Numbered from the stretch's first letter, positions 1-64,000 are shown. The stretch is 64,000 nt of DNA from a virus (IMGVR_UViG_3300009182_000059:1-64000); one strand, 5' to 3'. Notes: generated by a model from the letters alone, not told the origin. Made by a program: numbers and translations.

Positions 1-63
1 GAACATATAGTTCACTGTAACTAAAATGCCCCACATATAAATCCAATACCAATTTTCAAACAT
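1..63 (-). CDS. N-terminal fragment of a small, probably membrane protein (runs off the window)
   Basis: Twenty-one codons are visible, opening at an ATG (63) with AAAAGGAC just upstream as ribosome site. The visible residues are aromatic and hydrophobic (FENWYWIYMWGILVT), which suggests a membrane segment. It is the first gene after the promoter at 157-185. The rest lies outside the window, so no function can be given. Confidence 0.55.
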   Translation of the reverse strand, partial: MFENWYWIYMWGILVTVNYMF

Positions 64-74
64 AAAAGTCCTTT

Positions 75-115
75 TGGTGGAGATGCCGGCATACGATAGC
101 CGGGTCCAGAACACC
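75..115 (-). ncRNA. tmRNA 3'-end-like stem-loop in the leader of the next gene
   Basis: Read on the minus strand, TTCTGGACC is followed by a 5-bp stem CCGGC/GCCGG closing an 8-nt loop (TATCGTAT), and then CATCTCCACCA. The T-arm plus acceptor-CCA layout, and the CATCTCCACCA end itself, are typical of bacterial tmRNA (ssrA) 3' ends. The loop has 8 nt and lacks the canonical TTCGA, and no tmRNA body fits between the promoter at 157-185 and this site. It may be a captured ssrA fragment, a mimic or an unrelated leader hairpin. Confidence 0.35.
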
Positions 116-156
116 TTTCATTCTACTTCATACAACAATTCTTCAAGTCAATAGTG

Positions 157-185
157 AGTATACACCATCAACTGTTATCTGTCAA
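157..185 (-). promoter_or_regulatory. sigma70-like promoter
   Basis: TTGACA (180-185), a 17-bp spacer and TATACT (157-162) on the minus strand. The -35 overlaps the stop codon of the nuclease gene upstream. It would drive the structured leader at 75-115 and the gene running off the left edge. Confidence 0.8.
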
Positions 186-997
186 TCGTCTTTTGCGTTT
201 GCACCACATTTGGCACGTTTGGCATTAGTCAATGCACCAAAATCTACTGGCCACATTTGACCTTTTGGTAGTTCTTGTACTTTTGCTGGATAACTAAACT
301 TAACACCTGCTGCACTTTCAATAGTCATGATCGGTGCACGAAATGCATTCAAATCATTACCTAGATTTGGGTATGGTGCAATATGTGGAAACATCCAACC
401 TGCTGCCTGTCCTGTAGTATTATTTATCACAATCTTATAAAATGAGTGTGGTACAACAACACCATTACCAATTTTCTTATCTTGTGCATTGTATAAACTA
501 CCAACGTAAACAGTGTATGGTTGATTCAATTGTACTGCCCAACCACGTACAGATGTTTCTAATAGTTTCCAAATACCACGATTCAATGATCCTGCTTGTG
601 GACTCATGTTAGTCATTAGAAACGATTCAAATTCTACTTGTGTATCCCATGACAAATCACCATCAGGTGCCATATGTCCTTTATCGTAACCTGTACCTGC
701 ATAGTCATCTGGTTTTGCACCATTGGGTACAGATTGGTCAGCAGCAAATGCATTGGTACGTGCAACACAACCAATTGCATTCTGTGGTAACAATTGATAT
801 GTTACATACTTTGGTAGTTTTGCAGCAGCATCATAACCTACAAGATATGCTTGACGGCAGATTGGTTGTATACCAGTAGTTTGTGGAAATCCATATTGTG
901 CATGTACTTTACATGTTTGTGGATTTTGTGGTGGTCGTTGTGTCCATGCGTGTGCAAATGATGATACAAATAACAAACCAATTAATAATTTTTTCAT
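182..997 (-). CDS. Secreted DNA/RNA non-specific endonuclease (NUC1 family)
   Basis: The 271-residue product starts with a signal peptide (MKKLLIGLLFVSSFAHA). The region near residues 105-112 (GYDKGHMAPDGD) matches the family's DRGH signature, with DKGH carrying the catalytic histidine. A following NMSPQ segment supplies the expected Asn for Mg2+ binding. Known members are sugar-non-specific nucleases such as Serratia nuclease. Export suggests a role in the periplasm or outside the cell, for example degrading extracellular DNA or DNA of competing phages; that role is inferred. It overlaps the upstream gene by 4 bp (ATGA type), so the two are likely co-translated. Confidence 0.85.
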   Translation of the reverse strand: MKKLLIGLLFVSSFAHAWTQRPPQNPQTCKVHAQYGFPQTTGIQPICRQAYLVGYDAAAKLPKYVTYQLLPQNAIGCVARTNAFAADQSVPNGAKPDDYAGTGYDKGHMAPDGDLSWDTQVEFESFLMTNMSPQAGSLNRGIWKLLETSVRGWAVQLNQPYTVYVGSLYNAQDKKIGNGVVVPHSFYKIVINNTTGQAAGWMFPHIAPYPNLGNDLNAFRAPIMTIESAAGVKFSYPAKVQELPKGQMWPVDFGALTNAKRAKCGANAKDD

Positions 998-1647
998 TGT
1001 TGTTCCTTATAATATTTGATTGCATTCACAAGACCATCAATATGATCTTCAGTTTTCTCAATAAACAAAGCAGGTGATGCACCTTCGACTGCCATAATCG
1101 TAACTAAATTATTTATTGGTTGACCAACTAGTTCTTCATACATCAACGCATAGGCAGTTTCTTGCCAAAAATAATCTAGAATATCGTCACGTTGTTTGAT
1201 TCTCTTTGAAGTCTTAAAGTCAATCACAGAAAGCACACCATCAAACTCTGCAATACAATCAACACGACCCGCTAGACCTAACTGTACAGACCATAACGCC
1301 TGTTCTTGATAATGTATGTTGTCTATTCTATCTAACAATGGTACTAGATCAATAAACATCTCTTTAGCATCTGGCATGATATCACCGAGTTTATCGTTGT
1401 TGAGATAACGCTCACATAAAGTATGAACATTAGTACCACGTGATGTTGCTTTTTTAGAGACTCTGTTTGCTTCTTCTTCACCTACACGCTTTCTCCATGC
1501 CATGATGGCTGCTTTTTTCTGAGCACCAATGACTGTAGTTACCGATGGCAGTTTAGTGCCATCTGGTAACTTGTAGTATCTTTTTCCATCAGGAAAGGTT
1601 TGAGATTGTAAGTCTTGAAGTTCTTTTGGTGTGCAATATGTAAACAT
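994..1647 (-). CDS. PD-(D/E)XK exonuclease, RecB/Cas4-like
   Basis: A 217-residue cytosolic protein with the RecB-family nuclease signature: His75 after GTN, Asp130 in GRVD, Asp143 and Lys145 in VIDFKT, and a QETAY motif near 162-166 (QxxxY). This is the normal arrangement for phage single-domain exonucleases of this superfamily. It could act in recombination, DNA end processing or host DNA breakdown. It ends in a 4-bp overlap with the secreted nuclease gene. There is no iron-sulfur cysteine cluster as in Cas4, so a plain exonuclease is favoured. Confidence 0.8.
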   Translation of the reverse strand: MFTYCTPKELQDLQSQTFPDGKRYYKLPDGTKLPSVTTVIGAQKKAAIMAWRKRVGEEEANRVSKKATSRGTNVHTLCERYLNNDKLGDIMPDAKEMFIDLVPLLDRIDNIHYQEQALWSVQLGLAGRVDCIAEFDGVLSVIDFKTSKRIKQRDDILDYFWQETAYALMYEELVGQPINNLVTIMAVEGASPALFIEKTEDHIDGLVNAIKYYKEQQ

Positions 1648-1664
1648 AATAATGAGTTGATCTG

Positions 1665-1886
1665 TTATGTAGATGTATTAGATGTGTTAGATGTATTTTC
1701 AGATTCGAAACGAACATCCGTCCATGTATCATTCTCATATTTAAAACCAATACCAACTTCTAAATCTTCTATACAAATAACATGAGTATTTGTTGGTGGT
1801 TGCCAATTATTTTGACCATTCCACACGACAATATTTTCACAAATATTTGTATAATTGTTTATTACAGCGTATCTTTTATTTTCCAT
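1665..1886 (-). CDS. Small protein downstream of the tail-fibre gene
   Basis: The start is placed at ATG 1886, behind GGTGGTAATT, rather than an upstream TTG. The 73-residue product contains ICENIVVWNG and an IGFKY segment, a layout I associate with short phage proteins encoded next to tail fibres. It ends in Ser/Thr/Asn repeats (SNTSNTST). A fibre chaperone or accessory role is possible, but nothing in the sequence proves it. Confidence 0.6.
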   Translation of the reverse strand: MENKRYAVINNYTNICENIVVWNGQNNWQPPTNTHVICIEDLEVGIGFKYENDTWTDVRFESENTSNTSNTST

Positions 1887-1888
1887 AA

Positions 1889-2770
1889 TTACCACCAAGT
1901 TAAAATTATTGCACCTGAACCACCTGCGCCTGACGTAGGACCTCCTCTGAGACCACCTCCTCCACCACCTGGAGAACCTCCATCTTGGGCACTAATTGAA
2001 CCATTACCTACGCCGTACCCACCATCACCACCAAATTTTGATTGGCCGCCATTGTTCATACTATATGTTCCTGCTGAACTGTTGCCACCACCTCCTCCTC
2101 CACCTCCCCAGAGTGAGTATCCTCCTGCTCCTGTTCCTACTGCACCGGGTGCACCTCCTCCACCTCCTCCACCTCCTCCGTAGATCGTGGTGCCACCAGG
2201 TGAACCTGCCGTTGAAGTGCCGCCGCTAAGACCACCAGCGCCACCCGATACCTTACCACCAGATCCACCAGATGTACCACTTGCTGCTGATCCTGCTGCA
2301 AACTCACCACCGCCACCTCCACCGCCTTGAGCTTGACCAGTGCCACCACCACCGCCTGCACCACCGTAGGCATATAGTGTCAGAACTGCTGGTGGATAAT
2401 ATGTAAAATTAAAATACGTATTTCCTCCAGCATTTCCGGCAGCGCTTGCACTAACAGCTGCACCTCCGGCACCACACGCATAGCTTTCAGTGGCGCCTAA
2501 CCAGGCAAATGGAAATGTTCCTTCAAAATAAGCACCGCCACCACCGCCGCCTCCGGAGTTTGATGTATTTTTACCTCCAGATCCACCACCACCCCATAGC
2601 TGCACTTTCATCCATTGATATATCTGACCGGATGGTGGAGTAGGCCTAGTCCAAGTGCCTGTATCCGTGAGTGTTACTGATTGTACGACACCACCTGTAG
2701 GTGTCGCGGCCGTTGTCATTGTCGTTGCATCATTAAAGGTTAGTGTTGTTGAATCTATTGAAATTGCCAT
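1889..2770 (-). CDS. Glycine-rich tail fibre/adhesin protein
   Basis: The 293-residue product has an N-terminal part of about 55 residues, followed by repeated glycine blocks up to nine residues long separated by short variable inserts. It ends GAIILTWW, a common phage-fibre terminus. Polyglycine loops of this kind form receptor-binding tips in T4-like adhesins, so a distal tail-fibre role is likely. An ACTAAATA late-type site lies 27 bp upstream (2798-2805), and GGAG precedes the ATG. The GC-rich glycine codons make the region stand out from its surroundings and may be prone to recombination. Confidence 0.8.
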   Translation of the reverse strand: MAISIDSTTLTFNDATTMTTAATPTGGVVQSVTLTDTGTWTRPTPPSGQIYQWMKVQLWGGGGSGGKNTSNSGGGGGGGAYFEGTFPFAWLGATESYACGAGGAAVSASAAGNAGGNTYFNFTYYPPAVLTLYAYGGAGGGGGTGQAQGGGGGGGEFAAGSAASGTSGGSGGKVSGGAGGLSGGTSTAGSPGGTTIYGGGGGGGGGAPGAVGTGAGGYSLWGGGGGGGGNSSAGTYSMNNGGQSKFGGDGGYGVGNGSISAQDGGSPGGGGGGLRGGPTSGAGGSGAIILTWW

Positions 2771-2797
2771 TTTTATTATTCTCCTATATGGATGAAG

Positions 2798-2805
2798 TAT
2801 TTAGT
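2798..2805 (-). promoter_or_regulatory. T4-late-type promoter candidate (ACTAAATA)
   Basis: ACTAAATA on the minus strand, 27 bp before the fibre gene's ATG, resembles the T4 late -10 sequence TATAAATA. The same octamer lies before other late-type genes at 31882, 50366 and 55331. Confidence 0.5.
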
Positions 2806-2834
2806 AACTTTAGGAGTATTCATAATCCTTGTTT

Positions 2835-3983
2835 TTATTTAAAGAACGGACCAACTAACCAACAAACAGCTGAATATCGGACACCAGATATAATATCTTC
2901 CACACCATGTACCAAGAAAGAAGGAAAAACTAATACGGTGCCTTTGCTTTGCGGCGGGTAGCATTTTTCGTGACCATCTTGAATAAAGAACTTTCCTCCT
3001 TCAAAATCATCATTTAAAAAAGCTAAAATAGTTAGTTTTCGGCATTCTGTATCATTAGGGTTTAACATTGTGTCCATGTGTGCTGTGTATCTTCCATTAG
3101 CAGGATACTTTAAAAACTCTGCCTGATTAGCATGAGTTATGTTAAACTTCCAAGCTTGGTTATTTGCATTGAAACCTGCAGCTGCTAACTTACCACCAAG
3201 GTCTTTGTATGGGGGTAACATAACACGTTCAACATTACGAATATTAGTATTTATTGCCCCATCTGCAAGCTCAGGAGGTTCCGTCTTTATAAAATCTTTA
3301 GTATATGTAGAAATAATAGTATCACACTCATCTGAAGTAATAACGTCAGTATAATACCAGTGCTGAATAAAATTGATTTTTTGTTGAGATTCTTGTTTTA
3401 CTGAATCTTGTTGCACTAAATTTAATTTACCTCGTTTATCGTAGATATGATCTTTATATGGTCCATTCGCATCCACATAATGAAGGAATACCTGTGCATG
3501 CCATTTACCTTCAGTGTACTTTTCACGCCAATGGTGTTTATCCATGCCTTTATATAAAACAGCATCACCAACGTTCATCTTAATTTTAGATGGATTAGAC
3601 TTGTTTATATCATCATCCATGTAAATAGGCCAACTATCGCCTTCGAAACCTAAAGTAATAGTAGCACTTATCTCACAAGACTCTCGGTCTGTATGATTGT
3701 GAAGTTCATCACCAGGAGCGTATAATCTAGCATAACTATAAGTGGGTAGAAGTTCTTTACCAGATGCCAGTTCAAAATTTGGTAATAATTGTTCTAATAG
3801 TGAGTCAAAAACAGCAGCACCATGAATTGCCTCAGATGCAGGACATTGTGGATCTTTCACTGTTTTTTTCTGCTCTACATATCTGAAGAGCTCATCTACT
3901 AGTTCTTGACAATTATTTACATTCAAAAAACCTTTAAGATGCACATAACCTTGTTGTTCAAATAATTTAGCTTCTTTAATCAT
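2835..3983 (-). CDS. Tandem 2-oxoglutarate/Fe(II) oxygenase, two catalytic domains
   Basis: Using ATG 3983 the product has 382 residues. Domain 1 (about 1-172) has an HxD iron motif at H97-T-D99 and distal histidines near 150-151 and 162. Domain 2 (about 200-382) is prolyl-4-hydroxylase-like, with H302-M-D304, H359 and the 2-oxoglutarate-binding R369. Such enzymes hydroxylate proteins, nucleic acids or small molecules. Phage genomes often carry single copies, whereas two apparently intact domains in one chain are less usual. It lies between PhoH and the fibre gene, so fibre hydroxylation is one idea. An alternative start is TTG at 4025. Confidence 0.8.
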   Translation of the reverse strand: MIKEAKLFEQQGYVHLKGFLNVNNCQELVDELFRYVEQKKTVKDPQCPASEAIHGAAVFDSLLEQLLPNFELASGKELLPTYSYARLYAPGDELHNHTDRESCEISATITLGFEGDSWPIYMDDDINKSNPSKIKMNVGDAVLYKGMDKHHWREKYTEGKWHAQVFLHYVDANGPYKDHIYDKRGKLNLVQQDSVKQESQQKINFIQHWYYTDVITSDECDTIISTYTKDFIKTEPPELADGAINTNIRNVERVMLPPYKDLGGKLAAAGFNANNQAWKFNITHANQAEFLKYPANGRYTAHMDTMLNPNDTECRKLTILAFLNDDFEGGKFFIQDGHEKCYPPQSKGTVLVFPSFLVHGVEDIISGVRYSAVCWLVGPFFK

Positions 3984-3999
3984 ATTAATAACTTTCAGT

Positions 4000-4704
4000 T
4001 TATAATCCTTGTTTTTGCTTTGCAATCAAATAATCTTTAACAAACCCTGATCTGACCACATCATCAATAGTGAAATTCACAATACTCACTTCCTTCATTT
4101 TTTCCAAAATAGACACCGCATCAGCAAATCCACTTCTTTCCTTCTTCATATTCAAATCATTTTGTGCAGAATCCCCACACAACAAAAATCTACAGTTATC
4201 ACCAATTCTAGTCAGTACCGAGTCTGTTTCATGAAACGTTGACGACTGAAACTCATCAAATATAATGATACAATCTCTAAATGTCAAGCCACGTAGAAAA
4301 CTGGTAGTCTGAAATTCAATAATCTCTTTATTCATCAAAAAATGCCATGCATCACCACGACCAATCAATTCATTTACAATATTCATGTACGGTTCTTGGT
4401 AGATTTTTGCTTTTTCTTCCAGTGTACCAGGAACAAAACCTAAATCTCTTGATGGTACTGCCGATCGGATAATAATAACCTTCTTATAGTACGAACCTTT
4501 CGACAATACCTCTTTCAAACTCAAATATAAAGCAAGAAACGACTTACCTGAACCTGCTGAGCCTGCAAGAACTAAATGCTTTCCTTTGTCAAACTCCTCA
4601 AATGTTTTTTGTTGGTTTTTCGTTAGTGGTTCTATTTCCTTCAGAAAGAAGTGTTGCTTTACCGCTTCGTCCGCCGGAGACTTCTTTGCCTTTGTTGCCG
4701 CCAT
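4000..4704 (-). CDS. phoH: PhoH-like ATPase
   Basis: The Walker A motif (GSAGSGKS) is near residue 50 and the Walker B/DEFQ motif (IIIFDEFQ) near 150. GDSAQND follows, the usual sensor block of PhoH P-loop ATPases, and the length of about 234 residues is typical of phage PhoH. The start at ATG 4704 follows AAAGGTGG; a GTG nine bases upstream is less likely. PhoH is very common in aquatic phages and is thought to be an RNA-linked ATPase or helicase, although its phage role is unsettled. Confidence 0.88.
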   Translation of the reverse strand: MAATKAKKSPADEAVKQHFFLKEIEPLTKNQQKTFEEFDKGKHLVLAGSAGSGKSFLALYLSLKEVLSKGSYYKKVIIIRSAVPSRDLGFVPGTLEEKAKIYQEPYMNIVNELIGRGDAWHFLMNKEIIEFQTTSFLRGLTFRDCIIIFDEFQSSTFHETDSVLTRIGDNCRFLLCGDSAQNDLNMKKERSGFADAVSILEKMKEVSIVNFTIDDVVRSGFVKDYLIAKQKQGL

Positions 4705-4761
4705 AATTGCCACCTTTTTGTTGTTGTTGTAATAAGGCTGGGATTTTCTGTACTGGTTGAA

Positions 4762-5040
4762 TTACCATTCTCTAGGTGCTTTCGTTTTATGGAAATCTTT
4801 CACGGTGTTACCTGGTACTTTCTCCTTAATTCTTCCAATAATCTCTCGTTCAAATCGTCCGTCAGGCTGACCAACACCAGGAACAGACATACGCATAGCG
4901 TCTCCGTATCCTGGGAAGTTTTCAACCAAAAAGTATCGTTCTAGGTGGGGATTGCTTTTCACATATTCATCATATTCTGATAATCGCATCGTGACATCTG
5001 TAATTTCATCAGTTTCAGTATTTCTAAAAGTATAGATCAT
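4762..5040 (-). CDS. Conserved T4-like phage protein of unknown function
   Basis: The 92-residue product begins MIYTFRNTETDEITDVTM and has a PHLERY block. This resembles FmdB-type small phage proteins, but there are no zinc cysteines. The ATG (5040) overlaps the stop of the preceding gene (ATGA), so translation is probably coupled. It is found here just upstream of phoH. Confidence 0.6.
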   Translation of the reverse strand: MIYTFRNTETDEITDVTMRLSEYDEYVKSNPHLERYFLVENFPGYGDAMRMSVPGVGQPDGRFEREIIGRIKEKVPGNTVKDFHKTKAPREW

Positions 5041-5207
5041 CGTGTAAATGTACAAGTAAGTTGGTTATTGAAAAATAAAGGAATAACATAATATGATGTA
5101 ATACAAATACCAAAAACCAACGTAAATAGGACTAGTTTTTTGACTAGCCTATTACGTTGTTCTTCCTTAACTAATTTTATATATTTATCACGGTCCTCAT
5201 CATCCAT
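5037..5207 (-). CDS. Small single-span membrane protein
   Basis: ATG 5207 gives 56 residues: a charged N-terminus (MDDEDRDKYIKLVKEEQ) and one hydrophobic stretch (about 26-48). The ATG overlaps the end of the gene upstream by 8 bp and the stop overlaps the next ATG. Function unknown. Confidence 0.55.
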   Translation of the reverse strand: MDDEDRDKYIKLVKEEQRNRLVKKLVLFTLVFGICITSYYVIPLFFNNQLTCTFTR

Positions 5208-5760
5208 GTAAAACAATATGGTCTCCCTGAGAATACCACATAGGAACATCTCGTTTTTTCCAATTTGCAAGATGTGCTTTGTTGTTTACATAGTAGTTTC
5301 GATAGGATGCAATCGAATCACCTTTTACTTTTAGATCAGGTGGCATAGCAGGTGTTGGTTCAGTAAAAGGTGCTTGCGGAATGTTATTTGGTATCCTAGC
5401 AAGATGCATTTCCAATTTAGAACATGCATGAACTTTACCATAACGATAAGTGTATTCATCCATCAATGCTTGAAACAAACTGAATAGCCAATCATAGTTT
5501 TTATCTGATTGTCTTACCCATACCGCAGATGGATGGTTAACATGAGTAGCAGAGTAGAGAACGGAATCACGGTCGTCGGCAAGAGCATATACAGTTTTCT
5601 TGCGACCAGATTTACTGACGCCAGTAGAAAGAACACCGTCAAGAATACGGTGTGCAGTAGAAAGTAGTTGAGCATATTCTAAAACCATTTTTACCAGGTG
5701 GCGGTTATTATGAAATTGAGCGCATTCAATAGGATCATTACTAAGATAAAAAATATTCAT
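5200..5760 (-). CDS. Conserved phage protein, function unknown
   Basis: The 186-residue protein begins MNIFYLSNDPIECAQFHNNR and has an EYAQLLSTAHRILDG block. It ends with a SYRNYYVNNKAHLANW segment before MWY. I recognise this as a family widespread in T4-like aquatic phages, sometimes labelled as related to pyrimidine-dimer glycosylase. I see no clear catalytic motif that would support that label. Confidence 0.65.
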   Translation of the reverse strand: MNIFYLSNDPIECAQFHNNRHLVKMVLEYAQLLSTAHRILDGVLSTGVSKSGRKKTVYALADDRDSVLYSATHVNHPSAVWVRQSDKNYDWLFSLFQALMDEYTYRYGKVHACSKLEMHLARIPNNIPQAPFTEPTPAMPPDLKVKGDSIASYRNYYVNNKAHLANWKKRDVPMWYSQGDHIVLHG

Positions 5761-5776
5761 TATATAATTATATTAA

Positions 5777-6178
5777 TCAGAGATTGATATCATTTGGCGT
5801 CAATGGTTGTAATGGTGCCATTGTTGGTCGTACAGCGCCATATCCTTGCATAATTGTACCACCAGAAACTTGAAGTGCCGCAACATCAGATGTAGTCAAA
5901 GGTCTAACTTCACTGATAGTAAAATTTGGTGTCATTACATTGTCATATGCATAACTAGATTTTGCGGCATAGTCATGAACTGGTTCTTCATCGTCATACT
6001 CATCATCAAATTCATCATAGTCATTTGTAACAAATTCAAGATTGCCTTCAAAATGATAACCAGAACCTTTTAGAAACTGTTCAAATTTTTCTAAAATTTC
6101 ACCCATAAAGTCAGCATCAAAACTCAAAGATGAAGTTGTATTATCTTCTTCGTAGGATGTGAATGTAAAGTTTGCCAT
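5777..6178 (-). CDS. Hypothetical acidic protein
   Basis: The start at ATG 6178 is chosen because GGAGAATAAT precedes it. The 133-residue product has a strongly acidic middle (DYDEFDDEYDDEE) and a Pro/Thr-rich C-terminus (RPTMAPLQPLTP). I do not recognise it. Confidence 0.55.
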   Translation of the reverse strand: MANFTFTSYEEDNTTSSLSFDADFMGEILEKFEQFLKGSGYHFEGNLEFVTNDYDEFDDEYDDEEPVHDYAAKSSYAYDNVMTPNFTISEVRPLTTSDVAALQVSGGTIMQGYGAVRPTMAPLQPLTPNDINL

Positions 6179-6179
6179 A

Positions 6180-6467
6180 TTATTCTCCAAATTTAGGAAT
6201 TGATATATCACCAACTGGTGCTTTTTCTTTTACAACTTTTGCTGTTCTGCCATTTACTCTTGCAATATCTTCTGCCGATACAGTTTGAATTGCAAGTTGT
6301 TTAAACATATCATATTTGTCAGATACTTTTTGCAGTTTACCGTTATTGAACCAAATCAATGTTCCTGTTTGTTGACCAATCATTGGTTCAAGATACATTA
6401 CGTTATCCATATTAATGATAACAGGGATTCTTTTTTCTATGTCTTGCACTTCAACAAATGTGGCCAT
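6180..6467 (-). CDS. Hypothetical protein
   Basis: A 95-residue soluble protein with an LIWFNNGKLQKV segment and a basic tail. Its ATG overlaps the stop of the gene upstream by one base, so it belongs to the 6.9-5.8 kb cluster. No family recognised. Confidence 0.55.
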   Translation of the reverse strand: MATFVEVQDIEKRIPVIINMDNVMYLEPMIGQQTGTLIWFNNGKLQKVSDKYDMFKQLAIQTVSAEDIARVNGRTAKVVKEKAPVGDISIPKFGE

Positions 6468-6652
6468 TATGATTCATCCTTATCTTCAGTTTTGTTTCGT
6501 TTGAGGGGTGCGTTCTTTGCTCTCTTTTCTGAAATTTCAGCAGAGATCATTGTTTCTTTAAAGAATGATTTACGATCACTTGGCAACATAGTAGCAAGCG
6601 CACGTTTGGTTTCTTTCTTCATGTTGTAATTAACTGTTTTATTATCTGACAT
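6467..6652 (-). CDS. Small charged hypothetical protein
   Basis: Sixty-one residues rich in Lys, Arg, Glu and Asp (RAKNAPLKRNKTEDKDES at the end) and probably helical. It is coupled to the following gene by a one-base overlap. No function can be inferred. Confidence 0.55.
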   Translation of the reverse strand: MSDNKTVNYNMKKETKRALATMLPSDRKSFFKETMISAEISEKRAKNAPLKRNKTEDKDES

Positions 6653-6660
6653 AGTATTCC

Positions 6661-6912
6661 TTATTTTTTATCACAATCTTCAACTCTAATCATGTATATA
6701 CGTTCATCAACAGTTGGTCGAACAAAGTAGCATTCACCTTTCATATTCCAAACTAGATGATTTTGTATACCTGTTTTCAACTCATCAGTAATTGATAACG
6801 GTTTTGGTGCAAGTTTTTGTGTTGCATAAATGGTGACAATAAAAATACCACCAAGAATAACACCAAGATACTCAGTTTTAAACCGACTGAAATGTGCCAA
6901 TACTTTGTTCAT
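6661..6912 (-). CDS. Small membrane-anchored protein
   Basis: ATG 6912 follows AGGAGAACTA, giving 83 residues with one membrane helix (YLGVILGGIFIVTIYA). A C-terminal domain with two cysteines (GECYF and VEDCD) would face the periplasm. It is the first gene of the operon driven by the promoter at 6939-6967. Confidence 0.6.
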   Translation of the reverse strand: MNKVLAHFSRFKTEYLGVILGGIFIVTIYATQKLAPKPLSITDELKTGIQNHLVWNMKGECYFVRPTVDERIYMIRVEDCDKK

Positions 6913-6938
6913 TAGTTCTCCTATCAATAAGTTCTATC

Positions 6939-6967
6939 ATTGTAACTCAATTATCATGCTTTGTCAA
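6939..6967 (-). promoter_or_regulatory. sigma70-like promoter
   Basis: TTGACA (6962-6967), 17-bp spacer and TACAAT (6939-6944) on the minus strand, directly before the gene starting at 6912. Confidence 0.75.
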
Positions 6968-6968
6968 C

Positions 6969-7652
6969 TCAATCCCACAGGCCTTGATAGTATTTACCAA
7001 ACAAACGGAATCCATTTGTCATACGGGCATGTACCTCACGCAAACCTTCGTGGTCACATTGATAGGTATGATCAGGACCATGTTCGGTTGCATAGAGTTT
7101 AGGTTTACCATTTTCATCCCATTCACACGGCACATGTTTAATGTCAATTTTACCAGAACTATATGCCTCTTCCCATGTGTCATCAACATGGTGTTCAAAG
7201 GCAAAAATCATTTCATTAAGAATATAATCCCAACGGCGTTCTGTTAAATTCCACGAATCGTTTATATACTTCTCGTCATCTTCGAATGTAAATCGTAATT
7301 GCTCTGACCATTCCACATAGCGAGTAACTTGCAGTTCTTCTGGCACATCTTCATCCTCAACATAAGGCGAACCGTGTTTTGTTTCCTTCAGTTGTTTTAA
7401 CATCGGTAGAATAATATCTGCCAATGTGCTATCCATGTTCCAAGTATCGTACCGATGAATTTTTATGTAATTAATTTGTGGATGCACAACATCCAAAAAC
7501 TTCATCCATGCTACAGAAAATGGATTAAGTACCTTGACAAGGTTTTTAATGATGGGTTCATCATATTCAATCTCACGCCAAAAGAAAGCTTTCTCCAGTA
7601 TTGTATATGGAGAAAGCCAATGACTACGGTAATTTGATTTGTATATAATCAT
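6969..7652 (-). CDS. Conserved T4-like phage protein, function unknown
   Basis: A 227-residue protein rich in aromatic and acidic residues. The block IKIHRYDTWNMDSTLADIIL is a hallmark I recognise from T4-like cyanophage and other aquatic phage genomes, always as a conserved protein of unknown function. No catalytic motif is evident. Confidence 0.7.
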   Translation of the reverse strand: MIIYKSNYRSHWLSPYTILEKAFFWREIEYDEPIIKNLVKVLNPFSVAWMKFLDVVHPQINYIKIHRYDTWNMDSTLADIILPMLKQLKETKHGSPYVEDEDVPEELQVTRYVEWSEQLRFTFEDDEKYINDSWNLTERRWDYILNEMIFAFEHHVDDTWEEAYSSGKIDIKHVPCEWDENGKPKLYATEHGPDHTYQCDHEGLREVHARMTNGFRLFGKYYQGLWD

Positions 7653-7654
7653 TT

Positions 7655-7978
7655 TTAATTCTTAGATTGCTTGGTTTCTTTTGATGGTTGGTTGATGTGT
7701 TTTTCTTCTCGCACAACAAATGATATTCCTCTACTTAAAGAATAGAAAGGAAAGAATAAAATAATTAAGAATGTAATTAGAATTATACCAGAGACAAATA
7801 TAAACTTTGCAAAAAGAACCATCACTATCTCTAATAGGAAGTTCCAAAACTCAAGAAAACCCATATCACTAATTGTAAGATCAACGCAATTTTTCCTAAT
7901 GTGTGCCATCAGGTCCATTTCAAATTGGCGATTGTGGTCAACAATCAATGTAAGTAATCCTCTGTAGGTATTAATCAT
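7655..7978 (-). CDS. Membrane protein, hypothetical
   Basis: The 107 residues contain a long hydrophobic stretch (about 48-80, including FVSGIILITFLIILFF), enough for one or two membrane helices. A basic cytosolic-type tail (REEKHINQPSKETKQ) follows. Function unknown. Confidence 0.6.
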   Translation of the reverse strand: MINTYRGLLTLIVDHNRQFEMDLMAHIRKNCVDLTISDMGFLEFWNFLLEIVMVLFAKFIFVSGIILITFLIILFFPFYSLSRGISFVVREEKHINQPSKETKQSKN

Positions 7979-7992
7979 AATTCACTCCTATG

Positions 7993-8235
7993 TTATAGGT
8001 AATTAACCAAGTATTGTCTGGCAGCATGTAACGAATTCAATTTCTTGTCGTGTATATAGATTGCCTTAGGGGAATACACATAGATATTGCCAAGTTTAGT
8101 ATCAAACGAATACCGAGTAACACCTTTCTTGTCTTTTTCTTTGGTCTTGCAATGATAGTTATCTACTAGACCACAGAATATAAGCGTCTCACGGAATTCA
8201 TCCGATACAATTTTACGATGGTATGATGCGTTCAA
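7993..8235 (-). CDS. Hypothetical protein
   Basis: An 80-residue basic protein whose C-terminus (HDKKLNSLHAARQYLVNYL) is probably helical. It sits immediately behind the lipoprotein gene and is likely co-transcribed. Not recognised. Confidence 0.5.
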   Translation of the reverse strand: MNASYHRKIVSDEFRETLIFCGLVDNYHCKTKEKDKKGVTRYSFDTKLGNIYVYSPKAIYIHDKKLNSLHAARQYLVNYL

Positions 8236-8553
8236 TTATTTCTCCATCACAGGATCACAATGAATATTGATTGGTACTAGTACTTTACCACTTTGAGTTT
8301 TCTGAATGACATACTCAACATTTGGTTTGAGTTTTGCATACATGCATTCTTTTTGACCTTGAATAACCTCAATACGACTCATTGCAATAGGACCTTCGTA
8401 ACCACTCAACTTAGGCAGGTCTTTCTGATCGGCAAGTTTAGGAAAACTCTTATCAGGTTCTGCTTTTGCTTCTGGTTTAATTTCTGGTGGTTTTGTAGAG
8501 GAACAACCAGTAACAGCAAGGACTAGTGCAATAGACAACAATTTAAACTTCAT
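8236..8553 (-). CDS. Phage lipoprotein
   Basis: ATG 8553 is preceded by GGAGAATTGAAA. The 105-residue product starts with a lipoprotein signal (KLLSIALVLAVTGCSS) whose lipobox ends at Cys18 of this start. A Pro/Glu/Lys linker and a domain of about 60 residues with two Cys follow. Attachment to a periplasm-facing membrane is expected. Superinfection exclusion is a common role for phage lipoproteins but is only a guess here. Confidence 0.7.
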   Translation of the reverse strand: MKFKLLSIALVLAVTGCSSTKPPEIKPEAKAEPDKSFPKLADQKDLPKLSGYEGPIAMSRIEVIQGQKECMYAKLKPNVEYVIQKTQSGKVLVPINIHCDPVMEK

Positions 8554-8583
8554 TTTCAATTCTCCATAACAAAGGACATACAT

Positions 8584-8612
8584 ATATTAACACCAAAACA
8601 GGTTGGTGTCAA
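8584..8612 (-). promoter_or_regulatory. sigma70-like promoter with an operator-like dyad in the spacer
   Basis: TTGACA (8607-8612), 17-bp spacer and TAATAT (8584-8589) on the minus strand. A perfect 7-bp inverted repeat, ACACCAA-N6-TTGGTGT (8590-8609), fills the spacer and part of the -35. A bound protein there would block polymerase, so repression is plausible. It drives the lipoprotein operon. Confidence 0.75.
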
Positions 8613-8629
8613 TAGGCAATATGGCAAAC

Positions 8630-8806
8630 TTATGCTGATTTAATAAAATTTTCAATGGCATTAATTAATTTTACCAAGTCGGGTTCTGGATTCTCACCAG
8701 CACGTTTGGTTAGGAACGGTAATGTGGTTTGCAATAACTCGGTTGCATATTCTAACACAAATGCATCCTCTGGTTTTACATACAGAAATTCTTTTACTTT
8801 ACCCAT
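8630..8806 (-). CDS. Small hypothetical protein
   Basis: Fifty-eight residues (MGKVKEFLYVKPEDAF...), with AGGAGAATTGAT before the ATG. The product is soluble and probably helical (LVKLINAIENFIKSA at the end). The ATG follows directly after the stop of the gene upstream, so it is part of the 9.9-8.6 kb operon. Confidence 0.6.
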   Translation of the reverse strand: MGKVKEFLYVKPEDAFVLEYATELLQTTLPFLTKRAGENPEPDLVKLINAIENFIKSA

Positions 8807-8807
8807 A

Positions 8808-8939
8808 TCAATTCTCCTGAGATGCCTTGATTGCCGTTTCTTTGATTGGCACTACCACTTTGTCTAATATTTTCGCCACACCGCTAAATCCAACCACAGA
8901 TACAACGATACCAAAAATCACACCGATTAGAAATTGCAT
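8808..8939 (-). CDS. Small membrane protein
   Basis: Forty-three residues with an N-terminal membrane helix (FLIGVIFGIVVSVVGF) and a short basic/amphipathic tail. The ATG overlaps the stop of the preceding gene (TAATG). Function unknown. Confidence 0.6.
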   Translation of the reverse strand: MQFLIGVIFGIVVSVVGFSGVAKILDKVVVPIKETAIKASQEN

Positions 8940-9106
8940 TAGTACACCTCTCGCTCAAGTACGTCATACGAATATAACCCTGGTGCAGTCATATTTGCCT
9001 CCAATTCATTCGCATAGGCAATGGCATCATCATACTTGGCAAATACTCGCATTACAGTACATCCCTCGTAGTGTCGGCTTTCTACCACAATAAACACTTT
9101 TTCCAT
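8939..9106 (-). CDS. Small hypothetical protein
   Basis: Fifty-five residues (MEKVFIVVESRHYEG...), with a GGAGATAG ribosome site. The beta-then-helix pattern, with AKYDDAIAYANELEA in the middle, recalls small phage proteins of unknown role. It is coupled by TAATG to the next gene. Confidence 0.6.
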   Translation of the reverse strand: MEKVFIVVESRHYEGCTVMRVFAKYDDAIAYANELEANMTAPGLYSYDVLEREVY

Positions 9107-9107
9107 T

Positions 9108-9323
9108 TTAATCTATCTCCACAGGATACAATGAAAAGTTGGACATCTCTTCCTTAACTGCCAATGCTCGGTTTCTGGCATTGGTGAATGCATAGTCATC
9201 GGATATTTCATGATAACTGGCAACTCGCACCCATGCATCATTCTCACGTTTTTGGACAATAATATCATGTCCTTCTTTGATGGTACGGACAGAGCCGTAA
9301 TCTGCAACAATATATTCATTCAT
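9108..9323 (-). CDS. Hypothetical protein
   Basis: A 71-residue soluble protein (MNEYIVADYGSVRTIKEG...) with the pattern beta strands then a helix. It lies between two closely packed operon genes. Not recognised. Confidence 0.55.
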   Translation of the reverse strand: MNEYIVADYGSVRTIKEGHDIIVQKRENDAWVRVASYHEISDDYAFTNARNRALAVKEEMSNFSLYPVEID

Positions 9324-9325
9324 AA

Positions 9326-9598
9326 TTAAACCCTCGATAAATTCATAACACGACCAGGATACTCATTGTAGGAAACTTGTTTTGGAACAAAAACTATCTG
9401 ACCAAAGCGACCTTTGTCGGTTGCATCACTCCAAGAATCTTTGGTAACACGGATTTTCCAACAATCAAAATAAACTTCTTTTTGATCTTGCTCGATAACC
9501 ATACCTTCAACGAAACAATCCTCACGACCAACCATTGGTTTAAAATCATAAGAACGGATAATATCGCCGACATTCACAACAAAAGATTTTTTTCTCAT
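9326..9598 (-). CDS. Hypothetical protein
   Basis: The start at ATG 9598 (90 residues) is supported by AAGGAAAATATT; an upstream in-frame start would run into the preceding gene. The product is beta-rich, with a VGDIIRSYDFKPMVG segment and possibly a small barrel fold. Function unknown. Confidence 0.55.
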   Translation of the reverse strand: MRKKSFVVNVGDIIRSYDFKPMVGREDCFVEGMVIEQDQKEVYFDCWKIRVTKDSWSDATDKGRFGQIVFVPKQVSYNEYPGRVMNLSRV

Positions 9599-9608
9599 AA
9601 TATTTTCC

Positions 9609-9902
9609 TTATTTCCAAATAATTTCTTTTGATGGATACACAATTGCACCATCATACTCTAACTGGGAACGCTCAAATTCTGTCAAATAATCGTCGGCAA
9701 CTAACTTCCAACCAACAATTGTTTCACGCAAGTAATCGGTATTTGCTTCTATCTGGTCACGCACTGCCATTACGGTTGTTGTGGCATCAGAATCATTTTT
9801 GACATTACGCACAATGTAATCATCACCACCTTTTGCTTTCCAGTGTGGATTCGTGGCATCGCCATAATTCTCGTAAACTTGTGTCAAAATAAGCAACTTC
9901 AT
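9609..9902 (-). CDS. Hypothetical protein, first gene of a palindrome-controlled operon
   Basis: A 97-residue protein beginning MKLLILTQVYENYGD, with a KAKGGDDYIVRNV segment. This type occurs in various large phages without a known function. It lies 33 bp downstream of the -10 of the promoter at 9935-9963 and leads the operon that continues to 8630. Confidence 0.6.
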   Translation of the reverse strand: MKLLILTQVYENYGDATNPHWKAKGGDDYIVRNVKNDSDATTTVMAVRDQIEANTDYLRETIVGWKLVADDYLTEFERSQLEYDGAIVYPSKEIIWK

Positions 9903-9934
9903 AACTTCCCTTAATTAATCAACGTATGCATACG

Positions 9935-9963
9935 ATTATAGGGCAAAATGGCACCTAGGTCAA
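9935..9963 (-). promoter_or_regulatory. sigma70-like promoter of the 9.9-8.6 kb operon
   Basis: TTGACC (9958-9963), 17-bp spacer and a perfect TATAAT (9935-9940). The palindrome at 9980-9997 lies 16 bp upstream of the -35. Confidence 0.85.
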
Positions 9964-9979
9964 GGACTATTTTGGTATC

Positions 9980-9997
9980 TGTTGTATCTGTACAACA
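9980..9997 (-). promoter_or_regulatory. Regulatory palindrome TGTTGT-N6-ACAACA, site a
   Basis: A perfect 6+6 bp inverted repeat with a 6-bp centre, 16 bp upstream of the -35 at 9958-9963. One of seven such sites, each beside a sigma70-like promoter. Confidence 0.7.
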
Positions 9998-9999
9998 TA

Positions 10000-10122
10000 T
10001 CATTTTGACAACGGATCCATGGGTTCAGACCCCCAAAACCCAGCAAAATCGAGGGGTTCGGGGACTCTAGGAAGGGTTATAGGAGGTTTTCTCGGGTCGG
10101 TCATAGTAGACTGTGGTACCAT
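10000..10122 (-). CDS. Possible 40-residue proline-rich peptide
   Basis: An ATG at 10122, with AGGGG seven bases upstream, opens a 40-codon frame ending just before the palindrome at 9980-9997. The product is rich in Pro and acidic or aromatic residues (TDPRKPPITLPRVPEPLDF). Composition is GC-richer than the surroundings. With no homologue recognised it could be chance. Confidence 0.3.
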   Translation of the reverse strand: MVPQSTMTDPRKPPITLPRVPEPLDFAGFWGSEPMDPLSK

Positions 10123-10267
10123 GGTTCGACCCCTAATTTCGATGTTGTTTTTTTGACACATATCAGAATGATAATTGTCAGATTAGTAAGATTCTTGGGA
10201 CTTATGCTTATCCTTGCGGGTATACAAGGTTTTCAATTTTACCTGTTTAGGCTTGAATGGGGTATCC
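10123..10267 (-). other. Non-coding gap
   Basis: No convincing gene is seen. Together with the doubtful 10000-10122 frame it separates the 56-residue protein from the next promoter. It holds a short inverted repeat, CCTTG/CAAGG (10212-10229), without a T-tract, so a terminator is doubtful. Confidence 0.4.
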
Positions 10268-10438
10268 TTACAGAACAGGATAAAGTGGTTTCGGTGTTTC
10301 TTCAATTCGTTTTGGTTCGTTTTCATTTTCATTCACCTCTATAATAACTCCGCCATATGCGGTTCGATACATCTCGGCACATTCTTTGATATAAAATAAA
10401 CTCTTTTTTCCATTATTTGATATCAGTAGGTACCTCAT
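10268..10438 (-). CDS. Small hypothetical protein
   Basis: Fifty-six residues beginning MRYLLISNNGKKSLFY, with TTAGGAG four bases before the chosen ATG. A second in-frame ATG lies immediately before it, at 10441. The C-terminal half is charged (VNENENEPKRIEETPK). Function unknown. Confidence 0.6.
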   Translation of the reverse strand: MRYLLISNNGKKSLFYIKECAEMYRTAYGGVIIEVNENENEPKRIEETPKPLYPVL

Positions 10439-10461
10439 CATGCTCCTAACGGTGTGGGGTT

Positions 10462-10489
10462 ATCATACTGTATATAGAAATTACGACAA
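10462..10489 (-). promoter_or_regulatory. Weak sigma70-like promoter candidate
   Basis: TTGTCG (10484-10489), 16-bp spacer and TATGAT (10462-10467), before the gene at 10438. The -35 is poor and lies in the end of the ATPase gene. Confidence 0.3.
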
Positions 10490-11341
10490 TACATAATCTG
10501 CCATTTCTTTCCAATCTGTATTGGCAGAGCGAATCTTAACAACGGAGATAAGTGTACGCAATGACAATTCTTTTGCCGAATCTTTTTTCTCACGCAGGAA
10601 TTCGATGGCATCAGTTTTGAAACGGATACTGGTATCTGGCATGAATTCTTTGGACTTTACAATATACTCCATGCGGGAGATAATTTCATCCGTGGTCATG
10701 CTCAAGTCAATCATAATCGAGCGTGAACGGATTGCCTGATCGATTTTAGTTTGATCCATATTTGAAATAAAGATAACACGACCTTTAAACTCAAATGAGG
10801 ATGGCAGGTCATCATTCATATTCTCGGCATTCCATGTAATGTAACGCTTTGAATAGGAATCAAGTGCTGCCTTCAATAGATTCAATGCAACAGGATCACG
10901 CAAAATGGCATCGGTGTCATCAAACACAATAACGCCATTACTGTTTTCGTATAGGGTACGATACAGACCTTTGGCAGTAGAATAACCTTTGACAACACGG
11001 AATACTTTTTTGCCTGGGACAATTACGAATTCCTCGAGGTCTGATATATCTTTGTAACCTTGAGATTCGAGCGTTTTGGTAACTGTATAGGATTTACCAA
11101 GACCACCACGACCAGTAATAATTGCAGAAGGTTGTACTTCGCCAGCAACCATCTTTACTAGTTTTTCAACAAAATCGAATCGTTTATTAATATCGTATTT
11201 TGATGGTGTAGTAGGAATTGGTGCAGCAAAGGATTGTGCTTTTTTGATTAATGCTTTCAGGTCAGACTCATGTGAGCGTTTGACCATTTTGCCATTAATA
11301 ACTGCCTGAAACTTGCCACCTACGAATTGAATTTGCGACAT
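10481..11341 (-). CDS. AAA+ ATPase, phage type
   Basis: ATG 11341 follows AGAGGAATCTAT and gives 286 residues. The Walker A motif GRGGLGKS is near 82-89, the Walker B motif VIVFDDTD near 141-148 and a sensor block VIFISNMD near 190. The N-terminal 60 residues look like a small beta domain plus linker. Such stand-alone ATPases occur in T4-like aquatic phages without an assigned partner. It has its own palindrome-linked promoter (11371-11432), as the CobS-like and CobT-like genes do, so joint expression is likely. Confidence 0.75.
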   Translation of the reverse strand: MSQIQFVGGKFQAVINGKMVKRSHESDLKALIKKAQSFAAPIPTTPSKYDINKRFDFVEKLVKMVAGEVQPSAIITGRGGLGKSYTVTKTLESQGYKDISDLEEFVIVPGKKVFRVVKGYSTAKGLYRTLYENSNGVIVFDDTDAILRDPVALNLLKAALDSYSKRYITWNAENMNDDLPSSFEFKGRVIFISNMDQTKIDQAIRSRSIMIDLSMTTDEIISRMEYIVKSKEFMPDTSIRFKTDAIEFLREKKDSAKELSLRTLISVVKIRSANTDWKEMADYVLS

Positions 11342-11370
11342 ATAGATTCCTCTCAATCAATCAATACGTT

Positions 11371-11399
11371 ATTCTAGCAAAATCCATGGTTTTGGTCAA
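11371..11399 (-). promoter_or_regulatory. sigma70-like promoter of the AAA+ ATPase gene
   Basis: TTGACC (11394-11399), 17-bp spacer and TAGAAT (11371-11376). The palindrome at 11415-11432 lies 15 bp upstream. Confidence 0.8.
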
Positions 11400-11414
11400 G
11401 CGGATATCCAGGTG

Positions 11415-11432
11415 TGTTGCGTAAATACAACA
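11415..11432 (-). promoter_or_regulatory. Regulatory palindrome, site b
   Basis: TGTTGT-N6-GCAACA, one mismatch from the perfect form, 15 bp upstream of the -35. It is nested in a longer imperfect hairpin, TCCAGG...CCTGGA (11407-11439), which could also stop transcription from the gene upstream, although there is no T-tract. Confidence 0.65.
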
Positions 11433-11463
11433 CCCTGGATTGTTTCATTTATAGAAACAATTT

Positions 11464-11727
11464 TTAACGTATAGTCAAATTAGTAACATAATTCATGTAA
11501 TTTTGATAACTGTTAGCATCCATGAAATATTTCAGTGTTACAGTAAGGGCTTCGACCAAATCCTCATCGATACCCAAATCATACCCACCTTCATCTCTGT
11601 TTGGAACGATGGCAACCTCTAATGCGAACTGCAATTCGGAAACCACAATCGAATCAATTTGATCCATTGTCAGTTTAACCATCTGTTCTGGCACTTTCAT
11701 TCGGTTTTGAATTTCACGCTTTCTCAT
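11464..11727 (-). CDS. Hypothetical protein
   Basis: An 87-residue, mostly helical acidic protein starting MRKREIQNRMKVPEQ. ATG 11727 overlaps the stop of the gene upstream (TGATG). It is last in the operon from 12358. Not recognised. Confidence 0.6.
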   Translation of the reverse strand: MRKREIQNRMKVPEQMVKLTMDQIDSIVVSELQFALEVAIVPNRDEGGYDLGIDEDLVEALTVTLKYFMDANSYQNYMNYVTNLTIR

Positions 11728-12131
11728 CAATTGTCCTCATATTGTGGATCAGTTTCGATTACCACATGACCAAACTGAATTGTGCCATGCCAACCACCAT
11801 CTTCTCTGCCACCACCAGTAACAAAATCAATTTTGAATTCCATGATGGCACCTAATTGCAACAGGTCATCGTATTTGTTGGCACGAATATCATCTACCAA
11901 GATACAACCAATGGAACCGGAATCAACTGAATATGAATATCCATAATAGTCATGATATACACCATCACCCCACTTTGTTCCATATGTGGCAAATTTGCGA
12001 CCATCTTTGAATTGAAATTCACCATCTAGGCATTTGTTGTTCTTGATGGTAAGAGAACAAAATTCTTCCCATTCTCCATCTGTCATCACATAAGCCAAAT
12101 CACCCACATAGTATTTTCCTGCTGGCATCAT
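11727..12131 (-). CDS. Conserved phage protein, function unknown
   Basis: The 134 residues begin MMPAGKYYVGDLAYVM and contain VDSGSIGCI, with HVVIET near the end. This beta-rich family is found in many unrelated phages and bacteria without a known role. The gly-rich GGGREDGGWHG loop may be a binding site. Co-transcribed with its neighbours. Confidence 0.7.
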   Translation of the reverse strand: MMPAGKYYVGDLAYVMTDGEWEEFCSLTIKNNKCLDGEFQFKDGRKFATYGTKWGDGVYHDYYGYSYSVDSGSIGCILVDDIRANKYDDLLQLGAIMEFKIDFVTGGGREDGGWHGTIQFGHVVIETDPQYEDN

Positions 12132-12136
12132 AATAA

Positions 12137-12325
12137 TTAACCTCTATCAATTGGTAGAATAGTGCAGATATATTGGTTATACCCGTATTCCTTTATCAAC
12201 GTACCACCATCGGCACGGCACTCTTTGTTCATTTGATAGGTGTGCCATTCACCGTATATGGTAACGCATACAAGAAACCAAACAGTGGCGAGAAACACCC
12301 AAGAAAAAAAATCATGTATTTTCAT
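12137..12325 (-). CDS. Small membrane protein
   Basis: Start chosen at ATG 12325, preceded by GGAAAATTTT, rather than the ATG at 12337, which lacks a ribosome site. The 62 residues have one membrane helix (SWVFLATVWFLVCVTIY) and a periplasmic tail with two cysteines. First gene after the promoter at 12358. Confidence 0.6.
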   Translation of the reverse strand: MKIHDFFSWVFLATVWFLVCVTIYGEWHTYQMNKECRADGGTLIKEYGYNQYICTILPIDRG

Positions 12326-12357
12326 AAAATTTTCCATTAATTTACACTACAGACATA

Positions 12358-12386
12358 ATGATAACAGAATATGGTGAGTATGTCAA
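12358..12386 (-). promoter_or_regulatory. sigma70-like promoter
   Basis: TTGACA (12381-12386), 17-bp spacer and TATCAT (12358-12363). The palindrome at 12393-12410 lies 6 bp upstream. It drives the genes from 12325 down to 11464. Confidence 0.8.
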
Positions 12387-12392
12387 TCCCAT

Positions 12393-12410
12393 TGTTGTGC
12401 CAATACAACA
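12393..12410 (-). promoter_or_regulatory. Regulatory palindrome, site c
   Basis: Perfect TGTTGT-N6-ACAACA, 6 bp upstream of the -35 of the promoter at 12358-12386. Confidence 0.7.
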
Positions 12411-12411
12411 C

Positions 12412-12654
12412 CTACTTATTATTGCCATCTACACAATAACCACCCTTAAACTGGTAGACATTGGAATCCACTCGTACTTGTTGGTAGATTTCATTGTTTA
12501 CGCATTTAAACGGGTCTTTGTAGTTTAATGTAATGAGGTACGCACCATAACCAACACCTGCTAGTATCATAATAATAGGAATATACTTCAGGAACTTGAC
12601 AACTCCCGGCATCATTTCCAATAATTTTGGTAATAGGTTTAGCAGGTCTTTCAT
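12412..12654 (-). CDS. Small membrane-anchored protein
   Basis: Eighty residues: an amphipathic N-terminus, one membrane helix (YIPIIMILAGVGYGAYLI) and a C-terminal domain with two cysteines (FKCVNN and GGYCVDG). The layout resembles the protein at 6661-6912. Such small inner-membrane proteins are often exclusion or immunity factors, which is only a possibility here. Confidence 0.6.
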   Translation of the reverse strand: MKDLLNLLPKLLEMMPGVVKFLKYIPIIMILAGVGYGAYLITLNYKDPFKCVNNEIYQQVRVDSNVYQFKGGYCVDGNNK

Positions 12655-12663
12655 TTGTTTTCC

Positions 12664-12807
12664 TTAAAATACAACAGACATTGCCAATGCACCGTTTAAT
12701 GCAGACAAAAACAAATAGGTATGCGCCCAGAACATACGATCTTCTGCCCATGCAACATCAGACATAACCCAGAACATAATTGCCAGTATTACGGTGACAA
12801 TAATCAT
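12664..12807 (-). CDS. Small membrane protein
   Basis: Forty-seven residues beginning MIIVTVILAIMFWVMSDV, with hydrophobic segments at both ends and a short polar loop (AEDRMFWAH). The ATG overlaps the stop of the gene upstream (ATGA). Function unknown. Confidence 0.6.
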   Translation of the reverse strand: MIIVTVILAIMFWVMSDVAWAEDRMFWAHTYLFLSALNGALAMSVVF

Positions 12808-12986
12808 TTCATTACCACTGCCACACAACGATACCGTTCGGATGAGATACCCATCAAATTTGCAGCATCAACGCACCGTTCATGATTAGCAAACGTGGTG
12901 AGATAACGCCAATCATATGCTTTGGTTAATGTTGAATTGTGACCAGACATAGCAACTACAGTATAAAGTATTAATGCATAATTCAT
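12804..12986 (-). CDS. Small hypothetical protein with a signal-like N-terminus
   Basis: Sixty residues; the N-terminus MNYALILYTVVAMSG is hydrophobic and could be an export signal. Two cysteines lie in the mature part. It shares one base with the gene upstream and overlaps the next ATG. Not recognised. Confidence 0.55.
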   Translation of the reverse strand: MNYALILYTVVAMSGHNSTLTKAYDWRYLTTFANHERCVDAANLMGISSERYRCVAVVMK

Positions 12987-13204
12987 TATATTACTCCAAA
13001 ATGGTTTTTAATTACTTCTTCAACAAGAACTTTACCATCAAAAGAGGAATCCAATCCAGATTTCTCTAAGGTGTGTTCTCTGGCCAGTCTCGCACATTCT
13101 TTGACAATGATATCAGCAAGCATTACCATTCTTGAGTGACAATCACTTGAAATATGTTTATGTAGACCATGGTTTATCATCAAGGCTTGTATATTTTCGT
13201 TCAT
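12986..13204 (-). CDS. MNERIQ-family small protein
   Basis: Seventy-two residues starting MNENIQALMINHG, with a central VKECARLA segment, ending VIKNHFGVI. The same frame (MNxRIQ start, K/RECA helix, HFGV end) is found at 14328-14561 and 20098-20304, and partly at 14558-14908. It is therefore a local paralogue family. Function unknown. Confidence 0.65.
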   Translation of the reverse strand: MNENIQALMINHGLHKHISSDCHSRMVMLADIIVKECARLAREHTLEKSGLDSSFDGKVLVEEVIKNHFGVI

Positions 13205-13377
13205 TTTGTTGGTCTCAGATCAAAGATTATCAAAGCACCAAGAGCAATCCAAAATACACCGAAAAAATTATTGCCTATAACAATATCTGTAACACCACTC
13301 AATATGTTGATGCCACCAATAAAACATCCGATAGGTGTTCTATAGGTAGTTAACCAATTAATTATTGTATCTTTCAT
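13201..13377 (-). CDS. Small membrane protein
   Basis: ATG 13377 follows TTGGAGTC and overlaps the stop of the tiny frame at 13377-13415. The 58 residues have two hydrophobic stretches (GCFIGGINILSGVTDIVIG and FFGVFWIALGALIIF). Function unknown. Confidence 0.55.
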   Translation of the reverse strand: MKDTIINWLTTYRTPIGCFIGGINILSGVTDIVIGNNFFGVFWIALGALIIFDLRPTK

Positions 13378-13415
13378 TATTTGACTCCAATACGTTGTTG
13401 AATTCGTTCGTTCAT
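13377..13415 (-). pseudogene. Twelve-codon relic of the MNERIQ family
   Basis: A good ribosome site (GAGGAG) precedes an ATG opening MNERIQQRIGVK and a stop. The first six residues equal the start, and GVK equals the end, of the family member at 20098-20304. The middle is missing, which looks like an internal deletion that kept the frame. It still couples by TAATG to the gene at 13377, so it may survive as a translation leader. Confidence 0.5.
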
Positions 13416-13417
13416 TT

Positions 13418-13786
13418 TTACTCCTCTTCATTGCCAATCATTTCTAGCAAAGTCTCGACCTCATTGATGCCACAACGACCGACATCACTTTGGTATGGAT
13501 AGACTTCCCAGTACGGTTCATCTGTTTTCTCCCAGTAACCCAATGAATTAGTTTTCTCCCAGTAACCCAATGAGTTACGGCGGTCCAGATAGATAGACTT
13601 TTCTTTACCTGATGGTAACTTGACACGAAAGCGCACCACAGCATCACCAAATGGTGGTATGATTTGTACTAACCAGTCAGCAGGAAAACGAATAGCAGGT
13701 ATGGCAGAGATTTCTTCTCTCCATTTCTGTTCTTGTTCGATTTCATATCGTTTGTGTAATAGTTTTGGTTCGTAAGTTTCGTTCAT
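13418..13786 (-). CDS. Hypothetical protein with a duplicated nine-residue block
   Basis: ATG 13786 lies right behind the stop of the gene upstream and gives 122 residues. The middle part has WLVQIIPPFGDAVVRFRV. Near the C-terminus NSLGYWEKT occurs twice in tandem because of a 27-bp duplication (13524-13577). Function unknown. Confidence 0.55.
   Translation of the reverse strand: MNETYEPKLLHKRYEIEQEQKWREEISAIPAIRFPADWLVQIIPPFGDAVVRFRVKLPSGKEKSIYLDRRNSLGYWEKTNSLGYWEKTDEPYWEVYPYQSDVGRCGINEVETLLEMIGNEEE
13524..13577. repeat. Tandem 27-bp duplication
   Basis: Two 27-bp copies (13524-13550 and 13551-13577) differ at one base and stay in frame inside the 13418-13786 gene. This indicates a recent slippage or duplication event. 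Confidence 0.9.
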
Positions 13787-13787
13787 A

Positions 13788-14315
13788 TTACTCGCACAAT
13801 TCTTTAAATGAATACACTCGGTATTTGTTCCATATTTTCCATGCTTTCGTGACTTTGCCATGTCTGTATTTGCGGTCATTGACTTTACTGAAAAATTCAA
13901 AAGATTTAAAAGTTATGTTTAATCCTCCTGTACCACCATATAAAGAATAAGGAACTCTAAAATAGTATAAAGTCTCAACATCAGGATATCCTTCAGCATA
14001 AGGATTGGCAATCATAATTCTAAGAATGCCTTTCTTATTCTTTAAATTTTTTATGACAACTTCCGATCTTGCTGTAACAATTGCTTTCTTGGCATCGGAT
14101 CCGTCTTTGAAGTCTTGTCCGTCTTTGTTTGATCGTTCTAGTTTACCCACTTTAGAAATAGCATATTCTAGGAGTGATTCGACTGCAATGACTCCATGCT
14201 TTGCGGCATCAATATAGAAATTTGTTTTTTGTTTAGAAAACTTCAGATTCTTGCATAGTTCTTTAATAATGAGAATATCACCGTTGATTCCATTCTCTGA
14301 TAAGGTTGCTGCCAT
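13788..14315 (-). CDS. Conserved phage protein, function unknown
   Basis: A 175-residue basic protein. It has a DFKDGSDAKKAIV segment near residues 68-80 and a beta-rich part (GILRIMIANPYAEGYPD). The acidic-x-Lys spacing could fit a nuclease core, but I cannot establish one. It ends right before the next ATG and belongs to the 15.4-12.7 kb run. Confidence 0.6.
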   Translation of the reverse strand: MAATLSENGINGDILIIKELCKNLKFSKQKTNFYIDAAKHGVIAVESLLEYAISKVGKLERSNKDGQDFKDGSDAKKAIVTARSEVVIKNLKNKKGILRIMIANPYAEGYPDVETLYYFRVPYSLYGGTGGLNITFKSFEFFSKVNDRKYRHGKVTKAWKIWNKYRVYSFKELCE

Positions 14316-14327
14316 GATTTCTCCGTT

Positions 14328-14561
14328 TTATGGATTGTTTCCGAAGTAAGTGCTTCTTTTTCTTAATTGACCATCAATGGTGTCAACCCCAAAATGACTC
14401 AAAATGCATTCGTATGGGTCATGTTCTTCCCTGAGTGCAATGGTTGCACATTCCCGAACAATCAACTCCGCAAATCGTTGATAACTAACTTGCACACCAT
14501 CTTCAAGTCTACCAGTTTCAGTCATTGCCTGAATCATCAATTCTTTAATTCGTGGGTTCAT
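14328..14561 (-). CDS. MNERIQ-family small protein
   Basis: Seventy-seven residues beginning MNPRIKELMIQAM, with RFAELIVRECATIA in the middle and ILSHFGV, followed by a 16-residue extension. It is a paralogue of 12986-13204 and 20098-20304. Function unknown. Its ATG overlaps the end of the gene upstream. Confidence 0.65.
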   Translation of the reverse strand: MNPRIKELMIQAMTETGRLEDGVQVSYQRFAELIVRECATIALREEHDPYECILSHFGVDTIDGQLRKRSTYFGNNP

Positions 14562-14908
14562 AGTGGTTTTGCATAACCTTTCTTGTGTATCGTTCCGTCA
14601 ATGTAATCGACATAGCACCATGGTTGAGTCTTTGCCCATTCAACTACGGCATGTATAGGACCTGTTCGTGCAGATAAACCAGTGGTTCTCTTGTACATAT
14701 CAGCCAGTTGGTCATTGGTCAATGGTCGTGATATGCATAAAACGTAGTCATTATCAGCATATTCTTTAATGATTAACTCAGCGAATTTTTCTATATCTTC
14801 TTCTTCGATTGTATAGCTGTATTTAACCTGAGGTGGGTTACTCATCAAATTATGTGTGTGCTTATGCTTTCTAATTGTTTTAAAGAGTTGTTGTATTCGT
14901 TTATCCAT
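14558..14908 (-). CDS. Divergent MNERIQ-family protein
   Basis: ATG 14908 overlaps the upstream stop (TAATG) and gives 116 residues. It opens MDKRIQQLFKTIRKH and carries EKFAELIIKEYAD, as in the smaller paralogues. The C-terminal 55 residues (VEWAKTQPWCYVDYIDGT) are new. It may be a fusion or extended member. Function unknown. Confidence 0.6.
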   Translation of the reverse strand: MDKRIQQLFKTIRKHKHTHNLMSNPPQVKYSYTIEEEDIEKFAELIIKEYADNDYVLCISRPLTNDQLADMYKRTTGLSARTGPIHAVVEWAKTQPWCYVDYIDGTIHKKGYAKPL

Positions 14909-15096
14909 TACCATCCACCTTGACTATGTTGCATTAGATAGGTATATACGCTTTCGTGATCTTTGATCCATTGACCAGCAGGTGTCATTCCGTTGAATGC
15001 TTTGTTTGGACTACTCCACCATGTATCAGCAAGTGCATCACCTACCATAGCAATAACCAATGCTACGGATCGTTGTTTCATGATATGTTCAGTCAT
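14908..15096 (-). CDS. Possible MbcA/ParS/Xre antitoxin-type toxin-binding domain
   Basis: The C-terminal 35 of 62 residues (WWSSPNKAFNGMTPAGQW, then VYTYLM) fit the pattern W-x3-PN-x2-L/F-x-G-x-TP-x4 of the DUF2384/MbcA-ParS domain. That domain is normally the C-terminus of antitoxins. There is no RES-type toxin next to it, and the usual DNA-binding part is missing. It could be a free antitoxin against a host toxin, which is inference. Confidence 0.4.
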   Translation of the reverse strand: MTEHIMKQRSVALVIAMVGDALADTWWSSPNKAFNGMTPAGQWIKDHESVYTYLMQHSQGGW

Positions 15097-15224
15097 TTAA
15101 ACTTTCCTATCAGTTTTGTTAGCATTGCCATAGCATGTTCGTGCATCTTTTCAGAATGATGTAAACGATTCTCTAGATATGCAATATACTCCTGTAATGC
15201 TTGTATTCGGTCTTGGTCAGTCAT
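15093..15224 (-). CDS. Small coiled-coil protein
   Basis: Forty-three residues beginning MTDQDRIQALQEYIAY. The product is one long amphipathic helix. The ATG shares a base with the stop of the gene before it, and its stop overlaps the next ATG. Function unknown. Confidence 0.6.
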   Translation of the reverse strand: MTDQDRIQALQEYIAYLENRLHHSEKMHEHAMAMLTKLIGKFK

Positions 15225-15448
15225 CAATCAAACCTATCATAAGTCTTTTCAAAGATTGCTCTATCACAGATATAGAGTTCACCATCAATACCACGCATAA
15301 GATAATCACCTGCTTTACCTTGCTTATAGTCACCTTCTAGTGTATTCACTCGAAATGGTTCATCAATTTGCATACAATGGATAATGATAGGACGCTTCAT
15401 ACAACTCGTCATACCGTCAATTTTCTCAAAGGTTTCGTATGTTTTCAT
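15224..15448 (-). CDS. Conserved phage protein, PI-HCMQ/GDYL type
   Basis: The 74 residues contain PIIIHCMQI, LEGDYKQGKAGDYLM and GELYICDRAIFEKTY. I recognise this small beta-rich protein family as common in phages of many kinds, with no known function. Confidence 0.6.
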   Translation of the reverse strand: MKTYETFEKIDGMTSCMKRPIIIHCMQIDEPFRVNTLEGDYKQGKAGDYLMRGIDGELYICDRAIFEKTYDRFD

Positions 15449-15497
15449 AATAGTTTCAGATTGGTGTAGAAAAGTGTCAAATTGTGTGAAAAAGTGT

Positions 15498-15511
15498 CGC
15501 AGGATGCTGCG
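15498..15511 (-). terminator. Weak terminator-like hairpin
   Basis: On the minus strand CGCAG-CATC-CTGCG is followed by ACAC and five T, between the 15589 gene and the 15448 gene. Confidence 0.35.
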
Positions 15512-15539
15512 CTACGGTTCGATGGGTTTGGGTCTTAGT

Positions 15540-15565
15540 TTGCTCCGGAGATTAATCCAGAGCAA
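15540..15565 (-). terminator. Strong hairpin in the gap after the 15589-15906 gene
   Basis: A 10-bp inverted repeat TTGCTCTGGA/TCCGGAGCAA (one wobble) with a 6-nt loop, about 25 bp after the stop of the gene upstream. No T-tract follows on either strand. It may act with the hairpin at 15498, or as an RNA processing site. Confidence 0.4.
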
Positions 15566-15588
15566 TTCTAACTATTCTCTCAGCGGTT

Positions 15589-15906
15589 TTATACGGTTTC
15601 CGATTGTTTTTCTTCAACTGGTGCCGTTTGATCGGTCTTAGAGGGTTTTGATGACCCTGTAAAAAACCCATTGGAATCAAAGTCATTTGGGTTAACTAAT
15701 TGGTATCCAGTAACCTTACGACCATCTTTTAATACACGAATAACTGCCTTATCATACTTACGGGCATCGTAGATATATGTGGACAATCTATACATCAATG
15801 CAGAGGTTTTGATATCACTAGCAAAGGATGCTTTGATCTCATCAACGGTAACAGCATTACCAGACTTCAATACTACTAGAATTTTGTTATGGACTTTTTG
15901 TTTCAT
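15589..15906 (-). CDS. Possible winged-helix DNA-binding protein
   Basis: The 105 residues start MKQKVHNKILVVLKSGNAVT. The helix-turn-helix-like VTVDEIKASFASDIKTSAL and a following beta hairpin (AVIRVLKDGRKVTGYQLV) suggest a winged helix. The C-terminal 25 residues are polar and disordered. It has its own promoter (15953-15981), so it could be a regulator. Confidence 0.55.
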   Translation of the reverse strand: MKQKVHNKILVVLKSGNAVTVDEIKASFASDIKTSALMYRLSTYIYDARKYDKAVIRVLKDGRKVTGYQLVNPNDFDSNGFFTGSSKPSKTDQTAPVEEKQSETV

Positions 15907-15952
15907 GATATAGTTCTTTCTCAGTTATATGGTATATGGCACTACAGTAATA

Positions 15953-15981
15953 ATTCTATCAGAAAGGTTGCTCTGAGTCAA
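15953..15981 (-). promoter_or_regulatory. sigma70-like promoter inside the end of the CobS-like gene
   Basis: TTGACT (15976-15981), 17-bp spacer and TAGAAT (15953-15958), driving the putative DNA-binding protein. Confidence 0.6.
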
Positions 15982-17134
15982 TAGGTGAACTGGCAGAAGT
16001 CACGGTGTTTGCCGATTGCACTGTCTCATCCACTTTACTGTACAAGTCTAATAGACTCAATTTGGTAATCTCATCGAATCGATTAACGCACAATTGGATT
16101 GCTTTCATCTTATCATTAAAGATAGTGTAGGCTTTTGCAATGTGTACTAGGCGACGGGTACTGATAATTTCATCAATAGCACCTTCCTCATAGGTCTTAC
16201 GGACAATATCTGCCCACTTGACTAGGTTATCAACGAATGCCTTATCATTAATCAATGGGGTAAGAATCTTTGTTTCAGTTCTTACGTCTGGATACTCTTG
16301 TTCTACTGTAATAGGAAAGCGTTCAAGGAAGGCATCATCGAGGATTTGCGATAGATACTTACCTTCATCGGAACCACGACCTTTTGTATTGGCAGTGGCA
16401 ACGACATTGAATCCATTGGTTGGGTATACTACTTCACCAGACTTTTTGTTATAGTATGGTTTGCCTTCGAGAATACCTTGTAGGCACATGAGTTTATTGG
16501 ATCCACGATCCACTTCGTCAATCAGTAGCACAGCGCCACGTTTCATGGCAAGAATCACAGGACCATCACGGTTAATCACATTACCATTAACCAGTGTAGG
16601 ACCACCAAGTAAATCAGACTCATCGGTTTCCACAGAGATATTGACACGGATACACTCACGTTGGAGTTCAGCGCATACCTGTTCAATCATTAAGGTTTTG
16701 CCATTACCTGATAGACCAGTAACGAATATAGGATAGAATTGCTTAGAGGATAAAATGTTTTTCATATCCTTAAAGAATCCAAACGGTACATAATCAGGAT
16801 ACTTGCTGGGAATAGCAGGTTCAGATTCATCAATCAATTTAGGTTGACGGAATGAAAGGACTTGTTCCACTACTGCAACCTCAGGTTCAGGTGCTTTACG
16901 AATACTCAAGGACTCAGCAGGGTTAGGACCTAGACTAGGTTTAGCACCACCAATGCGAGGTAACTTGTACTCACCACGACCCACACGGTACTGGGAACGT
17001 GAAACAAACCAGAACGGATAAGGAACACCTGTTTCATCGACTACCCGTTGTACACCAGCACGGGTTAAGGTTGCACCTTCGGAGAATATGCTTTCGGCAG
17101 CCTTCACAAAAGCAATTGCATTACTATTCATCAT
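15959..17134 (-). CDS. cobS-like: CobS-like AAA+ ATPase (MoxR/CbbQ group)
   Basis: The 391 residues contain an N-terminal helical domain of about 60 residues, a linker and an AAA+ domain. Walker A is GLSGNGKT at 140-147 and Walker B is AVLLIDEVDR at 201-210. The block VVATANTKG serves as sensor, and FLERFP follows. CobS in bacteria is the ATPase of the aerobic cobaltochelatase CobNST. T4-like aquatic phages often carry it without CobN. The CobT-like von Willebrand protein at 23031 is the expected partner, so a MoxR/VWA-type remodelling pair is more likely than cobalamin synthesis. Confidence 0.85.
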   Translation of the reverse strand: MMNSNAIAFVKAAESIFSEGATLTRAGVQRVVDETGVPYPFWFVSRSQYRVGRGEYKLPRIGGAKPSLGPNPAESLSIRKAPEPEVAVVEQVLSFRQPKLIDESEPAIPSKYPDYVPFGFFKDMKNILSSKQFYPIFVTGLSGNGKTLMIEQVCAELQRECIRVNISVETDESDLLGGPTLVNGNVINRDGPVILAMKRGAVLLIDEVDRGSNKLMCLQGILEGKPYYNKKSGEVVYPTNGFNVVATANTKGRGSDEGKYLSQILDDAFLERFPITVEQEYPDVRTETKILTPLINDKAFVDNLVKWADIVRKTYEEGAIDEIISTRRLVHIAKAYTIFNDKMKAIQLCVNRFDEITKLSLLDLYSKVDETVQSANTVTSASSPIDSEQPF

Positions 17135-17361
17135 TTTGCCTCATTATCATCAAATATTGCAAAGGAAAGCGAATCAGCAAGATTCACGGCATCGGTAGGA
17201 CAGTGCTTTACTAACAGGTTGGCAGTAAATTCTACACCCAGGATGCGAATCGATTCCAATAGGTCATCGATAGCCTTCTCCTGCATTAGAATTTCCTCTT
17301 GCCATGCAGCGTATGATCCATCGTCAATGGCATCATAATAATCCTGCATTGCTTTACTCAT
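17131..17361 (-). CDS. Hypothetical acidic helical protein
   Basis: ATG 17361 is seven bases from GGAG; another ATG lies at 17364. About 76 residues, largely helical (AWQEEILMQEKAIDDLLES). It overlaps both neighbours by a few bases and is the second gene of the operon leading to the CobS-like ATPase. Confidence 0.55.
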   Translation of the reverse strand: MSKAMQDYYDAIDDGSYAAWQEEILMQEKAIDDLLESIRILGVEFTANLLVKHCPTDAVNLADSLSFAIFDDNEAK

Positions 17362-17503
17362 CATAATTCTCCATCATGTATTCTGCAATAAGGTTTACGT
17401 CATTATACGAAACACCGTAGTAATCCGCAATTTCACGGAATGACATTTTGCCTGCTTCGATAGCAGCCTCAATGTCAATTATCAAATCCTTGAATTTACT
17501 CAT
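17354..17503 (-). CDS. Helix-turn-helix microprotein
   Basis: Forty-nine residues (AAGGAATAA before the ATG). MSFREIADYYGVSYNDVNLI at about 20-39 reads as a helix-turn-helix. It resembles the 43-residue protein at 21005-21136. It is the first gene behind the palindrome promoter at 17532-17584, so autoregulation is possible but unproven. Confidence 0.6.
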   Translation of the reverse strand: MSKFKDLIIDIEAAIEAGKMSFREIADYYGVSYNDVNLIAEYMMENYDE

Positions 17504-17531
17504 TTATTCCTTTCATCATCATTTAACAGCT

Positions 17532-17560
17532 AGTATAACAGGTTTTGGTACCTTTGTCAA
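17532..17560 (-). promoter_or_regulatory. sigma70-like promoter of the cobS-like operon
   Basis: TTGACA (17555-17560), 17-bp spacer and TATACT (17532-17537). The palindrome at 17567-17584 lies 6 bp upstream. Confidence 0.85.
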
Positions 17561-17566
17561 TACCAG

Positions 17567-17584
17567 TGTTGTATAAAAACAACA
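17567..17584 (-). promoter_or_regulatory. Regulatory palindrome, site d
   Basis: Perfect TGTTGT-N6-ACAACA, 6 bp upstream of the -35 of the cobS-like operon promoter. Confidence 0.75.
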
Positions 17585-17588
17585 CAGC

Positions 17589-17855
17589 CTATTCTACTAT
17601 AATAAGTTTGCCAATATTGACATAATCCTCTATAGCGATAGCGATTTGCTTATTGGCACGCTCAGTGGAAAACTTGTCTCGATTAGCAATGGCACGTGGC
17701 AGTGTAGGTGTAGCAAAGCGATAATCCAATTTTTCTTCATCATCCTCATTCATTGCCAGTTTACTATTCAGGTACTCCAATGCACTGATTGGGTCATCAA
17801 ATATTTGTTGGTCAAGTGTATTTGCCAACCTTGGTTTTGCGATATATTTTTTCAT
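17589..17855 (-). CDS. Hypothetical protein
   Basis: An 88-residue soluble protein (MKKYIAKPRLANTLDQQIF...), helical in the second half. It ends just before palindrome site d. Not recognised. Confidence 0.55.
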   Translation of the reverse strand: MKKYIAKPRLANTLDQQIFDDPISALEYLNSKLAMNEDDEEKLDYRFATPTLPRAIANRDKFSTERANKQIAIAIEDYVNIGKLIIVE

Positions 17856-17856
17856 G

Positions 17857-18042
17857 TTATTCCTCTTCCTTTAAAAGGTGGGGTGCGAATTCATTAATCC
17901 TGTCAATCAGCTCAATGTCGTTATAGTCATCGAGGTTCTCCATGATTTTTTCATAAACAAATTGACCTAAGGCATCAATATCCATACCTTCTACAATTTC
18001 AGTGGCATAAGCCTCACGCAATGCATTCATATCAATAGCCAT
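17857..18042 (-). CDS. Small acidic protein
   Basis: ATG 18042 follows GGAGATTTAAT. The 61 residues (MAIDMNALREAYATEIVEG...) are acidic and helical. Function unknown. Confidence 0.6.
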   Translation of the reverse strand: MAIDMNALREAYATEIVEGMDIDALGQFVYEKIMENLDDYNDIELIDRINEFAPHLLKEEE

Positions 18043-18043
18043 A

Positions 18044-18238
18044 TTAAATCTCCGAATAATTATTAAGCACGGCATTAAATTCCTCTAATGCCCCATTGTA
18101 TTCCTCATCATAAAATTTGATGGACTTTTTGTGAATTCCTGTACCTATCTCAATTTCATAGGTATACTCACCTGTTCGCCATAGCACCACTCGCTCATCA
18201 CGACCATTGATGCCATCAGTAATTAATTGAATTGACAT
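18044..18238 (-). CDS. Small hypothetical protein
   Basis: Sixty-four residues with alternating beta segments (DERVVLWRTGEYTYEIEIG) and a final helix. It lies in a tight operon between the conserved protein at 18240 and the acidic protein. Not recognised. Confidence 0.55.
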   Translation of the reverse strand: MSIQLITDGINGRDERVVLWRTGEYTYEIEIGTGIHKKSIKFYDEEYNGALEEFNAVLNNYSEI

Positions 18239-18239
18239 A

Positions 18240-18989
18240 TTAAGCAGCCTTTAACATAATAGTTGGGTACTTGACAAAGCCAGTGGTATCTTTTTTTGCT
18301 TTGCCTTTTGCATACAAGCCTACGACAACACCTTTCGGGTCGAGGAATCGCAAGTCGGATTCGTCACCATTGAAAACAGGACGGCCCAGATAATATTCAG
18401 GCATGGGTTGAGTCTTTTTGATGCCAAACACTACTGCCACATTGTAACCTTGCTCGATAGCCTTGAGGACGTCAGCGTCATTACCATCTGCGGCAGAAAA
18501 AGTCAGGTGGTAATTAGGGATATGCTTTACTTTACGACCAAGGATTTTGGTATAGTCATAAAATTGAACCTCAGGGAATGCAAAGAATATGTTAGGGTAT
18601 GTCACACCATTACGGATGCACTCATACTTTTCCCATGCGATATCACTAGTGCCATTTGGGCGATAAACAGGAATCAGGTTTAAACGGATGGATTGTTTAA
18701 GACCCAATTCGATATCCTTTACCATCATTTCCATAAAGGCAGCACGGTTCTCAAAGAATAAACGGGTTTTGCGTTTACGTGCCTCTTGTATGACATTGGT
18801 GGTTTCACCACGTTTCATCATACCTCCACGACCTGCCATATTGAGACAGGCAATAGTGCAGCCTTCAGTACGCATAGCGCAGGTTTCGTACCCACTCACG
18901 TTAGCAGGAGCAAGGTGTAGGATATAGGTGTTGAAACCTTGTTTCATACCTTTGAGGACTTTGGGGTTCCCTGTGGAGAGTAATTTCAT
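18240..18989 (-). CDS. Conserved phage protein with an N-terminal cysteine cluster
   Basis: A 249-residue protein. Cys37, Cys44 and Cys48 lie in ETCAMRTEGCTIACLNMAGRG, a motif that marks a family shared by many unrelated large phages. The cluster could bind a metal, and the C-terminal half has Rossmann-like VAVVFGI. No enzymatic function is established to my knowledge, and I do not assign one. Confidence 0.65.
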   Translation of the reverse strand: MKLLSTGNPKVLKGMKQGFNTYILHLAPANVSGYETCAMRTEGCTIACLNMAGRGGMMKRGETTNVIQEARKRKTRLFFENRAAFMEMMVKDIELGLKQSIRLNLIPVYRPNGTSDIAWEKYECIRNGVTYPNIFFAFPEVQFYDYTKILGRKVKHIPNYHLTFSAADGNDADVLKAIEQGYNVAVVFGIKKTQPMPEYYLGRPVFNGDESDLRFLDPKGVVVGLYAKGKAKKDTTGFVKYPTIMLKAA

Positions 18990-18990
18990 A

Positions 18991-19158
18991 TTAAGCCTCA
19001 GAATCTAAATCACAAAAATCGGCACAACCTTTATCGTAGCCTTGATTATACAAAACCTTTTCTTGGTCATTATAATTTTCGGGACGATTAAAAACACCGA
19101 TCACTCTACCATCATAATACCCTAACCCATATGCGGGTAAAACTTTATTATTGAACAT
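18991..19158 (-). CDS. Small hypothetical protein
   Basis: Fifty-five residues (MFNNKVLPAYGLGYYDGRV...), with a GYDKGCADFC segment near the C-terminus. The GYYDGR and GYDKG repeats resemble short phage proteins of unknown role. It follows the basic coiled-coil gene without a gap. Confidence 0.6.
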   Translation of the reverse strand: MFNNKVLPAYGLGYYDGRVIGVFNRPENYNDQEKVLYNQGYDKGCADFCDLDSEA

Positions 19159-19160
19159 AA

Positions 19161-19457
19161 TTAAGCCTTTACAGTAGTAACGACAGCCTTAGAAGGACGT
19201 TTTGCTGCTTTTTTTGCTTTGATGCCAACTTTTGGTGCTTTCATTTCGGCAAGTTTCGCCTCAAGTTTAGCGATACGAGCGAGGCGTTTGGCATCACGGT
19301 CTTGGACTTTCAGTGCTTTTTGCATAGCCTTAGTGGCCTTTTGCGTAGCACGGAATTCCTTGTCGTCAGCCTTAGCAGCAGCGAGTTGGACCTTCAAGGT
19401 CTTGAGGTTTGCAACAGCGGCAGCGATATCTGCCTTGAGGAATTGGATCTTAGTCAT
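19161..19457 (-). CDS. Basic Ala/Lys-rich coiled-coil protein (histone-like composition)
   Basis: ATG 19457 follows GGAGAACC. The 98 residues form a helix rich in Ala and Lys/Glu (about 1-75) and end in a Lys/Ala/Pro tail (KAKKAAKRPSKAVVTTVK). The composition suggests nucleic-acid binding, but no fold is recognised. It is second after promoter 19585. Confidence 0.6.
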   Translation of the reverse strand: MTKIQFLKADIAAAVANLKTLKVQLAAAKADDKEFRATQKATKAMQKALKVQDRDAKRLARIAKLEAKLAEMKAPKVGIKAKKAAKRPSKAVVTTVKA

Positions 19458-19552
19458 TAGATGGTTCTCCATACAAGTAGGTCAAGTAACATAACAACAA
19501 TTGCAGCGATTGCAACTATTGCAAAAAGGATATTTTCTGTTTTTGTGTACAT
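19457..19552 (-). CDS. 31-residue membrane peptide
   Basis: The frame MYTKTENILFAIVAIAAIVV opens a single-helix peptide ending WRTI, coupled by TAATG to the basic protein. It is the first gene of the promoter at 19585-19612. Confidence 0.5.
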   Translation of the reverse strand: MYTKTENILFAIVAIAAIVVMLLDLLVWRTI

Positions 19553-19584
19553 TTTAGTATTTCTTTGCGTTTCTCAATGATTCT

Positions 19585-19612
19585 ATTATACTCGGATCGG
19601 CAGAAAATGCAA
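19585..19612 (-). promoter_or_regulatory. sigma70-like promoter
   Basis: TTGCAT (19607-19612), 16-bp spacer and TATAAT (19585-19590), with palindrome site g 15 bp upstream. Confidence 0.7.
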
Positions 19613-19627
19613 GGGTTAATCCGGTTT

Positions 19628-19645
19628 TGTTGCGTAAAAACAACG
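19628..19645 (-). promoter_or_regulatory. Regulatory palindrome, site g
   Basis: CGTTGT-N6-GCAACA, an imperfect member of the family, 15 bp upstream of the -35 at 19607-19612. A related dyad, GTTGTC-N5-GACAAC, lies at 19691-19707. Confidence 0.55.
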
Positions 19646-19690
19646 GAAAAAGGGAGATTTTTGGGAAATATCCAGGGGGAATAGGGTTTT

Positions 19691-19707
19691 GTTGTCAAAA
19701 AGACAAC
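19691..19707 (-). promoter_or_regulatory. Second palindrome in the same gap
   Basis: A perfect GTTGTC-N5-GACAAC inverted repeat, related to the promoter palindromes but with a 5-bp centre. It may be a second operator for the promoter at 19585. Confidence 0.4.
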
Positions 19708-19798
19708 GGAAAGGGATAGCGGGGGGTGTTTTTGAGGGTATATTAGTAAAAGTGCAAGTAGGATCAGACCCAGGGGATAGTAACTGAAAACCCCAAAG

Positions 19799-19851
19799 CG
19801 GAATCCCAAGGAATCCAAATTTTTTTCTGGAGCGTTACCCTTGGAATTCCG
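19799..19851 (-). repeat. Long imperfect inverted repeat at the end of the 19860 gene
   Basis: Two 13-bp arms (19799-19811 and 19839-19851; 12 of 13 pair) enclose 27 bp. It begins right after the stop of the 48-residue gene. A terminator or RNA-stability element is possible. The rest of 19646-19859 shows no gene: a frame there starts only with TTG and has no ribosome site. Confidence 0.5.
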
Positions 19852-19859
19852 AATTTATA

Positions 19860-20006
19860 CTAAAACCAATGCAGACTTCTCTTATAATTGAATTCATTGA
19901 TGATTCTGTCAATGTCAGCAGTACAGGTGGGGTTACGTGAGGAGATATATCGATCAATTTCGTTCATTTGTTTATTAGCAAACCACTCTATGATTTTCTT
20001 AAACAT
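19860..20006 (-). CDS. Small hypothetical protein
   Basis: Forty-eight residues beginning MFKKIIEWFANKQMNEIDRY, with AAAGGTAATAAT before the ATG. An amphipathic N-terminal helix is followed by SSRNPTCTADIDRII. Similar short proteins occur in enterobacterial and other phages. Function unknown. Confidence 0.6.
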   Translation of the reverse strand: MFKKIIEWFANKQMNEIDRYISSRNPTCTADIDRIINEFNYKRSLHWF

Positions 20007-20097
20007 ATTATTACCTTTCTTTTTAACTATACACAGTTATATAGAAAGAAAATGTTGCAAATGCACATGTGTGTTTTATTTTATTTCATAATATCAG

Positions 20098-20304
20098 TTA
20101 TTTGACTCCGAAGTGTTCTTTGATAGCACCACCAACATCAAACCATTCATCATCTATGCATTCATGTGCAACTTTAGCACATTCTTTTATAATCAACTCA
20201 GCAAATTTTTCTTTATCAAAGACGGGCTTACCAGTATCTGTGCCAGTCCCATCAAACTTCAACGTTGTAGCCTGTTCGGCAAGTTCTTGGATTCGTTCGT
20301 TCAT
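20098..20304 (-). CDS. MNERIQ-family small protein
   Basis: ATG 20304 follows GGAGGTTAT. The 68 residues begin MNERIQELAEQATT, contain EKFAELIIKECAKVA and end IKEHFGVK. This is the clearest member of a family with copies at 12986, 14328 and 14558 and a relic at 13377. Function unknown. Confidence 0.7.
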   Translation of the reverse strand: MNERIQELAEQATTLKFDGTGTDTGKPVFDKEKFAELIIKECAKVAHECIDDEWFDVGGAIKEHFGVK

Positions 20305-20471
20305 ATAACCTCCATTACTATACCGAGTAGTTTTTTCATCATCCATCGTTGAAACTTGTTTGGTTTCTTCTTAGAATAGAATTGTATGTGTGTATTAGAA
20401 TTCTCACCAAAACTTATTTTTAAATTTGGTTCAGGAAGAGAGCGAAATACAACATTATAATCATTATTCAT
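20301..20471 (-). CDS. Small basic hypothetical protein
   Basis: ATG 20471 overlaps the stop of the gene upstream and gives 56 residues, ending with a Lys-rich stretch (KKKPNKFQRWMMKKLLG). It is coupled by ATGA to the MNERIQ gene. Function unknown. Confidence 0.55.
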   Translation of the reverse strand: MNNDYNVVFRSLPEPNLKISFGENSNTHIQFYSKKKPNKFQRWMMKKLLGIVMEVI

Positions 20472-20637
20472 TGTCCCAATCCCATTCTTCTTCTTCAATA
20501 ATCGGTTTCTTTATTTGTTCCAATCGTATCAATTCTCTGATAGATTCAATAGCATCTTCCGTACAACGTAGTCTACCAATAATTTCGTCATTAGTATAGT
20601 TCAGATCAATCATTCGACGGATTAACTTGGTGTTCAT
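20464..20637 (-). CDS. Helical microprotein, possible helix-turn-helix
   Basis: Fifty-seven residues beginning MNTKLIRRMIDLNYTNDEII, followed by RLRCTEDAIESIREL. The spacing fits a helix-turn-helix, as in 17354-17503 and 21005-21136. The C-terminus is acidic (EEEEWDWDNE). Confidence 0.55.
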   Translation of the reverse strand: MNTKLIRRMIDLNYTNDEIIGRLRCTEDAIESIRELIRLEQIKKPIIEEEEWDWDNE

Positions 20638-21005
20638 TTGATACTCTGATGAACCTGTCGTATCAGTTGAACCTTATTGTCGGGTGTTGCAAAGATTCTC
20701 GCACGAAACACAAACTCATTGTTACGAATTATTTGCTCTTGTGTGAATTCCACCATTTTTGATTCGTACAGTTCTTGAACTAGTTGATGGCATAATTCTT
20801 TTTTGATAGACTCTTTGAATTCATCATCTGTCATATCACCTTTGATTTTATCTGACATAAACTCAGACATGGTTATTTCCGTATAGACCATCTCACCTTG
20901 AACGGTTGACAGTATATTGTCAGTCGTTGGTGGTTTACTCGGATCAATCAGGTGATAATACGTTGGGTCTAACGTATACGTTGTATCTGTCATCATCATT
21001 GCCAT
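20634..21005 (-). CDS. Hypothetical protein
   Basis: A 123-residue soluble protein starting MAMMMTDTTYTLDPTYYHL, with acidic and helical segments (MTDDEFKESIKKELCHQLV). It is coupled by TAATG to the helix-turn-helix microprotein gene before it. Not recognised. Confidence 0.6.
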   Translation of the reverse strand: MAMMMTDTTYTLDPTYYHLIDPSKPPTTDNILSTVQGEMVYTEITMSEFMSDKIKGDMTDDEFKESIKKELCHQLVQELYESKMVEFTQEQIIRNNEFVFRARIFATPDNKVQLIRQVHQSIK

Positions 21006-21136
21006 TATGCAAACTCCCTGATTATCTGCTGAACTTCTTCTGGTGAGATACGGAGTGCCAGTGCAATCTCATATATGCTCTCACCTTCTTTGTAACTCTC
21101 AATGATTGTTTCGACTAATCGTTTATATACACCCAT
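21005..21136 (-). CDS. Helix-turn-helix microprotein
   Basis: Forty-three residues. ESIYEIALALRISPEEVQQI is a clear helix-turn-helix of the sigma-region-4/resolvase kind. It resembles the microprotein at 17354-17503 (G-x-S-x2-EIA-x3-x-V/I-S-x3-V). It could bind DNA as a dimer or bridge to RNA polymerase. Role unknown. Confidence 0.6.
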   Translation of the reverse strand: MGVYKRLVETIIESYKEGESIYEIALALRISPEEVQQIIREFA

Positions 21137-21138
21137 TA

Positions 21139-21528
21139 TCAATATTCCTTAATATGTTTTTCACATGCTGTATAGTGCCAACCATTACGTTGCACTTCTC
21201 CTGGTGCACCACAAGTCTCACAGAGTTTACCTGACATACTCTCTGCAAACCAAATCATTCCGTCAGTCATTTTGTCACCACCACTAGTGTAAAACCGTAG
21301 AGTGCCGAATTTTTCTTTGACTTGGTCAACAACCACCTGAGGAATCTCTTTGTGAGGGTTTTGATCGATATATCGTTGGATGGTGTCGCAGAGTGTATAG
21401 ATTAAATCATACCATCCGTCACCACAGTCAAAACCCCAATACATGCAACTCTCCGTTATAGAGGCGTTGCGGTTAATTAACATCTTTGGAAAATCGCTGC
21501 AAATCTTCTTGTCTAGTTCTGGGTTCAT
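21139..21528 (-). CDS. Conserved phage protein with a C-terminal zinc ribbon
   Basis: The 129 residues include MYWGFDCGDGWYDLIYTLC, VDQVKEKFGTLRFY and a C-terminal CETCGAPG plus a later Cys-x2-His. This family is widespread in phages. The Cys/His set suggests one zinc ion, but no function is known. Confidence 0.65.
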   Translation of the reverse strand: MNPELDKKICSDFPKMLINRNASITESCMYWGFDCGDGWYDLIYTLCDTIQRYIDQNPHKEIPQVVVDQVKEKFGTLRFYTSGGDKMTDGMIWFAESMSGKLCETCGAPGEVQRNGWHYTACEKHIKEY

Positions 21529-21728
21529 GATATCACCGTTAGATCCATATCAAAGGTAAAATGTATACTTTGACCAATACCATTACTGTTACTAACTCGC
21601 AACTGAAAGTTATCGATTTCTTTAAAGTTAGCAATCACCTCTGCCATATGTTCAATCTGCTTTCGACTGAGATTGACAATCAATGCATCTGGTGCACCAT
21701 AGGTTTCGACTTTAAATTCTTTTTTCAT
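21525..21728 (-). CDS. Small hypothetical protein
   Basis: A 67-residue mixed alpha/beta protein (MKKEFKVETYGAPDALIVN...). The stop overlaps the next ATG. Not recognised. Confidence 0.55.
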   Translation of the reverse strand: MKKEFKVETYGAPDALIVNLSRKQIEHMAEVIANFKEIDNFQLRVSNSNGIGQSIHFTFDMDLTVIS

Positions 21729-21736
21729 TGCAATTC

Positions 21737-22312
21737 CTAATTAACAATACCGTCTATGCGCCTTGCACAGTCTTTTGCGGATCCTACACATGGTGAATCA
21801 CCAACTCGTTCGTTACCATACTGAATTGGTATACCATCAATTTCTTCTCTGCGTTTACCAGGAATCTCTTCCGGATCAACATGTTTGTTTCTGGTTGACT
21901 TTGGTGGCGGTGGGGGTGCTTGTACAGCAACAGGAACAATCTCTGTAGGATACACTGTAACAGGTTGTCCGGGTGCTACAGGCATCTGCGGTATATCTTT
22001 GACATAGTAGATATGTTCTACTGGTGGTAAGCATACCATATTGCCAGTATAGGCAACTTGACACCCACGTGGTTGTAATACTTTTTTTACCACTCGACCA
22101 TCATCCATTCGATAGTATTCCTCATAGACTGTATCTCGACCATCTGGGAAGAATATTTGTTGCGGCAATGGTGAGTATACACCAGAATTGGATGCGTATT
22201 GAACTTGAACATTTTTATCACCAAGTATCATTGACAAGAGTCCTACACCAGCAGAGTGTGCCGATGTGGATGCGAGTAAAACAAGACTTGCCATTACAAT
22301 ATGCTTTTTCAT
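21737..22312 (-). CDS. Secreted proline-rich protein
   Basis: ATG 22312 overlaps the upstream stop. The 191 residues begin with a signal peptide (KKHIVMASLVLLASTSAHS). The mature part is Pro/Val-rich (VPVAVQAPPPPPKS) with three or four cysteines, two of them in the C-terminal half. Probably periplasmic; function unknown. Confidence 0.6.
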   Translation of the reverse strand: MKKHIVMASLVLLASTSAHSAGVGLLSMILGDKNVQVQYASNSGVYSPLPQQIFFPDGRDTVYEEYYRMDDGRVVKKVLQPRGCQVAYTGNMVCLPPVEHIYYVKDIPQMPVAPGQPVTVYPTEIVPVAVQAPPPPPKSTRNKHVDPEEIPGKRREEIDGIPIQYGNERVGDSPCVGSAKDCARRIDGIVN

Positions 22313-22617
22313 TTTATATTCCATTTAGGATGTGTCCAATGATGCTCAAGATATTCAGATTCGGTAACTTCACGATATACATGTTCTACGTTTAGAGATT
22401 TTAAAAAGTCTAACCAAGACTTCAATCTATAACCACGGGATGTCATGTATATTGTTTTTTCACCATACTTAGATTCTAACAGAAAATAGGCATTGTTGTC
22501 AACTTTTTTCGGTTTTTCTTTTGGTACTTCTGGTGTTTGTTGTTCCAATACAACATCTTCGGTAAAGTCCTCAATATTTACCGGTTTATCTGGTACTGGA
22601 GTCTTTTTCCTACTCAT
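22309..22617 (-). CDS. Hypothetical protein with disordered N-terminus
   Basis: The first 40 of 102 residues are Pro/Glu/Lys-rich (TPEVPKEKPKKVDN). A compact alpha/beta part follows (YFLLESKYGEKTIYMTSRG). Not recognised. Confidence 0.55.
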   Translation of the reverse strand: MSRKKTPVPDKPVNIEDFTEDVVLEQQTPEVPKEKPKKVDNNAYFLLESKYGEKTIYMTSRGYRLKSWLDFLKSLNVEHVYREVTESEYLEHHWTHPKWNIK

Positions 22618-22789
22618 GGAACTCCTTTAGAGTAGTATTACATGATCCAGTATCTCCACCTATAAAAAAAGTATTGGTGTTCACTTCTTTACAATATTTT
22701 TTCTCATCAGAAACTTTCACCAAATAGTCATCATTTGAGAGTAAACACCATCCAATAAAAAAAACTGCCATAATCACAAGTTCACGCAT
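22610..22789 (-). CDS. Small exported or membrane-anchored protein
   Basis: Fifty-nine residues. The N-terminus (RELVIMAVFFIGWCLL) is a membrane anchor or signal. The rest carries two cysteines (KKYCKE and GSCNTT) that could pair outside the cytoplasm. It resembles the two-cysteine proteins at 6661 and 12412. Confidence 0.55.
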   Translation of the reverse strand: MRELVIMAVFFIGWCLLSNDDYLVKVSDEKKYCKEVNTNTFFIGGDTGSCNTTLKEFHE

Positions 22790-22790
22790 T

Positions 22791-23018
22791 TTATTCTCTT
22801 AATAGTTGACTTGTTCCACTAGTTGAGAGAACAAAATCTTCCGCAAATTGGTCTGCCTCACCTTCAGTAGCAAATAATGCCGTAGCAAGAATAGTACCAA
22901 AATTATTATTAACCACCACTTTGTAAGGCATTACATTACCAAGTGTTATTTTATATACAGTGGCAACTTTACTTTCACCGTAGAATTTTGACATTTCTTT
23001 TAGAATTTCTGTAGCCAT
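22791..23018 (-). CDS. Small hypothetical protein
   Basis: Seventy-five residues, alpha/beta (VYKITLGNVMPYKVVVN and a final helix). It lies between the CobT-like gene and the small membrane protein gene. Not recognised. Confidence 0.55.
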   Translation of the reverse strand: MATEILKEMSKFYGESKVATVYKITLGNVMPYKVVVNNNFGTILATALFATEGEADQFAEDFVLSTSGTSQLLRE

Positions 23019-23030
23019 ACGTTTGCTCCT

Positions 23031-25175
23031 TTATGTAATTAGATTGACGAATCTATTTAACACGGCACGACTTTGCAAACGACCTTTATTGTAATTCTTA
23101 AATGCAGTAACAAGTCCACGGGTTGTATTCGATTTTACTTCGAATTCTTCATCCTCATCAAGATTTTCTAGTTGGTCACGCCAAGATACACGTTTTGTAC
23201 GCAACCAATAGTATTCATCAAAACCAGCAGAGGTAACAACAATTGATTTTTCTTTTGTGAATTTGGAACGCAATTCATCACGATTCATTACTTCACTGTT
23301 TGGTACTCTTGACCATGCACTCGCAAATTCTTTTGATGACAACAAATAGAAACCAATCAGATTTGCACCAGTACGTTGTTTTAGCAAACTCAACAAACTA
23401 GGCGTTACTGACCAATTTGTTCTGCTACTATTATCATGGGCAAGTTGAGCACCAGTCTTTGGATCACGGAATACTAATCGAGACTTTTTACCGAAACGTC
23501 TATCACTAACACTTTGTGTAGATTTTCTTCCATTCTCATCAACTTCAACAATTTCATTTAGGTTATGACCTTCACCATCTGTCAAGAATACAGCATTGAC
23601 AATCTGCAATTTATTCTTTTCTTTGAATTTAGGAATAAGTGTAAATGCAGATACAATTGCCTCATTCAATGGTGTAGAGGATAATCCCATGTAACTAGGC
23701 AAGTAACGCCATGCTAGTAGGTATTGTGCCATGCGACTAAACTCGGCATTATTCATACGATTAGAAAACAAATTCAATAGACTGAATGATCCTGCTTTGA
23801 TATGCAGATCACCAGGTTTTGATCGTTCTTTGAATGCATCTAATCCATGATTCCATTTTCTATTATCTACATCCCAATAATCAGAACTAAATGCATACAC
23901 TTCAAATGGAATATTCACTTTGCGGCAGAATAATGCAATACTAATCAATTGCTTGATTGTACTTGTCAAATGGTCAGTCATACTGCCAGACCAATCGAGG
24001 TACATGATTAGGCCGTGTGATTTACCATTAGGCACGACAGAAATTTTCTTAAACAAGTCTTCCGAGAATTGATATTGATAAATGCGGTTCATGTTCAATT
24101 CGCCAGTTTTGGCAACTGATGCACGTTTCAACTGATCGGCATTTTTCTTCAATTCAAATTCTTTTGCAAGATAACCAACAACCTTATTTGAGTCTTTGCG
24201 GTAATGTTGGAACATTTCAATACCTTGTTCACTTGGTGCACCAGCATCACCAAAGATACGATTCAATAGATAACGGTAGTCAACAATAAATTCTTCACCA
24301 ACAACAGGAATATTGGCATACACGTTTTCAACATCATTGTTAGCAAAAAGTTCTTTCTCTTTTTCACGGAATGCTTCATCAGTGAAAGATTTTAAAGATT
24401 CTTCAATTTTCTGTTCTGGAGTTTTTTCTTCAATAGATCCATCTGATGATTCATCACCAAATTCATCATCAAACTGGTCAACGGAATTATCGAATTCATT
24501 ATCCTCATCAGAATCTTGAAATTCTTTTGGTAAAGAATCATCGAATTCCTTATCATCAGAATCCTCATATTCATTATCCTCATCAGAATCTTGGTCTTTT
24601 TGTTTTTGCTTTTCTTCGGCCTGCTGTTTCATTTTGGCCTGAATACGTTTTGCAATATCAACAATTTGTTCAAAAGTTTCAGCATTGGTCAATTCATCAA
24701 CAAAACCAATTTCATCTTTTTCAAACTTGATATTTGATACTGTACCTTGTTTGAAGTACATATTAATACGGTCAACAAGGTTCATCGAATTCATATCTAC
24801 ACCGCGGGTACGGAAAAAATCTTTATCGATTAATTCTTTGTAACCTTTAAAGAAACCGTGTTTCAAACCAGGATATTTGCGCTTGATTAATTTCTCAATG
24901 CGGGCATCTTCACACACATTAAGAATTGTTTTATTTACTTTGATATCACCAACGATAGCATGATGCCATCCATCTTCTGGTGTGAATAGTGCATGACCGA
25001 CCTCATGACCAAATAAAAGGTCATAAAGATCAGGCGAGATATTTTTATCTAATTCAGGAATAACTAATTGACGGGTTTTTGTGTTAAAGTATGCCGTAGG
25101 AACATTTTTTTGTTCTACGAAAATATTTTCGGTCGCCATCAATTTGGCAAGTTGTGATTTTGAATCGATTAGCAT
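23031..25175 (-). CDS. cobT-like: CobT-like von Willebrand A protein with HExxH metalloprotease-like site
   Basis: The 714 residues have an N-terminal part with HEVGH at 57-61 and ARIEKL at 91-96, as in zinc-dependent CobT/peptidase-like proteins. A strongly acidic region (about 195-248) follows, and then a von Willebrand A domain with the metal-ion site DWSGS at 394-398. In cobaltochelatase, CobT pairs with CobS. Here the CobS-like ATPase lies 6 kb further on, under the same palindromic promoter type. The C-terminal part carries FLTDGEGHNL. A CobS/CobT-type remodelling machine acting on an unknown target is the likely role. Confidence 0.85.
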   Translation of the reverse strand: MLIDSKSQLAKLMATENIFVEQKNVPTAYFNTKTRQLVIPELDKNISPDLYDLLFGHEVGHALFTPEDGWHHAIVGDIKVNKTILNVCEDARIEKLIKRKYPGLKHGFFKGYKELIDKDFFRTRGVDMNSMNLVDRINMYFKQGTVSNIKFEKDEIGFVDELTNAETFEQIVDIAKRIQAKMKQQAEEKQKQKDQDSDEDNEYEDSDDKEFDDSLPKEFQDSDEDNEFDNSVDQFDDEFGDESSDGSIEEKTPEQKIEESLKSFTDEAFREKEKELFANNDVENVYANIPVVGEEFIVDYRYLLNRIFGDAGAPSEQGIEMFQHYRKDSNKVVGYLAKEFELKKNADQLKRASVAKTGELNMNRIYQYQFSEDLFKKISVVPNGKSHGLIMYLDWSGSMTDHLTSTIKQLISIALFCRKVNIPFEVYAFSSDYWDVDNRKWNHGLDAFKERSKPGDLHIKAGSFSLLNLFSNRMNNAEFSRMAQYLLAWRYLPSYMGLSSTPLNEAIVSAFTLIPKFKEKNKLQIVNAVFLTDGEGHNLNEIVEVDENGRKSTQSVSDRRFGKKSRLVFRDPKTGAQLAHDNSSRTNWSVTPSLLSLLKQRTGANLIGFYLLSSKEFASAWSRVPNSEVMNRDELRSKFTKEKSIVVTSAGFDEYYWLRTKRVSWRDQLENLDEDEEFEVKSNTTRGLVTAFKNYNKGRLQSRAVLNRFVNLIT

Positions 25176-25205
25176 GATTTCGCCTAAAATTAATCAAGAA
25201 CACAT

Positions 25206-25234
25206 ATTATCGCATAAAGCCAACAATATGTCAA
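25206..25234 (-). promoter_or_regulatory. sigma70-like promoter of the cobT-like gene
   Basis: TTGACA (25229-25234) overlaps the stop of the gene upstream; 17-bp spacer and GATAAT (25206-25211). Palindrome site e lies 15 bp upstream. Confidence 0.85.
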
Positions 25235-25443
25235 TCCTTAACAGGAATGTGTTGTATTTCCACAACACCTGATTTTCTACTAAGATTTGTTAGCAAAATA
25301 GAATTATTCTCTTTTGTTGCAAAATCAATAACATCATCAGTTTGCCATCCTAGTTCTGCCATCAATTCATCTGGTATTGGTAGTATCAATTCCTCCGAAC
25401 CATCATCCGCAGGAAGTAAAGTTACCGTATATGATTTAAGCAT
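25231..25443 (-). CDS. AbrB/MazE-like small protein
   Basis: Seventy residues. ELILPIPDELMAELGW followed by TDDVIDFATKENNSILL fits the swapped-hairpin AbrB/SpoVT/MazE fold, used by transcription regulators and antitoxins. No MazF-type toxin is adjacent. Its 3' end holds palindrome site e and the -35 of the cobT-like promoter. A DNA-binding role is inference. Confidence 0.6.
   Translation of the reverse strand: MLKSYTVTLLPADDGSEELILPIPDELMAELGWQTDDVIDFATKENNSILLTNLSRKSGVVEIQHIPVKD
25250..25267 (-). promoter_or_regulatory. Regulatory palindrome, site e (inside a coding region)
   Basis: Perfect TGTTGT-N6-ACAACA in the last codons of the AbrB-like gene, 15 bp upstream of the -35 of the cobT-like promoter. 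Confidence 0.75.
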
Positions 25444-25588
25444 AGTATTCTTTTAGTTTTTGGTATTCCGATTGTTCTTCTTTCCATTTTCGTAAAACTA
25501 CCCAACTAAACAAAACACGCTCAAGTTCGGATAATGCAGTACCACAATTTTCGTGGATATCTTGGTTATTTGTATTATTTGTATTCAT
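25436..25588 (-). CDS. Small hypothetical protein
   Basis: Fifty residues beginning MNTNNTNNQDIHEN. The rest is one long helix (LERVLFSWVVLRKWKEEQSE). The stop overlaps the AbrB-like start. Function unknown. Confidence 0.55.
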   Translation of the reverse strand: MNTNNTNNQDIHENCGTALSELERVLFSWVVLRKWKEEQSEYQKLKEYYA

Positions 25589-25597
25589 GATATATTC

Positions 25598-25765
25598 TTA
25601 GTTATAATAGTTTCCACTATTAGTTATGAGACAGCCTTTTTTCTTTGCATTACCTAAAATCTCAACTGACGATATAAAGTCCTTGAGTTCTTCTGGAGAC
25701 ATCAATTCGATTAATTCTCCTAATTCTTCAAATTCATCTAGTTGTTCATCTGTATATTCAATCAT
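25598..25765 (-). CDS. Small acidic helical protein
   Basis: Fifty-five residues beginning MIEYTDEQLDEFEELGELIE, acidic and helical, with a GGAAGTGAATT ribosome site. It overlaps the end of the methyltransferase gene. Function unknown. Confidence 0.55.
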   Translation of the reverse strand: MIEYTDEQLDEFEELGELIELMSPEELKDFISSVEILGNAKKKGCLITNSGNYYN

Positions 25766-26409
25766 AATTCACTTCCTTCATCATTAATGGTGGATAACCT
25801 ACTTTGGGATAATTCAAACACTTCTTTTACTATTTCTGCACCGGCATACTTCTTTTTTGAATTTATTGCTGCAATTGCGGTAGAACCTGAACCCATAAAC
25901 GGGTCAAATATAATACCATCTTCACTTGGACAATATACTTCAATAAATTGTTTTATTAGTTCGGGTGGATAATTATCCTTATAATTCTCTAACGGTTCAA
26001 TTTCATAAAAGAATGCATCAGGTATCGATTGTTCACCTTTAAAACTACTTGCATTCTTTTTGAATGTTTGAATGAATGAATAGTTGTATCGATATAGGTT
26101 TGCCTTGTATGACCTCACCCATACTCTTTGTGACTTTAACACCCAACCACTTTTTTCCATTGCATTGCAGAAAATATTGTGTTTGCGAATAACTGTTCCG
26201 TTTGCCTTTCGGTCTCGGTTGATTATTGTAACAACACCATTCTTAGGTGCAAACAATGAAATTCGACTAACTAGGAATCGATAATATTCCTCGATGCCTG
26301 ATGGTGTTGTTGTGTAGCCAATTTCATCCAAATCAGGAGGTGAAGTTATGATGTAATCATATTCTAGACCACGTTTTAATGTGTCTAGGCAATCTTCATT
26401 GTATATCAT
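25762..26409 (-). CDS. DNA methyltransferase, N4/N6 (beta-type order)
   Basis: The 215 residues show motif IV TSPPD near 23-27 and motif I DPFMGSGST near 168-176. This is the beta-class order of N6-adenine/N4-cytosine DNA methyltransferases. The residue after TSPP is Asp instead of the usual Tyr/Phe/Trp, so activity or base preference may differ. There is no restriction partner, which points to anti-restriction or self-modification. A second, unrelated methyltransferase lies at 59042. Confidence 0.8.
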   Translation of the reverse strand: MIYNEDCLDTLKRGLEYDYIITSPPDLDEIGYTTTPSGIEEYYRFLVSRISLFAPKNGVVTIINRDRKANGTVIRKHNIFCNAMEKSGWVLKSQRVWVRSYKANLYRYNYSFIQTFKKNASSFKGEQSIPDAFFYEIEPLENYKDNYPPELIKQFIEVYCPSEDGIIFDPFMGSGSTAIAAINSKKKYAGAEIVKEVFELSQSRLSTINDEGSEL

Positions 26410-26594
26410 TTTGATTTATTTTGAGTTTTAGATGGTGGTTTAAAACCATATTTTTCAAAGGTTTTTGTAATGTCTGTTTGTGCAGCAGGAATATATCTTC
26501 CTGGTTTCCAGTTTAATATACTCAATTCATCGCATTCACCATAATTAACTAGTTCTCTTTTTGAGACTATTTTTCTCATTGTGCTTAATTCCAT
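26406..26594 (-). CDS. Small hypothetical protein
   Basis: ATG 26594 shares a base with the upstream stop (TAATG) and has GAGG before it. An internal ATG at 26579 is the alternative. The 62 residues are basic (KYGFKPPSKTQNKSK at the end). Function unknown. Confidence 0.55.
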   Translation of the reverse strand: MELSTMRKIVSKRELVNYGECDELSILNWKPGRYIPAAQTDITKTFEKYGFKPPSKTQNKSK

Positions 26595-26944
26595 TATCGC
26601 CTCATCTTTGCAATATCTTGAGCCTCTTCGGCAGAAAACACAGGCACAGCATTGGATTTATGTAAAGTGCCTATACCTAACATCTTGTCACCAGTATAAA
26701 CATTTCGCTTTGGTGCTACCGCTGCTCCCATGTTATCGGGATTAAGACTTGGATATTTGGGAGTTTCTCTTCCTCGAGGAATTTCTAATTTGTATTTTTT
26801 CATGGGAGCAAATGTCGTTTTGCGTTTGGCACTTTTTGTGTCAATCGTTTCATATTTTGCGCACCATGCAGCATACTCATCTCTTTCCGTTTTGGATTTG
26901 AGTTTGGGTTTAACTTTAGATTTGGTATTTGTGTAAATTATCAT
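26594..26944 (-). CDS. Conserved basic phage protein, function unknown
   Basis: A 116-residue Lys-rich protein with KVKPKLKSKTERDEYAAWCA near the start and short Pro-containing segments (PRGRETPKYPSLNPDNMG). The pattern recalls a family in T4-like aquatic phages without a known role. It is the first gene after promoter 26976. Confidence 0.6.
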   Translation of the reverse strand: MIIYTNTKSKVKPKLKSKTERDEYAAWCAKYETIDTKSAKRKTTFAPMKKYKLEIPRGRETPKYPSLNPDNMGAAVAPKRNVYTGDKMLGIGTLHKSNAVPVFSAEEAQDIAKMRR

Positions 26945-26975
26945 AATAGAAACAAATGTTTGTTACAGAACTTCT

Positions 26976-27004
26976 ATTATGACAGGATCACACTCACTTG
27001 TCAA
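26976..27004 (-). promoter_or_regulatory. sigma70-like promoter
   Basis: TTGACA (26999-27004), 17-bp spacer and CATAAT (26976-26981), with palindrome site f 5 bp upstream. It drives genes 26944-25231, including the methyltransferase and the AbrB-like protein. Confidence 0.8.
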
Positions 27005-27009
27005 TCATG

Positions 27010-27027
27010 AGTTGTTTTAATACAACA
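27010..27027 (-). promoter_or_regulatory. Regulatory palindrome, site f
   Basis: TGTTGT-N6-ACAACT, one mismatch from perfect, 5 bp upstream of the -35 of the promoter at 26976-27004. Confidence 0.65.
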
Positions 27028-27032
27028 TTTGT

Positions 27033-27212
27033 TTACCAAGCATCTGGTGAGTTTTTAAGCCTCTTGCTATCATACTCATCATAATGGTCATCTCGATGTT
27101 GTTTTTTGTTTCTCAATTTCATTTCTGCATTTTTCATTTTTTGCTTTTGACGAGAATATTCATAATCATCATAATCATCTTCTTCTATAAATTTGCCTAC
27201 TTTCTTGGACAC
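27033..27212 (-). CDS. Small charged protein with GTG start
   Basis: GTG at 27212 follows a strong GGAGGAAGAAA and no in-frame ATG fits. The 59 residues are acidic/basic and helical (DDYDDYEYSRQKQKMKNAE). The stop lies 6 bp before palindrome site f. Function unknown. Confidence 0.6.
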   Translation of the reverse strand: MSKKVGKFIEEDDYDDYEYSRQKQKMKNAEMKLRNKKQHRDDHYDEYDSKRLKNSPDAW

Positions 27213-27222
27213 TTTCTTCCTC

Positions 27223-27588
27223 CTATTTGATGTATGCCCGTTTGATACCCTTTAACTTCATTTCTGCATCTTCTTCTGGTGTCTCACAGATATAGAATAT
27301 TTCTGAATTTGGGTAACATATCTTAACTAACTTTATCAATTGCACATTATCAATTCGATCATCATATGTAAACACTTCATCTACTTCTTTCAAACTCTCA
27401 ACTATTTCTCTCCTATCTTCATATTCTAAAAAATACCCACCAATATTATTAAGCAACCAATAATCACTGTGAATTCCAATAACTAGGATATCACAATTGG
27501 CTTTTGCTTTTTTTATTTTATGTAGGTCGGAGACAGTTACCGGATCGTATGTTCCTGTAAGTATGGTGATTTTTTCTTTTCTTGTCAT
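27223..27588 (-). CDS. Nucleotidyltransferase-like (cytidylyltransferase fold)
   Basis: Near residues 9-24 TGTYDPVTVSDLHKIK corresponds to the (H/T)xGH loop of TagD/RfaE-type enzymes. GIHSDYWLLNN and EYEDRREIVESLKEVDEVF match their later conserved blocks. The key HxGH is VSDL here, so activity is doubtful. Length (121) is near that of the minimal family. Substrate unknown. Confidence 0.65.
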   Translation of the reverse strand: MTRKEKITILTGTYDPVTVSDLHKIKKAKANCDILVIGIHSDYWLLNNIGGYFLEYEDRREIVESLKEVDEVFTYDDRIDNVQLIKLVKICYPNSEIFYICETPEEDAEMKLKGIKRAYIK

Positions 27589-28010
27589 GGAATAAGACCA
27601 GGGAAAGTATCTTTGACGAATTTTGCTGTCAAGCCTTTTACCCCAAGGTCTTTTTTCATAATATTGATAAGTATTTCAGCTTCTCTTGGTTCTAGTGCTT
27701 CGGCAATTTGCAAAAATAGTTCTTTTCTTTTTTGTTCGCTTAATTTGTCTGCTGTTTCATTTCCTTTTTGGAAAAGATACAACCTACGTAATTCTGTTTC
27801 TAGTCCTGCAAATCTAATTCCTGGAATGGTATCAGGTTTAATATACTCGGTTGGCATTTTTTTGAAATAAAACTCATACTTTGGATCAAATACTAACTGC
27901 AAGGTTTGCTGCAATAGTTTACTGTTATTATTTAACAAAACCTGTTTTTTTGCGTCTTTTGTCTCTGCCAATTCAAACGCATCAAATATTTCATACAAAT
28001 TATAAATCAT
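27585..28010 (-). CDS. Conserved phage protein, ligase N-domain-like
   Basis: A 141-residue helical protein. Its end (LEPREAEILINIMKKDLGVK then FVKDTFPGLIP) resembles the N-terminal helical domain of ATP-dependent DNA ligases, without the catalytic domain. Such proteins occur next to DNA-repair genes in T4-like phages. It sits beside the RNase H gene with its stop overlapping the next start. Confidence 0.6.
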   Translation of the reverse strand: MIYNLYEIFDAFELAETKDAKKQVLLNNNSKLLQQTLQLVFDPKYEFYFKKMPTEYIKPDTIPGIRFAGLETELRRLYLFQKGNETADKLSEQKRKELFLQIAEALEPREAEILINIMKKDLGVKGLTAKFVKDTFPGLIP

Positions 28011-28864
28011 TAGTATTCCTCTATAACATCCATTAAGTTTTTCAATTTCTTATCGATAAAGTAAGTCAACAACTTACTACGAGAAGGCACTTCAGTATTA
28101 TCATATGTATGTATAATTGCTTCTTTGATTTCTTTTGGTATATAAGACAAATCAATCAGAGTTTGATTGCGTGAGAATCCATGTTGCAAATCTTCTGCAA
28201 GTGTTTTATCTGAATAATCAATCGCAATCAGTTCTTCTATCTTTTTTGCAGTAATTGCTTTTTGTCTCAACTCACGAACAAAGGTATCAGCAGGAGAAAG
28301 GATGTTTGGTATGCCATCACCTTTATCACCGCGGATGATTTTTTCTTTCAGTTCAGTTTCTGGATCAATTGATTTGATATATTTCTTCAACGATGGATTA
28401 TATTGCTTAACATTCGGACCATATTTCTGCAATTGTAGAAAATCACCATCACTTGATAGAATCAAAATCTTTTCTGATTGTGCATAACGTGGTACTAGTG
28501 TGCCGATGATATCATCTGCTTCTGCACCGTCAACATCAATTGTCTTGTATGGTAAGTATTCTTTGAGTTCTGCTTTAATAACTGATAGTGTATCAAATAT
28601 CAGATGTCAATCGAGGTCAGACTTATCTCTAGCCTTTTTGCGACCTGCTTTGTATAGGGGGAAAACTTCTTTGCGCCAATACTTTCTATTATCACAACAC
28701 AGCACAACATCGCCATATTCTGATTTGAAATTTTTGACATGAGTTCTGAGGATATTCATAACCATATGGCGTACAAGACCTTCTTCAATCTTTACACCTT
28801 TTTGTCCTGCAATCTGTGCCATTAGACCAGATAATAAGACCTGATTCAAATCAACGAGTATCAT
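28010..28864 (-). CDS. rnh: T4 RNase H-type 5'-3' exonuclease interrupted by an in-frame TGA
   Basis: A single frame from 28864 to 28010 codes for a FEN/RNase H-type exonuclease of 284 residues, except for TGA at 28607-28609 (codon 86). The N-part has VDLNQ and VVLCCDNRKYW. The part after the TGA reads HLIFDTL and has VDGAEADDIIG, LSSDGDF and GDKGDG, the expected acidic metal-binding blocks. In relatives as I recall them, the SDLD-x-HLIF position is usually Trp, so TGG to TGA is one base change. The true product could come from readthrough or be lost. Family role: removing RNA primers and 5' flaps in replication. Confidence 0.8.
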
Positions 28865-28891
28865 AATAATTCCTAATGAGTAAGTCTGACT

Positions 28892-28920
28892 ATATTACTA
28901 CACTTTATGTCTTTTGTCAA
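28892..28920 (-). promoter_or_regulatory. sigma70-like promoter of the RNase H gene
   Basis: TTGACA (28915-28920), 17-bp spacer and TAATAT (28892-28897), overlapping the end of the gene upstream. No palindrome is seen. Confidence 0.8.
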
Positions 28921-29273
28921 GCCCACTCTTCCAATTTTTGGTAAATATCATCAAAGAATTTTTCCGATGTGGTTGTTTTCTTTCCGACAACACCAAAAAA
29001 GTCACAATCGATCATTCTTACCACATATTCTGATGGATCAATCAATATTGCCGAGAATCGATCTTTGTGTTTAGGTCCATCACCATCTTCTTTAAATGTG
29101 ATAATTTCATATTCATCACCCAATTCACTACCACCCAATTTATCACCAGAATCAATATATTGGAATGTTTCAACATGATGAGCATTATCTTTATCAGGAT
29201 GAGGAACAAACATTATACCATCAAACTTAACCGAATTAAGTTCTTTCACCATCTCCTTTAGTGATGCGGTCAT
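28917..29273 (-). CDS. Hypothetical protein
   Basis: A 118-residue acidic protein with beta segments (AILIDPSEYVVRMIDCDFFG) and a final helix. ATG 29273 follows AAGGCATATA and overlaps the end of the GIY-YIG gene by 38 bp. Not recognised. Confidence 0.55.
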   Translation of the reverse strand: MTASLKEMVKELNSVKFDGIMFVPHPDKDNAHHVETFQYIDSGDKLGGSELGDEYEIITFKEDGDGPKHKDRFSAILIDPSEYVVRMIDCDFFGVVGKKTTTSEKFFDDIYQKLEEWA

Positions 29274-29679
29274 TATATGCCTTTATATGTGCCTTATGCA
29301 CTCTTACCATTATCCATGTATTGTAATATTCTTCCGACTCCAATACACACCTGGTGAACTGTTCTTTTGCCTCAAGATAATTACACTCACCTTTAGATTT
29401 ACACAAGTGAATTATTTCTCGACTAAAGTTTTCACTACCTAATGATAACACATCTTTTATGAGATTGTCATTCGATCCATAATATTTCTGCCAATTACTT
29501 CCAACTTTCGTTTTCTTTTTTTTACCGTTGACTTGTTTGGTTTTGGCAGAGTAAAATAATTTCTTGCCTATGTATTTTTTATTGTTCGCTATATTCGTAA
29601 TGATATAGACGAAACCGTAGTTATCACCAATCAAGTCGTCAGTAAAATCGGCACCTTTATACTTCCAATTTATTTCCAT
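29236..29679 (-). CDS. GIY-YIG nuclease-like protein
   Basis: The 147 residues carry YGFVYIITNIANNKKYIGKK at about 20-39, the GIY-YIG core with its Tyr pairs. A later Glu (KGECNYLEAKEQF) could be the catalytic acid. The family includes homing and repair nucleases; T4-like aquatic phages have many copies. There is no intron next to it, so it is more likely a free-standing endonuclease. Confidence 0.7.
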   Translation of the reverse strand: MEINWKYKGADFTDDLIGDNYGFVYIITNIANNKKYIGKKLFYSAKTKQVNGKKKKTKVGSNWQKYYGSNDNLIKDVLSLGSENFSREIIHLCKSKGECNYLEAKEQFTRCVLESEEYYNTWIMVRVHKAHIKAYNDRITKGDGERT

Positions 29680-29858
29680 TCCTCATTCTCATCAAAGTCA
29701 TCTTCTTCATCTATATATTCATCGATGATATCGTCAATGACTTCTCCGCAGAATGGGCAGTGTTCGGGCATCTCTTGGGAAACTAATTGTTCAACATACT
29801 GAACATCAAAAGATGATTCGCATTCGTGACAATTACCTGAAATTATTTTAACTGACAT
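29670..29858 (-). CDS. Small zinc-ribbon protein
   Basis: Sixty-two residues with Cys-x2-Cys (NCHEC) and Cys-x2-Cys (HCPFCG) around a short linker, then an acidic tail (EEDDFDENEEW). The two pairs would bind one zinc ion. Role unknown; such ribbons often contact nucleic acid or polymerase. Confidence 0.65.
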   Translation of the reverse strand: MSVKIISGNCHECESSFDVQYVEQLVSQEMPEHCPFCGEVIDDIIDEYIDEEDDFDENEEWK

Positions 29859-29873
29859 TTTAGTCCTTTAGTG

Positions 29874-30866
29874 TTATGCTGCTTTGGCCCACACATCTGA
29901 CCAATCACCACTCAAAGCACCTTTTGCATAATCTGTTGCACGATTTTCGAAAAAATTGGTATGTGTTGGTGCGTTAATCATTTCTTCAACCCATGGTAAT
30001 GGATTACGTTTTACTTTATTGATTCCTTTAAGACCAAGGCTAATGAGCCTACGATCAGCAATGTAGCGGATATACTGCTTAACGTCAGCAGAATCGAGTC
30101 CTTCCATTGGTCCCATACTAAACGCAAGGTCGATAAATTTATCTTCAAGTTCTACCATTCTTTCTGCAATAGAATAAATTTTAGATTTCAATTCGTCATT
30201 CCAAATTTCTTTATTTTCTTCTATGTATGTCCTAAACAGTTTAATCATCGATTCACAATGTTGTGTCTCATCTACAATTGACCATGTTACTATCTGACCC
30301 ATACCTTTCATTTTACCGTGGCGTGGAAAGTTAAGTAACATAATAAAAGAACTGAATAGTTGCATTCCTTCGGTGAAAGCAGAGAATACGGCAATATGAG
30401 TAGCAATGTCACTACTTGATCCACCTTGCATGGATACATCAAGTAGATAATCGTGTTTCTCTTTCATCTCGGAATACTCTAAGAATTCATTATACGTAGT
30501 CTCTGGGAGGCCTAGCGTTTCAATGAGGTGCGAGTATGCAGCAACGTGTAGAGCCTCTCTGGCAGCAAATCCAAGTAGCATCATTCGTACTTCTGGTTGA
30601 CTGAAATATGGTAAATAGTTTTTGACATATCCACCAGCAACATCAATATCACCTTGTGTAAAGAATCTAAAGATATGCGTTAAGAATTGTTTTTCTTCTT
30701 TTGATAATTTCTTTTTCCAATCGTTCACATCTTCTGACATTGGAACTTCAGTATGCAACCAATGGGACTGTTCATGTTTCAACCAGGCATTGTATGCCCA
30801 TGGGTAGTTGAATGGTTTAAAATAATTTCTTTCTTCTGTTACATTATTGGTAGTTTTTTTTATCAT
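29874..30866 (-). CDS. nrdB: Ribonucleoside-diphosphate reductase class Ia, beta subunit
   Basis: ATG 30866, one base after the preceding stop, gives 330 residues beginning KKTTNNVTEERNYFKPFNYPW. Iron-ligand blocks are visible: GDIDV, REALHVAAYSH (with the radical-site Tyr), TEGMQLFSSF and VDETQHCES. It supplies the tyrosyl radical to NrdA (33659-35443) for dNTP synthesis during phage replication. nrdB lies apart from nrdA, as is common in T4-like phages. Confidence 0.9.
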   Translation of the reverse strand: MIKKTTNNVTEERNYFKPFNYPWAYNAWLKHEQSHWLHTEVPMSEDVNDWKKKLSKEEKQFLTHIFRFFTQGDIDVAGGYVKNYLPYFSQPEVRMMLLGFAAREALHVAAYSHLIETLGLPETTYNEFLEYSEMKEKHDYLLDVSMQGGSSSDIATHIAVFSAFTEGMQLFSSFIMLLNFPRHGKMKGMGQIVTWSIVDETQHCESMIKLFRTYIEENKEIWNDELKSKIYSIAERMVELEDKFIDLAFSMGPMEGLDSADVKQYIRYIADRRLISLGLKGINKVKRNPLPWVEEMINAPTHTNFFENRATDYAKGALSGDWSDVWAKAA

Positions 30867-30867
30867 C

Positions 30868-31029
30868 TCATTTACTTTTGTAATCGTTATTATTTTTTGC
30901 TTCCAATTCACGAAGATCATTTGCGACATCAGATACACCATGCCAATCTTCCATTACAATCATCACCTGCAAATAATCTAATAACACTTTTTTTTGTACT
31001 GCAAAATTTGTATAGTCTTTATTTTCCAT
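30868..31029 (-). CDS. Small protein resembling the N-terminus of the 52140-53096 protein
   Basis: Fifty-three residues beginning MENKDYTNFAVQKKVLLDYL. The first 45 align with residues 1-45 of the DxD-motif protein at 52140-53096 (MNKDYSDYNVQKDILLEYLQ). It lies directly before nrdB and is probably co-transcribed. It may be a free-standing interaction domain. Confidence 0.65.
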   Translation of the reverse strand: MENKDYTNFAVQKKVLLDYLQVMIVMEDWHGVSDVANDLRELEAKNNNDYKSK

Positions 31030-31053
31030 CTATTTCACCTTTATTAAATTAAT

Positions 31054-31082
31054 AGTATAACACAATTCATCTTTATTCACAA
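31054..31082 (-). promoter_or_regulatory. sigma70-like promoter of the nrdB operon
   Basis: TTGTGA (31077-31082), 17-bp spacer and TATACT (31054-31059). The -35 is imperfect. Confidence 0.5.
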
Positions 31083-31846
31083 GTGGCCCAAATGGTATTC
31101 GTCCATTGCCTATATAACCATGTTCCTCTTGGTGGGACACAGTTACCGTATTCTGGAAATCTTTCAATTCTCTCTTTAATAACCCAAGAGAATATAAAAA
31201 TAGAAAATAGAATTGCTATGACCACTACGGAATTACATGCTAGTTTATTGAACATTTTACGGCGTCTTTTGTGTCGGAGCCTATCGTCTATGATTTTTTG
31301 ACGCATAGCCTGAGCAATCAATACCGCTTGTTCTTTTCCCATCTCTTTCATCATTTTCTCAACTTCTGTATAAAGAGCACCAAGTTCAGCTGGGCATTGA
31401 TATACCATCAGTTCACGTATTTCAGTTTCCATTTGTTGTAACTGTTTACGCATCAATACCCGTTTTAGGGCACGCTTGCCTATGCTTTCATCACCGGTAT
31501 AAACTTCGGTATGACTGCGGTATTCTTCTTCCTCAAATATTGCCATACATTTATAATAGTTGTCATAATAGGCACCTAGTTGATCACCAATTTCTTGATA
31601 GATATTGGTAGTTTCCCCGTCACGTTTATTTAAATTTATTACTCGATTTTTTTCCTCAATATACTGATTATGTTCAGCAATTGTTGGGGGTCGATCTTTA
31701 TGTGCATTACGAAACTGGTCATCAAGATCCGCAAGTACGCCTTTAATATCACCGGCTGCACCTTTAATCTCTTTATAAAGTTTGCAGCCCTGTTTTATTG
31801 CATTTACCGCACCGTTGGCCAGAGCAAAGAGAGTTAATGGATCCAT
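31073..31846 (-). CDS. Membrane-anchored coiled-coil phage protein, function unknown
   Basis: The 257 residues begin DPLTLFALANGAVNAIK, have long helical, charged stretches and one membrane helix near 207-225 (VVVIAILFSIFIFSWVI). A short Trp-rich extracellular-type tail with two cysteines ends it. The start recalls marine phage proteins labelled virion or membrane-associated. An ACTAAATA late-type site lies 35 bp upstream, which suggests late expression. Confidence 0.55.
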   Translation of the reverse strand: MDPLTLFALANGAVNAIKQGCKLYKEIKGAAGDIKGVLADLDDQFRNAHKDRPPTIAEHNQYIEEKNRVINLNKRDGETTNIYQEIGDQLGAYYDNYYKCMAIFEEEEYRSHTEVYTGDESIGKRALKRVLMRKQLQQMETEIRELMVYQCPAELGALYTEVEKMMKEMGKEQAVLIAQAMRQKIIDDRLRHKRRRKMFNKLACNSVVVIAILFSIFIFSWVIKERIERFPEYGNCVPPRGTWLYRQWTNTIWATCE

Positions 31847-31881
31847 TATTCTTATTTTCCATTGTTATGTCCCTAGTCAGC

Positions 31882-31889
31882 TATTTAGT
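31882..31889 (-). promoter_or_regulatory. T4-late-type promoter candidate (ACTAAATA)
   Basis: ACTAAATA on the minus strand, 35 bp before the gene at 31073-31846, matching the sites at 2798 and 50366. Confidence 0.5.
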
Positions 31890-31913
31890 TTTGGTAAGTA
31901 TTTCCTTTATATT

Positions 31914-32057
31914 TCAACCTTGTTTTTTACATTCACCTTCGACTTTAAAAGTCTTGAACTTTAAATCATATCTCATTGTAGATAATACTTGTTCGCAGGT
32001 TTTTTGATCCTGAAATGTCAGTTCTACTCTTCCCGGTTGATCTTTTGAATTATTCAT
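31914..32057 (-). CDS. Small hypothetical protein
   Basis: Forty-seven residues beginning MNNSKDQPGRVELTFQDQ, ending with two Cys-containing segments. The ATG overlaps the end of the phosphoesterase gene. Function unknown. Confidence 0.55.
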   Translation of the reverse strand: MNNSKDQPGRVELTFQDQKTCEQVLSTMRYDLKFKTFKVEGECKKQG

Positions 32058-32832
32058 GTTTACTGCTATCAGTATCAGTAACCACATTGTCTCTCTCCTT
32101 TGTCCAAGTAACTATTTCCCATTCACCAGTCACATGTTCAACAAGAGCAGTACAAGATTCAACCCAATCACCATCATTCATATATGTTACACCATTTATC
32201 TCTTTTATTTCTGCATGATGTATATGCCCGCAAATGACTCCATCGAAACCACGCTTGCGGCAATAGCTAGCAAGATTAAGCTCAAACTGAAAAATAAAGT
32301 CCACGGCTTTTTTGACTCGATGCTTGAGATACTTAGATAGACTCCAATAACCAAAACCCATCCTATGGCGAATCCAATTATAACGGCTGTTAATACTGAG
32401 AATAAGGTCATATAGTTTATCTCCTAAGAATCCTAACCATGGAGCAAGTCTTGTTATACCATCAAACAAATCGCCATGTGTGACTAGATAATGTTTGCCA
32501 TCAATGCCGATATGTTCTATTTGATTACAAACTTCAATTAGACCAAAACCAATACCGTATGGAATTAATGGTCTTAAAAATTCATCATGATTCCCAGCAA
32601 CATATATTACCCTAGTTCCACGTTTGGCGTGGCCCATGATTCGTCTCACAACATTGGTGTGACTTTGTTTCCATCTCCACTTATTCTGTTGTATTTTCCA
32701 AGCATCGATTATGTCACCAACAAGATATAAGGTATCACATGTATTGTTTTTTAAAAAATTATTTAATGCTTCTGCTTTACAATCTTTAGTTCCCAAATGC
32801 ACATCACTAATGAATATGCTTCTGTAATGCAT
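32050..32832 (-). CDS. lpxH-like: UDP-2,3-diacylglucosamine diphosphatase-like metallophosphoesterase
   Basis: The 260 residues hold all metallophosphoesterase motifs: SDVHLG (D9, H11), VGDIIDAW, GNHDE, THGD and CGHIHHA. The spacing and flanks (LYLVGDIID, YWSLSKYLKHRVKKAV, NDGDWVESCTA) match the bacterial LpxH-like group that cleaves UDP-2,3-diacylglucosamine in lipid A synthesis. Its presence suggests a phage change to host lipid A or a related glycolipid. Substrate is unproven; the gene may come from a bacterial donor. Confidence 0.75.
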   Translation of the reverse strand: MHYRSIFISDVHLGTKDCKAEALNNFLKNNTCDTLYLVGDIIDAWKIQQNKWRWKQSHTNVVRRIMGHAKRGTRVIYVAGNHDEFLRPLIPYGIGFGLIEVCNQIEHIGIDGKHYLVTHGDLFDGITRLAPWLGFLGDKLYDLILSINSRYNWIRHRMGFGYWSLSKYLKHRVKKAVDFIFQFELNLASYCRKRGFDGVICGHIHHAEIKEINGVTYMNDGDWVESCTALVEHVTGEWEIVTWTKERDNVVTDTDSSKHE

Positions 32833-32858
32833 TTATTTTTCCTCTTTTTTCTTTTCTA

Positions 32859-33011
32859 TTATTCTACCGCATCTTTGGGTTCTTGTTTTTTTGGTTCTTC
32901 TTTTTTCTTTTCTATTGCGGGAGGAAAATATGGTTCAACAACATAGTGATTTGCACCCCACCAACCGAGTGCTGAAAAGAAACCTCCAACCAATAATTCT
33001 AAAATTACCAT
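32859..33011 (-). CDS. Small membrane protein
   Basis: Fifty residues (GGAGAAGTGAT before the ATG). A hydrophobic N-terminus with GGFFSALGWWGANHYVVEPY is followed by a Lys/Glu/Pro tail. The SALGWWGANHY block is one I recognise from other aquatic T4-like phages. Function unknown. Confidence 0.6.
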   Translation of the reverse strand: MVILELLVGGFFSALGWWGANHYVVEPYFPPAIEKKKEEPKKQEPKDAVE

Positions 33012-33012
33012 A

Positions 33013-33657
33013 TCACTTCTCCATCAATTTATCAACAAATTCTAATAATAATTCATAATGCTGGCCATCATGATACTTACCTTTCATCCAACTGTAAGAA
33101 TTATACCAATGTGGTTCACTTTCTAAATGACAAGCAATCAATCCTATATTATCTTTGATTATAGCCATTGGATCACTATTCATATATCTCCCTACTACTT
33201 CAAAATTATTTTCATTTCCAGTTACTGCAAATCCATCATAGAAATACATTTGTTCCCGTCTACCATTCCAAATAACTTCTAAATTTTTGGCATGAGGGCG
33301 TCTTGTATCGGTATTGGGTTGCGTGATATATTGAACAACATCACATTCTTCAGGCAGAAGGTTAAAGTAATTAGGACCTGCCCAATACCCACCCATGCAA
33401 ATTCCTAAATATTTTCCACCGTTTTGTACAAACTGCCGAATACTATTTCCATTAGCATTTGAACACATATCAAACTTACTAACATCACCTATGCCACCAG
33501 GAATGCAAATCATATCTACATCATCAAAAAAATCACTTTCCATTTCATGTTTTGTAAATATTTTAAATCTATAATTTGGAGTTAAAGCTTTGATTATACC
33601 GTTACCCGATTGCACGGAGCAATAAGGTTGGTGCATAAACATTGCAATTGTTTTCAT
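33013..33657 (-). CDS. Class I glutamine amidotransferase-like (biotin-ligase N-domain type)
   Basis: ATG 33657 follows GAAGGGTGAT. The 214 residues contain ICIPGGIGD and a nucleophile-elbow-like YLGICMGGYWAGP with Cys. GGxGD and GICMGG resemble the BPL_N family, a glutamine-amidotransferase fold. It is directly after nrdA, so a link to nucleotide or cofactor metabolism is conceivable. Confidence 0.6.
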   Translation of the reverse strand: MKTIAMFMHQPYCSVQSGNGIIKALTPNYRFKIFTKHEMESDFFDDVDMICIPGGIGDVSKFDMCSNANGNSIRQFVQNGGKYLGICMGGYWAGPNYFNLLPEECDVVQYITQPNTDTRRPHAKNLEVIWNGRREQMYFYDGFAVTGNENNFEVVGRYMNSDPMAIIKDNIGLIACHLESEPHWYNSYSWMKGKYHDGQHYELLLEFVDKLMEK

Positions 33658-33658
33658 A

Positions 33659-35443
33659 TCACCCTTCACATGCTATACAATCGTTGCCCTGTGCAATTTG
33701 TGTCATATCAAGTTCTTTAATTACTTGTCTTTCAATTTTCTTTGATACTTTATCTGCTTTACCAATCTTCTCTGAACGGCAGTAGTACAATGTCTTTAAT
33801 CCTTTTTTCCATGCCATGAAATGAATTGCATGTACATATTTGATATTTGCATCTGGTCTAAAAAACAGATTAAGTGATTGTGCTTGGTCAATATATTGTT
33901 GTCTGTCTGCTGCTAAGTCGATGACCCAACGTTGATCGATTTCCATACTTGTTTTGAATATTGCTTTTTCATTTTCGCCTAAAATATCTAGATGCTGTAC
34001 AGAACCATCGTTAGCGATAATACTTGACCAAACATCAGCATAAACCTGTTCATCATTTATTTTTTCTTTTATCAATTTATCTAGCCATTTGTTTTTGTTT
34101 AAGTAAGAACCAGATAGAGTATCCTGGCGGTAAGCATTTGCCCGATAAGGTTCAACACTAGGGCTAGTATTACCCATGATGATGGAAGAACTGGCGTTAG
34201 GAGCAATGGCCATAAGATGAGAAAACCTATTACCAGTACCGACAGCATCAGGAGCCTCGCCTCGTTCGGCACCAAGTTCCTTATTTGCTTCATTTAATCC
34301 CTCTCTAATATATTTAAAGATTTTATTGTTTGCAACTTTGGCCATAACACCTTCAAAAGCAATACCATTGCGTTGTAAGTAAGCGTGAAAACCGAGAGCA
34401 CCAACACCAATGCTACGTTCCCGGGATGCAGAATATTTTGCACGGCTGATTGAGTCAGGAGCGTTATCAATAAAATACTGTAACACATTATCAAGCATCT
34501 CAGCAACATCTCTGAGGAACATTGGTTCATTTTTCCATTCATCATAAGTCTCCAAATTTAATGACGATAAGCAACATACGGCTGTTCGTTCTTCACTAGT
34601 TGGTAATATAATTTCACTACACAGGTTCGATTGGTGTACTTTCAAACCTTTATCTTTTAACCAATCTGGTAATTTACGATTCGATTCATCAATAAAATGC
34701 AGGTATGGTTCACCTGTCATCATTCGTAATTCAAGAATCATCTGCCATAGATGTTTTGCAGATACAACTTCTCTTACTTCTTTTGTTTTGGGGTCAATCA
34801 GTGGCCAGTCATCACTCATATTTGGATCTAACATGCAATTTTCAACAATCTGCATAAAGTCATCAGTGATATTGATTGCATGGTGAAGATTCAAACATCT
34901 TAGATTTTGATCTCCAGTTGGTTTACGCATTTCTAAGAATGGAATAATATCTGGATGGGAAACATCAAGATAAGCAGCATAAGAACCACGACGAGTCCTA
35001 CCTTGACGATACGCCAAAGATGAAGCATCGTAAATTTTGAGATGAGGCATAACTCCAGTAGATTTATCATCCGCCGAACGTATACCAAAACCAATCCCAA
35101 CACCACCGCCGAGCATAGAAAGCCAATTAGTTTCTGAAAGATTGTCAACTAGTCCCTCCGCAGTATCTTCAATGTAATTAAGGAAACAGGATATAGGCAT
35201 ACCTCTCTTACTACGACCAAAAGACAATATAGGGGTAGAATAAGAAAGCCAATGCTTACTGCTATAGGTGTAAAGGCGCTGTGAATGCTCGATATTACTT
35301 CCAAATGCTTTAGATACAAATGCAAATCTCTCTTGAGGTGATGTTTCCTCATCACGCATGTATGATTCTTTAAGTCGTTTGATTCCGAGTTCATCGAATA
35401 ATTTATCTCTTTCCAAGTCTATAGTAATGCCTAGGTATTCCAT
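33659..35443 (-). CDS. nrdA: Ribonucleoside-diphosphate reductase class Ia, alpha subunit
   Basis: A 594-residue NrdA. PISCFLN and LSSLNLE mark the redox cysteine pair, and SNLCSEI carries the Asn/Cys/Glu radical site. The C-terminus is DCIACEG with the relay cysteines. It is shorter than bacterial NrdA because the N-terminal ATP cone is absent, so dATP feedback is probably lost, which suits phage dNTP synthesis. Its partner NrdB is at 29874-30866. Confidence 0.92.
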   Translation of the reverse strand: MEYLGITIDLERDKLFDELGIKRLKESYMRDEETSPQERFAFVSKAFGSNIEHSQRLYTYSSKHWLSYSTPILSFGRSKRGMPISCFLNYIEDTAEGLVDNLSETNWLSMLGGGVGIGFGIRSADDKSTGVMPHLKIYDASSLAYRQGRTRRGSYAAYLDVSHPDIIPFLEMRKPTGDQNLRCLNLHHAINITDDFMQIVENCMLDPNMSDDWPLIDPKTKEVREVVSAKHLWQMILELRMMTGEPYLHFIDESNRKLPDWLKDKGLKVHQSNLCSEIILPTSEERTAVCCLSSLNLETYDEWKNEPMFLRDVAEMLDNVLQYFIDNAPDSISRAKYSASRERSIGVGALGFHAYLQRNGIAFEGVMAKVANNKIFKYIREGLNEANKELGAERGEAPDAVGTGNRFSHLMAIAPNASSSIIMGNTSPSVEPYRANAYRQDTLSGSYLNKNKWLDKLIKEKINDEQVYADVWSSIIANDGSVQHLDILGENEKAIFKTSMEIDQRWVIDLAADRQQYIDQAQSLNLFFRPDANIKYVHAIHFMAWKKGLKTLYYCRSEKIGKADKVSKKIERQVIKELDMTQIAQGNDCIACEG

Positions 35444-35454
35444 ATGCTTCCTTA

Positions 35455-36126
35455 TTATTTTGTAACAAATTCTCTAATCATCGGAAAGATTGGTTCAATA
35501 GCATCAGCACATGCCAAAGCAATTTCACGATGTTCTTTTTGTGTTCCGTTTTCACTCCTGAGTTGTATGTAGTGTACCCAAGAACGAAGTGTTCCATTCA
35601 TGTATATTCTTGATTGTGTATTGCCTTCGGGTAATACTGCTCTTGCTTGTTCTTTTGCAATACCATTAGTGACTGCCCAAATATATGCTTCCTTTGCAGC
35701 ATTAATTACATGAGTTTGCATTTCTTTCCAAATTCTTGCTGTTTCTCTTTGATCCGGATCTGCCAAATCAATTTCTATACTGTTCTGTCTATTTTTAGTA
35801 TCTTGCCATCTTGCCAATCTATCTTCAAAACTAAGTTCTTGTACAGGGTCAGCATATCGTTGACTGAATTCCTGAAAAGAAAAACTACGGTGACGCAAAA
35901 TCTGTCTTGCGATATCTCTTGTTGTTTCTATCTCTAAACAAATGCTCACCATTTCTAGTGGTGACCAGTGCTGATGGTTAATCAAATATCTAATTAATTT
36001 CTCAGAGGTTTCTTTGTTGTTTTGATTTGACGGGTTTGAAACTCTGGCACAAAATGCTACCAGTTCCGTCATGTTTTCTGCAAAATGTTGTGCAGACTGT
36101 GTGTATGATAATAGTTCGACTTTCAC
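35455..36126 (-). CDS. thyX: Flavin-dependent thymidylate synthase
   Basis: A 223-residue protein with the ThyX motif RHRSFSFQEFSQRY (near residues 78-91). It makes dTMP from dUMP with FAD and folate and lies beside nrdA, forming a dNTP supply group. Length is normal. It is preceded by the primase gene with one base between the reading frames. Confidence 0.92.
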   Translation of the reverse strand: MKVELLSYTQSAQHFAENMTELVAFCARVSNPSNQNNKETSEKLIRYLINHQHWSPLEMVSICLEIETTRDIARQILRHRSFSFQEFSQRYADPVQELSFEDRLARWQDTKNRQNSIEIDLADPDQRETARIWKEMQTHVINAAKEAYIWAVTNGIAKEQARAVLPEGNTQSRIYMNGTLRSWVHYIQLRSENGTQKEHREIALACADAIEPIFPMIREFVTK

Positions 36127-36127
36127 T

Positions 36128-37129
36128 TTAACTCCATATTTTCCAATTGGTGAATTCTAATGTTGCTCTAAGTCCAGAGAACGTATGTGTATCTATAATA
36201 CTCTTAATTTCATCTGGTGATATGCCACCTAGTATCATTTCATTAATGTCTTTATAATCAATGGTCTTAGGCCATAAACACACGGAAAAATTATTTTCAA
36301 TTGCCTTTTGAATATTTTTCACTATATCTTTATTTCTAGGTTCATTATCATAGACTAGTACCACATTGTCTGTTTTACCAACTGCCATAAGATTTGAGTC
36401 GGCAGTTGCAATAGAATTTTCAATGAACATACTGTCTATGGGACCCTCTAGGACGTAAACCGTTTTAGTCCAGTCTACTCTATCAACCCCAAAGAATTTG
36501 TCTGTATCGTCTTGTAATTTGATTGTGATGTATCTGATTTTAGATTCACCCAATGCTCTACCCTGAAACGCAACCAATTCTTTTTGTTGATTATAGAATG
36601 GAATAATCAGTCTTTGATCTTTTTCTTTGAGTTCTTTTTCTACACCAATTTCTTCTACAAATTTCTTAAAATCTTCCGCAAAGTACAAATTGGAATATTG
36701 TGCGTCTGGTATTTGTCTCGATTGAACATACACCCTAGCATGATGCTGATCCGGTAATGATTCTATAGTTGGAAGATTAATTGTGTTCTTAAACTCTGGT
36801 TTTGCTTTGAATTCTTCAAATGTAGGTTTAGGATAATTATTGTTTCCTGTCTCACCATTTGCATATCGTTCCATTGCATATTCTTTTACCATGCTTGGAT
36901 CAATATACTTGATGAAGTTATACATGGTATGACCAACGCCGCAATTCTGGCATTTATAGAAGTAATCATTCTTCTTCTTGTAAATGTACCCTCTTGCTTT
37001 GTATTTGTTTTTTTGTGAATCACCACAGAAAGGACACCTAAAGTTATAGAGGTCGTCTTTCTTTTGGGCAAACCTATCTAACCGAGGAGATAGGAGTAAT
37101 AGGAATTTTCTGTCAATATAAATGCTCAT
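36128..37129 (-). CDS. DNA primase, T4 gp61/DnaG-type
   Basis: The 333 residues have an N-terminal zinc ribbon (CPFCG and CQNCG, residues about 30-63) and a Toprim-like core (EGPIDSMFI and VLVYDNEPRNKD). It makes primers with the helicase at 60307. The promoter places the transcription start at or next to the ATG (37129), so translation may begin without a leader. Confidence 0.85.
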   Translation of the reverse strand: MSIYIDRKFLLLLSPRLDRFAQKKDDLYNFRCPFCGDSQKNKYKARGYIYKKKNDYFYKCQNCGVGHTMYNFIKYIDPSMVKEYAMERYANGETGNNNYPKPTFEEFKAKPEFKNTINLPTIESLPDQHHARVYVQSRQIPDAQYSNLYFAEDFKKFVEEIGVEKELKEKDQRLIIPFYNQQKELVAFQGRALGESKIRYITIKLQDDTDKFFGVDRVDWTKTVYVLEGPIDSMFIENSIATADSNLMAVGKTDNVVLVYDNEPRNKDIVKNIQKAIENNFSVCLWPKTIDYKDINEMILGGISPDEIKSIIDTHTFSGLRATLEFTNWKIWS

Positions 37130-37135
37130 TCAGTA

Positions 37136-37164
37136 ATTATACTACAAAATGAGCGTCTTGTCAA
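37136..37164 (-). promoter_or_regulatory. Perfect sigma70 promoter of the primase gene
   Basis: TTGACA (37159-37164), 17-bp spacer and TATAAT (37136-37141). Six bases separate the -10 from the ATG. The -35 overlaps the stop codon of the gene upstream. Confidence 0.9.
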
Positions 37165-37583
37165 TTGGTAATTTTAATTAAATTCCCATAACTATTTACC
37201 AACCAAGACAATAATACAATACCACCAACGATCATCCACTTCCATTGCAGAAGTGAATCTAATGCAGCCTTTTCTCTTTTATTGTGGTCTTGCATTTCAT
37301 TCCGTAAAGCTTTTATTTCGTCCATAATGCGAAGTTCGGATGTCTGCATCTTATCTAACACCACATCGATGCGGTCATGTAATTCACCAATATCTGCTTC
37401 TTTTTCTAGTCTACGATCTTCCATGGTGGCATATACTTTCGTTAAATGTCTATCGTGTTGATCGACTAGTTTTTCTATGACTACATCCATTTTATTGCAC
37501 AATGCAGTCAAGGTTAATACCTGCGTTTTTAGAACACCGATATCAACCTTAATTTCGACACATTCTTGGTTTTCTTGAGACAT
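37161..37583 (-). CDS. Coiled-coil protein with C-terminal membrane helix
   Basis: About 110 residues of helical coiled coil (three repeats with Lys/Glu/Leu) end in a hydrophobic span (WKWMIVGGIVLLSWLV, near 115-130). The layout resembles XhlA-type lysis-cassette membrane proteins. It lies at the end of the lysis block, so a role in holin control or spanin function is possible. Confidence 0.5.
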   Translation of the reverse strand: MSQENQECVEIKVDIGVLKTQVLTLTALCNKMDVVIEKLVDQHDRHLTKVYATMEDRRLEKEADIGELHDRIDVVLDKMQTSELRIMDEIKALRNEMQDHNKREKAALDSLLQWKWMIVGGIVLLSWLVNSYGNLIKITN

Positions 37584-37784
37584 TTATTTCTTCTTATCAG
37601 GAATAGCAGTGCCTTCTAGTTTTTTATGCACTTTGATTGTTTTGCAAACTTCTTTTTCTTTTTTAGTTTTTGCATCTACTTCTTTAACACAAACTTTCTT
37701 TTCTTCAGCACCAAATGCTGCTTTAGTTAAAGGTGCAAATAACAAAAACAAAATCATTGAACCTACGGCTAATTCTTTTTTCAT
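37584..37784 (-). CDS. Small exported Lys-rich protein
   Basis: Sixty-six residues: a signal peptide (MKKELAVGSMILFLLFAPLT) and a basic mature part with two cysteines (KKVCVKE and KEVCKTI). Function unknown; it lies within the lysis region. Confidence 0.55.
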   Translation of the reverse strand: MKKELAVGSMILFLLFAPLTKAAFGAEEKKVCVKEVDAKTKKEKEVCKTIKVHKKLEGTAIPDKKK

Positions 37785-38008
37785 TTTTTTTCTTCCTTTT
37801 TGACAAATTTTTCCACTGAAGTAAAACCTAGTCCACCAACAACAATATACATCATAGTATCGATACTACCTTGACTTGCTTTTAATCCAAAAACAAGGTC
37901 AGAAATAAATCCAGCAGCAAGTAATAAAAATGCTAAAAAGGCAATAGTCCGTTTGCTGCTTGGATTATTTTCGCCTTCTCCGGTTAACATCTTAGATAAA
38001 AAATCCAT
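37781..38008 (-). CDS. Membrane protein, holin candidate
   Basis: ATG 38008 follows GGAGATTTAAT. The 75 residues have two membrane helices (RTIAFLAFLLLAAGFISDL and MMYIVVGGLGFTSVEKF) and a Lys-rich C-terminus, a layout typical of holins. It is close to the endolysin gene. Alternatives are accessory membrane proteins. Confidence 0.5.
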   Translation of the reverse strand: MDFLSKMLTGEGENNPSSKRTIAFLAFLLLAAGFISDLVFGLKASQGSIDTMMYIVVGGLGFTSVEKFVKKEEKK

Positions 38009-38009
38009 A

Positions 38010-38483
38010 TTAAATCTCCGGATGTGGTGGTTGAGCTGGTGCTGGTTTACCACCAAATCCAGTTACTTCTGTTCCGAAAGTTGGTGCAACTGCTACCGTT
38101 TCACTAGTATAGGAGAATGATGCTCCAATTCCGTTGATAGGTGCTGCTGATGCTTTGGCAACAGATGGTGGTTCTGGTGGTGGAGTATAAGGTCTGTTTG
38201 CTGCATCAATTGCTTTTGATCTCAAGTCTTTATCGTCACCAGCAAGCATAATGCCCGACAATGTACCAGTTAAGAATGTGGCAATAGGAATAATCAATTC
38301 AAAGAATTTATTATCCACTGGACTCATACCATTCATTGGTTGTGTAACAAAGATCAAACTATACAATACAACAAACACAATACCGAATAGTGTTAGACCT
38401 AAAATAATACCAATAAAAAATTTTAATCTGGCGTTTAGTTCTTCGGTTGTGTATTTCTCTCCAGACCATAGTTGGTTAATCAT
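38010..38483 (-). CDS. Membrane protein with proline-rich tail
   Basis: ATG 38483 follows GGAGATTGCAA. Two membrane helices (FFIGIILGLTLFGIVFVVLY and IIPIATFLTGTLSGIML) are followed by a Pro/Ala/Gly tail of about 70 residues. It could be a holin or pinholin partner. It overlaps the lipoprotein gene by 4 bp. Confidence 0.5.
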   Translation of the reverse strand: MINQLWSGEKYTTEELNARLKFFIGIILGLTLFGIVFVVLYSLIFVTQPMNGMSPVDNKFFELIIPIATFLTGTLSGIMLAGDDKDLRSKAIDAANRPYTPPPEPPSVAKASAAPINGIGASFSYTSETVAVAPTFGTEVTGFGGKPAPAQPPHPEI

Positions 38484-38707
38484 TTGCAATCTCCTTTTGA
38501 CGAAACTGGTTGTTGTGGTTGCAGAGGTTGCCCAGTCTTATCTTTTACATAGTGCTTTAAATCTTCAGGACATGTACCGTTTGCTGTGCAGTATGGTTTC
38601 TGACATTGTTTAGTTTCCCAATTCTCTGGATCTTGGCATGGGTAACGATAACGTTCATCACATGCAAACAGAGTTAATGGTAACAATAGAATTAATAGAT
38701 ATTTCAT
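38480..38707 (-). CDS. Cysteine-rich lipoprotein
   Basis: The 75-residue product has a lipoprotein signal (KYLLILLLPLTLFAC, lipobox Cys16), and six more cysteines in the mature part (DERYRYPCQD...CQKPYC...GTCP). It shares a base with the endolysin gene stop, suggesting a lysis role, for example outer-membrane disruption. Confidence 0.6.
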   Translation of the reverse strand: MKYLLILLLPLTLFACDERYRYPCQDPENWETKQCQKPYCTANGTCPEDLKHYVKDKTGQPLQPQQPVSSKGDCK

Positions 38708-39321
38708 TATGCCCCCAATACATGTAGGGCGTGAGCATAATGTTTTTTTCTATCTTCAAGTCCAATTGTGCCACCGTTGATGATTTTAGTCATCTTTTCA
38801 ATGTCGCCTTTGTCTGCCCATTGATTTAGTTTATTAGTTTCCCAGAACCAACATGCTGACTGTGCTGCACCTTCAAAGGTACCCATGTATTCTGCTGCTT
38901 CTTCTGATGTAATTTCTAATGATGCTGCAAACCATGTATAGTTTGTTTTACCAGTCAATTGAATTAGACCACGGCCTCGGTATTTGAATCCATCACCAGA
39001 TGCTTCATTACCATTACCCATACGATCTGCATAGATTTTATTAGCAATTTTTTCTGGTTTCTTTTCATACATGTAAGCAATATTGATATCTTTGAAGTAT
39101 TTTCCAAATATCTTCATTAGACTATCTGCTTTGTAATTCAAATTCTCAGATAAGAAAATGAACCCACCAGATTCATGGGCGCATTGTGCCATGAATGCTG
39201 CAATACGTTGAGGTGTATTGATTTCATAATCCGGAAGTAATTGACTTAATGCTTTGTGCCATTGGTCAATATATGGATTTTTTGGAAGCAATTGTTTTAG
39301 TTGTTCTTTTGTCAGTTCCAT
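38707..39321 (-). CDS. Endolysin, glycoside hydrolase family 19
   Basis: The 204-residue protein carries FMAQCAHESGGF (catalytic Glu in HES) and later KYRGRGLIQLTGKTNY, both typical of GH19 chitinase-like lysins. It cuts peptidoglycan. It has no signal peptide, so it needs a holin; the candidates downstream (37161-38483) fit. The spanin genes lie upstream in the transcript. Confidence 0.85.
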   Translation of the reverse strand: MELTKEQLKQLLPKNPYIDQWHKALSQLLPDYEINTPQRIAAFMAQCAHESGGFIFLSENLNYKADSLMKIFGKYFKDINIAYMYEKKPEKIANKIYADRMGNGNEASGDGFKYRGRGLIQLTGKTNYTWFAASLEITSEEAAEYMGTFEGAAQSACWFWETNKLNQWADKGDIEKMTKIINGGTIGLEDRKKHYAHALHVLGA

Positions 39322-39336
39322 GTTGAATCCTTATTA

Positions 39337-39603
39337 TTATTTTACATTTTCAAACAGTTTTTTTTGTTCTGCATACCATTCATTCCAACTATCAACTTTA
39401 ATTTTACATTCTTTATATTGTTCGTAATTTTTCGTGACAGTTTTTAACACACTACTCAACTTGTGGTCCTCAATATCAACTTTGTTTAAATCGGGACATG
39501 TTTGTTTCAATTCATTTGGCGCATCAGGAAACTTAGCAACAACAGGAACTGTAGTTGAACAACTAGCAAGCAATAATGTGATAATGATTATTAGTTTATT
39601 CAT
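39337..39603 (-). CDS. Outer-membrane spanin lipoprotein (Rz1-like, o-spanin)
   Basis: The 88 residues have a lipoprotein signal (KLIIIITLLLASCS, lipobox Cys15) and a short helical periplasmic part. The gene follows the inner-membrane spanin-like gene with a 4-bp overlap (39600-39603), the classical Rz/Rz1 arrangement. Confidence 0.65.
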   Translation of the reverse strand: MNKLIIIITLLLASCSTTVPVVAKFPDAPNELKQTCPDLNKVDIEDHKLSSVLKTVTKNYEQYKECKIKVDSWNEWYAEQKKLFENVK

Positions 39604-40028
39604 TTTGGCATCTCAGCAGCGTCATTTAAAATTTTAAGTGCTTCTGTATCAACTTCACACTTTGAATCAATTTGTTTTTCGACTTCTTTGATTCTTTCTT
39701 CCACTTTAACTTGTATCTGTTTTACTATCTTTGTTTTGTATACAATTTTTTCTTGTATTATTGTATTTACTTCTTTAGATTTTTCTTCTGTTATTTTTAG
39801 TTTTTCTTCTAATTCTTTAACACGGGCAAGCCAAACTTCGTTATTGTGATTTGCACCTTCAAACCAAACACCTGTCACTAAAATGGCAATTGCGATGATT
39901 CTGATTGGGAGTAAGTAGTTACCAATTAAAGGTATGTAGGAAAGAAATTGTGTAACTAAGACACCTATCAGTCCACCAATAACCATTGCATCAAAAATCC
40001 AACTAGGTAACCAATTTAATATCCACAT
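39600..40028 (-). CDS. Inner-membrane spanin (Rz-like, i-spanin)
   Basis: The 142 residues have two N-terminal hydrophobic segments (about 5-28 and 34-52) and then a long charged coiled coil (LEEKLKITEEKSKEVNTIIQ). The ending (ILNDAAEMPK) resembles spanin termini. With the o-spanin it would fuse the membranes after endolysin action. Confidence 0.65.
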   Translation of the reverse strand: MWILNWLPSWIFDAMVIGGLIGVLVTQFLSYIPLIGNYLLPIRIIAIAILVTGVWFEGANHNNEVWLARVKELEEKLKITEEKSKEVNTIIQEKIVYKTKIVKQIQVKVEERIKEVEKQIDSKCEVDTEALKILNDAAEMPK

Positions 40029-40037
40029 ATGTTTTTC

Positions 40038-40241
40038 CTAGATTGTAGGTGCTTTTCTTTTTCCAATAGGAAGCATTACTGGGTTATGTGCTTTTCTTTT
40101 CTTTCTTAAATCAACACCAGGTTCACCACCTTTACCACCAGTACCTGCGATTGCACCACTACCAACAACATTTGTTGGTCCGCTACTACCTAGTGCGCCG
40201 CCACCCATGCCATCTTCTCTAAATTGTTTGAAAGTTTTCAT
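40038..40241 (-). CDS. Small protein with capsid-targeting-like N-terminus
   Basis: ATG 40241 (GGAGATTGAAT) gives 67 residues starting MKTFKQFREDG, like T4 internal proteins (MKTYQEF...). The rest is glycine-rich and then basic (LRKKRKAHNPVMLPIGKRKA). It is one of the internal-type proteins encoded from 40.0 to 50.3 kb. Function unknown. Confidence 0.6.
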   Translation of the reverse strand: MKTFKQFREDGMGGGALGSSGPTNVVGSGAIAGTGGKGGEPGVDLRKKRKAHNPVMLPIGKRKAPTI

Positions 40242-40243
40242 AT

Positions 40244-40858
40244 TCAATCTCCTGAAGTTTCGCCAGAACCTTTTACTGAACTTAATGGATCGGACTGTGA
40301 ACTAAATTTAATTGAATGTCTTGCAAAAGTTTTACCATTATGCTTGAAATGAATAGATGTTCCTTTATGATGCACTTCAATATGGTCCGGATTATTAAGT
40401 ATATGTTCGTGGTGTTTGCTTGGATCAATTGAATGGTGAGCATAATCACCATTTTTACCACCCGAATGAGTAACATGTCTTAAATGGTTATGCCCTTGTT
40501 TTTGCATAGGCGTCTGTTGTGCATGGATGACATGTCTGATATGTGCAACCAACTCATGCTTAGGTGCTTTAGACAAGTGGTCGTGCAAACCTTTTGCTAT
40601 TTTATGTAATGTCTCAGTATTCTTTGCTTTAACATAAGCTTTCATTCTAGGACTAGAGTTCATCATTGCTTTTCTTTCACCAGCATTCGAGGCCTGAGTA
40701 ACCAGTTTTGGATATTTTTTAATTATATCTTTTCTATGTGCATCGTGTATTTTTTTTGCTTTGGGTCCAGCATAGTTAATACCAGGATTAGAAGTCGGCA
40801 CGTGTTTTGAAGTTGAGTCTGTAACTTTTAGACTGATACCGTGATGTATTTCTTCCAT
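40244..40858 (-). CDS. Lys/His-rich protein, probably capsid-internal
   Basis: ATG 40858 follows AGGAACAATAAA. The 204 residues contain many His and Lys (PSKHHEHILNNPDHIEVHHK) and short alpha segments. Its location and composition suggest an internal or DNA-associated virion protein. No homologue recognised. Confidence 0.55.
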   Translation of the reverse strand: MEEIHHGISLKVTDSTSKHVPTSNPGINYAGPKAKKIHDAHRKDIIKKYPKLVTQASNAGERKAMMNSSPRMKAYVKAKNTETLHKIAKGLHDHLSKAPKHELVAHIRHVIHAQQTPMQKQGHNHLRHVTHSGGKNGDYAHHSIDPSKHHEHILNNPDHIEVHHKGTSIHFKHNGKTFARHSIKFSSQSDPLSSVKGSGETSGD

Positions 40859-40868
40859 TTTATTGTTC

Positions 40869-41447
40869 CTATTTTGCTTTTCGTGTCGTAACAACTATAT
40901 CAGACGAATCTTCTTTTTGTGTTGCTTTTATTCCAGTCGTTCTCAATAAGTCATTTGGCTGTGAGGTCCAATGTACATTATGTATTTTGTGACCATTTAC
41001 CTCAACCTTCTTTTTAATATCATTTGCTGCTGACTTTGCTCTCGCATTTATTTTCTTATAATCTTCAGGATGAACCTTCTTTTTCAATTTAGAATGTGCT
41101 TCTTCTGGACTATCTCCATTTTTATCTGGATGTTTTTCCATATGCTTGCGACCAAGTAAATGATATCCAACTAATAGTTCGTGTAATTTACCTTTAGTGT
41201 CGGAGGATACCTTTCCTTCTACTGGTGCTGCTGTATCTTCCCACAGTTCATCAAAACTATCTTCTTCATCTTCTTCGCCAATTAAATGTTTTAGTTCATT
41301 TTTTTCTTCTTTATCATCCTCATGTCTTAGGCGTTTTACTATCTTATCTATTTCTTCATCTGATAATTTCTTTTCTTCAACCAAATCAAAGTTTTCAGAT
41401 ATTATACCTGCTCTTTGTAACCATATTAATTTTTGAATAGATGTCAT
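40869..41447 (-). CDS. Charged protein with shared RTTGIKATQKE module
   Basis: The 192 residues start MTSIQKLIWLQRAGIISE, with an I-S-E that fits a prohead-protease site (I/L-x-E). It then has acidic repeats (EEKNELKHLIGEEDEED) and a GIKATQKED module near 170, also seen in the protein at 44780-46309. Probably an internal virion protein. Confidence 0.6.
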   Translation of the reverse strand: MTSIQKLIWLQRAGIISENFDLVEEKKLSDEEIDKIVKRLRHEDDKEEKNELKHLIGEEDEEDSFDELWEDTAAPVEGKVSSDTKGKLHELLVGYHLLGRKHMEKHPDKNGDSPEEAHSKLKKKVHPEDYKKINARAKSAANDIKKKVEVNGHKIHNVHWTSQPNDLLRTTGIKATQKEDSSDIVVTTRKAK

Positions 41448-41459
41448 TTTGTTACCTTA

Positions 41460-41846
41460 TCATATTTTTCTTAATATCTCTGCTATTGATAAATCCACTT
41501 TTATGTCAGAAGAATAGATAATTTTCCCGTTAATCTTACCTATTACTTCTGGCATAAAATTTAGATAAATCAGAAATGTTTTTAGAATATCATAATCACG
41601 TTCATCGATTCTAAAAAACAAGATTTTGGTTGCGGCTTCTGCGCCAAATACATTATATAAACAAATCAGATGATTGATGATTAATCGTTCTTTTAACGTC
41701 TTTGTTATTTTATATCTACGAAACAATCTTTTTAAATACTTTGTTCTTTTTAAATCACCTTCAAACTCACTCATAATGCAATGTGGAGATTCATATGCCT
41801 TCATTGCATACATTATAAAATTATCTTCAGTCAAGTCATCGATCAT
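41460..41846 (-). CDS. Conserved T4-like phage protein
   Basis: ATG 41846 is chosen because the upstream GTG frame crosses the terminator hairpin. The 128 residues include DLTEDNFIMYAMKAYESP, LKERLIINHLICLYNVFG and ILKTFLIYLNFMPEV. This pattern is one I recognise from T4-like aquatic phages, with unknown function. Confidence 0.65.
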   Translation of the reverse strand: MIDDLTEDNFIMYAMKAYESPHCIMSEFEGDLKRTKYLKRLFRRYKITKTLKERLIINHLICLYNVFGAEAATKILFFRIDERDYDILKTFLIYLNFMPEVIGKINGKIIYSSDIKVDLSIAEILRKI

Positions 41847-41854
41847 ATTAAATG

Positions 41855-41872
41855 GGGTGGCCGAAGCCACCC
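41855..41872 (-). terminator. UUCG-capped hairpin after the structural gene
   Basis: GGGTGGC-TTCG-GCCACCC on the minus strand, 9 bp after the stop of the structural gene at 41882. UUCG loops are typical of intrinsic terminators. Downstream CATTTAAT is only a weak U-tract, so partial termination is likely. Confidence 0.65.
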
Positions 41873-41881
41873 ACCATATTA

Positions 41882-43054
41882 TTAAGCGTCAGGTAGAGTG
41901 ATATCGTCCGAACCATCACCGATTGGATTTGCTAGTGCAACAAGTGTTTCCCACTGTACACGGCCAGCACGACCACCTTCACCGACTCTCTTGATATTCC
42001 ATCCTACATGTGAAGTATGAGTATATGAACTATTTGCACTACCATCTTCACCTAGACCTTTGTCTGCAATAGCAGTTGCATTACCACTAGTTAAAGTGAA
42101 ATTTGAACCGTTATTAGGCATAAAGATTGCAGAAATATCGATTGGTGTTGCAGCAGTAGCCAATGCAGCGGTTCTTGCTAACTGGAAATCATTCGCACCA
42201 GTCTTGATGACGTAGTAGTATTGTTGTCCATTGAATATGTAGGTGAATAAATCTGTAGTGCCATTACCAACTGATGTTAAATCTTTAAGACCTGTACCAT
42301 CATGTGTAATGGCATGAGCTTGTGTATCATACAAAGCAAATGAGTTATCATTGATTTTATGAACACCATACGTAGTACCAGTTGTCAATCCACCAATTGG
42401 ATTGGAACCAGACTTTTCGTAAAGTACTTCATCACCAGTTAAGAATGGGTGACCAGTTGCAGTGATAATATTTGTTGTTGTGTTTACCACAGCAGCACTA
42501 GAACCATTGACAGTAACTACATCACCACGAACACGACCAGAACTGTTATCTGTATAGAACAATTCATCACCGGTGTTCCATCTGTGATTTGCATAGGTGA
42601 ACTTGTTTGTTGATACACTTACGACTGATGCACTTGCAAGATTCATTGTAACGTATGGACCTTGAATTGCAACGGTAGGAACTGTTTCGTATGATGAACC
42701 AGTATTCGTTACTTGAATGTTAGTAACTGCACCACCAGAGATAGTTGCAGTTGCAGCAGCACTTGATCCACCACCACCACTGAAAGAAACACTTGGTGTT
42801 TCCATATACTGTGTTCCACCATAAGAAATGGATACATCAGTTATTTTACCACCACCCGAATGAATTTCATTGGCGTCTACCATGAACAGACCGACAGTTT
42901 GATCTGTAACATAAACGTCTGGTGTTGTATTACCATACAGAAACGCAACATTTGCGGCTGTGGGTGCAGCAGCAGCCCGGTTCATCTTGTTGACTGTTGT
43001 TACAGCCCAGTAAGGTGAGTTTGCTGCGTTATCGTTATTTCCCCATGAGGACAT
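41882..43054 (-). CDS. Virion structural protein
   Basis: The 390 residues begin SSWGNNDNAANSPYWAV and end near VGWNIKRVGEGGRAGRVQWETLVAL, a signature I recognise from structural proteins of T4-like cyanophages and other aquatic phages. The middle is Gly/Ser/Thr- and beta-rich. An AATAAATA site lies 33 bp upstream and a UUCG hairpin follows, which suits strong late expression. Position in the particle is unknown. Confidence 0.75.
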   Translation of the reverse strand: MSSWGNNDNAANSPYWAVTTVNKMNRAAAAPTAANVAFLYGNTTPDVYVTDQTVGLFMVDANEIHSGGGKITDVSISYGGTQYMETPSVSFSGGGGSSAAATATISGGAVTNIQVTNTGSSYETVPTVAIQGPYVTMNLASASVVSVSTNKFTYANHRWNTGDELFYTDNSSGRVRGDVVTVNGSSAAVVNTTTNIITATGHPFLTGDEVLYEKSGSNPIGGLTTGTTYGVHKINDNSFALYDTQAHAITHDGTGLKDLTSVGNGTTDLFTYIFNGQQYYYVIKTGANDFQLARTAALATAATPIDISAIFMPNNGSNFTLTSGNATAIADKGLGEDGSANSSYTHTSHVGWNIKRVGEGGRAGRVQWETLVALANPIGDGSDDITLPDA

Positions 43055-43087
43055 GTTTTTCTCCTTAAAAATCCTAGGTTTGTTTAT

Positions 43088-43095
43088 TATTTATT
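43088..43095 (-). promoter_or_regulatory. T4-late-type promoter candidate (AATAAATA)
   Basis: AATAAATA on the minus strand, 33 bp before the structural gene's ATG, with the gene before it ending at 43098. Confidence 0.5.
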
Positions 43096-43097
43096 CT

Positions 43098-44780
43098 TTA
43101 TTGTTCTTGGCCTTTGATTCCAAGTTTTCCTACTTTTTTGCCAATATTTCCTTGACCCGGACGATTTCTCATCATAGGATCAATTTCAATCGTATCACGG
43201 GGTGTACCAGTTTCTGTTTTACCACCAGACAAAACTGCACGGGCAGATGCTTTCTCTTTACCAAATTCATCTTTCTCATCACTTACTTCTAACTTAGGTT
43301 TTTTGCCTAAACTTTTTTCTTGCTTATCATCCTTTTCATGGTCATAGGTTTCTTCATTCATTTTTCTTTTCTTATGCAGATTAAAGATACCTTTTACCAT
43401 CATTGCTGCTTTAGAAGGATGTTTACTTTCAACAAGAGAATCGCCTTCAGGTTCATATGAATTGGCAAGTTTACCCATCATTGTTTCTTGTTTCATTTCT
43501 GGTTTTTCTGCCTTCTCACGTTCCTCACGTTCTTTCTTCTGCTTTGCAAGTAAATCTTCTAAACGTTTTGCACCAGCATCCATGTCATATCCTGCTTTCT
43601 TCACGCCTGCTTTGAATTTATCATGTGCAGTCATAGATTCAGTTCTTACTGATGCTTGTCTTTGTCTCCATGATGCATATTGAGCAGATTGAGCATATTT
43701 TTGTTTTCTGCTCATATCAAGAAGGTCTGGATCCCAACCTAAAGATTTAATATATCTGTCTAAGTGTCCTGCTTCATCAAGTTCGTGGACTTCTTCATTT
43801 GCCTTAGCAATACCTTTTTCACGTTTAGCAATAAAGTTCTTTGCAATATCTCTATACTCATCACTCTTTTTAGTAAAAGGCCTAGACTGTTTTATTTGGT
43901 CTTTTGCTTTAGTTACATATGACGCTTTAGTTGCAGGTGATAATTCATCAATCTGCTCAGCTTCTTCTTTAACAGATTTCTCTGCATTTTTCTTCATCAT
44001 TTGTTGTGCCAAATGTCTTGCTTTGGACATCGGAGTGTGTTTAGCACCAGATTTATCGGTTGTTGTTCCTGAAGTTTTACGATAAGGTTTTTCGAATGGC
44101 GCATCATCATCTTCATGAACTTCTTCATTCTTAGGCTTAATGCCTTTCTTTTTCATATTGATTGCAATTGCTGCTTGTTGTGCTGCATTAGCAGCCTCAC
44201 CAAGTTCATGAGTGCCACATGTGTAATCATATGCAGTAGAAACATAGTCTTGTGCTAGTGTGATTTTAGATTTTACCCATTCTGGCAAATCATCAGTATC
44301 TTTCAATTCATCATGCATTTTTTCAGCATTATGAATAATGATTCTCAGTTTGTCTTTAATCATTTCACCTACATCATCATCTTTTTCTTCTTTTACTTCT
44401 TCTGTTCTTGCGGGTGCCATTGCTGAATACTGGTCATAAGGATTTAAGGAGTCTTGCGATTCCTTATGTCCTTTTGATTTTGATGAACCTTTAACTGGTG
44501 AAGTCTTATCTTCAGCAACATCAGGTTGCTTTTTGAATTCTTGCAATTCGTGTGCAAATTCTTCTTTCATGTTGGCAATAAAATTATAATCATCCATTGT
44601 CAACACACCTTGGTGTCGAATCTTTAGAAGTCTTTCAGTAATACGATGCAACTCCATATCATCCTTTACATCCTCACGTGCCAATTCTAAAACACGAATC
44701 AGGAGAGGAATGTCAAGGGAGATTGAATCTGTTGTATCTTTACCTTCCAAAATCAATCTTATGTTGTTATGGATATTCAT
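43098..44780 (-). CDS. Large charged internal-type protein with IDEL/LDEA repeats
   Basis: The 560 residues start MNIHNNIRLILEGK (I-L-E fits a prohead-protease site). They contain EEAEQIDELSPATKASYV and NEEVHELDEAGHLD, modules also found in the proteins at 44780-46309 and 46323-46832. The product is rich in Lys/Glu/Asp, lacks an enzyme motif and shares one base with the next gene. A packaged, protease-cut internal protein is likely. Confidence 0.6.
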   Translation of the reverse strand: MNIHNNIRLILEGKDTTDSISLDIPLLIRVLELAREDVKDDMELHRITERLLKIRHQGVLTMDDYNFIANMKEEFAHELQEFKKQPDVAEDKTSPVKGSSKSKGHKESQDSLNPYDQYSAMAPARTEEVKEEKDDDVGEMIKDKLRIIIHNAEKMHDELKDTDDLPEWVKSKITLAQDYVSTAYDYTCGTHELGEAANAAQQAAIAINMKKKGIKPKNEEVHEDDDAPFEKPYRKTSGTTTDKSGAKHTPMSKARHLAQQMMKKNAEKSVKEEAEQIDELSPATKASYVTKAKDQIKQSRPFTKKSDEYRDIAKNFIAKREKGIAKANEEVHELDEAGHLDRYIKSLGWDPDLLDMSRKQKYAQSAQYASWRQRQASVRTESMTAHDKFKAGVKKAGYDMDAGAKRLEDLLAKQKKEREEREKAEKPEMKQETMMGKLANSYEPEGDSLVESKHPSKAAMMVKGIFNLHKKRKMNEETYDHEKDDKQEKSLGKKPKLEVSDEKDEFGKEKASARAVLSGGKTETGTPRDTIEIDPMMRNRPGQGNIGKKVGKLGIKGQEQ

Positions 44781-46309
44781 TATTCGCCTTTTGCTCTTTT
44801 CGTTGCAGTAGCATACATAACTTCTTTTGCTCTTTCACCATAACGTTTTTTGAAGTCTTTGAGTTTTGGTTTCATTGACATTACCATGTGTTCTTTTTCT
44901 TTCTTTTCTGTTGGTGTCAATGAACGTTCATCCAATTCAACTTCTTCTGGTAAATTACCTTTAGGACCAGAAACTCTATTACCATAAGAACCTTTAGCAA
45001 CATTTTTCATTCCACCTTGCGTTGTCTTAGGAATTTTTCCTGCTTTAGTTACATTCTTAGATAGTATATTTCGTAAACCACCTGATAGTGTATCTTTACC
45101 ACGAGACTGACTACGTTCTGTTCCAAATATTGCTGAATCTGCTGCTTTTTCTGCATGATGAGCAGCATCAGTACCATGGTGTTTTAAAATATGTGCATGA
45201 ATTTTATCAGCACGTTTTTGGTGTTTTTCCATATCTTCATCGTGGCCATAATCGCCTGCTTCCCATGAACTTGCTGAGTGATGAGCATAAGCTTTAATTT
45301 TCGCACCAAGTGAAACTTCATTAATCATTTCAAAATTCTCAATTAATTCTTCTGCTTGAAAGTCATCCATCTGTTCAACTTCTTCATTACTTGGATGCGG
45401 ACCACCATGATATCTTACTTTGGTGCTCTTACCATCTGAACCAGGACCAACATCATCAGTCTGTTTTGTTGGTTTACGTCCTTTCAACATATCTTTAGTG
45501 CGAACATCAGTATCAATTTCTTCTTGATGATGCATAGATTTTTCATGACCCTTAACTTCTTTTTTAGCAATCTTTTTTGCTTGTGGTGGAGTTACGCAAT
45601 CTGCTTCTTCTGCCCATGTGCCTTCATTTACACCAGCAGCCTTCATAAACTTAGCATGATCAAAACGTGGGTTCTGTGTCTTGAAAATACTTGCATGATG
45701 TTGTGCCAACTCTTTACGTTTTTCTTGACTGTCGTGTGTCTTAATCAAATCAGCAACTTGTTGGAAGTGTTTGCGTGATACTGCTTCATCCAATTCAACT
45801 TCTTCTTTTTGTGTTGCTTTAATACCACTCATACGCAAACCAGCACGTTGAATACCTTTTGCATCTTTTTTGGCATATCCATATTGATTTTTTGAAACAG
45901 GTTCATCACTCATCTTACCAAACTTCTTCTGAATATAAGAAGCCACTGTAGACTTTTTCAGTTCATCAATTTGCTCAACATCTTCTTTCATATCATCTTT
46001 TTCATCTTCTTTTGGTGCATTGTGTTTCTTCTGATATACTGTACCAGTAGAAATCTTTTTCTTATCATACTTACCAGTACCTTTTTCTTTCTCTTTGTCT
46101 TTCAGGTACTTATCCATATCACCGAAACCTTCTTCAACATCTACAGGTTTCTTACCAGCACGTAATGCTGCCAAGTCTAAAGCATCAATAACTTTCTTAT
46201 CACCTGCTAATGCAGCAATCTTTTTTTGTTTGTGTGACAGTTCAGCTTCTTGTGCAAGAATTTTTTCGACTTCTTCTGCTACTGAATCTTTTTTATTAAA
46301 ATTGTTCAT
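44780..46309 (-). CDS. Internal-type protein with repeated acidic (I/L)DE motifs
   Basis: The 509 residues carry EDVEQIDELKKSTVASYIQK, EEVELDEAVSRKHFQQ, NEEVEQMDDF and EEVELDERSLTPTEKK, each followed by a short basic, probably folded block. The (I/L)DE triplets match the T4 prohead-protease consensus (I/L)-x-E. The product may be cut into several peptides in the capsid. A shared module RMSGIKATQKE is also in 40869-41447. Confidence 0.65.
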   Translation of the reverse strand: MNNFNKKDSVAEEVEKILAQEAELSHKQKKIAALAGDKKVIDALDLAALRAGKKPVDVEEGFGDMDKYLKDKEKEKGTGKYDKKKISTGTVYQKKHNAPKEDEKDDMKEDVEQIDELKKSTVASYIQKKFGKMSDEPVSKNQYGYAKKDAKGIQRAGLRMSGIKATQKEEVELDEAVSRKHFQQVADLIKTHDSQEKRKELAQHHASIFKTQNPRFDHAKFMKAAGVNEGTWAEEADCVTPPQAKKIAKKEVKGHEKSMHHQEEIDTDVRTKDMLKGRKPTKQTDDVGPGSDGKSTKVRYHGGPHPSNEEVEQMDDFQAEELIENFEMINEVSLGAKIKAYAHHSASSWEAGDYGHDEDMEKHQKRADKIHAHILKHHGTDAAHHAEKAADSAIFGTERSQSRGKDTLSGGLRNILSKNVTKAGKIPKTTQGGMKNVAKGSYGNRVSGPKGNLPEEVELDERSLTPTEKKEKEHMVMSMKPKLKDFKKRYGERAKEVMYATATKRAKGE

Positions 46310-46322
46310 TTTTTTCTCCGTT

Positions 46323-46832
46323 TTAGCAATTCCATTTTCTTAAGGATTTATTGATTCTTGAATTTGGGTCGTGTGCAGTCTTAGCAGAAGTTAATCTTTT
46401 TTTCATTCCTGACATTCTAGCACAAAAACTCTTTCTTCTATTTGCTGCTTTAGAACCTGGTTTTAATTTACTTGGTTTTGTTGTTACTGCCATAGATAAT
46501 TTAGAACCTGGATTCGCTCTACGATATGATTCTATACCTTTGCGATTCAGACCACCAGATTCTGATTTACCTTCTTTGCGTTGCCATGCAGCAACTTCAT
46601 CAAGTTCAACTTCTTCTGTCTCATTTTCTTCACTAACTGATTTCCATCCACCACCCATGGCCTTATATTTCTTTGAAGCCCAAGCATTAGCATATGCAGA
46701 AGGATAAACCGCAAATTTTGATTTGGCTGCAGCCTTTGCTGTTGCCCACTTTTCAGGACTTGTTGGTTTATTCTTCTCTTCCAAATATTCTTCTTCGAGA
46801 TGTTCGTTTATGAATTGTTTAAAAGTTTTCAT
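46323..46832 (-). CDS. Capsid-targeted basic protein
   Basis: The 169 residues start MKTFKQFINEHLEEE, matching T4 internal-protein targeting peptides (MKTYQEFIAE), with I-N-E as a possible cut site. A second site, EEVELDEVAAWQ, precedes a basic Arg/Lys-rich part (SCAR-type FCARMSGMKKRLTSAKT). Probably cleaved and packaged. Function after injection is unknown. Confidence 0.7.
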   Translation of the reverse strand: MKTFKQFINEHLEEEYLEEKNKPTSPEKWATAKAAAKSKFAVYPSAYANAWASKKYKAMGGGWKSVSEENETEEVELDEVAAWQRKEGKSESGGLNRKGIESYRRANPGSKLSMAVTTKPSKLKPGSKAANRRKSFCARMSGMKKRLTSAKTAHDPNSRINKSLRKWNC

Positions 46833-47174
46833 TTACTTTGTCCTAACGTTAATTGGTTTTCCTCTACGTTCTGGATTTGGATCTTCTCTGCGTTTACGTT
46901 TAGCCGCAGATGCTCGACCTTCTTTACCTAAACTATGTGCCTTAGATTGTGGTAGGCATTTTGGTTTACCTTCACCTGGGTCACGAGCGCAATGACCTTT
47001 AATATTACCTTTAGTATCTACACGAACCCACTTTTGTTTAAACCATTGTCTTAAATCTTCTGTTATATCTGTGTCCTCTTTTTTACAACTTCCTTTAGAG
47101 TAAGGCGTCTTACCAGGAACAGATTTATATCCAGACCAACATCTTTCATTTACAAATTGTTTAAAACTTTTCAT
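46833..47174 (-). CDS. Capsid-targeted basic protein, DUF5872-like
   Basis: The 113 residues start MKSFKQFVNERCWSGYK (V-N-E possible cut site) and then VPGKTPYSKGSC, LRQWFKQKWVRVDTKG and a basic, Pro-containing tail. I recognise this as a family common in T4-like aquatic phages. It overlaps the next gene by 4 bp. Confidence 0.65.
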   Translation of the reverse strand: MKSFKQFVNERCWSGYKSVPGKTPYSKGSCKKEDTDITEDLRQWFKQKWVRVDTKGNIKGHCARDPGEGKPKCLPQSKAHSLGKEGRASAAKRKRREDPNPERRGKPINVRTK

Positions 47175-49123
47175 TTCTTTTTCTTCTTTGTCTCTAAACT
47201 AATTTTTCGGTCATCATCTTTATATGACTGCATAGGTTCTTTGTTTGTGGCACCATACTCACCACCACTCACACCCATATCATTCACACCAGGATCATCA
47301 ATTGCTTCTGTTTTTTGTTTTCTAAACTGACTAAAAGTTTTAACTTTTGTTTCTTCACCATAAGTCACATTACCTAAACCACTCATTGGATAAACAGTAC
47401 CGGAACCTCTGGTGCTGAACTCTGGACCAAGACCTGGTACCTTCATAACCTTATTGACATCCTGACTTCCTGCTTTTCTTTTCTTTACTTTTTCTTTGTC
47501 TTGCTGGAAGTTTGGCTCTTTTGGCTCGGGGAACGTTTTGAGGGTTGGCTCTTTGCTCTTGGCTTCTTCGTGGTAGGTTCTGAAGGTATAGCCTGAGTTA
47601 CTTGGGACGTCTCCGTATCGGACTTCATCTTTTTGCGCCGAGATCCTTGCGAGTTGACAGGTTGGGCAGTTGTTATCGACGAGGAATTTTCCGTGTTTAC
47701 ACTTTCCAGTGTCGGTTCGATAGGTAATGTCTTTGGCTGCTCCGGCTTGCTTCTGAATAGGTTTAGTAGTTTGCTCAACATCTTTTTCTTCTCCTCTGAG
47801 TGCTTGTCTTAGTTTATCAACAGATAGGTCATGCTTTTCTGCATCACGGCGCTTCATTTCTTGACGATTTCTGATAAGGTTTCTCAAAGTCTGTCTTTGA
47901 TTTTCTGAAGTTGAAAATTCAAAAATATTTTGAAATTTCTTATCAATATCATTTTCAAGTAAATCAGATTTTTTACTAAAAAAATATTTAGTATTTTCTA
48001 GTAAATCAGTGATATCATTTTCATTATTTGCAACATTGAATATATCTGCTGAATCAAGATTTATTGTATTATCGAACACAACAAATTCATTAAATAATTT
48101 TTCAAATTGTTGAGCATTCTTTTGTGCATTTAACCATTTTTCATGACGAACATCTTCGACCATCATTCTCTTTAATTTTTGATTTCTATCAGCACTTATT
48201 TTGTCTGAAGTATCAACAAAAATCATCATGGTCTCATAACCAAAATCTTCTAATTCTTCTTTGATTGTAACGATTCGTTCGATATCATTTGCAGAACCAT
48301 TGATGATTAATGGCAAACGTTTTTTAATCGCATTGCGTCTTTCATCTTTAGTTTGTTCTGCAAGTTTTTGTTTATCCATTAAAAATTCATATGCTTGAAT
48401 GGTATTGATTTCAACTACCTTTTCGGCAACTGCTTCACGAATTACGGTGTCTTTACCACTACCTGGACCACCAGTAATGAATAATGCTTTATACATTCCA
48501 TGCTGGTAATTCTCATGAATACCCATGCCTTTACGAACATCTTTCATCAATTCTTTTACATGCTTTTCTGGTACATGATGCGGCACACCTTGTTTGAATG
48601 AATGCAGATCATTGTTCTTTGCATGTTCACGCATCTTAGATGCAGACATGCCTTCTACGCCTTCAGAATCAGGATCACGTTGTCCTGCTGATTTAACTTC
48701 GATCTTTTTAAAGTTGTATAGTTTACCTTCACCTGTACCATTATATTGATGTAGTTTTTTCTTATACTCATCAACACGATCCGAACCAGCAACCATAATT
48801 AGATGGTCGTGTCCTGCTTGATGCAATTTTGCAGCATGATGTAAGAATGTTGGATGTTCTTTAGATGATGATTCTATGTTCGTATTTGGAAAGAAACGCT
48901 TTGCGTGTTTAACTTTAGTCTTAGTATCCAATGGATCTTTTTTGGCATTTACCGAATGTGAAAGAATCACATGATGTGGTGCATGATAATCCGCAGCAAT
49001 CTCTTTAACCTTGTTTACTAACTTCTCATGTCCAACAGTTGGAGGATTCATGCGACCAAACGCCATCACCACAGGATTGTGTGTTTTGGTTTGTTCTTCT
49101 ATTTTTTCTAGAAATTTTTTCAT
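47171..49123 (-). CDS. NMN-adenylyltransferase-like plus P-loop kinase fusion, probably packaged
   Basis: The 650 residues start MKKFLEKIEEQ (I-E-E possible cut site). Domain 1 (about 16-190) has FGRMNPPTVGHEKL with the TxGH nucleotidyltransferase motif and SASKMREH. Domain 2 (about 212-400) has FITGGPGSGKDT, a Walker A like zeta-toxin or nucleoside kinases. A CKHGK-NCPTC zinc site lies near 480-495 and a late KVKTFSQFRK repeats the targeting motif. NAD or nucleotide metabolism at infection is a reasonable idea. Confidence 0.65.
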   Translation of the reverse strand: MKKFLEKIEEQTKTHNPVVMAFGRMNPPTVGHEKLVNKVKEIAADYHAPHHVILSHSVNAKKDPLDTKTKVKHAKRFFPNTNIESSSKEHPTFLHHAAKLHQAGHDHLIMVAGSDRVDEYKKKLHQYNGTGEGKLYNFKKIEVKSAGQRDPDSEGVEGMSASKMREHAKNNDLHSFKQGVPHHVPEKHVKELMKDVRKGMGIHENYQHGMYKALFITGGPGSGKDTVIREAVAEKVVEINTIQAYEFLMDKQKLAEQTKDERRNAIKKRLPLIINGSANDIERIVTIKEELEDFGYETMMIFVDTSDKISADRNQKLKRMMVEDVRHEKWLNAQKNAQQFEKLFNEFVVFDNTINLDSADIFNVANNENDITDLLENTKYFFSKKSDLLENDIDKKFQNIFEFSTSENQRQTLRNLIRNRQEMKRRDAEKHDLSVDKLRQALRGEEKDVEQTTKPIQKQAGAAKDITYRTDTGKCKHGKFLVDNNCPTCQLARISAQKDEVRYGDVPSNSGYTFRTYHEEAKSKEPTLKTFPEPKEPNFQQDKEKVKKRKAGSQDVNKVMKVPGLGPEFSTRGSGTVYPMSGLGNVTYGEETKVKTFSQFRKQKTEAIDDPGVNDMGVSGGEYGATNKEPMQSYKDDDRKISLETKKKKK

Positions 49124-50305
49124 TTAAAAGTTACGCATTCCTGCAAAGTTTCTTCTGCTAAATTCGGATCTATTAACTAACTTATCTGATTCTCCATTAT
49201 GATGAAAAACGTAACCTTCTGGGTTCGCTGCTTCGCCATGATGTGTATGTTCAAAATCTTGATGATGGTTTAGTGTATTAATCAATGTATGCTTTGCTGC
49301 TTGTAAATGACCATGCATCTTGAACAAATTATTATAATGAGATTTATTTTTCTCAATATGAAATAAATGTTTAATCGAGTCAGTCTTATATTCTTCTTTT
49401 TTCTTGTCAGTCTTTACGCTGTCTATTTTTTTCTGGTATTGTTTTTCCATGAATTTCTTAAAATTTTCATGGTTTGGTTTCTCACCAGTTCTAACAGTAT
49501 GATTTATATATGTCTCTAAATGTCCACCCGCACCATGATGCATTTTCGTAGCAGGGTACATATCATCACCATGTTCGTCATGTATTTTCTTAGCAGCAGC
49601 AATATGTTTATTAAATTGTGACTGTGCAGCCTTAGAGAAATGAACTTTTGACGTATCATGTCTAGGATCGACAGTAAATACATCTGGATGATGTTTAAAG
49701 TTTTCACTATCTACTTCATGATGGGCAGATAAACTTGCAGGATCTTTACCGTGATATTGAAGATGAGTTACTAGACCAATTTTTGCTTTTTTTACTTTTT
49801 TGGCATTCTCACCTGTTGCTGTATATGTCAATCCAGAAGGATTGGGATGAAAGTGTGATCCGTGTTTATCGTGCTTAACATCATCATGCGAGAACATCAT
49901 ATCGCCTTGATAGACACCTTTTTTAGGTGCAATCTTAGGTAAATGTTTTAGTGCGTCTTTTAATTTACTTGCCAATCCTGGAGCATGACCATGATTCTTC
50001 TCAATATCAGAATTGCTATAGTTAATCTTTGGTGTTTTATTGAATGCAGACTTTGATGCAACAAAAAATTTCTTAGTCGTTGGATGATGACCATAGACTA
50101 GAGCAGGAGAACCATCATACTTTGTGGTCAACTCCGAACTTTGTTTTCCTTGCTTAATATGATGTGCTGCTGCACTCAAAGAAGAAATGGCATGTTCTGC
50201 ACCTTTTGCGCCATTTTGCAAAGGACGATCCTCTACATGCGTCAGATGTTTAATTTGACGAGGCTCTTCTTCCTGTTCTCTTAAAAACGTTCTAAATGAT
50301 AGCAT
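49124..50305 (-). CDS. DNA/RNA ligase-superfamily nucleotidyltransferase-like protein
   Basis: ATG 50305 gives 393 residues starting MLSFRTFLREQEEE (L-R-E possible cut site). TKYDGSPALV near 64 resembles the KxDG nucleotidyl-Lys motif. GVYQGDMMF resembles motif III, NPEGYVF motif IV and KLVNRSEF motif V. It is very rich in His and Lys. I recognise it as a ligase-like family of T4-like aquatic phages with no proven activity. Confidence 0.6.
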   Translation of the reverse strand: MLSFRTFLREQEEEPRQIKHLTHVEDRPLQNGAKGAEHAISSLSAAAHHIKQGKQSSELTTKYDGSPALVYGHHPTTKKFFVASKSAFNKTPKINYSNSDIEKNHGHAPGLASKLKDALKHLPKIAPKKGVYQGDMMFSHDDVKHDKHGSHFHPNPSGLTYTATGENAKKVKKAKIGLVTHLQYHGKDPASLSAHHEVDSENFKHHPDVFTVDPRHDTSKVHFSKAAQSQFNKHIAAAKKIHDEHGDDMYPATKMHHGAGGHLETYINHTVRTGEKPNHENFKKFMEKQYQKKIDSVKTDKKKEEYKTDSIKHLFHIEKNKSHYNNLFKMHGHLQAAKHTLINTLNHHQDFEHTHHGEAANPEGYVFHHNGESDKLVNRSEFSRRNFAGMRNF

Positions 50306-50365
50306 ATTGATTTTATTATGGAAAACAACATATGGAAAACAACACTCTGCGGTTGTCGATATCAC

Positions 50366-50373
50366 TATTTAGT
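50366..50373 (-). promoter_or_regulatory. T4-late-type promoter candidate (ACTAAATA)
   Basis: ACTAAATA on the minus strand, 60 bp before ATG 50305 of the ligase-like gene, the first gene of the internal-protein block. Confidence 0.5.
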
Positions 50374-50377
50374 ATTT

Positions 50378-50821
50378 TTATTTCATCAAGTTTACATATT
50401 TGCTGCAAACTCCATAGCAATCTGCTTGAAAGTCAGACAATCCAGGAAATTGTCTTTCCGGTAAAACACAAATGCTTCTATTGGTTAGTTCTTTTCCAGG
50501 ATAGGTCCAGATGTAACCATTTGAAGTTAAAGTGAAATCGTCCTCTTGATGCCAGAAATATTTGACCAAAGGACTAATAGTTGGAATGTGTAATAATGCG
50601 TCTAAATTCTTACAATGAATCCAAAGATTAGGGTGAGACAAGAATTTGTCAGTTACCTTGTATTGGGCATCATCATGACCCAAATACCAAGACCCATTGA
50701 TATATCTAACATCAATTTCTGCATGGAATCCTTTGTTTAGAGTTTCCATAATGTTCTCTGGTGTATTCTCTAAATCTTCATCAGGTCCATCAATTAGACC
50801 TCGGTGGGCAATGTAGATCAT
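50378..50821 (-). CDS. Glycerophosphodiester phosphodiesterase-like protein
   Basis: The 147 residues include IAHRGLIDGP, ENTPENIMETLN and AEIDVRYINGSWYLGHDD. These match the GDPD-type TIM-barrel start: HRG, ENT-x6, E-x-D and GHD. Bacterial enzymes of the family are 230-280 residues, so this is a short version. It probably acts on a glycan or lipid substrate of the host surface, as its neighbours do. Confidence 0.65.
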   Translation of the reverse strand: MIYIAHRGLIDGPDEDLENTPENIMETLNKGFHAEIDVRYINGSWYLGHDDAQYKVTDKFLSHPNLWIHCKNLDALLHIPTISPLVKYFWHQEDDFTLTSNGYIWTYPGKELTNRSICVLPERQFPGLSDFQADCYGVCSKYVNLMK

Positions 50822-51531
50822 TGGTATGTCTCTTTTGGTTTATATTCTCCTTTTGGAGTATGCATAATTGTTTTACTTATCTGAAACTCCTGCCAAGGTA
50901 ATCCTAGTTTTCTAATGAAATGTTCTGATATTACATGAGGACATAATAAGTCAGTCTCTTTGTAAATAAATGGTAAATAATTTAATAACTTACAGAAATT
51001 TGTGACAAAATAAGGATTGCCAATTTGCATCATGTCTCCAGTACCAGTACCAGTATGGTTTCTATGACTTAACGTATAGAATTTAGTTGGATCAAAATCT
51101 GGTAGTTCTTGATTGTAGATCATGTCTGGTCGCAATCGCATTACTAGGTCATAGGTATTGCCAGTCTTTAGCATATAATCTTCTAGCATCAAAATACCTT
51201 GACCCATCTTATAAAGCATGGATATGATATTTTTTGGTACATGATAGAAGTTAGGATACTCGGATGCTCTTTCTTGAAAATTATCTTTAAAATCTTCAAA
51301 GTTCTCAACACTCATGACTCTAGCATTGAATGCATTGGCAACACTTTGAGCATCAATTTCTGGTGTACCTTCTACGAATCCTGCTTTGCTATGAGGATCC
51401 CAATATGCTTGATCTTTCCATGTATGAATGAATACATCAGGATTAAATCTTTTTAATATTCTTTCTTGGAAGTTTGGCGCAACTTGATCCCAACATCTCA
51501 TATGCCCTGTCAATACTACTGCAACTCTCAT
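50818..51531 (-). CDS. Glycosyltransferase-like protein
   Basis: ATG 51531 follows AAAAGGATTTGATT; a TTG six bases upstream is less likely. The 237 residues start RVAVVLTGHMRCWDQV, with NPDVFIHTWKDQ and YDLVMRLRPDMIY. This family is found in polysaccharide clusters. There is no clear DxD, so the catalytic role is inferred from the family. Confidence 0.6.
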   Translation of the reverse strand: MRVAVVLTGHMRCWDQVAPNFQERILKRFNPDVFIHTWKDQAYWDPHSKAGFVEGTPEIDAQSVANAFNARVMSVENFEDFKDNFQERASEYPNFYHVPKNIISMLYKMGQGILMLEDYMLKTGNTYDLVMRLRPDMIYNQELPDFDPTKFYTLSHRNHTGTGTGDMMQIGNPYFVTNFCKLLNYLPFIYKETDLLCPHVISEHFIRKLGLPWQEFQISKTIMHTPKGEYKPKETYQ

Positions 51532-51533
51532 AA

Positions 51534-52124
51534 TCAAATCCTTTTGAAATGTACATCTGCTTCTTTACCAACTGCATCTGGTTTAATGTCACAAGAAAAA
51601 CCACGTACCTGTAACCAATTGGCAATATCAACAACATTGTTATTTGTATTTTGGTATAAGTCTACTGAATATGAACCTTCACACTTTCCTTCTTTGATAT
51701 GACTCAGTTTATCACCTAAACTTTTTAATACATTGAAGTCATTACCTTGTGCATCAATCCATAGATAATCAACCGAGTCAATATTATACAAATCCATGAA
51801 TGTATCTAATCGTATTGTCATGGCTTTGAATTTGTCATTATATTCAAAATGACCATTTCTACCTTGCCATAATTTATAGATATCTTCTGTAAAATTATAT
51901 AATGATGAACACCCAACATCATTTGCAATATTAAACCATTTGAATCCGTTTGTCAAATCAACTGCCATGGGAATCAAATTAAAATTTTCTCTATCTTTAA
52001 ATTTAGAAGTTAAAGTTTTAATTAAATCAGGAACAGGCTCAAACGCATAAACTTGATATTCTTCATTAATAAATTTTTGAGTATCACTACCAGTATTGGC
52101 GCCAACTTCTATAAGTGTTTTCAT
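51534..52124 (-). CDS. FkbM-family methyltransferase
   Basis: The 196 residues start with the SAM-binding loop IEVGANTGSDTQKF (near 5-18) and contain VYAFEPVPDL and SVDYLWIDAQGNDFNVLKSL, all FkbM-type blocks. The enzymes methylate hydroxyls on sugars. It sits within the glycan island, so sugar O-methylation is likely. Confidence 0.8.
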   Translation of the reverse strand: MKTLIEVGANTGSDTQKFINEEYQVYAFEPVPDLIKTLTSKFKDRENFNLIPMAVDLTNGFKWFNIANDVGCSSLYNFTEDIYKLWQGRNGHFEYNDKFKAMTIRLDTFMDLYNIDSVDYLWIDAQGNDFNVLKSLGDKLSHIKEGKCEGSYSVDLYQNTNNNVVDIANWLQVRGFSCDIKPDAVGKEADVHFKRI

Positions 52125-52139
52125 TCTATATCATCCTAA

Positions 52140-53096
52140 TTAATTCATATTGGGTCTATCCATATGGAGTTTAATAAACACATTTTCCATATGTTCTTCT
52201 TCTATTAATTTTGTAAGCCACATTGGATTAGTTTGTTTTAATAAATTAATCCAAGTATCCTTATCAATAGTATTACAATGTTCACCCCATGCCGTATCAC
52301 ATACGAGCTCTTCACCATTGAGATCACGAACAACTTTTAATTTCATAATATCATTAATAAGCAAATAATAAGTATAAATTATCCAATCAAAATCTGCCCA
52401 AGCAAATTTATCCGTGTCATCTTCGTCAAATTTTATATGTTTAATAAAATTATTAAAATGTTTTTTATGATAAACAGGTATATCAGTAAAAAAATAATAA
52501 ATTTTACCGTCTCTTGTAATATCTTTTATTTTGTGGTAATCTTCACCCGCAAAAAACTTATATGGTGATTGAACAATATTTTGAGAGGTATTTGTTATGT
52601 TTCCATACAATATATTTTTTTTCAAATATGAATCGAATAGTTCAACATAATTTAATTTTTTTGTAAAAATACTATCGCAGTCTATAACAGCAACATTGAT
52701 ATAATCAGTGCTTTCATATATTTGAATCAATCCTTCAAATTTTTTTCTTGTTATAATACCAGAAGTTTCTTTACCTGAATATACCAGACTTCTATATTTC
52801 AATGTAGGATTGGAATTTTTGAAATCTGTTTCTTCTAATTGATCACCAAATATTAAATAGATATTATCTTGATCATACAATTTATTATAACTGTCTACTA
52901 ATCCTGTGGCATACCCAAATTTATCTCGATGCACTGGTACAAGAAAACAAGCCTGATTATTGATACTTTTTTCTAAATCTATTATAATAGTAGATAATTT
53001 TTTTAGGGTATGCCAATCTTGATTTATAATTACTACTTGCAAATATTCTAATAATATATCTTTTTGCACATTATAATCAGAATAGTCTTTGTTCAT
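52140..53096 (-). CDS. Glycosyltransferase-like protein with paralogous N-terminal domain
   Basis: The 318 residues start NKDYSDYNVQKDILLEYLQ, matching the small protein at 30868-31029 over 45 residues. From about 55 on a GT-A-like part follows (ACFLVPVHRDKFGY, VAVIDCDSIFTKK with the D-x-D). It resembles domains of capsule-type glycosyltransferases. The N-terminal piece may be an adaptor shared with the nrdB-linked protein. Confidence 0.6.
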   Translation of the reverse strand: MNKDYSDYNVQKDILLEYLQVVIINQDWHTLKKLSTIIIDLEKSINNQACFLVPVHRDKFGYATGLVDSYNKLYDQDNIYLIFGDQLEETDFKNSNPTLKYRSLVYSGKETSGIITRKKFEGLIQIYESTDYINVAVIDCDSIFTKKLNYVELFDSYLKKNILYGNITNTSQNIVQSPYKFFAGEDYHKIKDITRDGKIYYFFTDIPVYHKKHFNNFIKHIKFDEDDTDKFAWADFDWIIYTYYLLINDIMKLKVVRDLNGEELVCDTAWGEHCNTIDKDTWINLLKQTNPMWLTKLIEEEHMENVFIKLHMDRPNMN

Positions 53097-54463
53097 TTAT
53101 AGTGCTCCAAGAAGTAATTCAAATCTTCTGGTGTGCCTATGCCCCACATCTTAGCAATATTCTTTGCACGGATTTTCTTACCGTCTGCAATTGCTTCATT
53201 GAATACTGGGCATACATAGAATTCATTATTAGTACGAATGTTTTTGTCAATCATTTGTTCAGCATACTTTACATAATCAGAACCATGTTTCCAATAATAG
53301 ATACCTACGGTAGCAATATTTGAAATTGGATTCTTTTCTGCAACTTCAGATACAAAACCATCATCTCCTAGTTTTGCAAAAGACCACTTAGGATGAGTTG
53401 CCTCAAACGTTACGATACCACCATCTACACTATCGGCAGTAAATGCATAGAGACATTCATTTGAATTCCACTCAACAAACTGGTCTGAGTTTGCCATTAA
53501 CAATGGTTCATCGTTATTAATCAACTCTTTTGCGAGTAGTGTTGTACATGCTGCACCTTCAGTCAATCCATCAATCTGTACAATGTCACAACCAGGAGTA
53601 ATTAAGTTCAATAGTTGCTTGAGATTGTATTTCTCATAGTGTTCTTTTTGCACAAGGTAGATGAAATGTGCATCAACATTCAAATTCTCAACAACAACTT
53701 GAATCATTGGTTTACCATTGACTTCAATCAAAGGTTTTGGGAAAGTATAACCTGCGGCAGCAAATCTACTACCAGCACCAGCCATTGGAATAACAACATT
53801 CATTTTTTTATTTCTCCATGGTATGTTTTTCTTTGTTTCTTCTTTCGTAAACTCATCAATCATATCAAGAAATTTATTACCATTTAATTCATATGCATCT
53901 TTGACTGGATATAAATGAGCACCAGAGTTTGTTGCACCTTCACGACCGATATGACTATCTTCAATTATAATGGTGTCTTTAGGCAATGCTTTCATTGCAG
54001 TCATACATTTCCAATACATCTCAGGAAATGGTTTTGGAAAAAATACATCTTCATTACTGACAATGTAGTCTACCAAATTTAAAACACCCATTGAGTGTAA
54101 AGAAATTCTAACTGTTTCACGAATACTATTTGATGCAACTGCAACTTTCCATCCACGCATTTTTAGTTGCTGCATTATATACTGTGCAGATACGTTCTTT
54201 GGTGCATCAGGAATCAAATGAAACGTTGCTTTCTGTTTGTCTTGCCATATTTGATTATAGTATTCTCTAGGTAAACCTTTACGTTCACTGAGCAATTCTA
54301 ATTTCTTGGTTGTGTTTAAACCATCAAATACGGAAAGATGTTCTTCACGGGAAATAACGTATTTTTCATCCACTTTGCGTAATGCATCGTTGAGTGCATC
54401 ATAATGCAGTTCACGGGAATCAATCAATACACCATCAAGGTCAAATATAACTAATTTATTCAT
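53093..54463 (-). CDS. HAD phosphatase/sugar nucleotidyltransferase fusion
   Basis: The 456-residue protein joins two enzymes. Residues 1-215 are a HAD hydrolase (FDLDGVLIDS, SNEDVFFPKPFPEMY, IEDSHIGREGA). Residues about 222-456 are a GT-A nucleotidyltransferase (VIPMAGAGSRFAAAGYTFPKP, ANSDQF with the NSD site). Together they could process and activate a sugar phosphate to a nucleotide sugar for the transferases around it. Confidence 0.85.
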   Translation of the reverse strand: MNKLVIFDLDGVLIDSRELHYDALNDALRKVDEKYVISREEHLSVFDGLNTTKKLELLSERKGLPREYYNQIWQDKQKATFHLIPDAPKNVSAQYIMQQLKMRGWKVAVASNSIRETVRISLHSMGVLNLVDYIVSNEDVFFPKPFPEMYWKCMTAMKALPKDTIIIEDSHIGREGATNSGAHLYPVKDAYELNGNKFLDMIDEFTKEETKKNIPWRNKKMNVVIPMAGAGSRFAAAGYTFPKPLIEVNGKPMIQVVVENLNVDAHFIYLVQKEHYEKYNLKQLLNLITPGCDIVQIDGLTEGAACTTLLAKELINNDEPLLMANSDQFVEWNSNECLYAFTADSVDGGIVTFEATHPKWSFAKLGDDGFVSEVAEKNPISNIATVGIYYWKHGSDYVKYAEQMIDKNIRTNNEFYVCPVFNEAIADGKKIRAKNIAKMWGIGTPEDLNYFLEHYK

Positions 54464-55317
54464 AGTGTGCTAATTCTAATTAAATCATCTTCGGGTGGTA
54501 CTGTTGAGTTGAATTTGTTAAATAAAACAAATGGGTCGTGACCTTTTTGATGATCGGGAATCATATGTAATTCAAACAAATCTGGTTCAAGTATGTATGA
54601 GTTCAACCATAGACCCTGATCATCATCAACAATGTTTTTCTTTTGAAACTCATTGAAACTTGTCCACATCAATCGTTCCATATCTGCCCACTTATCTTTA
54701 TGTGCTACAACTTTCGCACCAAGAATATAGACATCATTTTCTGCAACAACATCTTCAATAGGTTTACCATCATATGGTTTATAATTGAACATATGAATTT
54801 TGTTTGGATCAAAATCATATTCCCATTTTTTACTTGATGGTATTTTGCTAGAGTCTCTACAATAACCAAAGTCAACCCATGCAACCATATCATTGGACAC
54901 TAAACCTGTTCCATTTTTGATTGATGCATTTACAAAATATGCTTTCAGGTTTGTAACTAGAACGTAGTCTGGATTCCAATACTCTGGATTTTTACTTTGA
55001 CTTATTAGTACCTTCTTTTGAAATTCTGGATCACTTTGAACTTTGATAATTTTATCACGAACATCGACCATACGAACTCTAGGATCATAGGTAACATAAC
55101 TTGTTTTTTGTTTTTGTTTGTCTCGGTGCTGTTTTATTTTTGGAATCAAATCTTCTGTTGTGAAGATAACCATCTCATTATCAAGTTGTGCTAGATGAGA
55201 GAATCGGTCAATATATGTATCGACGGAACGTTCGAGATAATGAGGTAGACCTTTGTCTGGAGTCCAATCACCTCGACCTATATCAAAGAATGCTGTAACA
55301 ATGGTAATATCACTCAA
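54460..55317 (-). CDS. WlaTC/HtrL-type glycosyltransferase-like protein
   Basis: The start is TTG 55317, seven bases from GAGGT; no in-frame ATG upstream is usable. The 285 residues begin SDITIVTAFFDIGRGDW, with MVIFTTEDLIPK, the pattern of the WlaTC/HtrL/YibB family linked to LPS biosynthesis. Probably a glycosyltransferase. Confidence 0.65.
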   Translation of the reverse strand: MSDITIVTAFFDIGRGDWTPDKGLPHYLERSVDTYIDRFSHLAQLDNEMVIFTTEDLIPKIKQHRDKQKQKTSYVTYDPRVRMVDVRDKIIKVQSDPEFQKKVLISQSKNPEYWNPDYVLVTNLKAYFVNASIKNGTGLVSNDMVAWVDFGYCRDSSKIPSSKKWEYDFDPNKIHMFNYKPYDGKPIEDVVAENDVYILGAKVVAHKDKWADMERLMWTSFNEFQKKNIVDDDQGLWLNSYILEPDLFELHMIPDHQKGHDPFVLFNKFNSTVPPEDDLIRISTL

Positions 55318-55330
55318 TTCACACCTCGCA

Positions 55331-55338
55331 TATTTAGT
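55331..55338 (-). promoter_or_regulatory. ACTAAATA site next to the WlaTC-like start
   Basis: ACTAAATA lies only 13 bp before the TTG start. A promoter here would leave almost no leader, so the TATAAATA at 55362 is the better candidate. Confidence 0.3.
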
Positions 55339-55361
55339 TTTTTATACTTCTTTGGTTTATG

Positions 55362-55369
55362 TATTTATA
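55362..55369 (-). promoter_or_regulatory. T4-late-type promoter (TATAAATA)
   Basis: A perfect T4 late -10 sequence in the 58-bp gap, 44 bp before the WlaTC-like gene. It gives the glycan genes 54460-50378 a late promoter. Confidence 0.6.
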
Positions 55370-55375
55370 ACACTA

Positions 55376-56236
55376 TCAGGTATTGATGGTGATATACTCA
55401 TCTTGTTGGTATTTCTTCTTGTAGAAATCCAACATTTCTGGAACTCTATCGTATTGATGAACAATAGCAAATGGTTGTTTGTTCTTTCCATCTTTAACTA
55501 GACCATCTTCAAAGATAGGACGTTCTTCTAACAGATACGGACCAAATTCTTGTAGTTGATCTGGTTTATTTGTCACATGTAGATTACATGCAAAACCTTC
55601 ACTCAATTTTGAAATATGAGTAATCATGTTGTATGGAATCCAATTCATCAGAATATTATATGCTGCCTGATCTGCAACCCAATCGGCACGATTCATCGAC
55701 AACTGAAAAATAATACCACACAAGTCTCTAATGTGATTTGCTGTTCCTACTAGTGTACCTACATTTAAAACTTCTGATTCTTTTATATCATCATAGAAAT
55801 AAGGACCAAAAGACTTGATTATGTTTTCTCTGTTCCATGATTCATCTTTGATCTTGATGCCTTCAGATACAGCAATCAATTTTGTGAGAGGATTTTGATC
55901 AAGAATGGTCTCTACATAAGGAATTGGATTCGTTTGAAAGATAACATCACGAACATCGGTTGTGATTACATATCTATAATTTAGTGCGTTTTGTTTTAGA
56001 AATTGATAGATGTGAATGAATCGTTCCATATGAAACATTGAACCTGATTGTGATTCACCAGATAATACATGAAATCCTTCGTCTGCTAGTTTTTGATTTG
56101 TTGATTCACTAGAACCAATAGATACGATTACTTTGTCACCTTCAAATCCACATTCACGTATTGATTCTACCCAAGGTTTAATTGTGTTGTATGAGTAGTT
56201 TTTAAATGCACCAATAATTAAATCTTTTTTTGCCAT
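55376..56236 (-). CDS. Glycosyltransferase-like protein
   Basis: The 286 residues start KKDLIIGAFKNYSYNTIKPW and have RYVITTDVRDVIFQ (D-V-R-D) and VADQAAYNIL. These resemble GT-A transferases of polysaccharide clusters. ATG 56236 follows GGAGAATTACC and overlaps the GT2 gene by 19 bp. Substrate unknown. Confidence 0.65.
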   Translation of the reverse strand: MAKKDLIIGAFKNYSYNTIKPWVESIRECGFEGDKVIVSIGSSESTNQKLADEGFHVLSGESQSGSMFHMERFIHIYQFLKQNALNYRYVITTDVRDVIFQTNPIPYVETILDQNPLTKLIAVSEGIKIKDESWNRENIIKSFGPYFYDDIKESEVLNVGTLVGTANHIRDLCGIIFQLSMNRADWVADQAAYNILMNWIPYNMITHISKLSEGFACNLHVTNKPDQLQEFGPYLLEERPIFEDGLVKDGKNKQPFAIVHQYDRVPEMLDFYKKKYQQDEYITINT

Positions 56237-56943
56237 GGTAATTCTCCATTATATTTCTTCATCATTTGCTCATTGCCTCTTATAAAGAATTCTGCCTGTA
56301 CCGAATCTGCTCTACTTGCTACTCTGTAGTTTACACTATATTGACCGTTCGTGTCAAATTTATCTTGAGTTTGCATCATAAATGGTGACAAGATTCTATC
56401 TACTTCTGGTTGTTCTTGTGGATGCCTTGCTCTACGATACCAGTATGGTGAAAACTGCAATGCTGATAGTTTTGGTATCATAAAACAGTTCACATCAACA
56501 AACATATCGTTGATTACCGAAGTCCACTTACCTAACGATTCACAATCATCGTTACATATGTATTCGCCTTCTTGACTGACTATTTTGCGTAGTGAGTATG
56601 CCCAAGTATTTCCTTTTGATATAACATCAACTAATGATTCAATATGATTTTCTTCATACCAATTATCTTCATCTAAAAAGCATATGAAATCACCTTTGGC
56701 AATATAAGTCATTGCACCATAAATTCGATGGCCATTGTATTGATCTTTACCTGTTGGGTATGGTAGTTTAATAACATCTACATTTTGATATTCTTGTAAT
56801 GTTAATTTTGCTTTAGGATAATCACCATCAATAACAACTAGGTGTTGTATGTTTTTATATGTTTGTGATTTGACAGAATCAAGTGTTTGCTTAAAGGTGG
56901 GTGCACCTGTCGTAGGTGTTATTACTGTAATCAAAGGAGTCAT
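56218..56943 (-). CDS. Glycosyltransferase family 2
   Basis: The 241 residues begin TPLITVITPTTGAPTFKQTL, with NIQHLVVIDGD and the DxD-type FICFLDEDNWY (near 95-105). This is a standard GT2 start. It is the first gene of the glycan island in transcription order. Confidence 0.8.
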   Translation of the reverse strand: MTPLITVITPTTGAPTFKQTLDSVKSQTYKNIQHLVVIDGDYPKAKLTLQEYQNVDVIKLPYPTGKDQYNGHRIYGAMTYIAKGDFICFLDEDNWYEENHIESLVDVISKGNTWAYSLRKIVSQEGEYICNDDCESLGKWTSVINDMFVDVNCFMIPKLSALQFSPYWYRRARHPQEQPEVDRILSPFMMQTQDKFDTNGQYSVNYRVASRADSVQAEFFIRGNEQMMKKYNGELPWQKKI

Positions 56944-56947
56944 AATA

Positions 56948-57232
56948 TTAGGAACGAGTTAGTTTTAGGATTTTCTCTATTTGTTTTTCTATGGTAGGTT
57001 TGCGATTTGGCCAGTAAATGTATTCTTTGTCAGCAGTTTGGTACAATTTCTGTAGAAATGGAATAACTAACTTTTCTACTTCTTTTAGTTTATCTTTATA
57101 TGTTTCAACAGTCTGTTCGGATTCATTAACAACTTTGTTGTACTCATCTTCACTTACGGCAGAAAATCCAAAGTCATCAGATAAATCCTGATACTCTGCA
57201 AACACTTTATCAAAATTATAATCAATTGCCAT
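56948..57232 (-). CDS. Conserved T4-like phage protein, function unknown
   Basis: A 94-residue helical protein (MAIDYNFDKVFAEYQDLS...) ending KEYIYWPNRKPTIEKQIEKI. I recognise the YIYWPNR block from T4-like aquatic phages. It overlaps the next gene's end by 11 bp. Function unknown. Confidence 0.65.
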   Translation of the reverse strand: MAIDYNFDKVFAEYQDLSDDFGFSAVSEDEYNKVVNESEQTVETYKDKLKEVEKLVIPFLQKLYQTADKEYIYWPNRKPTIEKQIEKILKLTRS

Positions 57233-57695
57233 TTATCACATCCTTAATTTTTAAAAAATTATTATACAGGTTATATAGTTGAATAAAAGAATTGTGGTTT
57301 GCATAAAAATATTCCAGTACCCATTTCTTTTCTTTTTGACGATTCAATTTAGTATCTGATTGTTTTGCAGCAATGATATCCATATTCAACTTATATTCAA
57401 CATGAGTACGCAGCTGCATTGCATAATTTTCAGGATCAACCCATGCATCTTTTAGATGTTTACTATCCCAATCTTTTACATAGTCTTTTAGTTTGCCTGT
57501 CATTGATAGTCTATTCAAAAATCCACTAGGTATAGTGTTGTAGATATCTTTGGTTTGAATAAGTAACAATTTAAGTTTGTTTGCTTTTGGTTCAGGTAGT
57601 CCAGGTTTTTTTGAATACTTATCTACCAAATCAAAAGCATTGGAGATACCAACAGACCCACTATGAATTGAATTTGGAATATCATCTAGTGTCAT
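57222..57695 (-). CDS. Hypothetical basic helical protein
   Basis: A 157-residue helical protein rich in Lys and Tyr (LKDYVKDWDSKHLKDAWVDP). It lies between the conserved 94-residue protein and the 448-residue protein, with tight spacing. Not recognised. Confidence 0.55.
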   Translation of the reverse strand: MTLDDIPNSIHSGSVGISNAFDLVDKYSKKPGLPEPKANKLKLLLIQTKDIYNTIPSGFLNRLSMTGKLKDYVKDWDSKHLKDAWVDPENYAMQLRTHVEYKLNMDIIAAKQSDTKLNRQKEKKWVLEYFYANHNSFIQLYNLYNNFLKIKDVINGN

Positions 57696-59042
57696 TTATG
57701 ATACCTTAATAAATGGAGCACTATTTTTAGTGTTTGAAAGTGCATATCCTAAAGCACCTTGCACAAATGCATTTCTATTCTTTTCTGTTGTAGACATTAA
57801 TATATCTATCAATGTTACACCTAAGTATTTTGAATATAATTTATCTGATGAAGTATCTTTAGATTGTACCGCCGATCTGAATGCTTCTTTTGTCATTCCT
57901 GGACTATCATACTTTGAGAATGTGTTATATAAATCATCAATCATTTTTTTATCTTTAACTCTTGCTAGACTGATTATATGTTGTTGATTTGGTAATTGAT
58001 CTAAACCTAAATCTTTTAATATTAAATTGATTGGACCATATGCTATCTTTCCATATTTTGCGACAGCACCAATCAGTTCACCTTGCCAACCAGATAAATC
58101 TGCAAATGAGCGTAGCTGCATTGCAATTTCATCTTCGCCTTTACCATAAATGTATACATCTTTAGATGATAATATGTTAGAATCTTTTTTATCGGCCTTA
58201 ACTCTAAACCCATTCCAAGTCATGGGCGGTCTTTTTTCACCAACATTATAATTTGTTTGATGAATGCCATTTAAAGTTTTCTTTAAAGATATTCCTACTA
58301 AATTTCTATCTTTTAATGCATTTAATAAATCACGATTCAAACAGTCTAATGTTTGACACTCAGAAATATCTAACTTGAATCCTTTTTTCACTGCCCATAT
58401 ATCAGCTGGCGACCATTTATTAATATTTGCAAATGGTACTTCCATTTTCTTGTTGAGTTCAGAAAATTTTTTATTGATCATATCAACAAGGTCAGATCCA
58501 CGATGAAATATGTAATTACCTTGATTAAAAAGACCATCAACTAAAAATTTAGCAGTACGTTCATAATGTTTTAACCAAGCATCATCAGTTTGTGATATCA
58601 TGTTCTCATCTGATTCGTCTACATTATAGATGTCTTTAACATCTTTATAATATTTTACCACTGCATTTTTATCAGCAACACCATATTTTGTATATACTGC
58701 ACACCATAAACAAACCGAGGATTCATTCATCTTTGTGTTTTCTGCTCCTGCACCAGAACCGCCTCCACCACCTAAATCTTTACTCTTAGATATATTTTTT
58801 AAATAGTATTGTTTATTATTTTTATCTTTCAATACAATCGAGTTGTATCCTTTGTTATCACCAGGAATCAAAGCAGCAATTTTATCATAAACAGATTTTT
58901 CATATTTAAATACTACCGGAGAAGGACCAATGGCCATCTCAAATGCCTCTCCGTTTTTATATTTTTCCAATATAATCATTTTACGGTCAGGTCTATTTGC
59001 TGTTGGTTGTTTGAAGAAATCTGCGGCGGATAATGCTGCCAT
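57696..59042 (-). CDS. Hypothetical phage protein
   Basis: A 448-residue protein with a glycine-rich linker (DLGGGGGSGAGAE, near 90-102), ESSVCLWCAVYTKYG and a helical C-terminal half with LARVKDKKMI. No enzymatic motif is recognised. It shares one base with the methyltransferase stop. Confidence 0.55.
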   Translation of the reverse strand: MAALSAADFFKQPTANRPDRKMIILEKYKNGEAFEMAIGPSPVVFKYEKSVYDKIAALIPGDNKGYNSIVLKDKNNKQYYLKNISKSKDLGGGGGSGAGAENTKMNESSVCLWCAVYTKYGVADKNAVVKYYKDVKDIYNVDESDENMISQTDDAWLKHYERTAKFLVDGLFNQGNYIFHRGSDLVDMINKKFSELNKKMEVPFANINKWSPADIWAVKKGFKLDISECQTLDCLNRDLLNALKDRNLVGISLKKTLNGIHQTNYNVGEKRPPMTWNGFRVKADKKDSNILSSKDVYIYGKGEDEIAMQLRSFADLSGWQGELIGAVAKYGKIAYGPINLILKDLGLDQLPNQQHIISLARVKDKKMIDDLYNTFSKYDSPGMTKEAFRSAVQSKDTSSDKLYSKYLGVTLIDILMSTTEKNRNAFVQGALGYALSNTKNSAPFIKVS

Positions 59043-60310
59043 TATAAAAAGTCCTCTATGGTAAGTTTATCGTCGTCTATGTAACTACTGTTATTTTTTC
59101 TGAACACCCAAACAGGTTCAATAAAAACACTATTAAGTTCTTGGGTATTTGGTCGTGCAACCATTCGCATACCAATTTTACCTATGTAATTTGAACCTTC
59201 GAATGACTGAAATGTCTCTACCATATCGTCACATAGTTTAAGTCTTACACCACGGCGACTTCTAGGTTCTATGATATTTATCATCATATAACCATCACTC
59301 TTTATAGTTTTCCAAACCAAATTGGTGACTTTGAAAAAGAAATTATATTTCCATGCATCAAATGAATTGTATCTCGACCAAGATTGATCTTCAGTCTTGT
59401 TTGTTGTTGTTCCATATGTCTCGGTATCAAAGTATGGTGGTGAGGTGAAGTATAAATCAAACGTATCAATGTATAAATCCCAATTCACATCCTCACATGG
59501 TTTTCTCCATATCTTAACTGTCTTTGTACCAATGCACTCAAAGTAATCTTCCGATTCAGTCAAGACTGGTGTTGCACCTAGCAATTCTTCATAGGCAACA
59601 CATTGTTTCTTATATACCTCAAACACTTCAGGATTTGGATCACAACCAACATATAGTTTTGTAGATGGTGTTGCATAGAAACCGGCAAGTCTGTCACCCC
59701 ATCCGCAGGAGGTGTCTAGCACATTGACTGCTTCATGTTTCTCATAGATTGCCTTTGCTACAGACGGTTTAAACTGTGTTGCTGTGTATGTTCCTAGTCG
59801 AAATGATGAACGGAACGTTTTCTCATTTACACCAGAGTCTTCCATAACACCATTACGCCAGAAGATCCAATTCATTCTGGAAAGATTACCTTTATCGTTC
59901 CAAATTTCCATTGGTGCCAATGAGGCATTACTACCACACTTCATTCTGTTTTCTTGTTGAAAATAATCACTGACATCATTGAATGCATGTGTCTTATCAA
60001 TTACACCCAAAGGTTTATCACTATACTTGTATTTGTAATCGTACCTTTCTTGTACGTCATCAAACTCTTTATATAAAGGTAAATGCGACTTCATACAAAA
60101 ACGAATAAAAAGATTACCAAAATTATCTTTGTGTATTCTCTTTATTGGGAAAGGTATATTGTTTCTATGAACATACTCAGCAAGTGATTCTCTGATATCA
60201 TCTTTTCGATAAGTGGTAATTAGATTTTGCCAACCATCAAATGATACTTCGGGTATTCCTCTGTCATCACAATTCTTAGAAAAATACTCAATTATTTCTT
60301 CATTAATCAT
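59042..60310 (-). CDS. DNA methyltransferase, SAM-dependent (motif I then SPPY)
   Basis: The 422 residues have motif I LDTSCGWGDRLAGF (near 198-211) and motif IV FTSPPYFD (near 288-295), the reverse order from the 25762 enzyme. A long N-terminal domain (about 1-190) is likely for target recognition. It is placed between the helicase gene and the 448-residue protein gene. Phage DNA self-modification or anti-restriction is inferred; base unknown. Confidence 0.75.
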   Translation of the reverse strand: MINEEIIEYFSKNCDDRGIPEVSFDGWQNLITTYRKDDIRESLAEYVHRNNIPFPIKRIHKDNFGNLFIRFCMKSHLPLYKEFDDVQERYDYKYKYSDKPLGVIDKTHAFNDVSDYFQQENRMKCGSNASLAPMEIWNDKGNLSRMNWIFWRNGVMEDSGVNEKTFRSSFRLGTYTATQFKPSVAKAIYEKHEAVNVLDTSCGWGDRLAGFYATPSTKLYVGCDPNPEVFEVYKKQCVAYEELLGATPVLTESEDYFECIGTKTVKIWRKPCEDVNWDLYIDTFDLYFTSPPYFDTETYGTTTNKTEDQSWSRYNSFDAWKYNFFFKVTNLVWKTIKSDGYMMINIIEPRSRRGVRLKLCDDMVETFQSFEGSNYIGKIGMRMVARPNTQELNSVFIEPVWVFRKNNSSYIDDDKLTIEDFL

Positions 60311-61680
60311 ACTTTAATATCGTCAAATGATTTCTTTTTGAATTTATTATCAACTTGTGGTTTACCTGAATCGACAATACCATTTTGTGCTTGTTGTTCA
60401 ACATCATACAGTCTCATCTTTGATCTGTCAATACCTAGAACAAATCTTTTATGTAATGTCGGGTCAGAATATCGATTCTTTAATTGTTTCACCATTATTT
60501 GACCAAGTGCTTCGAGTTCCTCAGATGAGATAAGAGCGAACATGAGATCGGCAGTTGCTGGGAGTCCAAACGATTCACTTGTGTCCTCGAGGCCGGGGTC
60601 GCTGCTTGTGAAACCGCTCCTTGTGGTTTGAGTAGCAGAAACAATAGGAACACCAAATTCCACAGCCAATCCTCTGAGTTCTTCAGCGATTGCTTTAACG
60701 TAGGTATAGGAATTAACATTTGCGCCAGCCTTAATACGAGCTGAGCAACAAATATTGAGATAGTCAATAAAGATAATGTCAGGTACGAAATTACGTTTGA
60801 GATGTAATTCATTTAATAGTGTCCTGAAGTGAATTGAAGAAGCAGATGCAGTTGGGTATTCTTTGATAATAAGTTTACCCGTAGTCATCTGTTTTACTTT
60901 ATTTACTTTTTTATCATATAAGTCTTTTGGCAACTCAGATAATTCATCAACTGTAACATTCAATAGATTGGCATCAATACGTTCTGCAATCTTTTCTTCT
61001 GCCATCTCTAATGTTATATATAACACATTTTTACCTTGTGTCATACAACCAGCAGCAACATGGCACATAAACAAGGACTTACCTACACCAGTACCCGCAA
61101 GTGCAATGTTTAGTGTTTTCTTAGGTAGACCACCTTTAGTTATCTTGTTGAAATAGTCTAGATCAAAAGGAATGCGTTGTTCAACACGATGATAGAATTC
61201 AAATCGACTATCTGAGTCATCTAGATAATCATGGCCAATTGAGTTGTCAAAACTTACTGCTAAGGCATCCGATAGTATCTTGGGAATCGCACCTTTCTCG
61301 TGAGTTTTGTCTTTTCCATCGAGAATAGAAATAGACCCCAATACAGCATTGTAAATTGCTTTCTCTTGGCAGAACAACTCTGACTTATCAATAAGCCATT
61401 CCATCTTGGTCTGCGTTTCCTTAGATGCCTCAATTTCTTTGATATAAGTTTCGCACTTCTCAACTTCTTCAGCCGAGATATTGTTCTTTTCTCTGATGGC
61501 AATACCGAGTGATTCAGTCGTTGGTGAAGTATTGTAATTTGTTGCGAATGATGAAATCTCATTATAAATTAATTTCTCAATTCGATTAGTGAAGTATTCA
61601 GACTTTAGAAATGGTAAAACTTTTCTTAAATATTCTTCATTGTAAATCAAATTTTTCAGTATCGTCGTTTCCAGATTCAT
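60307..61680 (-). CDS. Replicative DNA helicase, T4 gp41/DnaB-type
   Basis: ATG 61680 follows AGGATATTATTG. The 457 residues have a RecA-like core: Walker A AGTGVGKS (near 195), Walker B IIFIDYLN (near 304) and SATQTTRSG. The length and N-terminal helical part fit T4 gp41. It unwinds the fork with the primase (36128) and overlaps the small gene upstream by 44 bp. Confidence 0.9.
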   Translation of the reverse strand: MNLETTILKNLIYNEEYLRKVLPFLKSEYFTNRIEKLIYNEISSFATNYNTSPTTESLGIAIREKNNISAEEVEKCETYIKEIEASKETQTKMEWLIDKSELFCQEKAIYNAVLGSISILDGKDKTHEKGAIPKILSDALAVSFDNSIGHDYLDDSDSRFEFYHRVEQRIPFDLDYFNKITKGGLPKKTLNIALAGTGVGKSLFMCHVAAGCMTQGKNVLYITLEMAEEKIAERIDANLLNVTVDELSELPKDLYDKKVNKVKQMTTGKLIIKEYPTASASSIHFRTLLNELHLKRNFVPDIIFIDYLNICCSARIKAGANVNSYTYVKAIAEELRGLAVEFGVPIVSATQTTRSGFTSSDPGLEDTSESFGLPATADLMFALISSEELEALGQIMVKQLKNRYSDPTLHKRFVLGIDRSKMRLYDVEQQAQNGIVDSGKPQVDNKFKKKSFDDIKV

Positions 61681-61960
61681 CAATAATATCCTGTTCTAAG
61701 TTTCCCGACATGAGTTCTACAAGAAAATCACCAAGATAATTTTTGAAGGCCTTATCCTTCTCTAATTTTTTTGGTTTATCAACTGTAGATTCTAACACAT
61801 CGTAAGCAAAAAGTAAATGAACACCATCACTTTCTTCTTTAAATTTTACTTTACCGTATTTAAAAGTGGTGTCGGTATATTGTCCTTTTAGTAATTTGAT
61901 ATGTACATCGGTTTCATTTCCTTTTGGGTAAATAAAACAATAATCAATACCTTCGATCAT
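61637..61960 (-). CDS. Conserved small phage protein
   Basis: ATG 61960 follows GGAGCATAAA. The 107 residues form a beta-rich N-terminus (GIDYCFIYPKGNETDVHIKL) and an acidic tail. Such a protein is often placed between uvsX and the helicase in T4-like aquatic phages; function unknown. Confidence 0.6.
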   Translation of the reverse strand: MIEGIDYCFIYPKGNETDVHIKLLKGQYTDTTFKYGKVKFKEESDGVHLLFAYDVLESTVDKPKKLEKDKAFKNYLGDFLVELMSGNLEQDIIDESGNDDTEKFDLQ

Positions 61961-61961
61961 T

Positions 61962-63032
61962 TTATGCTCCATTCATAGTTTCTACAGAAAATGCGTCATC
62001 TATATCTTCTTGCATAATATTTCCATTTGCAATACTATATCTACTTTCAACATAATCTTTGAATGATTTTTTTTCTAAGATAGGTAACCAGAATTCTTTT
62101 GTGTCGGTATCTTTAATTCTAAATTTCTTATCTTCAATTTCACCTGTTTCAACATCTACCCGTGAATACCAACCATTGGATGGTTTAACAACATGTTTGG
62201 ACTCAAGAGCAATATCAAGGAGACCAGACCACTTACTAATACCACCATCAAAAGATACAGTGATAGGGATTTTAGATTTCTCTTTAACATATCGACTTTT
62301 TTCTACATTAATTATAAAATTATATCCAACAACTTCTGTTCCTTCTTTTTCTTGTTGACGACCAAGAATAAAAATGTTATCTGCGGAATAGTACGAACCT
62401 GTACCACCACCAACGATATCTTTAGGATATAAACCAATTTCTTTATAGGTATGATTGACAACAATCATTGGAATATCTTTCATTGTCAAATGAGGTGTGA
62501 CCATTCTGAACAATGATTTTACTTGTTTTGCACGGCTCATATCAGCAACAGATTTACCTTCAAGTGCATCATCAACTTCTTTCTTCGATGCTAAGTTACC
62601 AATAGAATCAATAACAATTATAATTTTATCATCTCTATCTAAACTGGTGATTTGTTGCATGATATCAAATTTCAACTGTTCGATATCAGTAAGAGGGGTA
62701 TGGAGCACACGATCGGTATCAATACCGAATGAATCGAAATAAGATTGAGGAGTCCCAAACTCGCTATCGTAAAATAATAGAGCAGCATCTTTGTATTTGT
62801 CCAAATAAGATTTTGCCATCAGTAGACTGAAGGCAGTTTTAAAATGTTTTGATGGACCTGCCCACATGGTAAGACCAGGCGTTAGGCCACCATCTATTCT
62901 TCCACTCAATGCAATATTTATTGCTGGAATTGCAGTAGGAATAAAATCTTTTTCTAAGAAGAATTTAGATTTTGATAGAACAGCAGACTCTTTGATGCTA
63001 CTGTTCTTTTTGATTTTGTCAAGTACGCTCAT
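61962..63032 (-). CDS. uvsX: UvsX recombinase (RecA-like)
   Basis: A 356-residue protein with Walker A AGPSKHFKT (near 58-66), matching T4 UvsX GPSKSFK. It also has ALLFYDSEFG and Walker B IIIVIDSIGN. It forms the strand-exchange filament for phage recombination and repair. Length is close to T4 UvsX. The stop is directly followed by the next start. Confidence 0.93.
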   Translation of the reverse strand: MSVLDKIKKNSSIKESAVLSKSKFFLEKDFIPTAIPAINIALSGRIDGGLTPGLTMWAGPSKHFKTAFSLLMAKSYLDKYKDAALLFYDSEFGTPQSYFDSFGIDTDRVLHTPLTDIEQLKFDIMQQITSLDRDDKIIIVIDSIGNLASKKEVDDALEGKSVADMSRAKQVKSLFRMVTPHLTMKDIPMIVVNHTYKEIGLYPKDIVGGGTGSYYSADNIFILGRQQEKEGTEVVGYNFIINVEKSRYVKEKSKIPITVSFDGGISKWSGLLDIALESKHVVKPSNGWYSRVDVETGEIEDKKFRIKDTDTKEFWLPILEKKSFKDYVESRYSIANGNIMQEDIDDAFSVETMNGA

Positions 63033-63041
63033 AGTTTTCCT

Positions 63042-64000
63042 TTAAAATTTACCACCATCAAGATGAGGTTTCTCACGAAATGATAATGCATCATCATCAT
63101 ACTTTGATTTAGTTATAGGAGGAATTGTTTCTCCTGACGCTTCATCTATCATTATGAGATTTTCTTTTTCCACTTCAATTTTTGTTGAGACTTCATCAGT
63201 TTCTTTTGCTTTTTCTTTTGGAACAAATACCGGTATATCTAAATTGACTTCTGTTTTCTTTGGTACAGATGACGGTTTCTCAGATTTTTGTTCCTTCAAT
63301 GACATATTTCCTGCTATCAATAATAACACGGCAAGAGGATCAAACACAAGCATAATCAAAATAATTACCACACGAACTGCTTTATCAATAATATCTCTAT
63401 CTGAACTACCATAGATTAATTCGGCAACATATTTAATCGGGCCGAAATCCGATTCAGCCTTGCGGAGCTCATTCGCAAGTGGCGCCTTTTCATCCGTGAG
63501 TTTGGTAATTTCTTTTTGTTGCCTCGCAATTTCATCAGTAAGTTGTATGCGCTCTTTCTGTTGGGTTTTGCGGATTTGAACCGACCGCTCTGCTCCTTTC
63601 GCATCTTCTGTTCGTACCATGACTTGATCCACAGCCGCATCAAGCTGTTTAAGTGCCAACTTGTTTGCATCTATATTCTCCTTCACTGTTCTAATCTTCT
63701 CATCATATAGCATTACTTTATCTGCAATAGGACCAATCATAGTCGATTGCTCTAAATGAGATTTTGATAGGTAACCAAAAATACCCATCGAGGTGATAAA
63801 CATCAATACTACAACGGCAAGCGTCAAATATGTTTTTAGTAAAATTGGTATAGTTTTCCAGTTTCGATATAACCATGAGGTCGTAATAACTTTAGCAAAT
63901 TCTAAACTAGAACCCATGACAACAACAGGCCAAAAAGCACCAACAAATATTGATGCTAATCCAATTACAGAATAATATGCAGCAATGCTTGATAACAAGA
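63042..64000 (-). CDS. Four-helix membrane protein with central coiled coil (5' end outside the window)
   Basis: The visible 319 codons have hydrophobic spans near 1-25, 45-75 and 200-225, and a charged coiled coil (about 90-175, LTDEIARQQKEITKLTDEK). A Lys/Glu/Pro tail follows. No ATG begins the frame inside the window, so the start lies further right. Similar proteins sit next to uvsX in other T4-like aquatic phages; function unknown. Confidence 0.6.
   Translation of the reverse strand, partial: LLSSIAAYYSVIGLASIFVGAFWPVVVMGSSLEFAKVITTSWLYRNWKTIPILLKTYLTLAVVVLMFITSMGIFGYLSKSHLEQSTMIGPIADKVMLYDEKIRTVKENIDANKLALKQLDAAVDQVMVRTEDAKGAERSVQIRKTQQKERIQLTDEIARQQKEITKLTDEKAPLANELRKAESDFGPIKYVAELIYGSSDRDIIDKAVRVVIILIMLVFDPLAVLLLIAGNMSLKEQKSEKPSSVPKKTEVNLDIPVFVPKEKAKETDEVSTKIEVEKENLIMIDEASGETIPPITKSKYDDDALSFREKPHLDGGKF

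Follow-up and report, generated by a model that had tools for sequence, protein, structure and literature searches.

P2 Ogr/Delta sites are centred near -55. The late-promoter sites of P2 Ogr, P4 Delta and 186 B have the core TGT-N12-ACA (PMC3931495), which is contained in TGTTGT-N6-ACAACA, the palindrome analysed here. Both systems show a phage regulon and a similar distance of the site above the promoter. In the Ralstonia P2-like phage phiRSY1, TGTTGT-N13-ACAACA precedes the late genes, and the late promoter regions contain no sigma70-type promoter (PMC5694545). The Ogr/Delta sites serve late genes without a -35 element, whereas the palindrome described here precedes early-region genes with a sigma70 -35. 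A Pfam search found the Ogr_Delta C4 zinc-finger domain (PF04606) in none of 29 records including this one, some of them incomplete, and no convincing small CX2C...CX4C protein is encoded in the window (the whole stretch of 64,000 bases that was analysed). Membership in the Ogr/Delta regulon is not supported: the site core is present, but neither of the other defining traits was seen, with no zinc-finger gene in the records searched and a -35 retained at the promoters. A literature search on the palindrome returned nothing specific to it. The preliminary description of this DNA had listed no named phage regulator with such a site, a statement to be qualified by the similar half-site of P2 Ogr/Delta.

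Class I activation by CRP takes place from a site at -61.5, with phasing at about 10.5 bp (PMC6301791). The arrangement in the window is similar in that a dyad lies above an intact -35 at phased positions one helical turn apart, and the distal class seen here comes close to the placement of CRP at -60.5 of a consensus promoter. The half-sites differ (TGTGA in CRP, TGTTGY here), and here one dominant position lies a turn nearer, near -50. The window copies match neither of the CRP/FNR arrangements TGTGA-N6-TCACA and TTGAT-N4-ATCAA. The match to class I geometry is a mechanistic likeness and not membership. The middle promoters of T4, which use a MotA box with AsiA, likewise form a set marked by one extra element in a T4-like phage. 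The MotA box, at -30, replaces the -35, whereas the promoters described here retain their -35 and have the extra element further upstream. Identifiable middle promoters are reported to be lacking in marine T4-like phages (Melnitz, cyanophages) (PMC9004378).

The palindrome and its promoters in the window

The window, a fragment of a T4-like genome, comprises 64,000 bases of an IMG/VR virus record that is 67,958 bases long. The encoded DnaB-like helicase shares 63-64% identity with those of marine T4-like phages, and UvsX, primase and ribonucleotide reductase are also present. Nearly all evident genes are on the minus strand. A megablast search with the region found no match among 50,697 phages.

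The window contains five exact copies of TGTTGT-N6-ACAACA, against a mean of 0.0175 and a maximum of 1 in 400 dinucleotide shuffles. The relaxed consensus is TGTTGY-N6-RCAACA, and TGTTG/CAACA can be read in both arms of the window copies. The site is a sparse tag, with seven copies in the entire 67,958-base record at up to one mismatch. Each exact or one-mismatch copy in the window precedes a coding-strand sigma70-like promoter (Table 1). A promoter scoring at least 10 lies within 45 bp of all seven copies with 0-1 mismatches in the record, for which the chance is roughly 1e-11. Between 9000 and 28500, the palindrome is present at all 6 minus-strand promoter-like sites that match 11 of 12 consensus bases, and the -35 is near-consensus at 7 of the 8 window sites.

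The seven sites, their -10 coordinates and the two spacing classes given in the preliminary description were reproduced exactly, and the promoters at 6939, 28892 and 37136, said to be free of the palindrome, are indeed without it. The exact copy at 22538 was absent from that description. It is the least certain copy in the window because its promoter sits in a coding frame, 35 bp off.

Table 1 Palindromes, promoters and associated genes in the window (palindrome gaps are counted to the -35; operons are predicted)
Feature	Position	Strand	Details
Promoter TTGACC-17-TATAAT	9935..9963	-	first gene 9609-9902
Exact palindrome TGTTGTATCTGTACAACA	9980..9997	.	16 bp before -35
Promoter TTGACC-17-TAGAAT	11371..11399	-	AAA+ ATPase gene 10481-11341 (phrog_1250)
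One-mismatch palindrome (TGTTGC variant, in line with TGTTGY-N6-RCAACA)	11415..11432	.	15 bp before -35
Promoter TTGACA-17-TATCAT	12358..12386	-	small gene 12137-12337
Exact palindrome	12393..12410	.	6 bp before -35
Winged-helix protein, 105 aa	15589-15906	-	best candidate regulator (putative)
Palindrome sequence TGTTGTATTGGCACAACA			proposed target of the 105-aa protein 15589-15906
Promoter TTGACA-17-TATACT	17532..17560	-	predicted cobS operon
49-aa HTH-like microprotein	17354-17503	-	first of the first two genes, predicted operon at 17532
Gene	17131-17364	-	second of the first two genes, predicted operon at 17532
CobS-like gene	15959-17134	-	further gene, predicted operon at 17532
Winged-helix gene	15589-15906	-	further gene, predicted operon at 17532
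Exact palindrome	17567..17584	.	6 bp before -35
Promoter TTGCAT-16-TATAAT	19585..19612	-	
Degenerate palindrome TGTTGCGTAAAAACAACG, 2 mismatches	19628..19645	.	15 bp before -35
Promoter-like TTGACA-18-TAGAAT	22473..22502	-	within ORF 22309-22617
Exact palindrome	22538..22555	.	in ORF 22309-22617; 35 bp before -35
Promoter TTGACA-17-GATAAT	25206..25234	-	CobT-like gene 23031-25175
Exact palindrome	25250..25267	.	15 bp before -35
N6/N4 DNA methyltransferase	25762-26409	-	last in predicted operon of promoter 26976
Promoter TTGACA-17-CATAAT	26976..27004	-	predicted operon 26594-26944, 26406-26594, 25762-26409
Palindrome, 1 mismatch (outer base)	27010..27027	.	5 bp before -35

The family of the first gene under the promoter at 26976 (26594-26944) is found behind a site in 5 of the 5 relatives that have it. 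Its product, of 116 aa, has the conserved tail YTGDKM.GIGT.HKSNAVPVF...EA..I..MRR. The window also encodes repeated small proteins of the type MNERIKELA...KFAELIV.ECA...HFGV (14328-14561, 20098-20346 and 12986-13204); 13 copies were grouped across 5 phage records.

Spacing in protein-picked loci and in relatives

Loci selected by motif and promoter are biased by construction, and loci were therefore fetched with a protein profile instead. The profile of the winged-helix family (window 15589-15906) yielded 80 viral loci, 630 kb in all. They contain 60 exact sites, compared to 0-1 for five control palindromes, and 55 of the 60 are promoter-linked. Removal of near copies leaves 29 distinct promoter-linked sites, each on the same strand as the winged-helix gene. 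Their gaps are 4-6 bp (n=10) or 14-17 bp (n=17), with single cases of 10 and 25, and the distance to the -10 in these loci has modes at 28 and 37-38 bp. Two of the 80 loci (the L531/L520 group and L559) overlap with the earlier material through common records or close kin, so the test is motif-independent, yet not wholly clade-independent. The protein-picked loci constitute the strongest evidence, and the case for two helical positions draws chiefly on them.

The promoter link extends to 16 whole or partial records: a promoter (score at least 10) lies within 45 bp of 44 of their 53 exact copies. For five control palindromes taken together, 1 of about 40 copies is near a promoter. The finding thus withstood the refuting condition set in the preliminary description, a palindrome equally common and randomly spaced away from promoters. 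In near-complete relatives the promoter-linked fraction of exact sites is 8/8 (G027), 5/5 (G050) and 7/8 (G055). Gaps are mainly 5-6 in G027 (172 kb), mostly 14-17 in G055 (84.5 kb), and 3-6 and 15 in G050. The gap classes of 5-6 and 15-16 bp from the preliminary description thus recur in loci chosen without the motif, but a third position, 35, exists, and a relative may use mainly one of the two.

Promoter-linked sites number zero in the comparators W01, W02, W06, W08 and G087. The marine Kyanoviridae Melnitz, P-SSM7, S-CAM1 and AG-345-L05 contain one-mismatch matches at chance level only, as do the reservoir cyanophage S-SRM01 and phage C48C1. Many viral contigs show the arrangement, and most of these seem, judging by contig names, to come from freshwater metagenomes.

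In two contigs (G017 at 6571 and G007 at 59899), the site lies 40 bp before the -10 of a promoter with no recognisable -35, at the same spacing in both. Retention of the site without a -35 is a hint of activation. In two others (G040:6588 and G044:13744), perfect 12-bp arms, CCTGCCTGTTGT..ACAACAGGCAGG, abut the -35 and are far longer than the arms of other sites.

Candidate regulator and probable mode of action

We favour the reading, with a probability of about 0.55, that the palindrome serves as operator for a dimeric regulator of dispersed early-region promoters in a freshwater T4-like clade; the phage's own winged-helix protein is a less certain candidate for that regulator. TGTTGY-N6-RCAACA lies on one DNA face, its centre near -50 where the gap is 4-8 and near -60 where it is 14-17, and occasionally at least one turn further up. 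The sigma70 promoter just below has a good -35, and its -10 is often extended. By analogy with class I systems, the bound dimer could touch the alpha CTD or sigma region 4 of RNA polymerase and raise promoter use, and the marked genes would be switched on together. Judged from the sequence arrangement, class I-like action from one helix face is the best reading and activation is likely, although promoters with near-consensus -35 and -10 elements should need little of it. As the putative regulator gene belongs to the predicted cobS operon, which the 17567 site precedes, the circuit would be self-regulating.

Many small winged-helix proteins are repressors. The winged-helix gene sits in its own regulon and the promoters look strong unaided, as would suit an operator through which a phage repressor closes the early genes later in infection. 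The sites, however, lie above the -35, do not overlap the core promoter and keep the helical phase, and the promoter pair described above retains the site without a -35. We consider repression improbable.

Relatives of the winged-helix protein occur in 369 viral stretches. The family has no direct match in Pfam or PHROG, and tblastn did not find the protein in 50,697 phage records. Six motif-bearing T4-like genomes were compared using the 149 gene families common to at least four of them. Of the 149, the winged-helix family alone follows a promoter-linked site on the same strand, at no more than 2.2 kb, in 6/6 genomes, and it is absent from all six comparators. Exact sites are present in 12 of 12 large T4-like records with the protein and in 1 of 8 without it (Fisher p 1e-4, uncorrected for descent and habitat). 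The association of the gene with sites is partly carried by its neighbour cobS. Six of 19 records with the protein have no exact site, all six being fragments below 70 kb, while the 96 kb fragment G072 has two promoter-linked sites without the protein.

The AlphaFold2 model of the protein is a winged helix (pLDDT 76, pTM 0.62). Its fold likeness to Fur, PadR and YodB is weak, and the best match to a solved structure has an E value of 0.02. Among the proteins put forward in the preliminary description, the winged-helix protein gained support. It ranks first among the single candidates, although its role is less likely than not and only slightly more probable than that of a host factor. The others are not conserved with the site and were rejected: the HTH microproteins at 17354 and 21005 are rarely conserved, and the AbrB-like protein at 25231 is patchy and also present in the motif-less P-SSM7.

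A profile-profile comparison loosely links the family to HTH_39 (PF14090; E 1.6e-4, probability 50%), a fold carried by most large motif phages. HTH_39 as the sole regulator was rejected, as Stenotrophomonas phage DLP6 and Pelagibacter phage HTVC008M have an HTH_39-like protein and no sites. It is possible, though doubtful, that a new group of small HTH_39-related phage winged-helix activators drives a self-regulated early/middle regulon from two helical positions, with kin reading the same palindrome in unrelated phages.

The winged-helix protein is absent from the unrelated site-rich phages G030 (8-9 sites) and the jumbo phages G019 and G029. The same palindrome with similar spacing in unrelated aquatic phages, which have no single regulator gene in common, would also fit a site of consensus strength for a host transcription factor, hijacked by phages to win RNA polymerase right after entry. 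Immediate-early promoters cannot await a phage-made protein, and Isc-type proteins in several such phages suggest related proteobacterial hosts. A scan of 85,000 species genomes for the strict palindrome with a consensus promoter gave 3 matches, at least one of which, in a lake MAG where 4.3 kb contain three sites, is probably a misbinned phage contig. This speaks against a host factor, but weakly, because activator-dependent host promoters rarely have consensus -35 and -10 elements. We regard a host factor as an unlikely but plausible source of the pattern.

If the operator reading is correct, the palindrome would define a strictly phased regulon conserved across many uncultured freshwater phages, recognisable from sequence and accompanied by one candidate protein. 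A promoter grammar for annotating such phages would follow, and the natural series of promoters with the same site one turn apart would provide material for studies of activation geometry.

A look-alike element in other contigs

A related element, TGTTGTA-[A/G]AAA-TACAACA, precedes sigma70 promoters in other viral contigs (for example L273, L274 and L187; G022:55229-62213). It is strongly oriented, with AGAAAT in 36 cases vs ATTTCT in 2, and its gaps are near 9, 20, 29 and 34. With inner bases that can pair with each other and, in some copies, a T run behind them, these may be terminators or RNA hairpins, or they may be sites of a second, oriented regulator. The look-alike should not count toward the regulon of the window. 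The group takes in G022/G024 and part of the jumbo-phage sites, which weakens the argument for one factor in all phages; G030 looks mixed.

The orientation and T runs of the look-alike raise the question of whether the window sites could themselves be RNA hairpins at which the upstream transcript is terminated or processed. At the window sites, self-complementarity is mostly lacking in the six inner bases and no T run follows, and terminators would not be expected to keep helical phasing. With no stem plus T run and a single weak terminator-like call among the eight sites, the terminator reading is largely refuted for the window, and a hairpin of either kind is very improbable.

Several of the freshwater phages in this set encode IscU-like and IscA-like iron-sulphur assembly proteins (G005:73302-73983, G007:46168-46882, G030:46495 and 72263, and G024:50531-51234).
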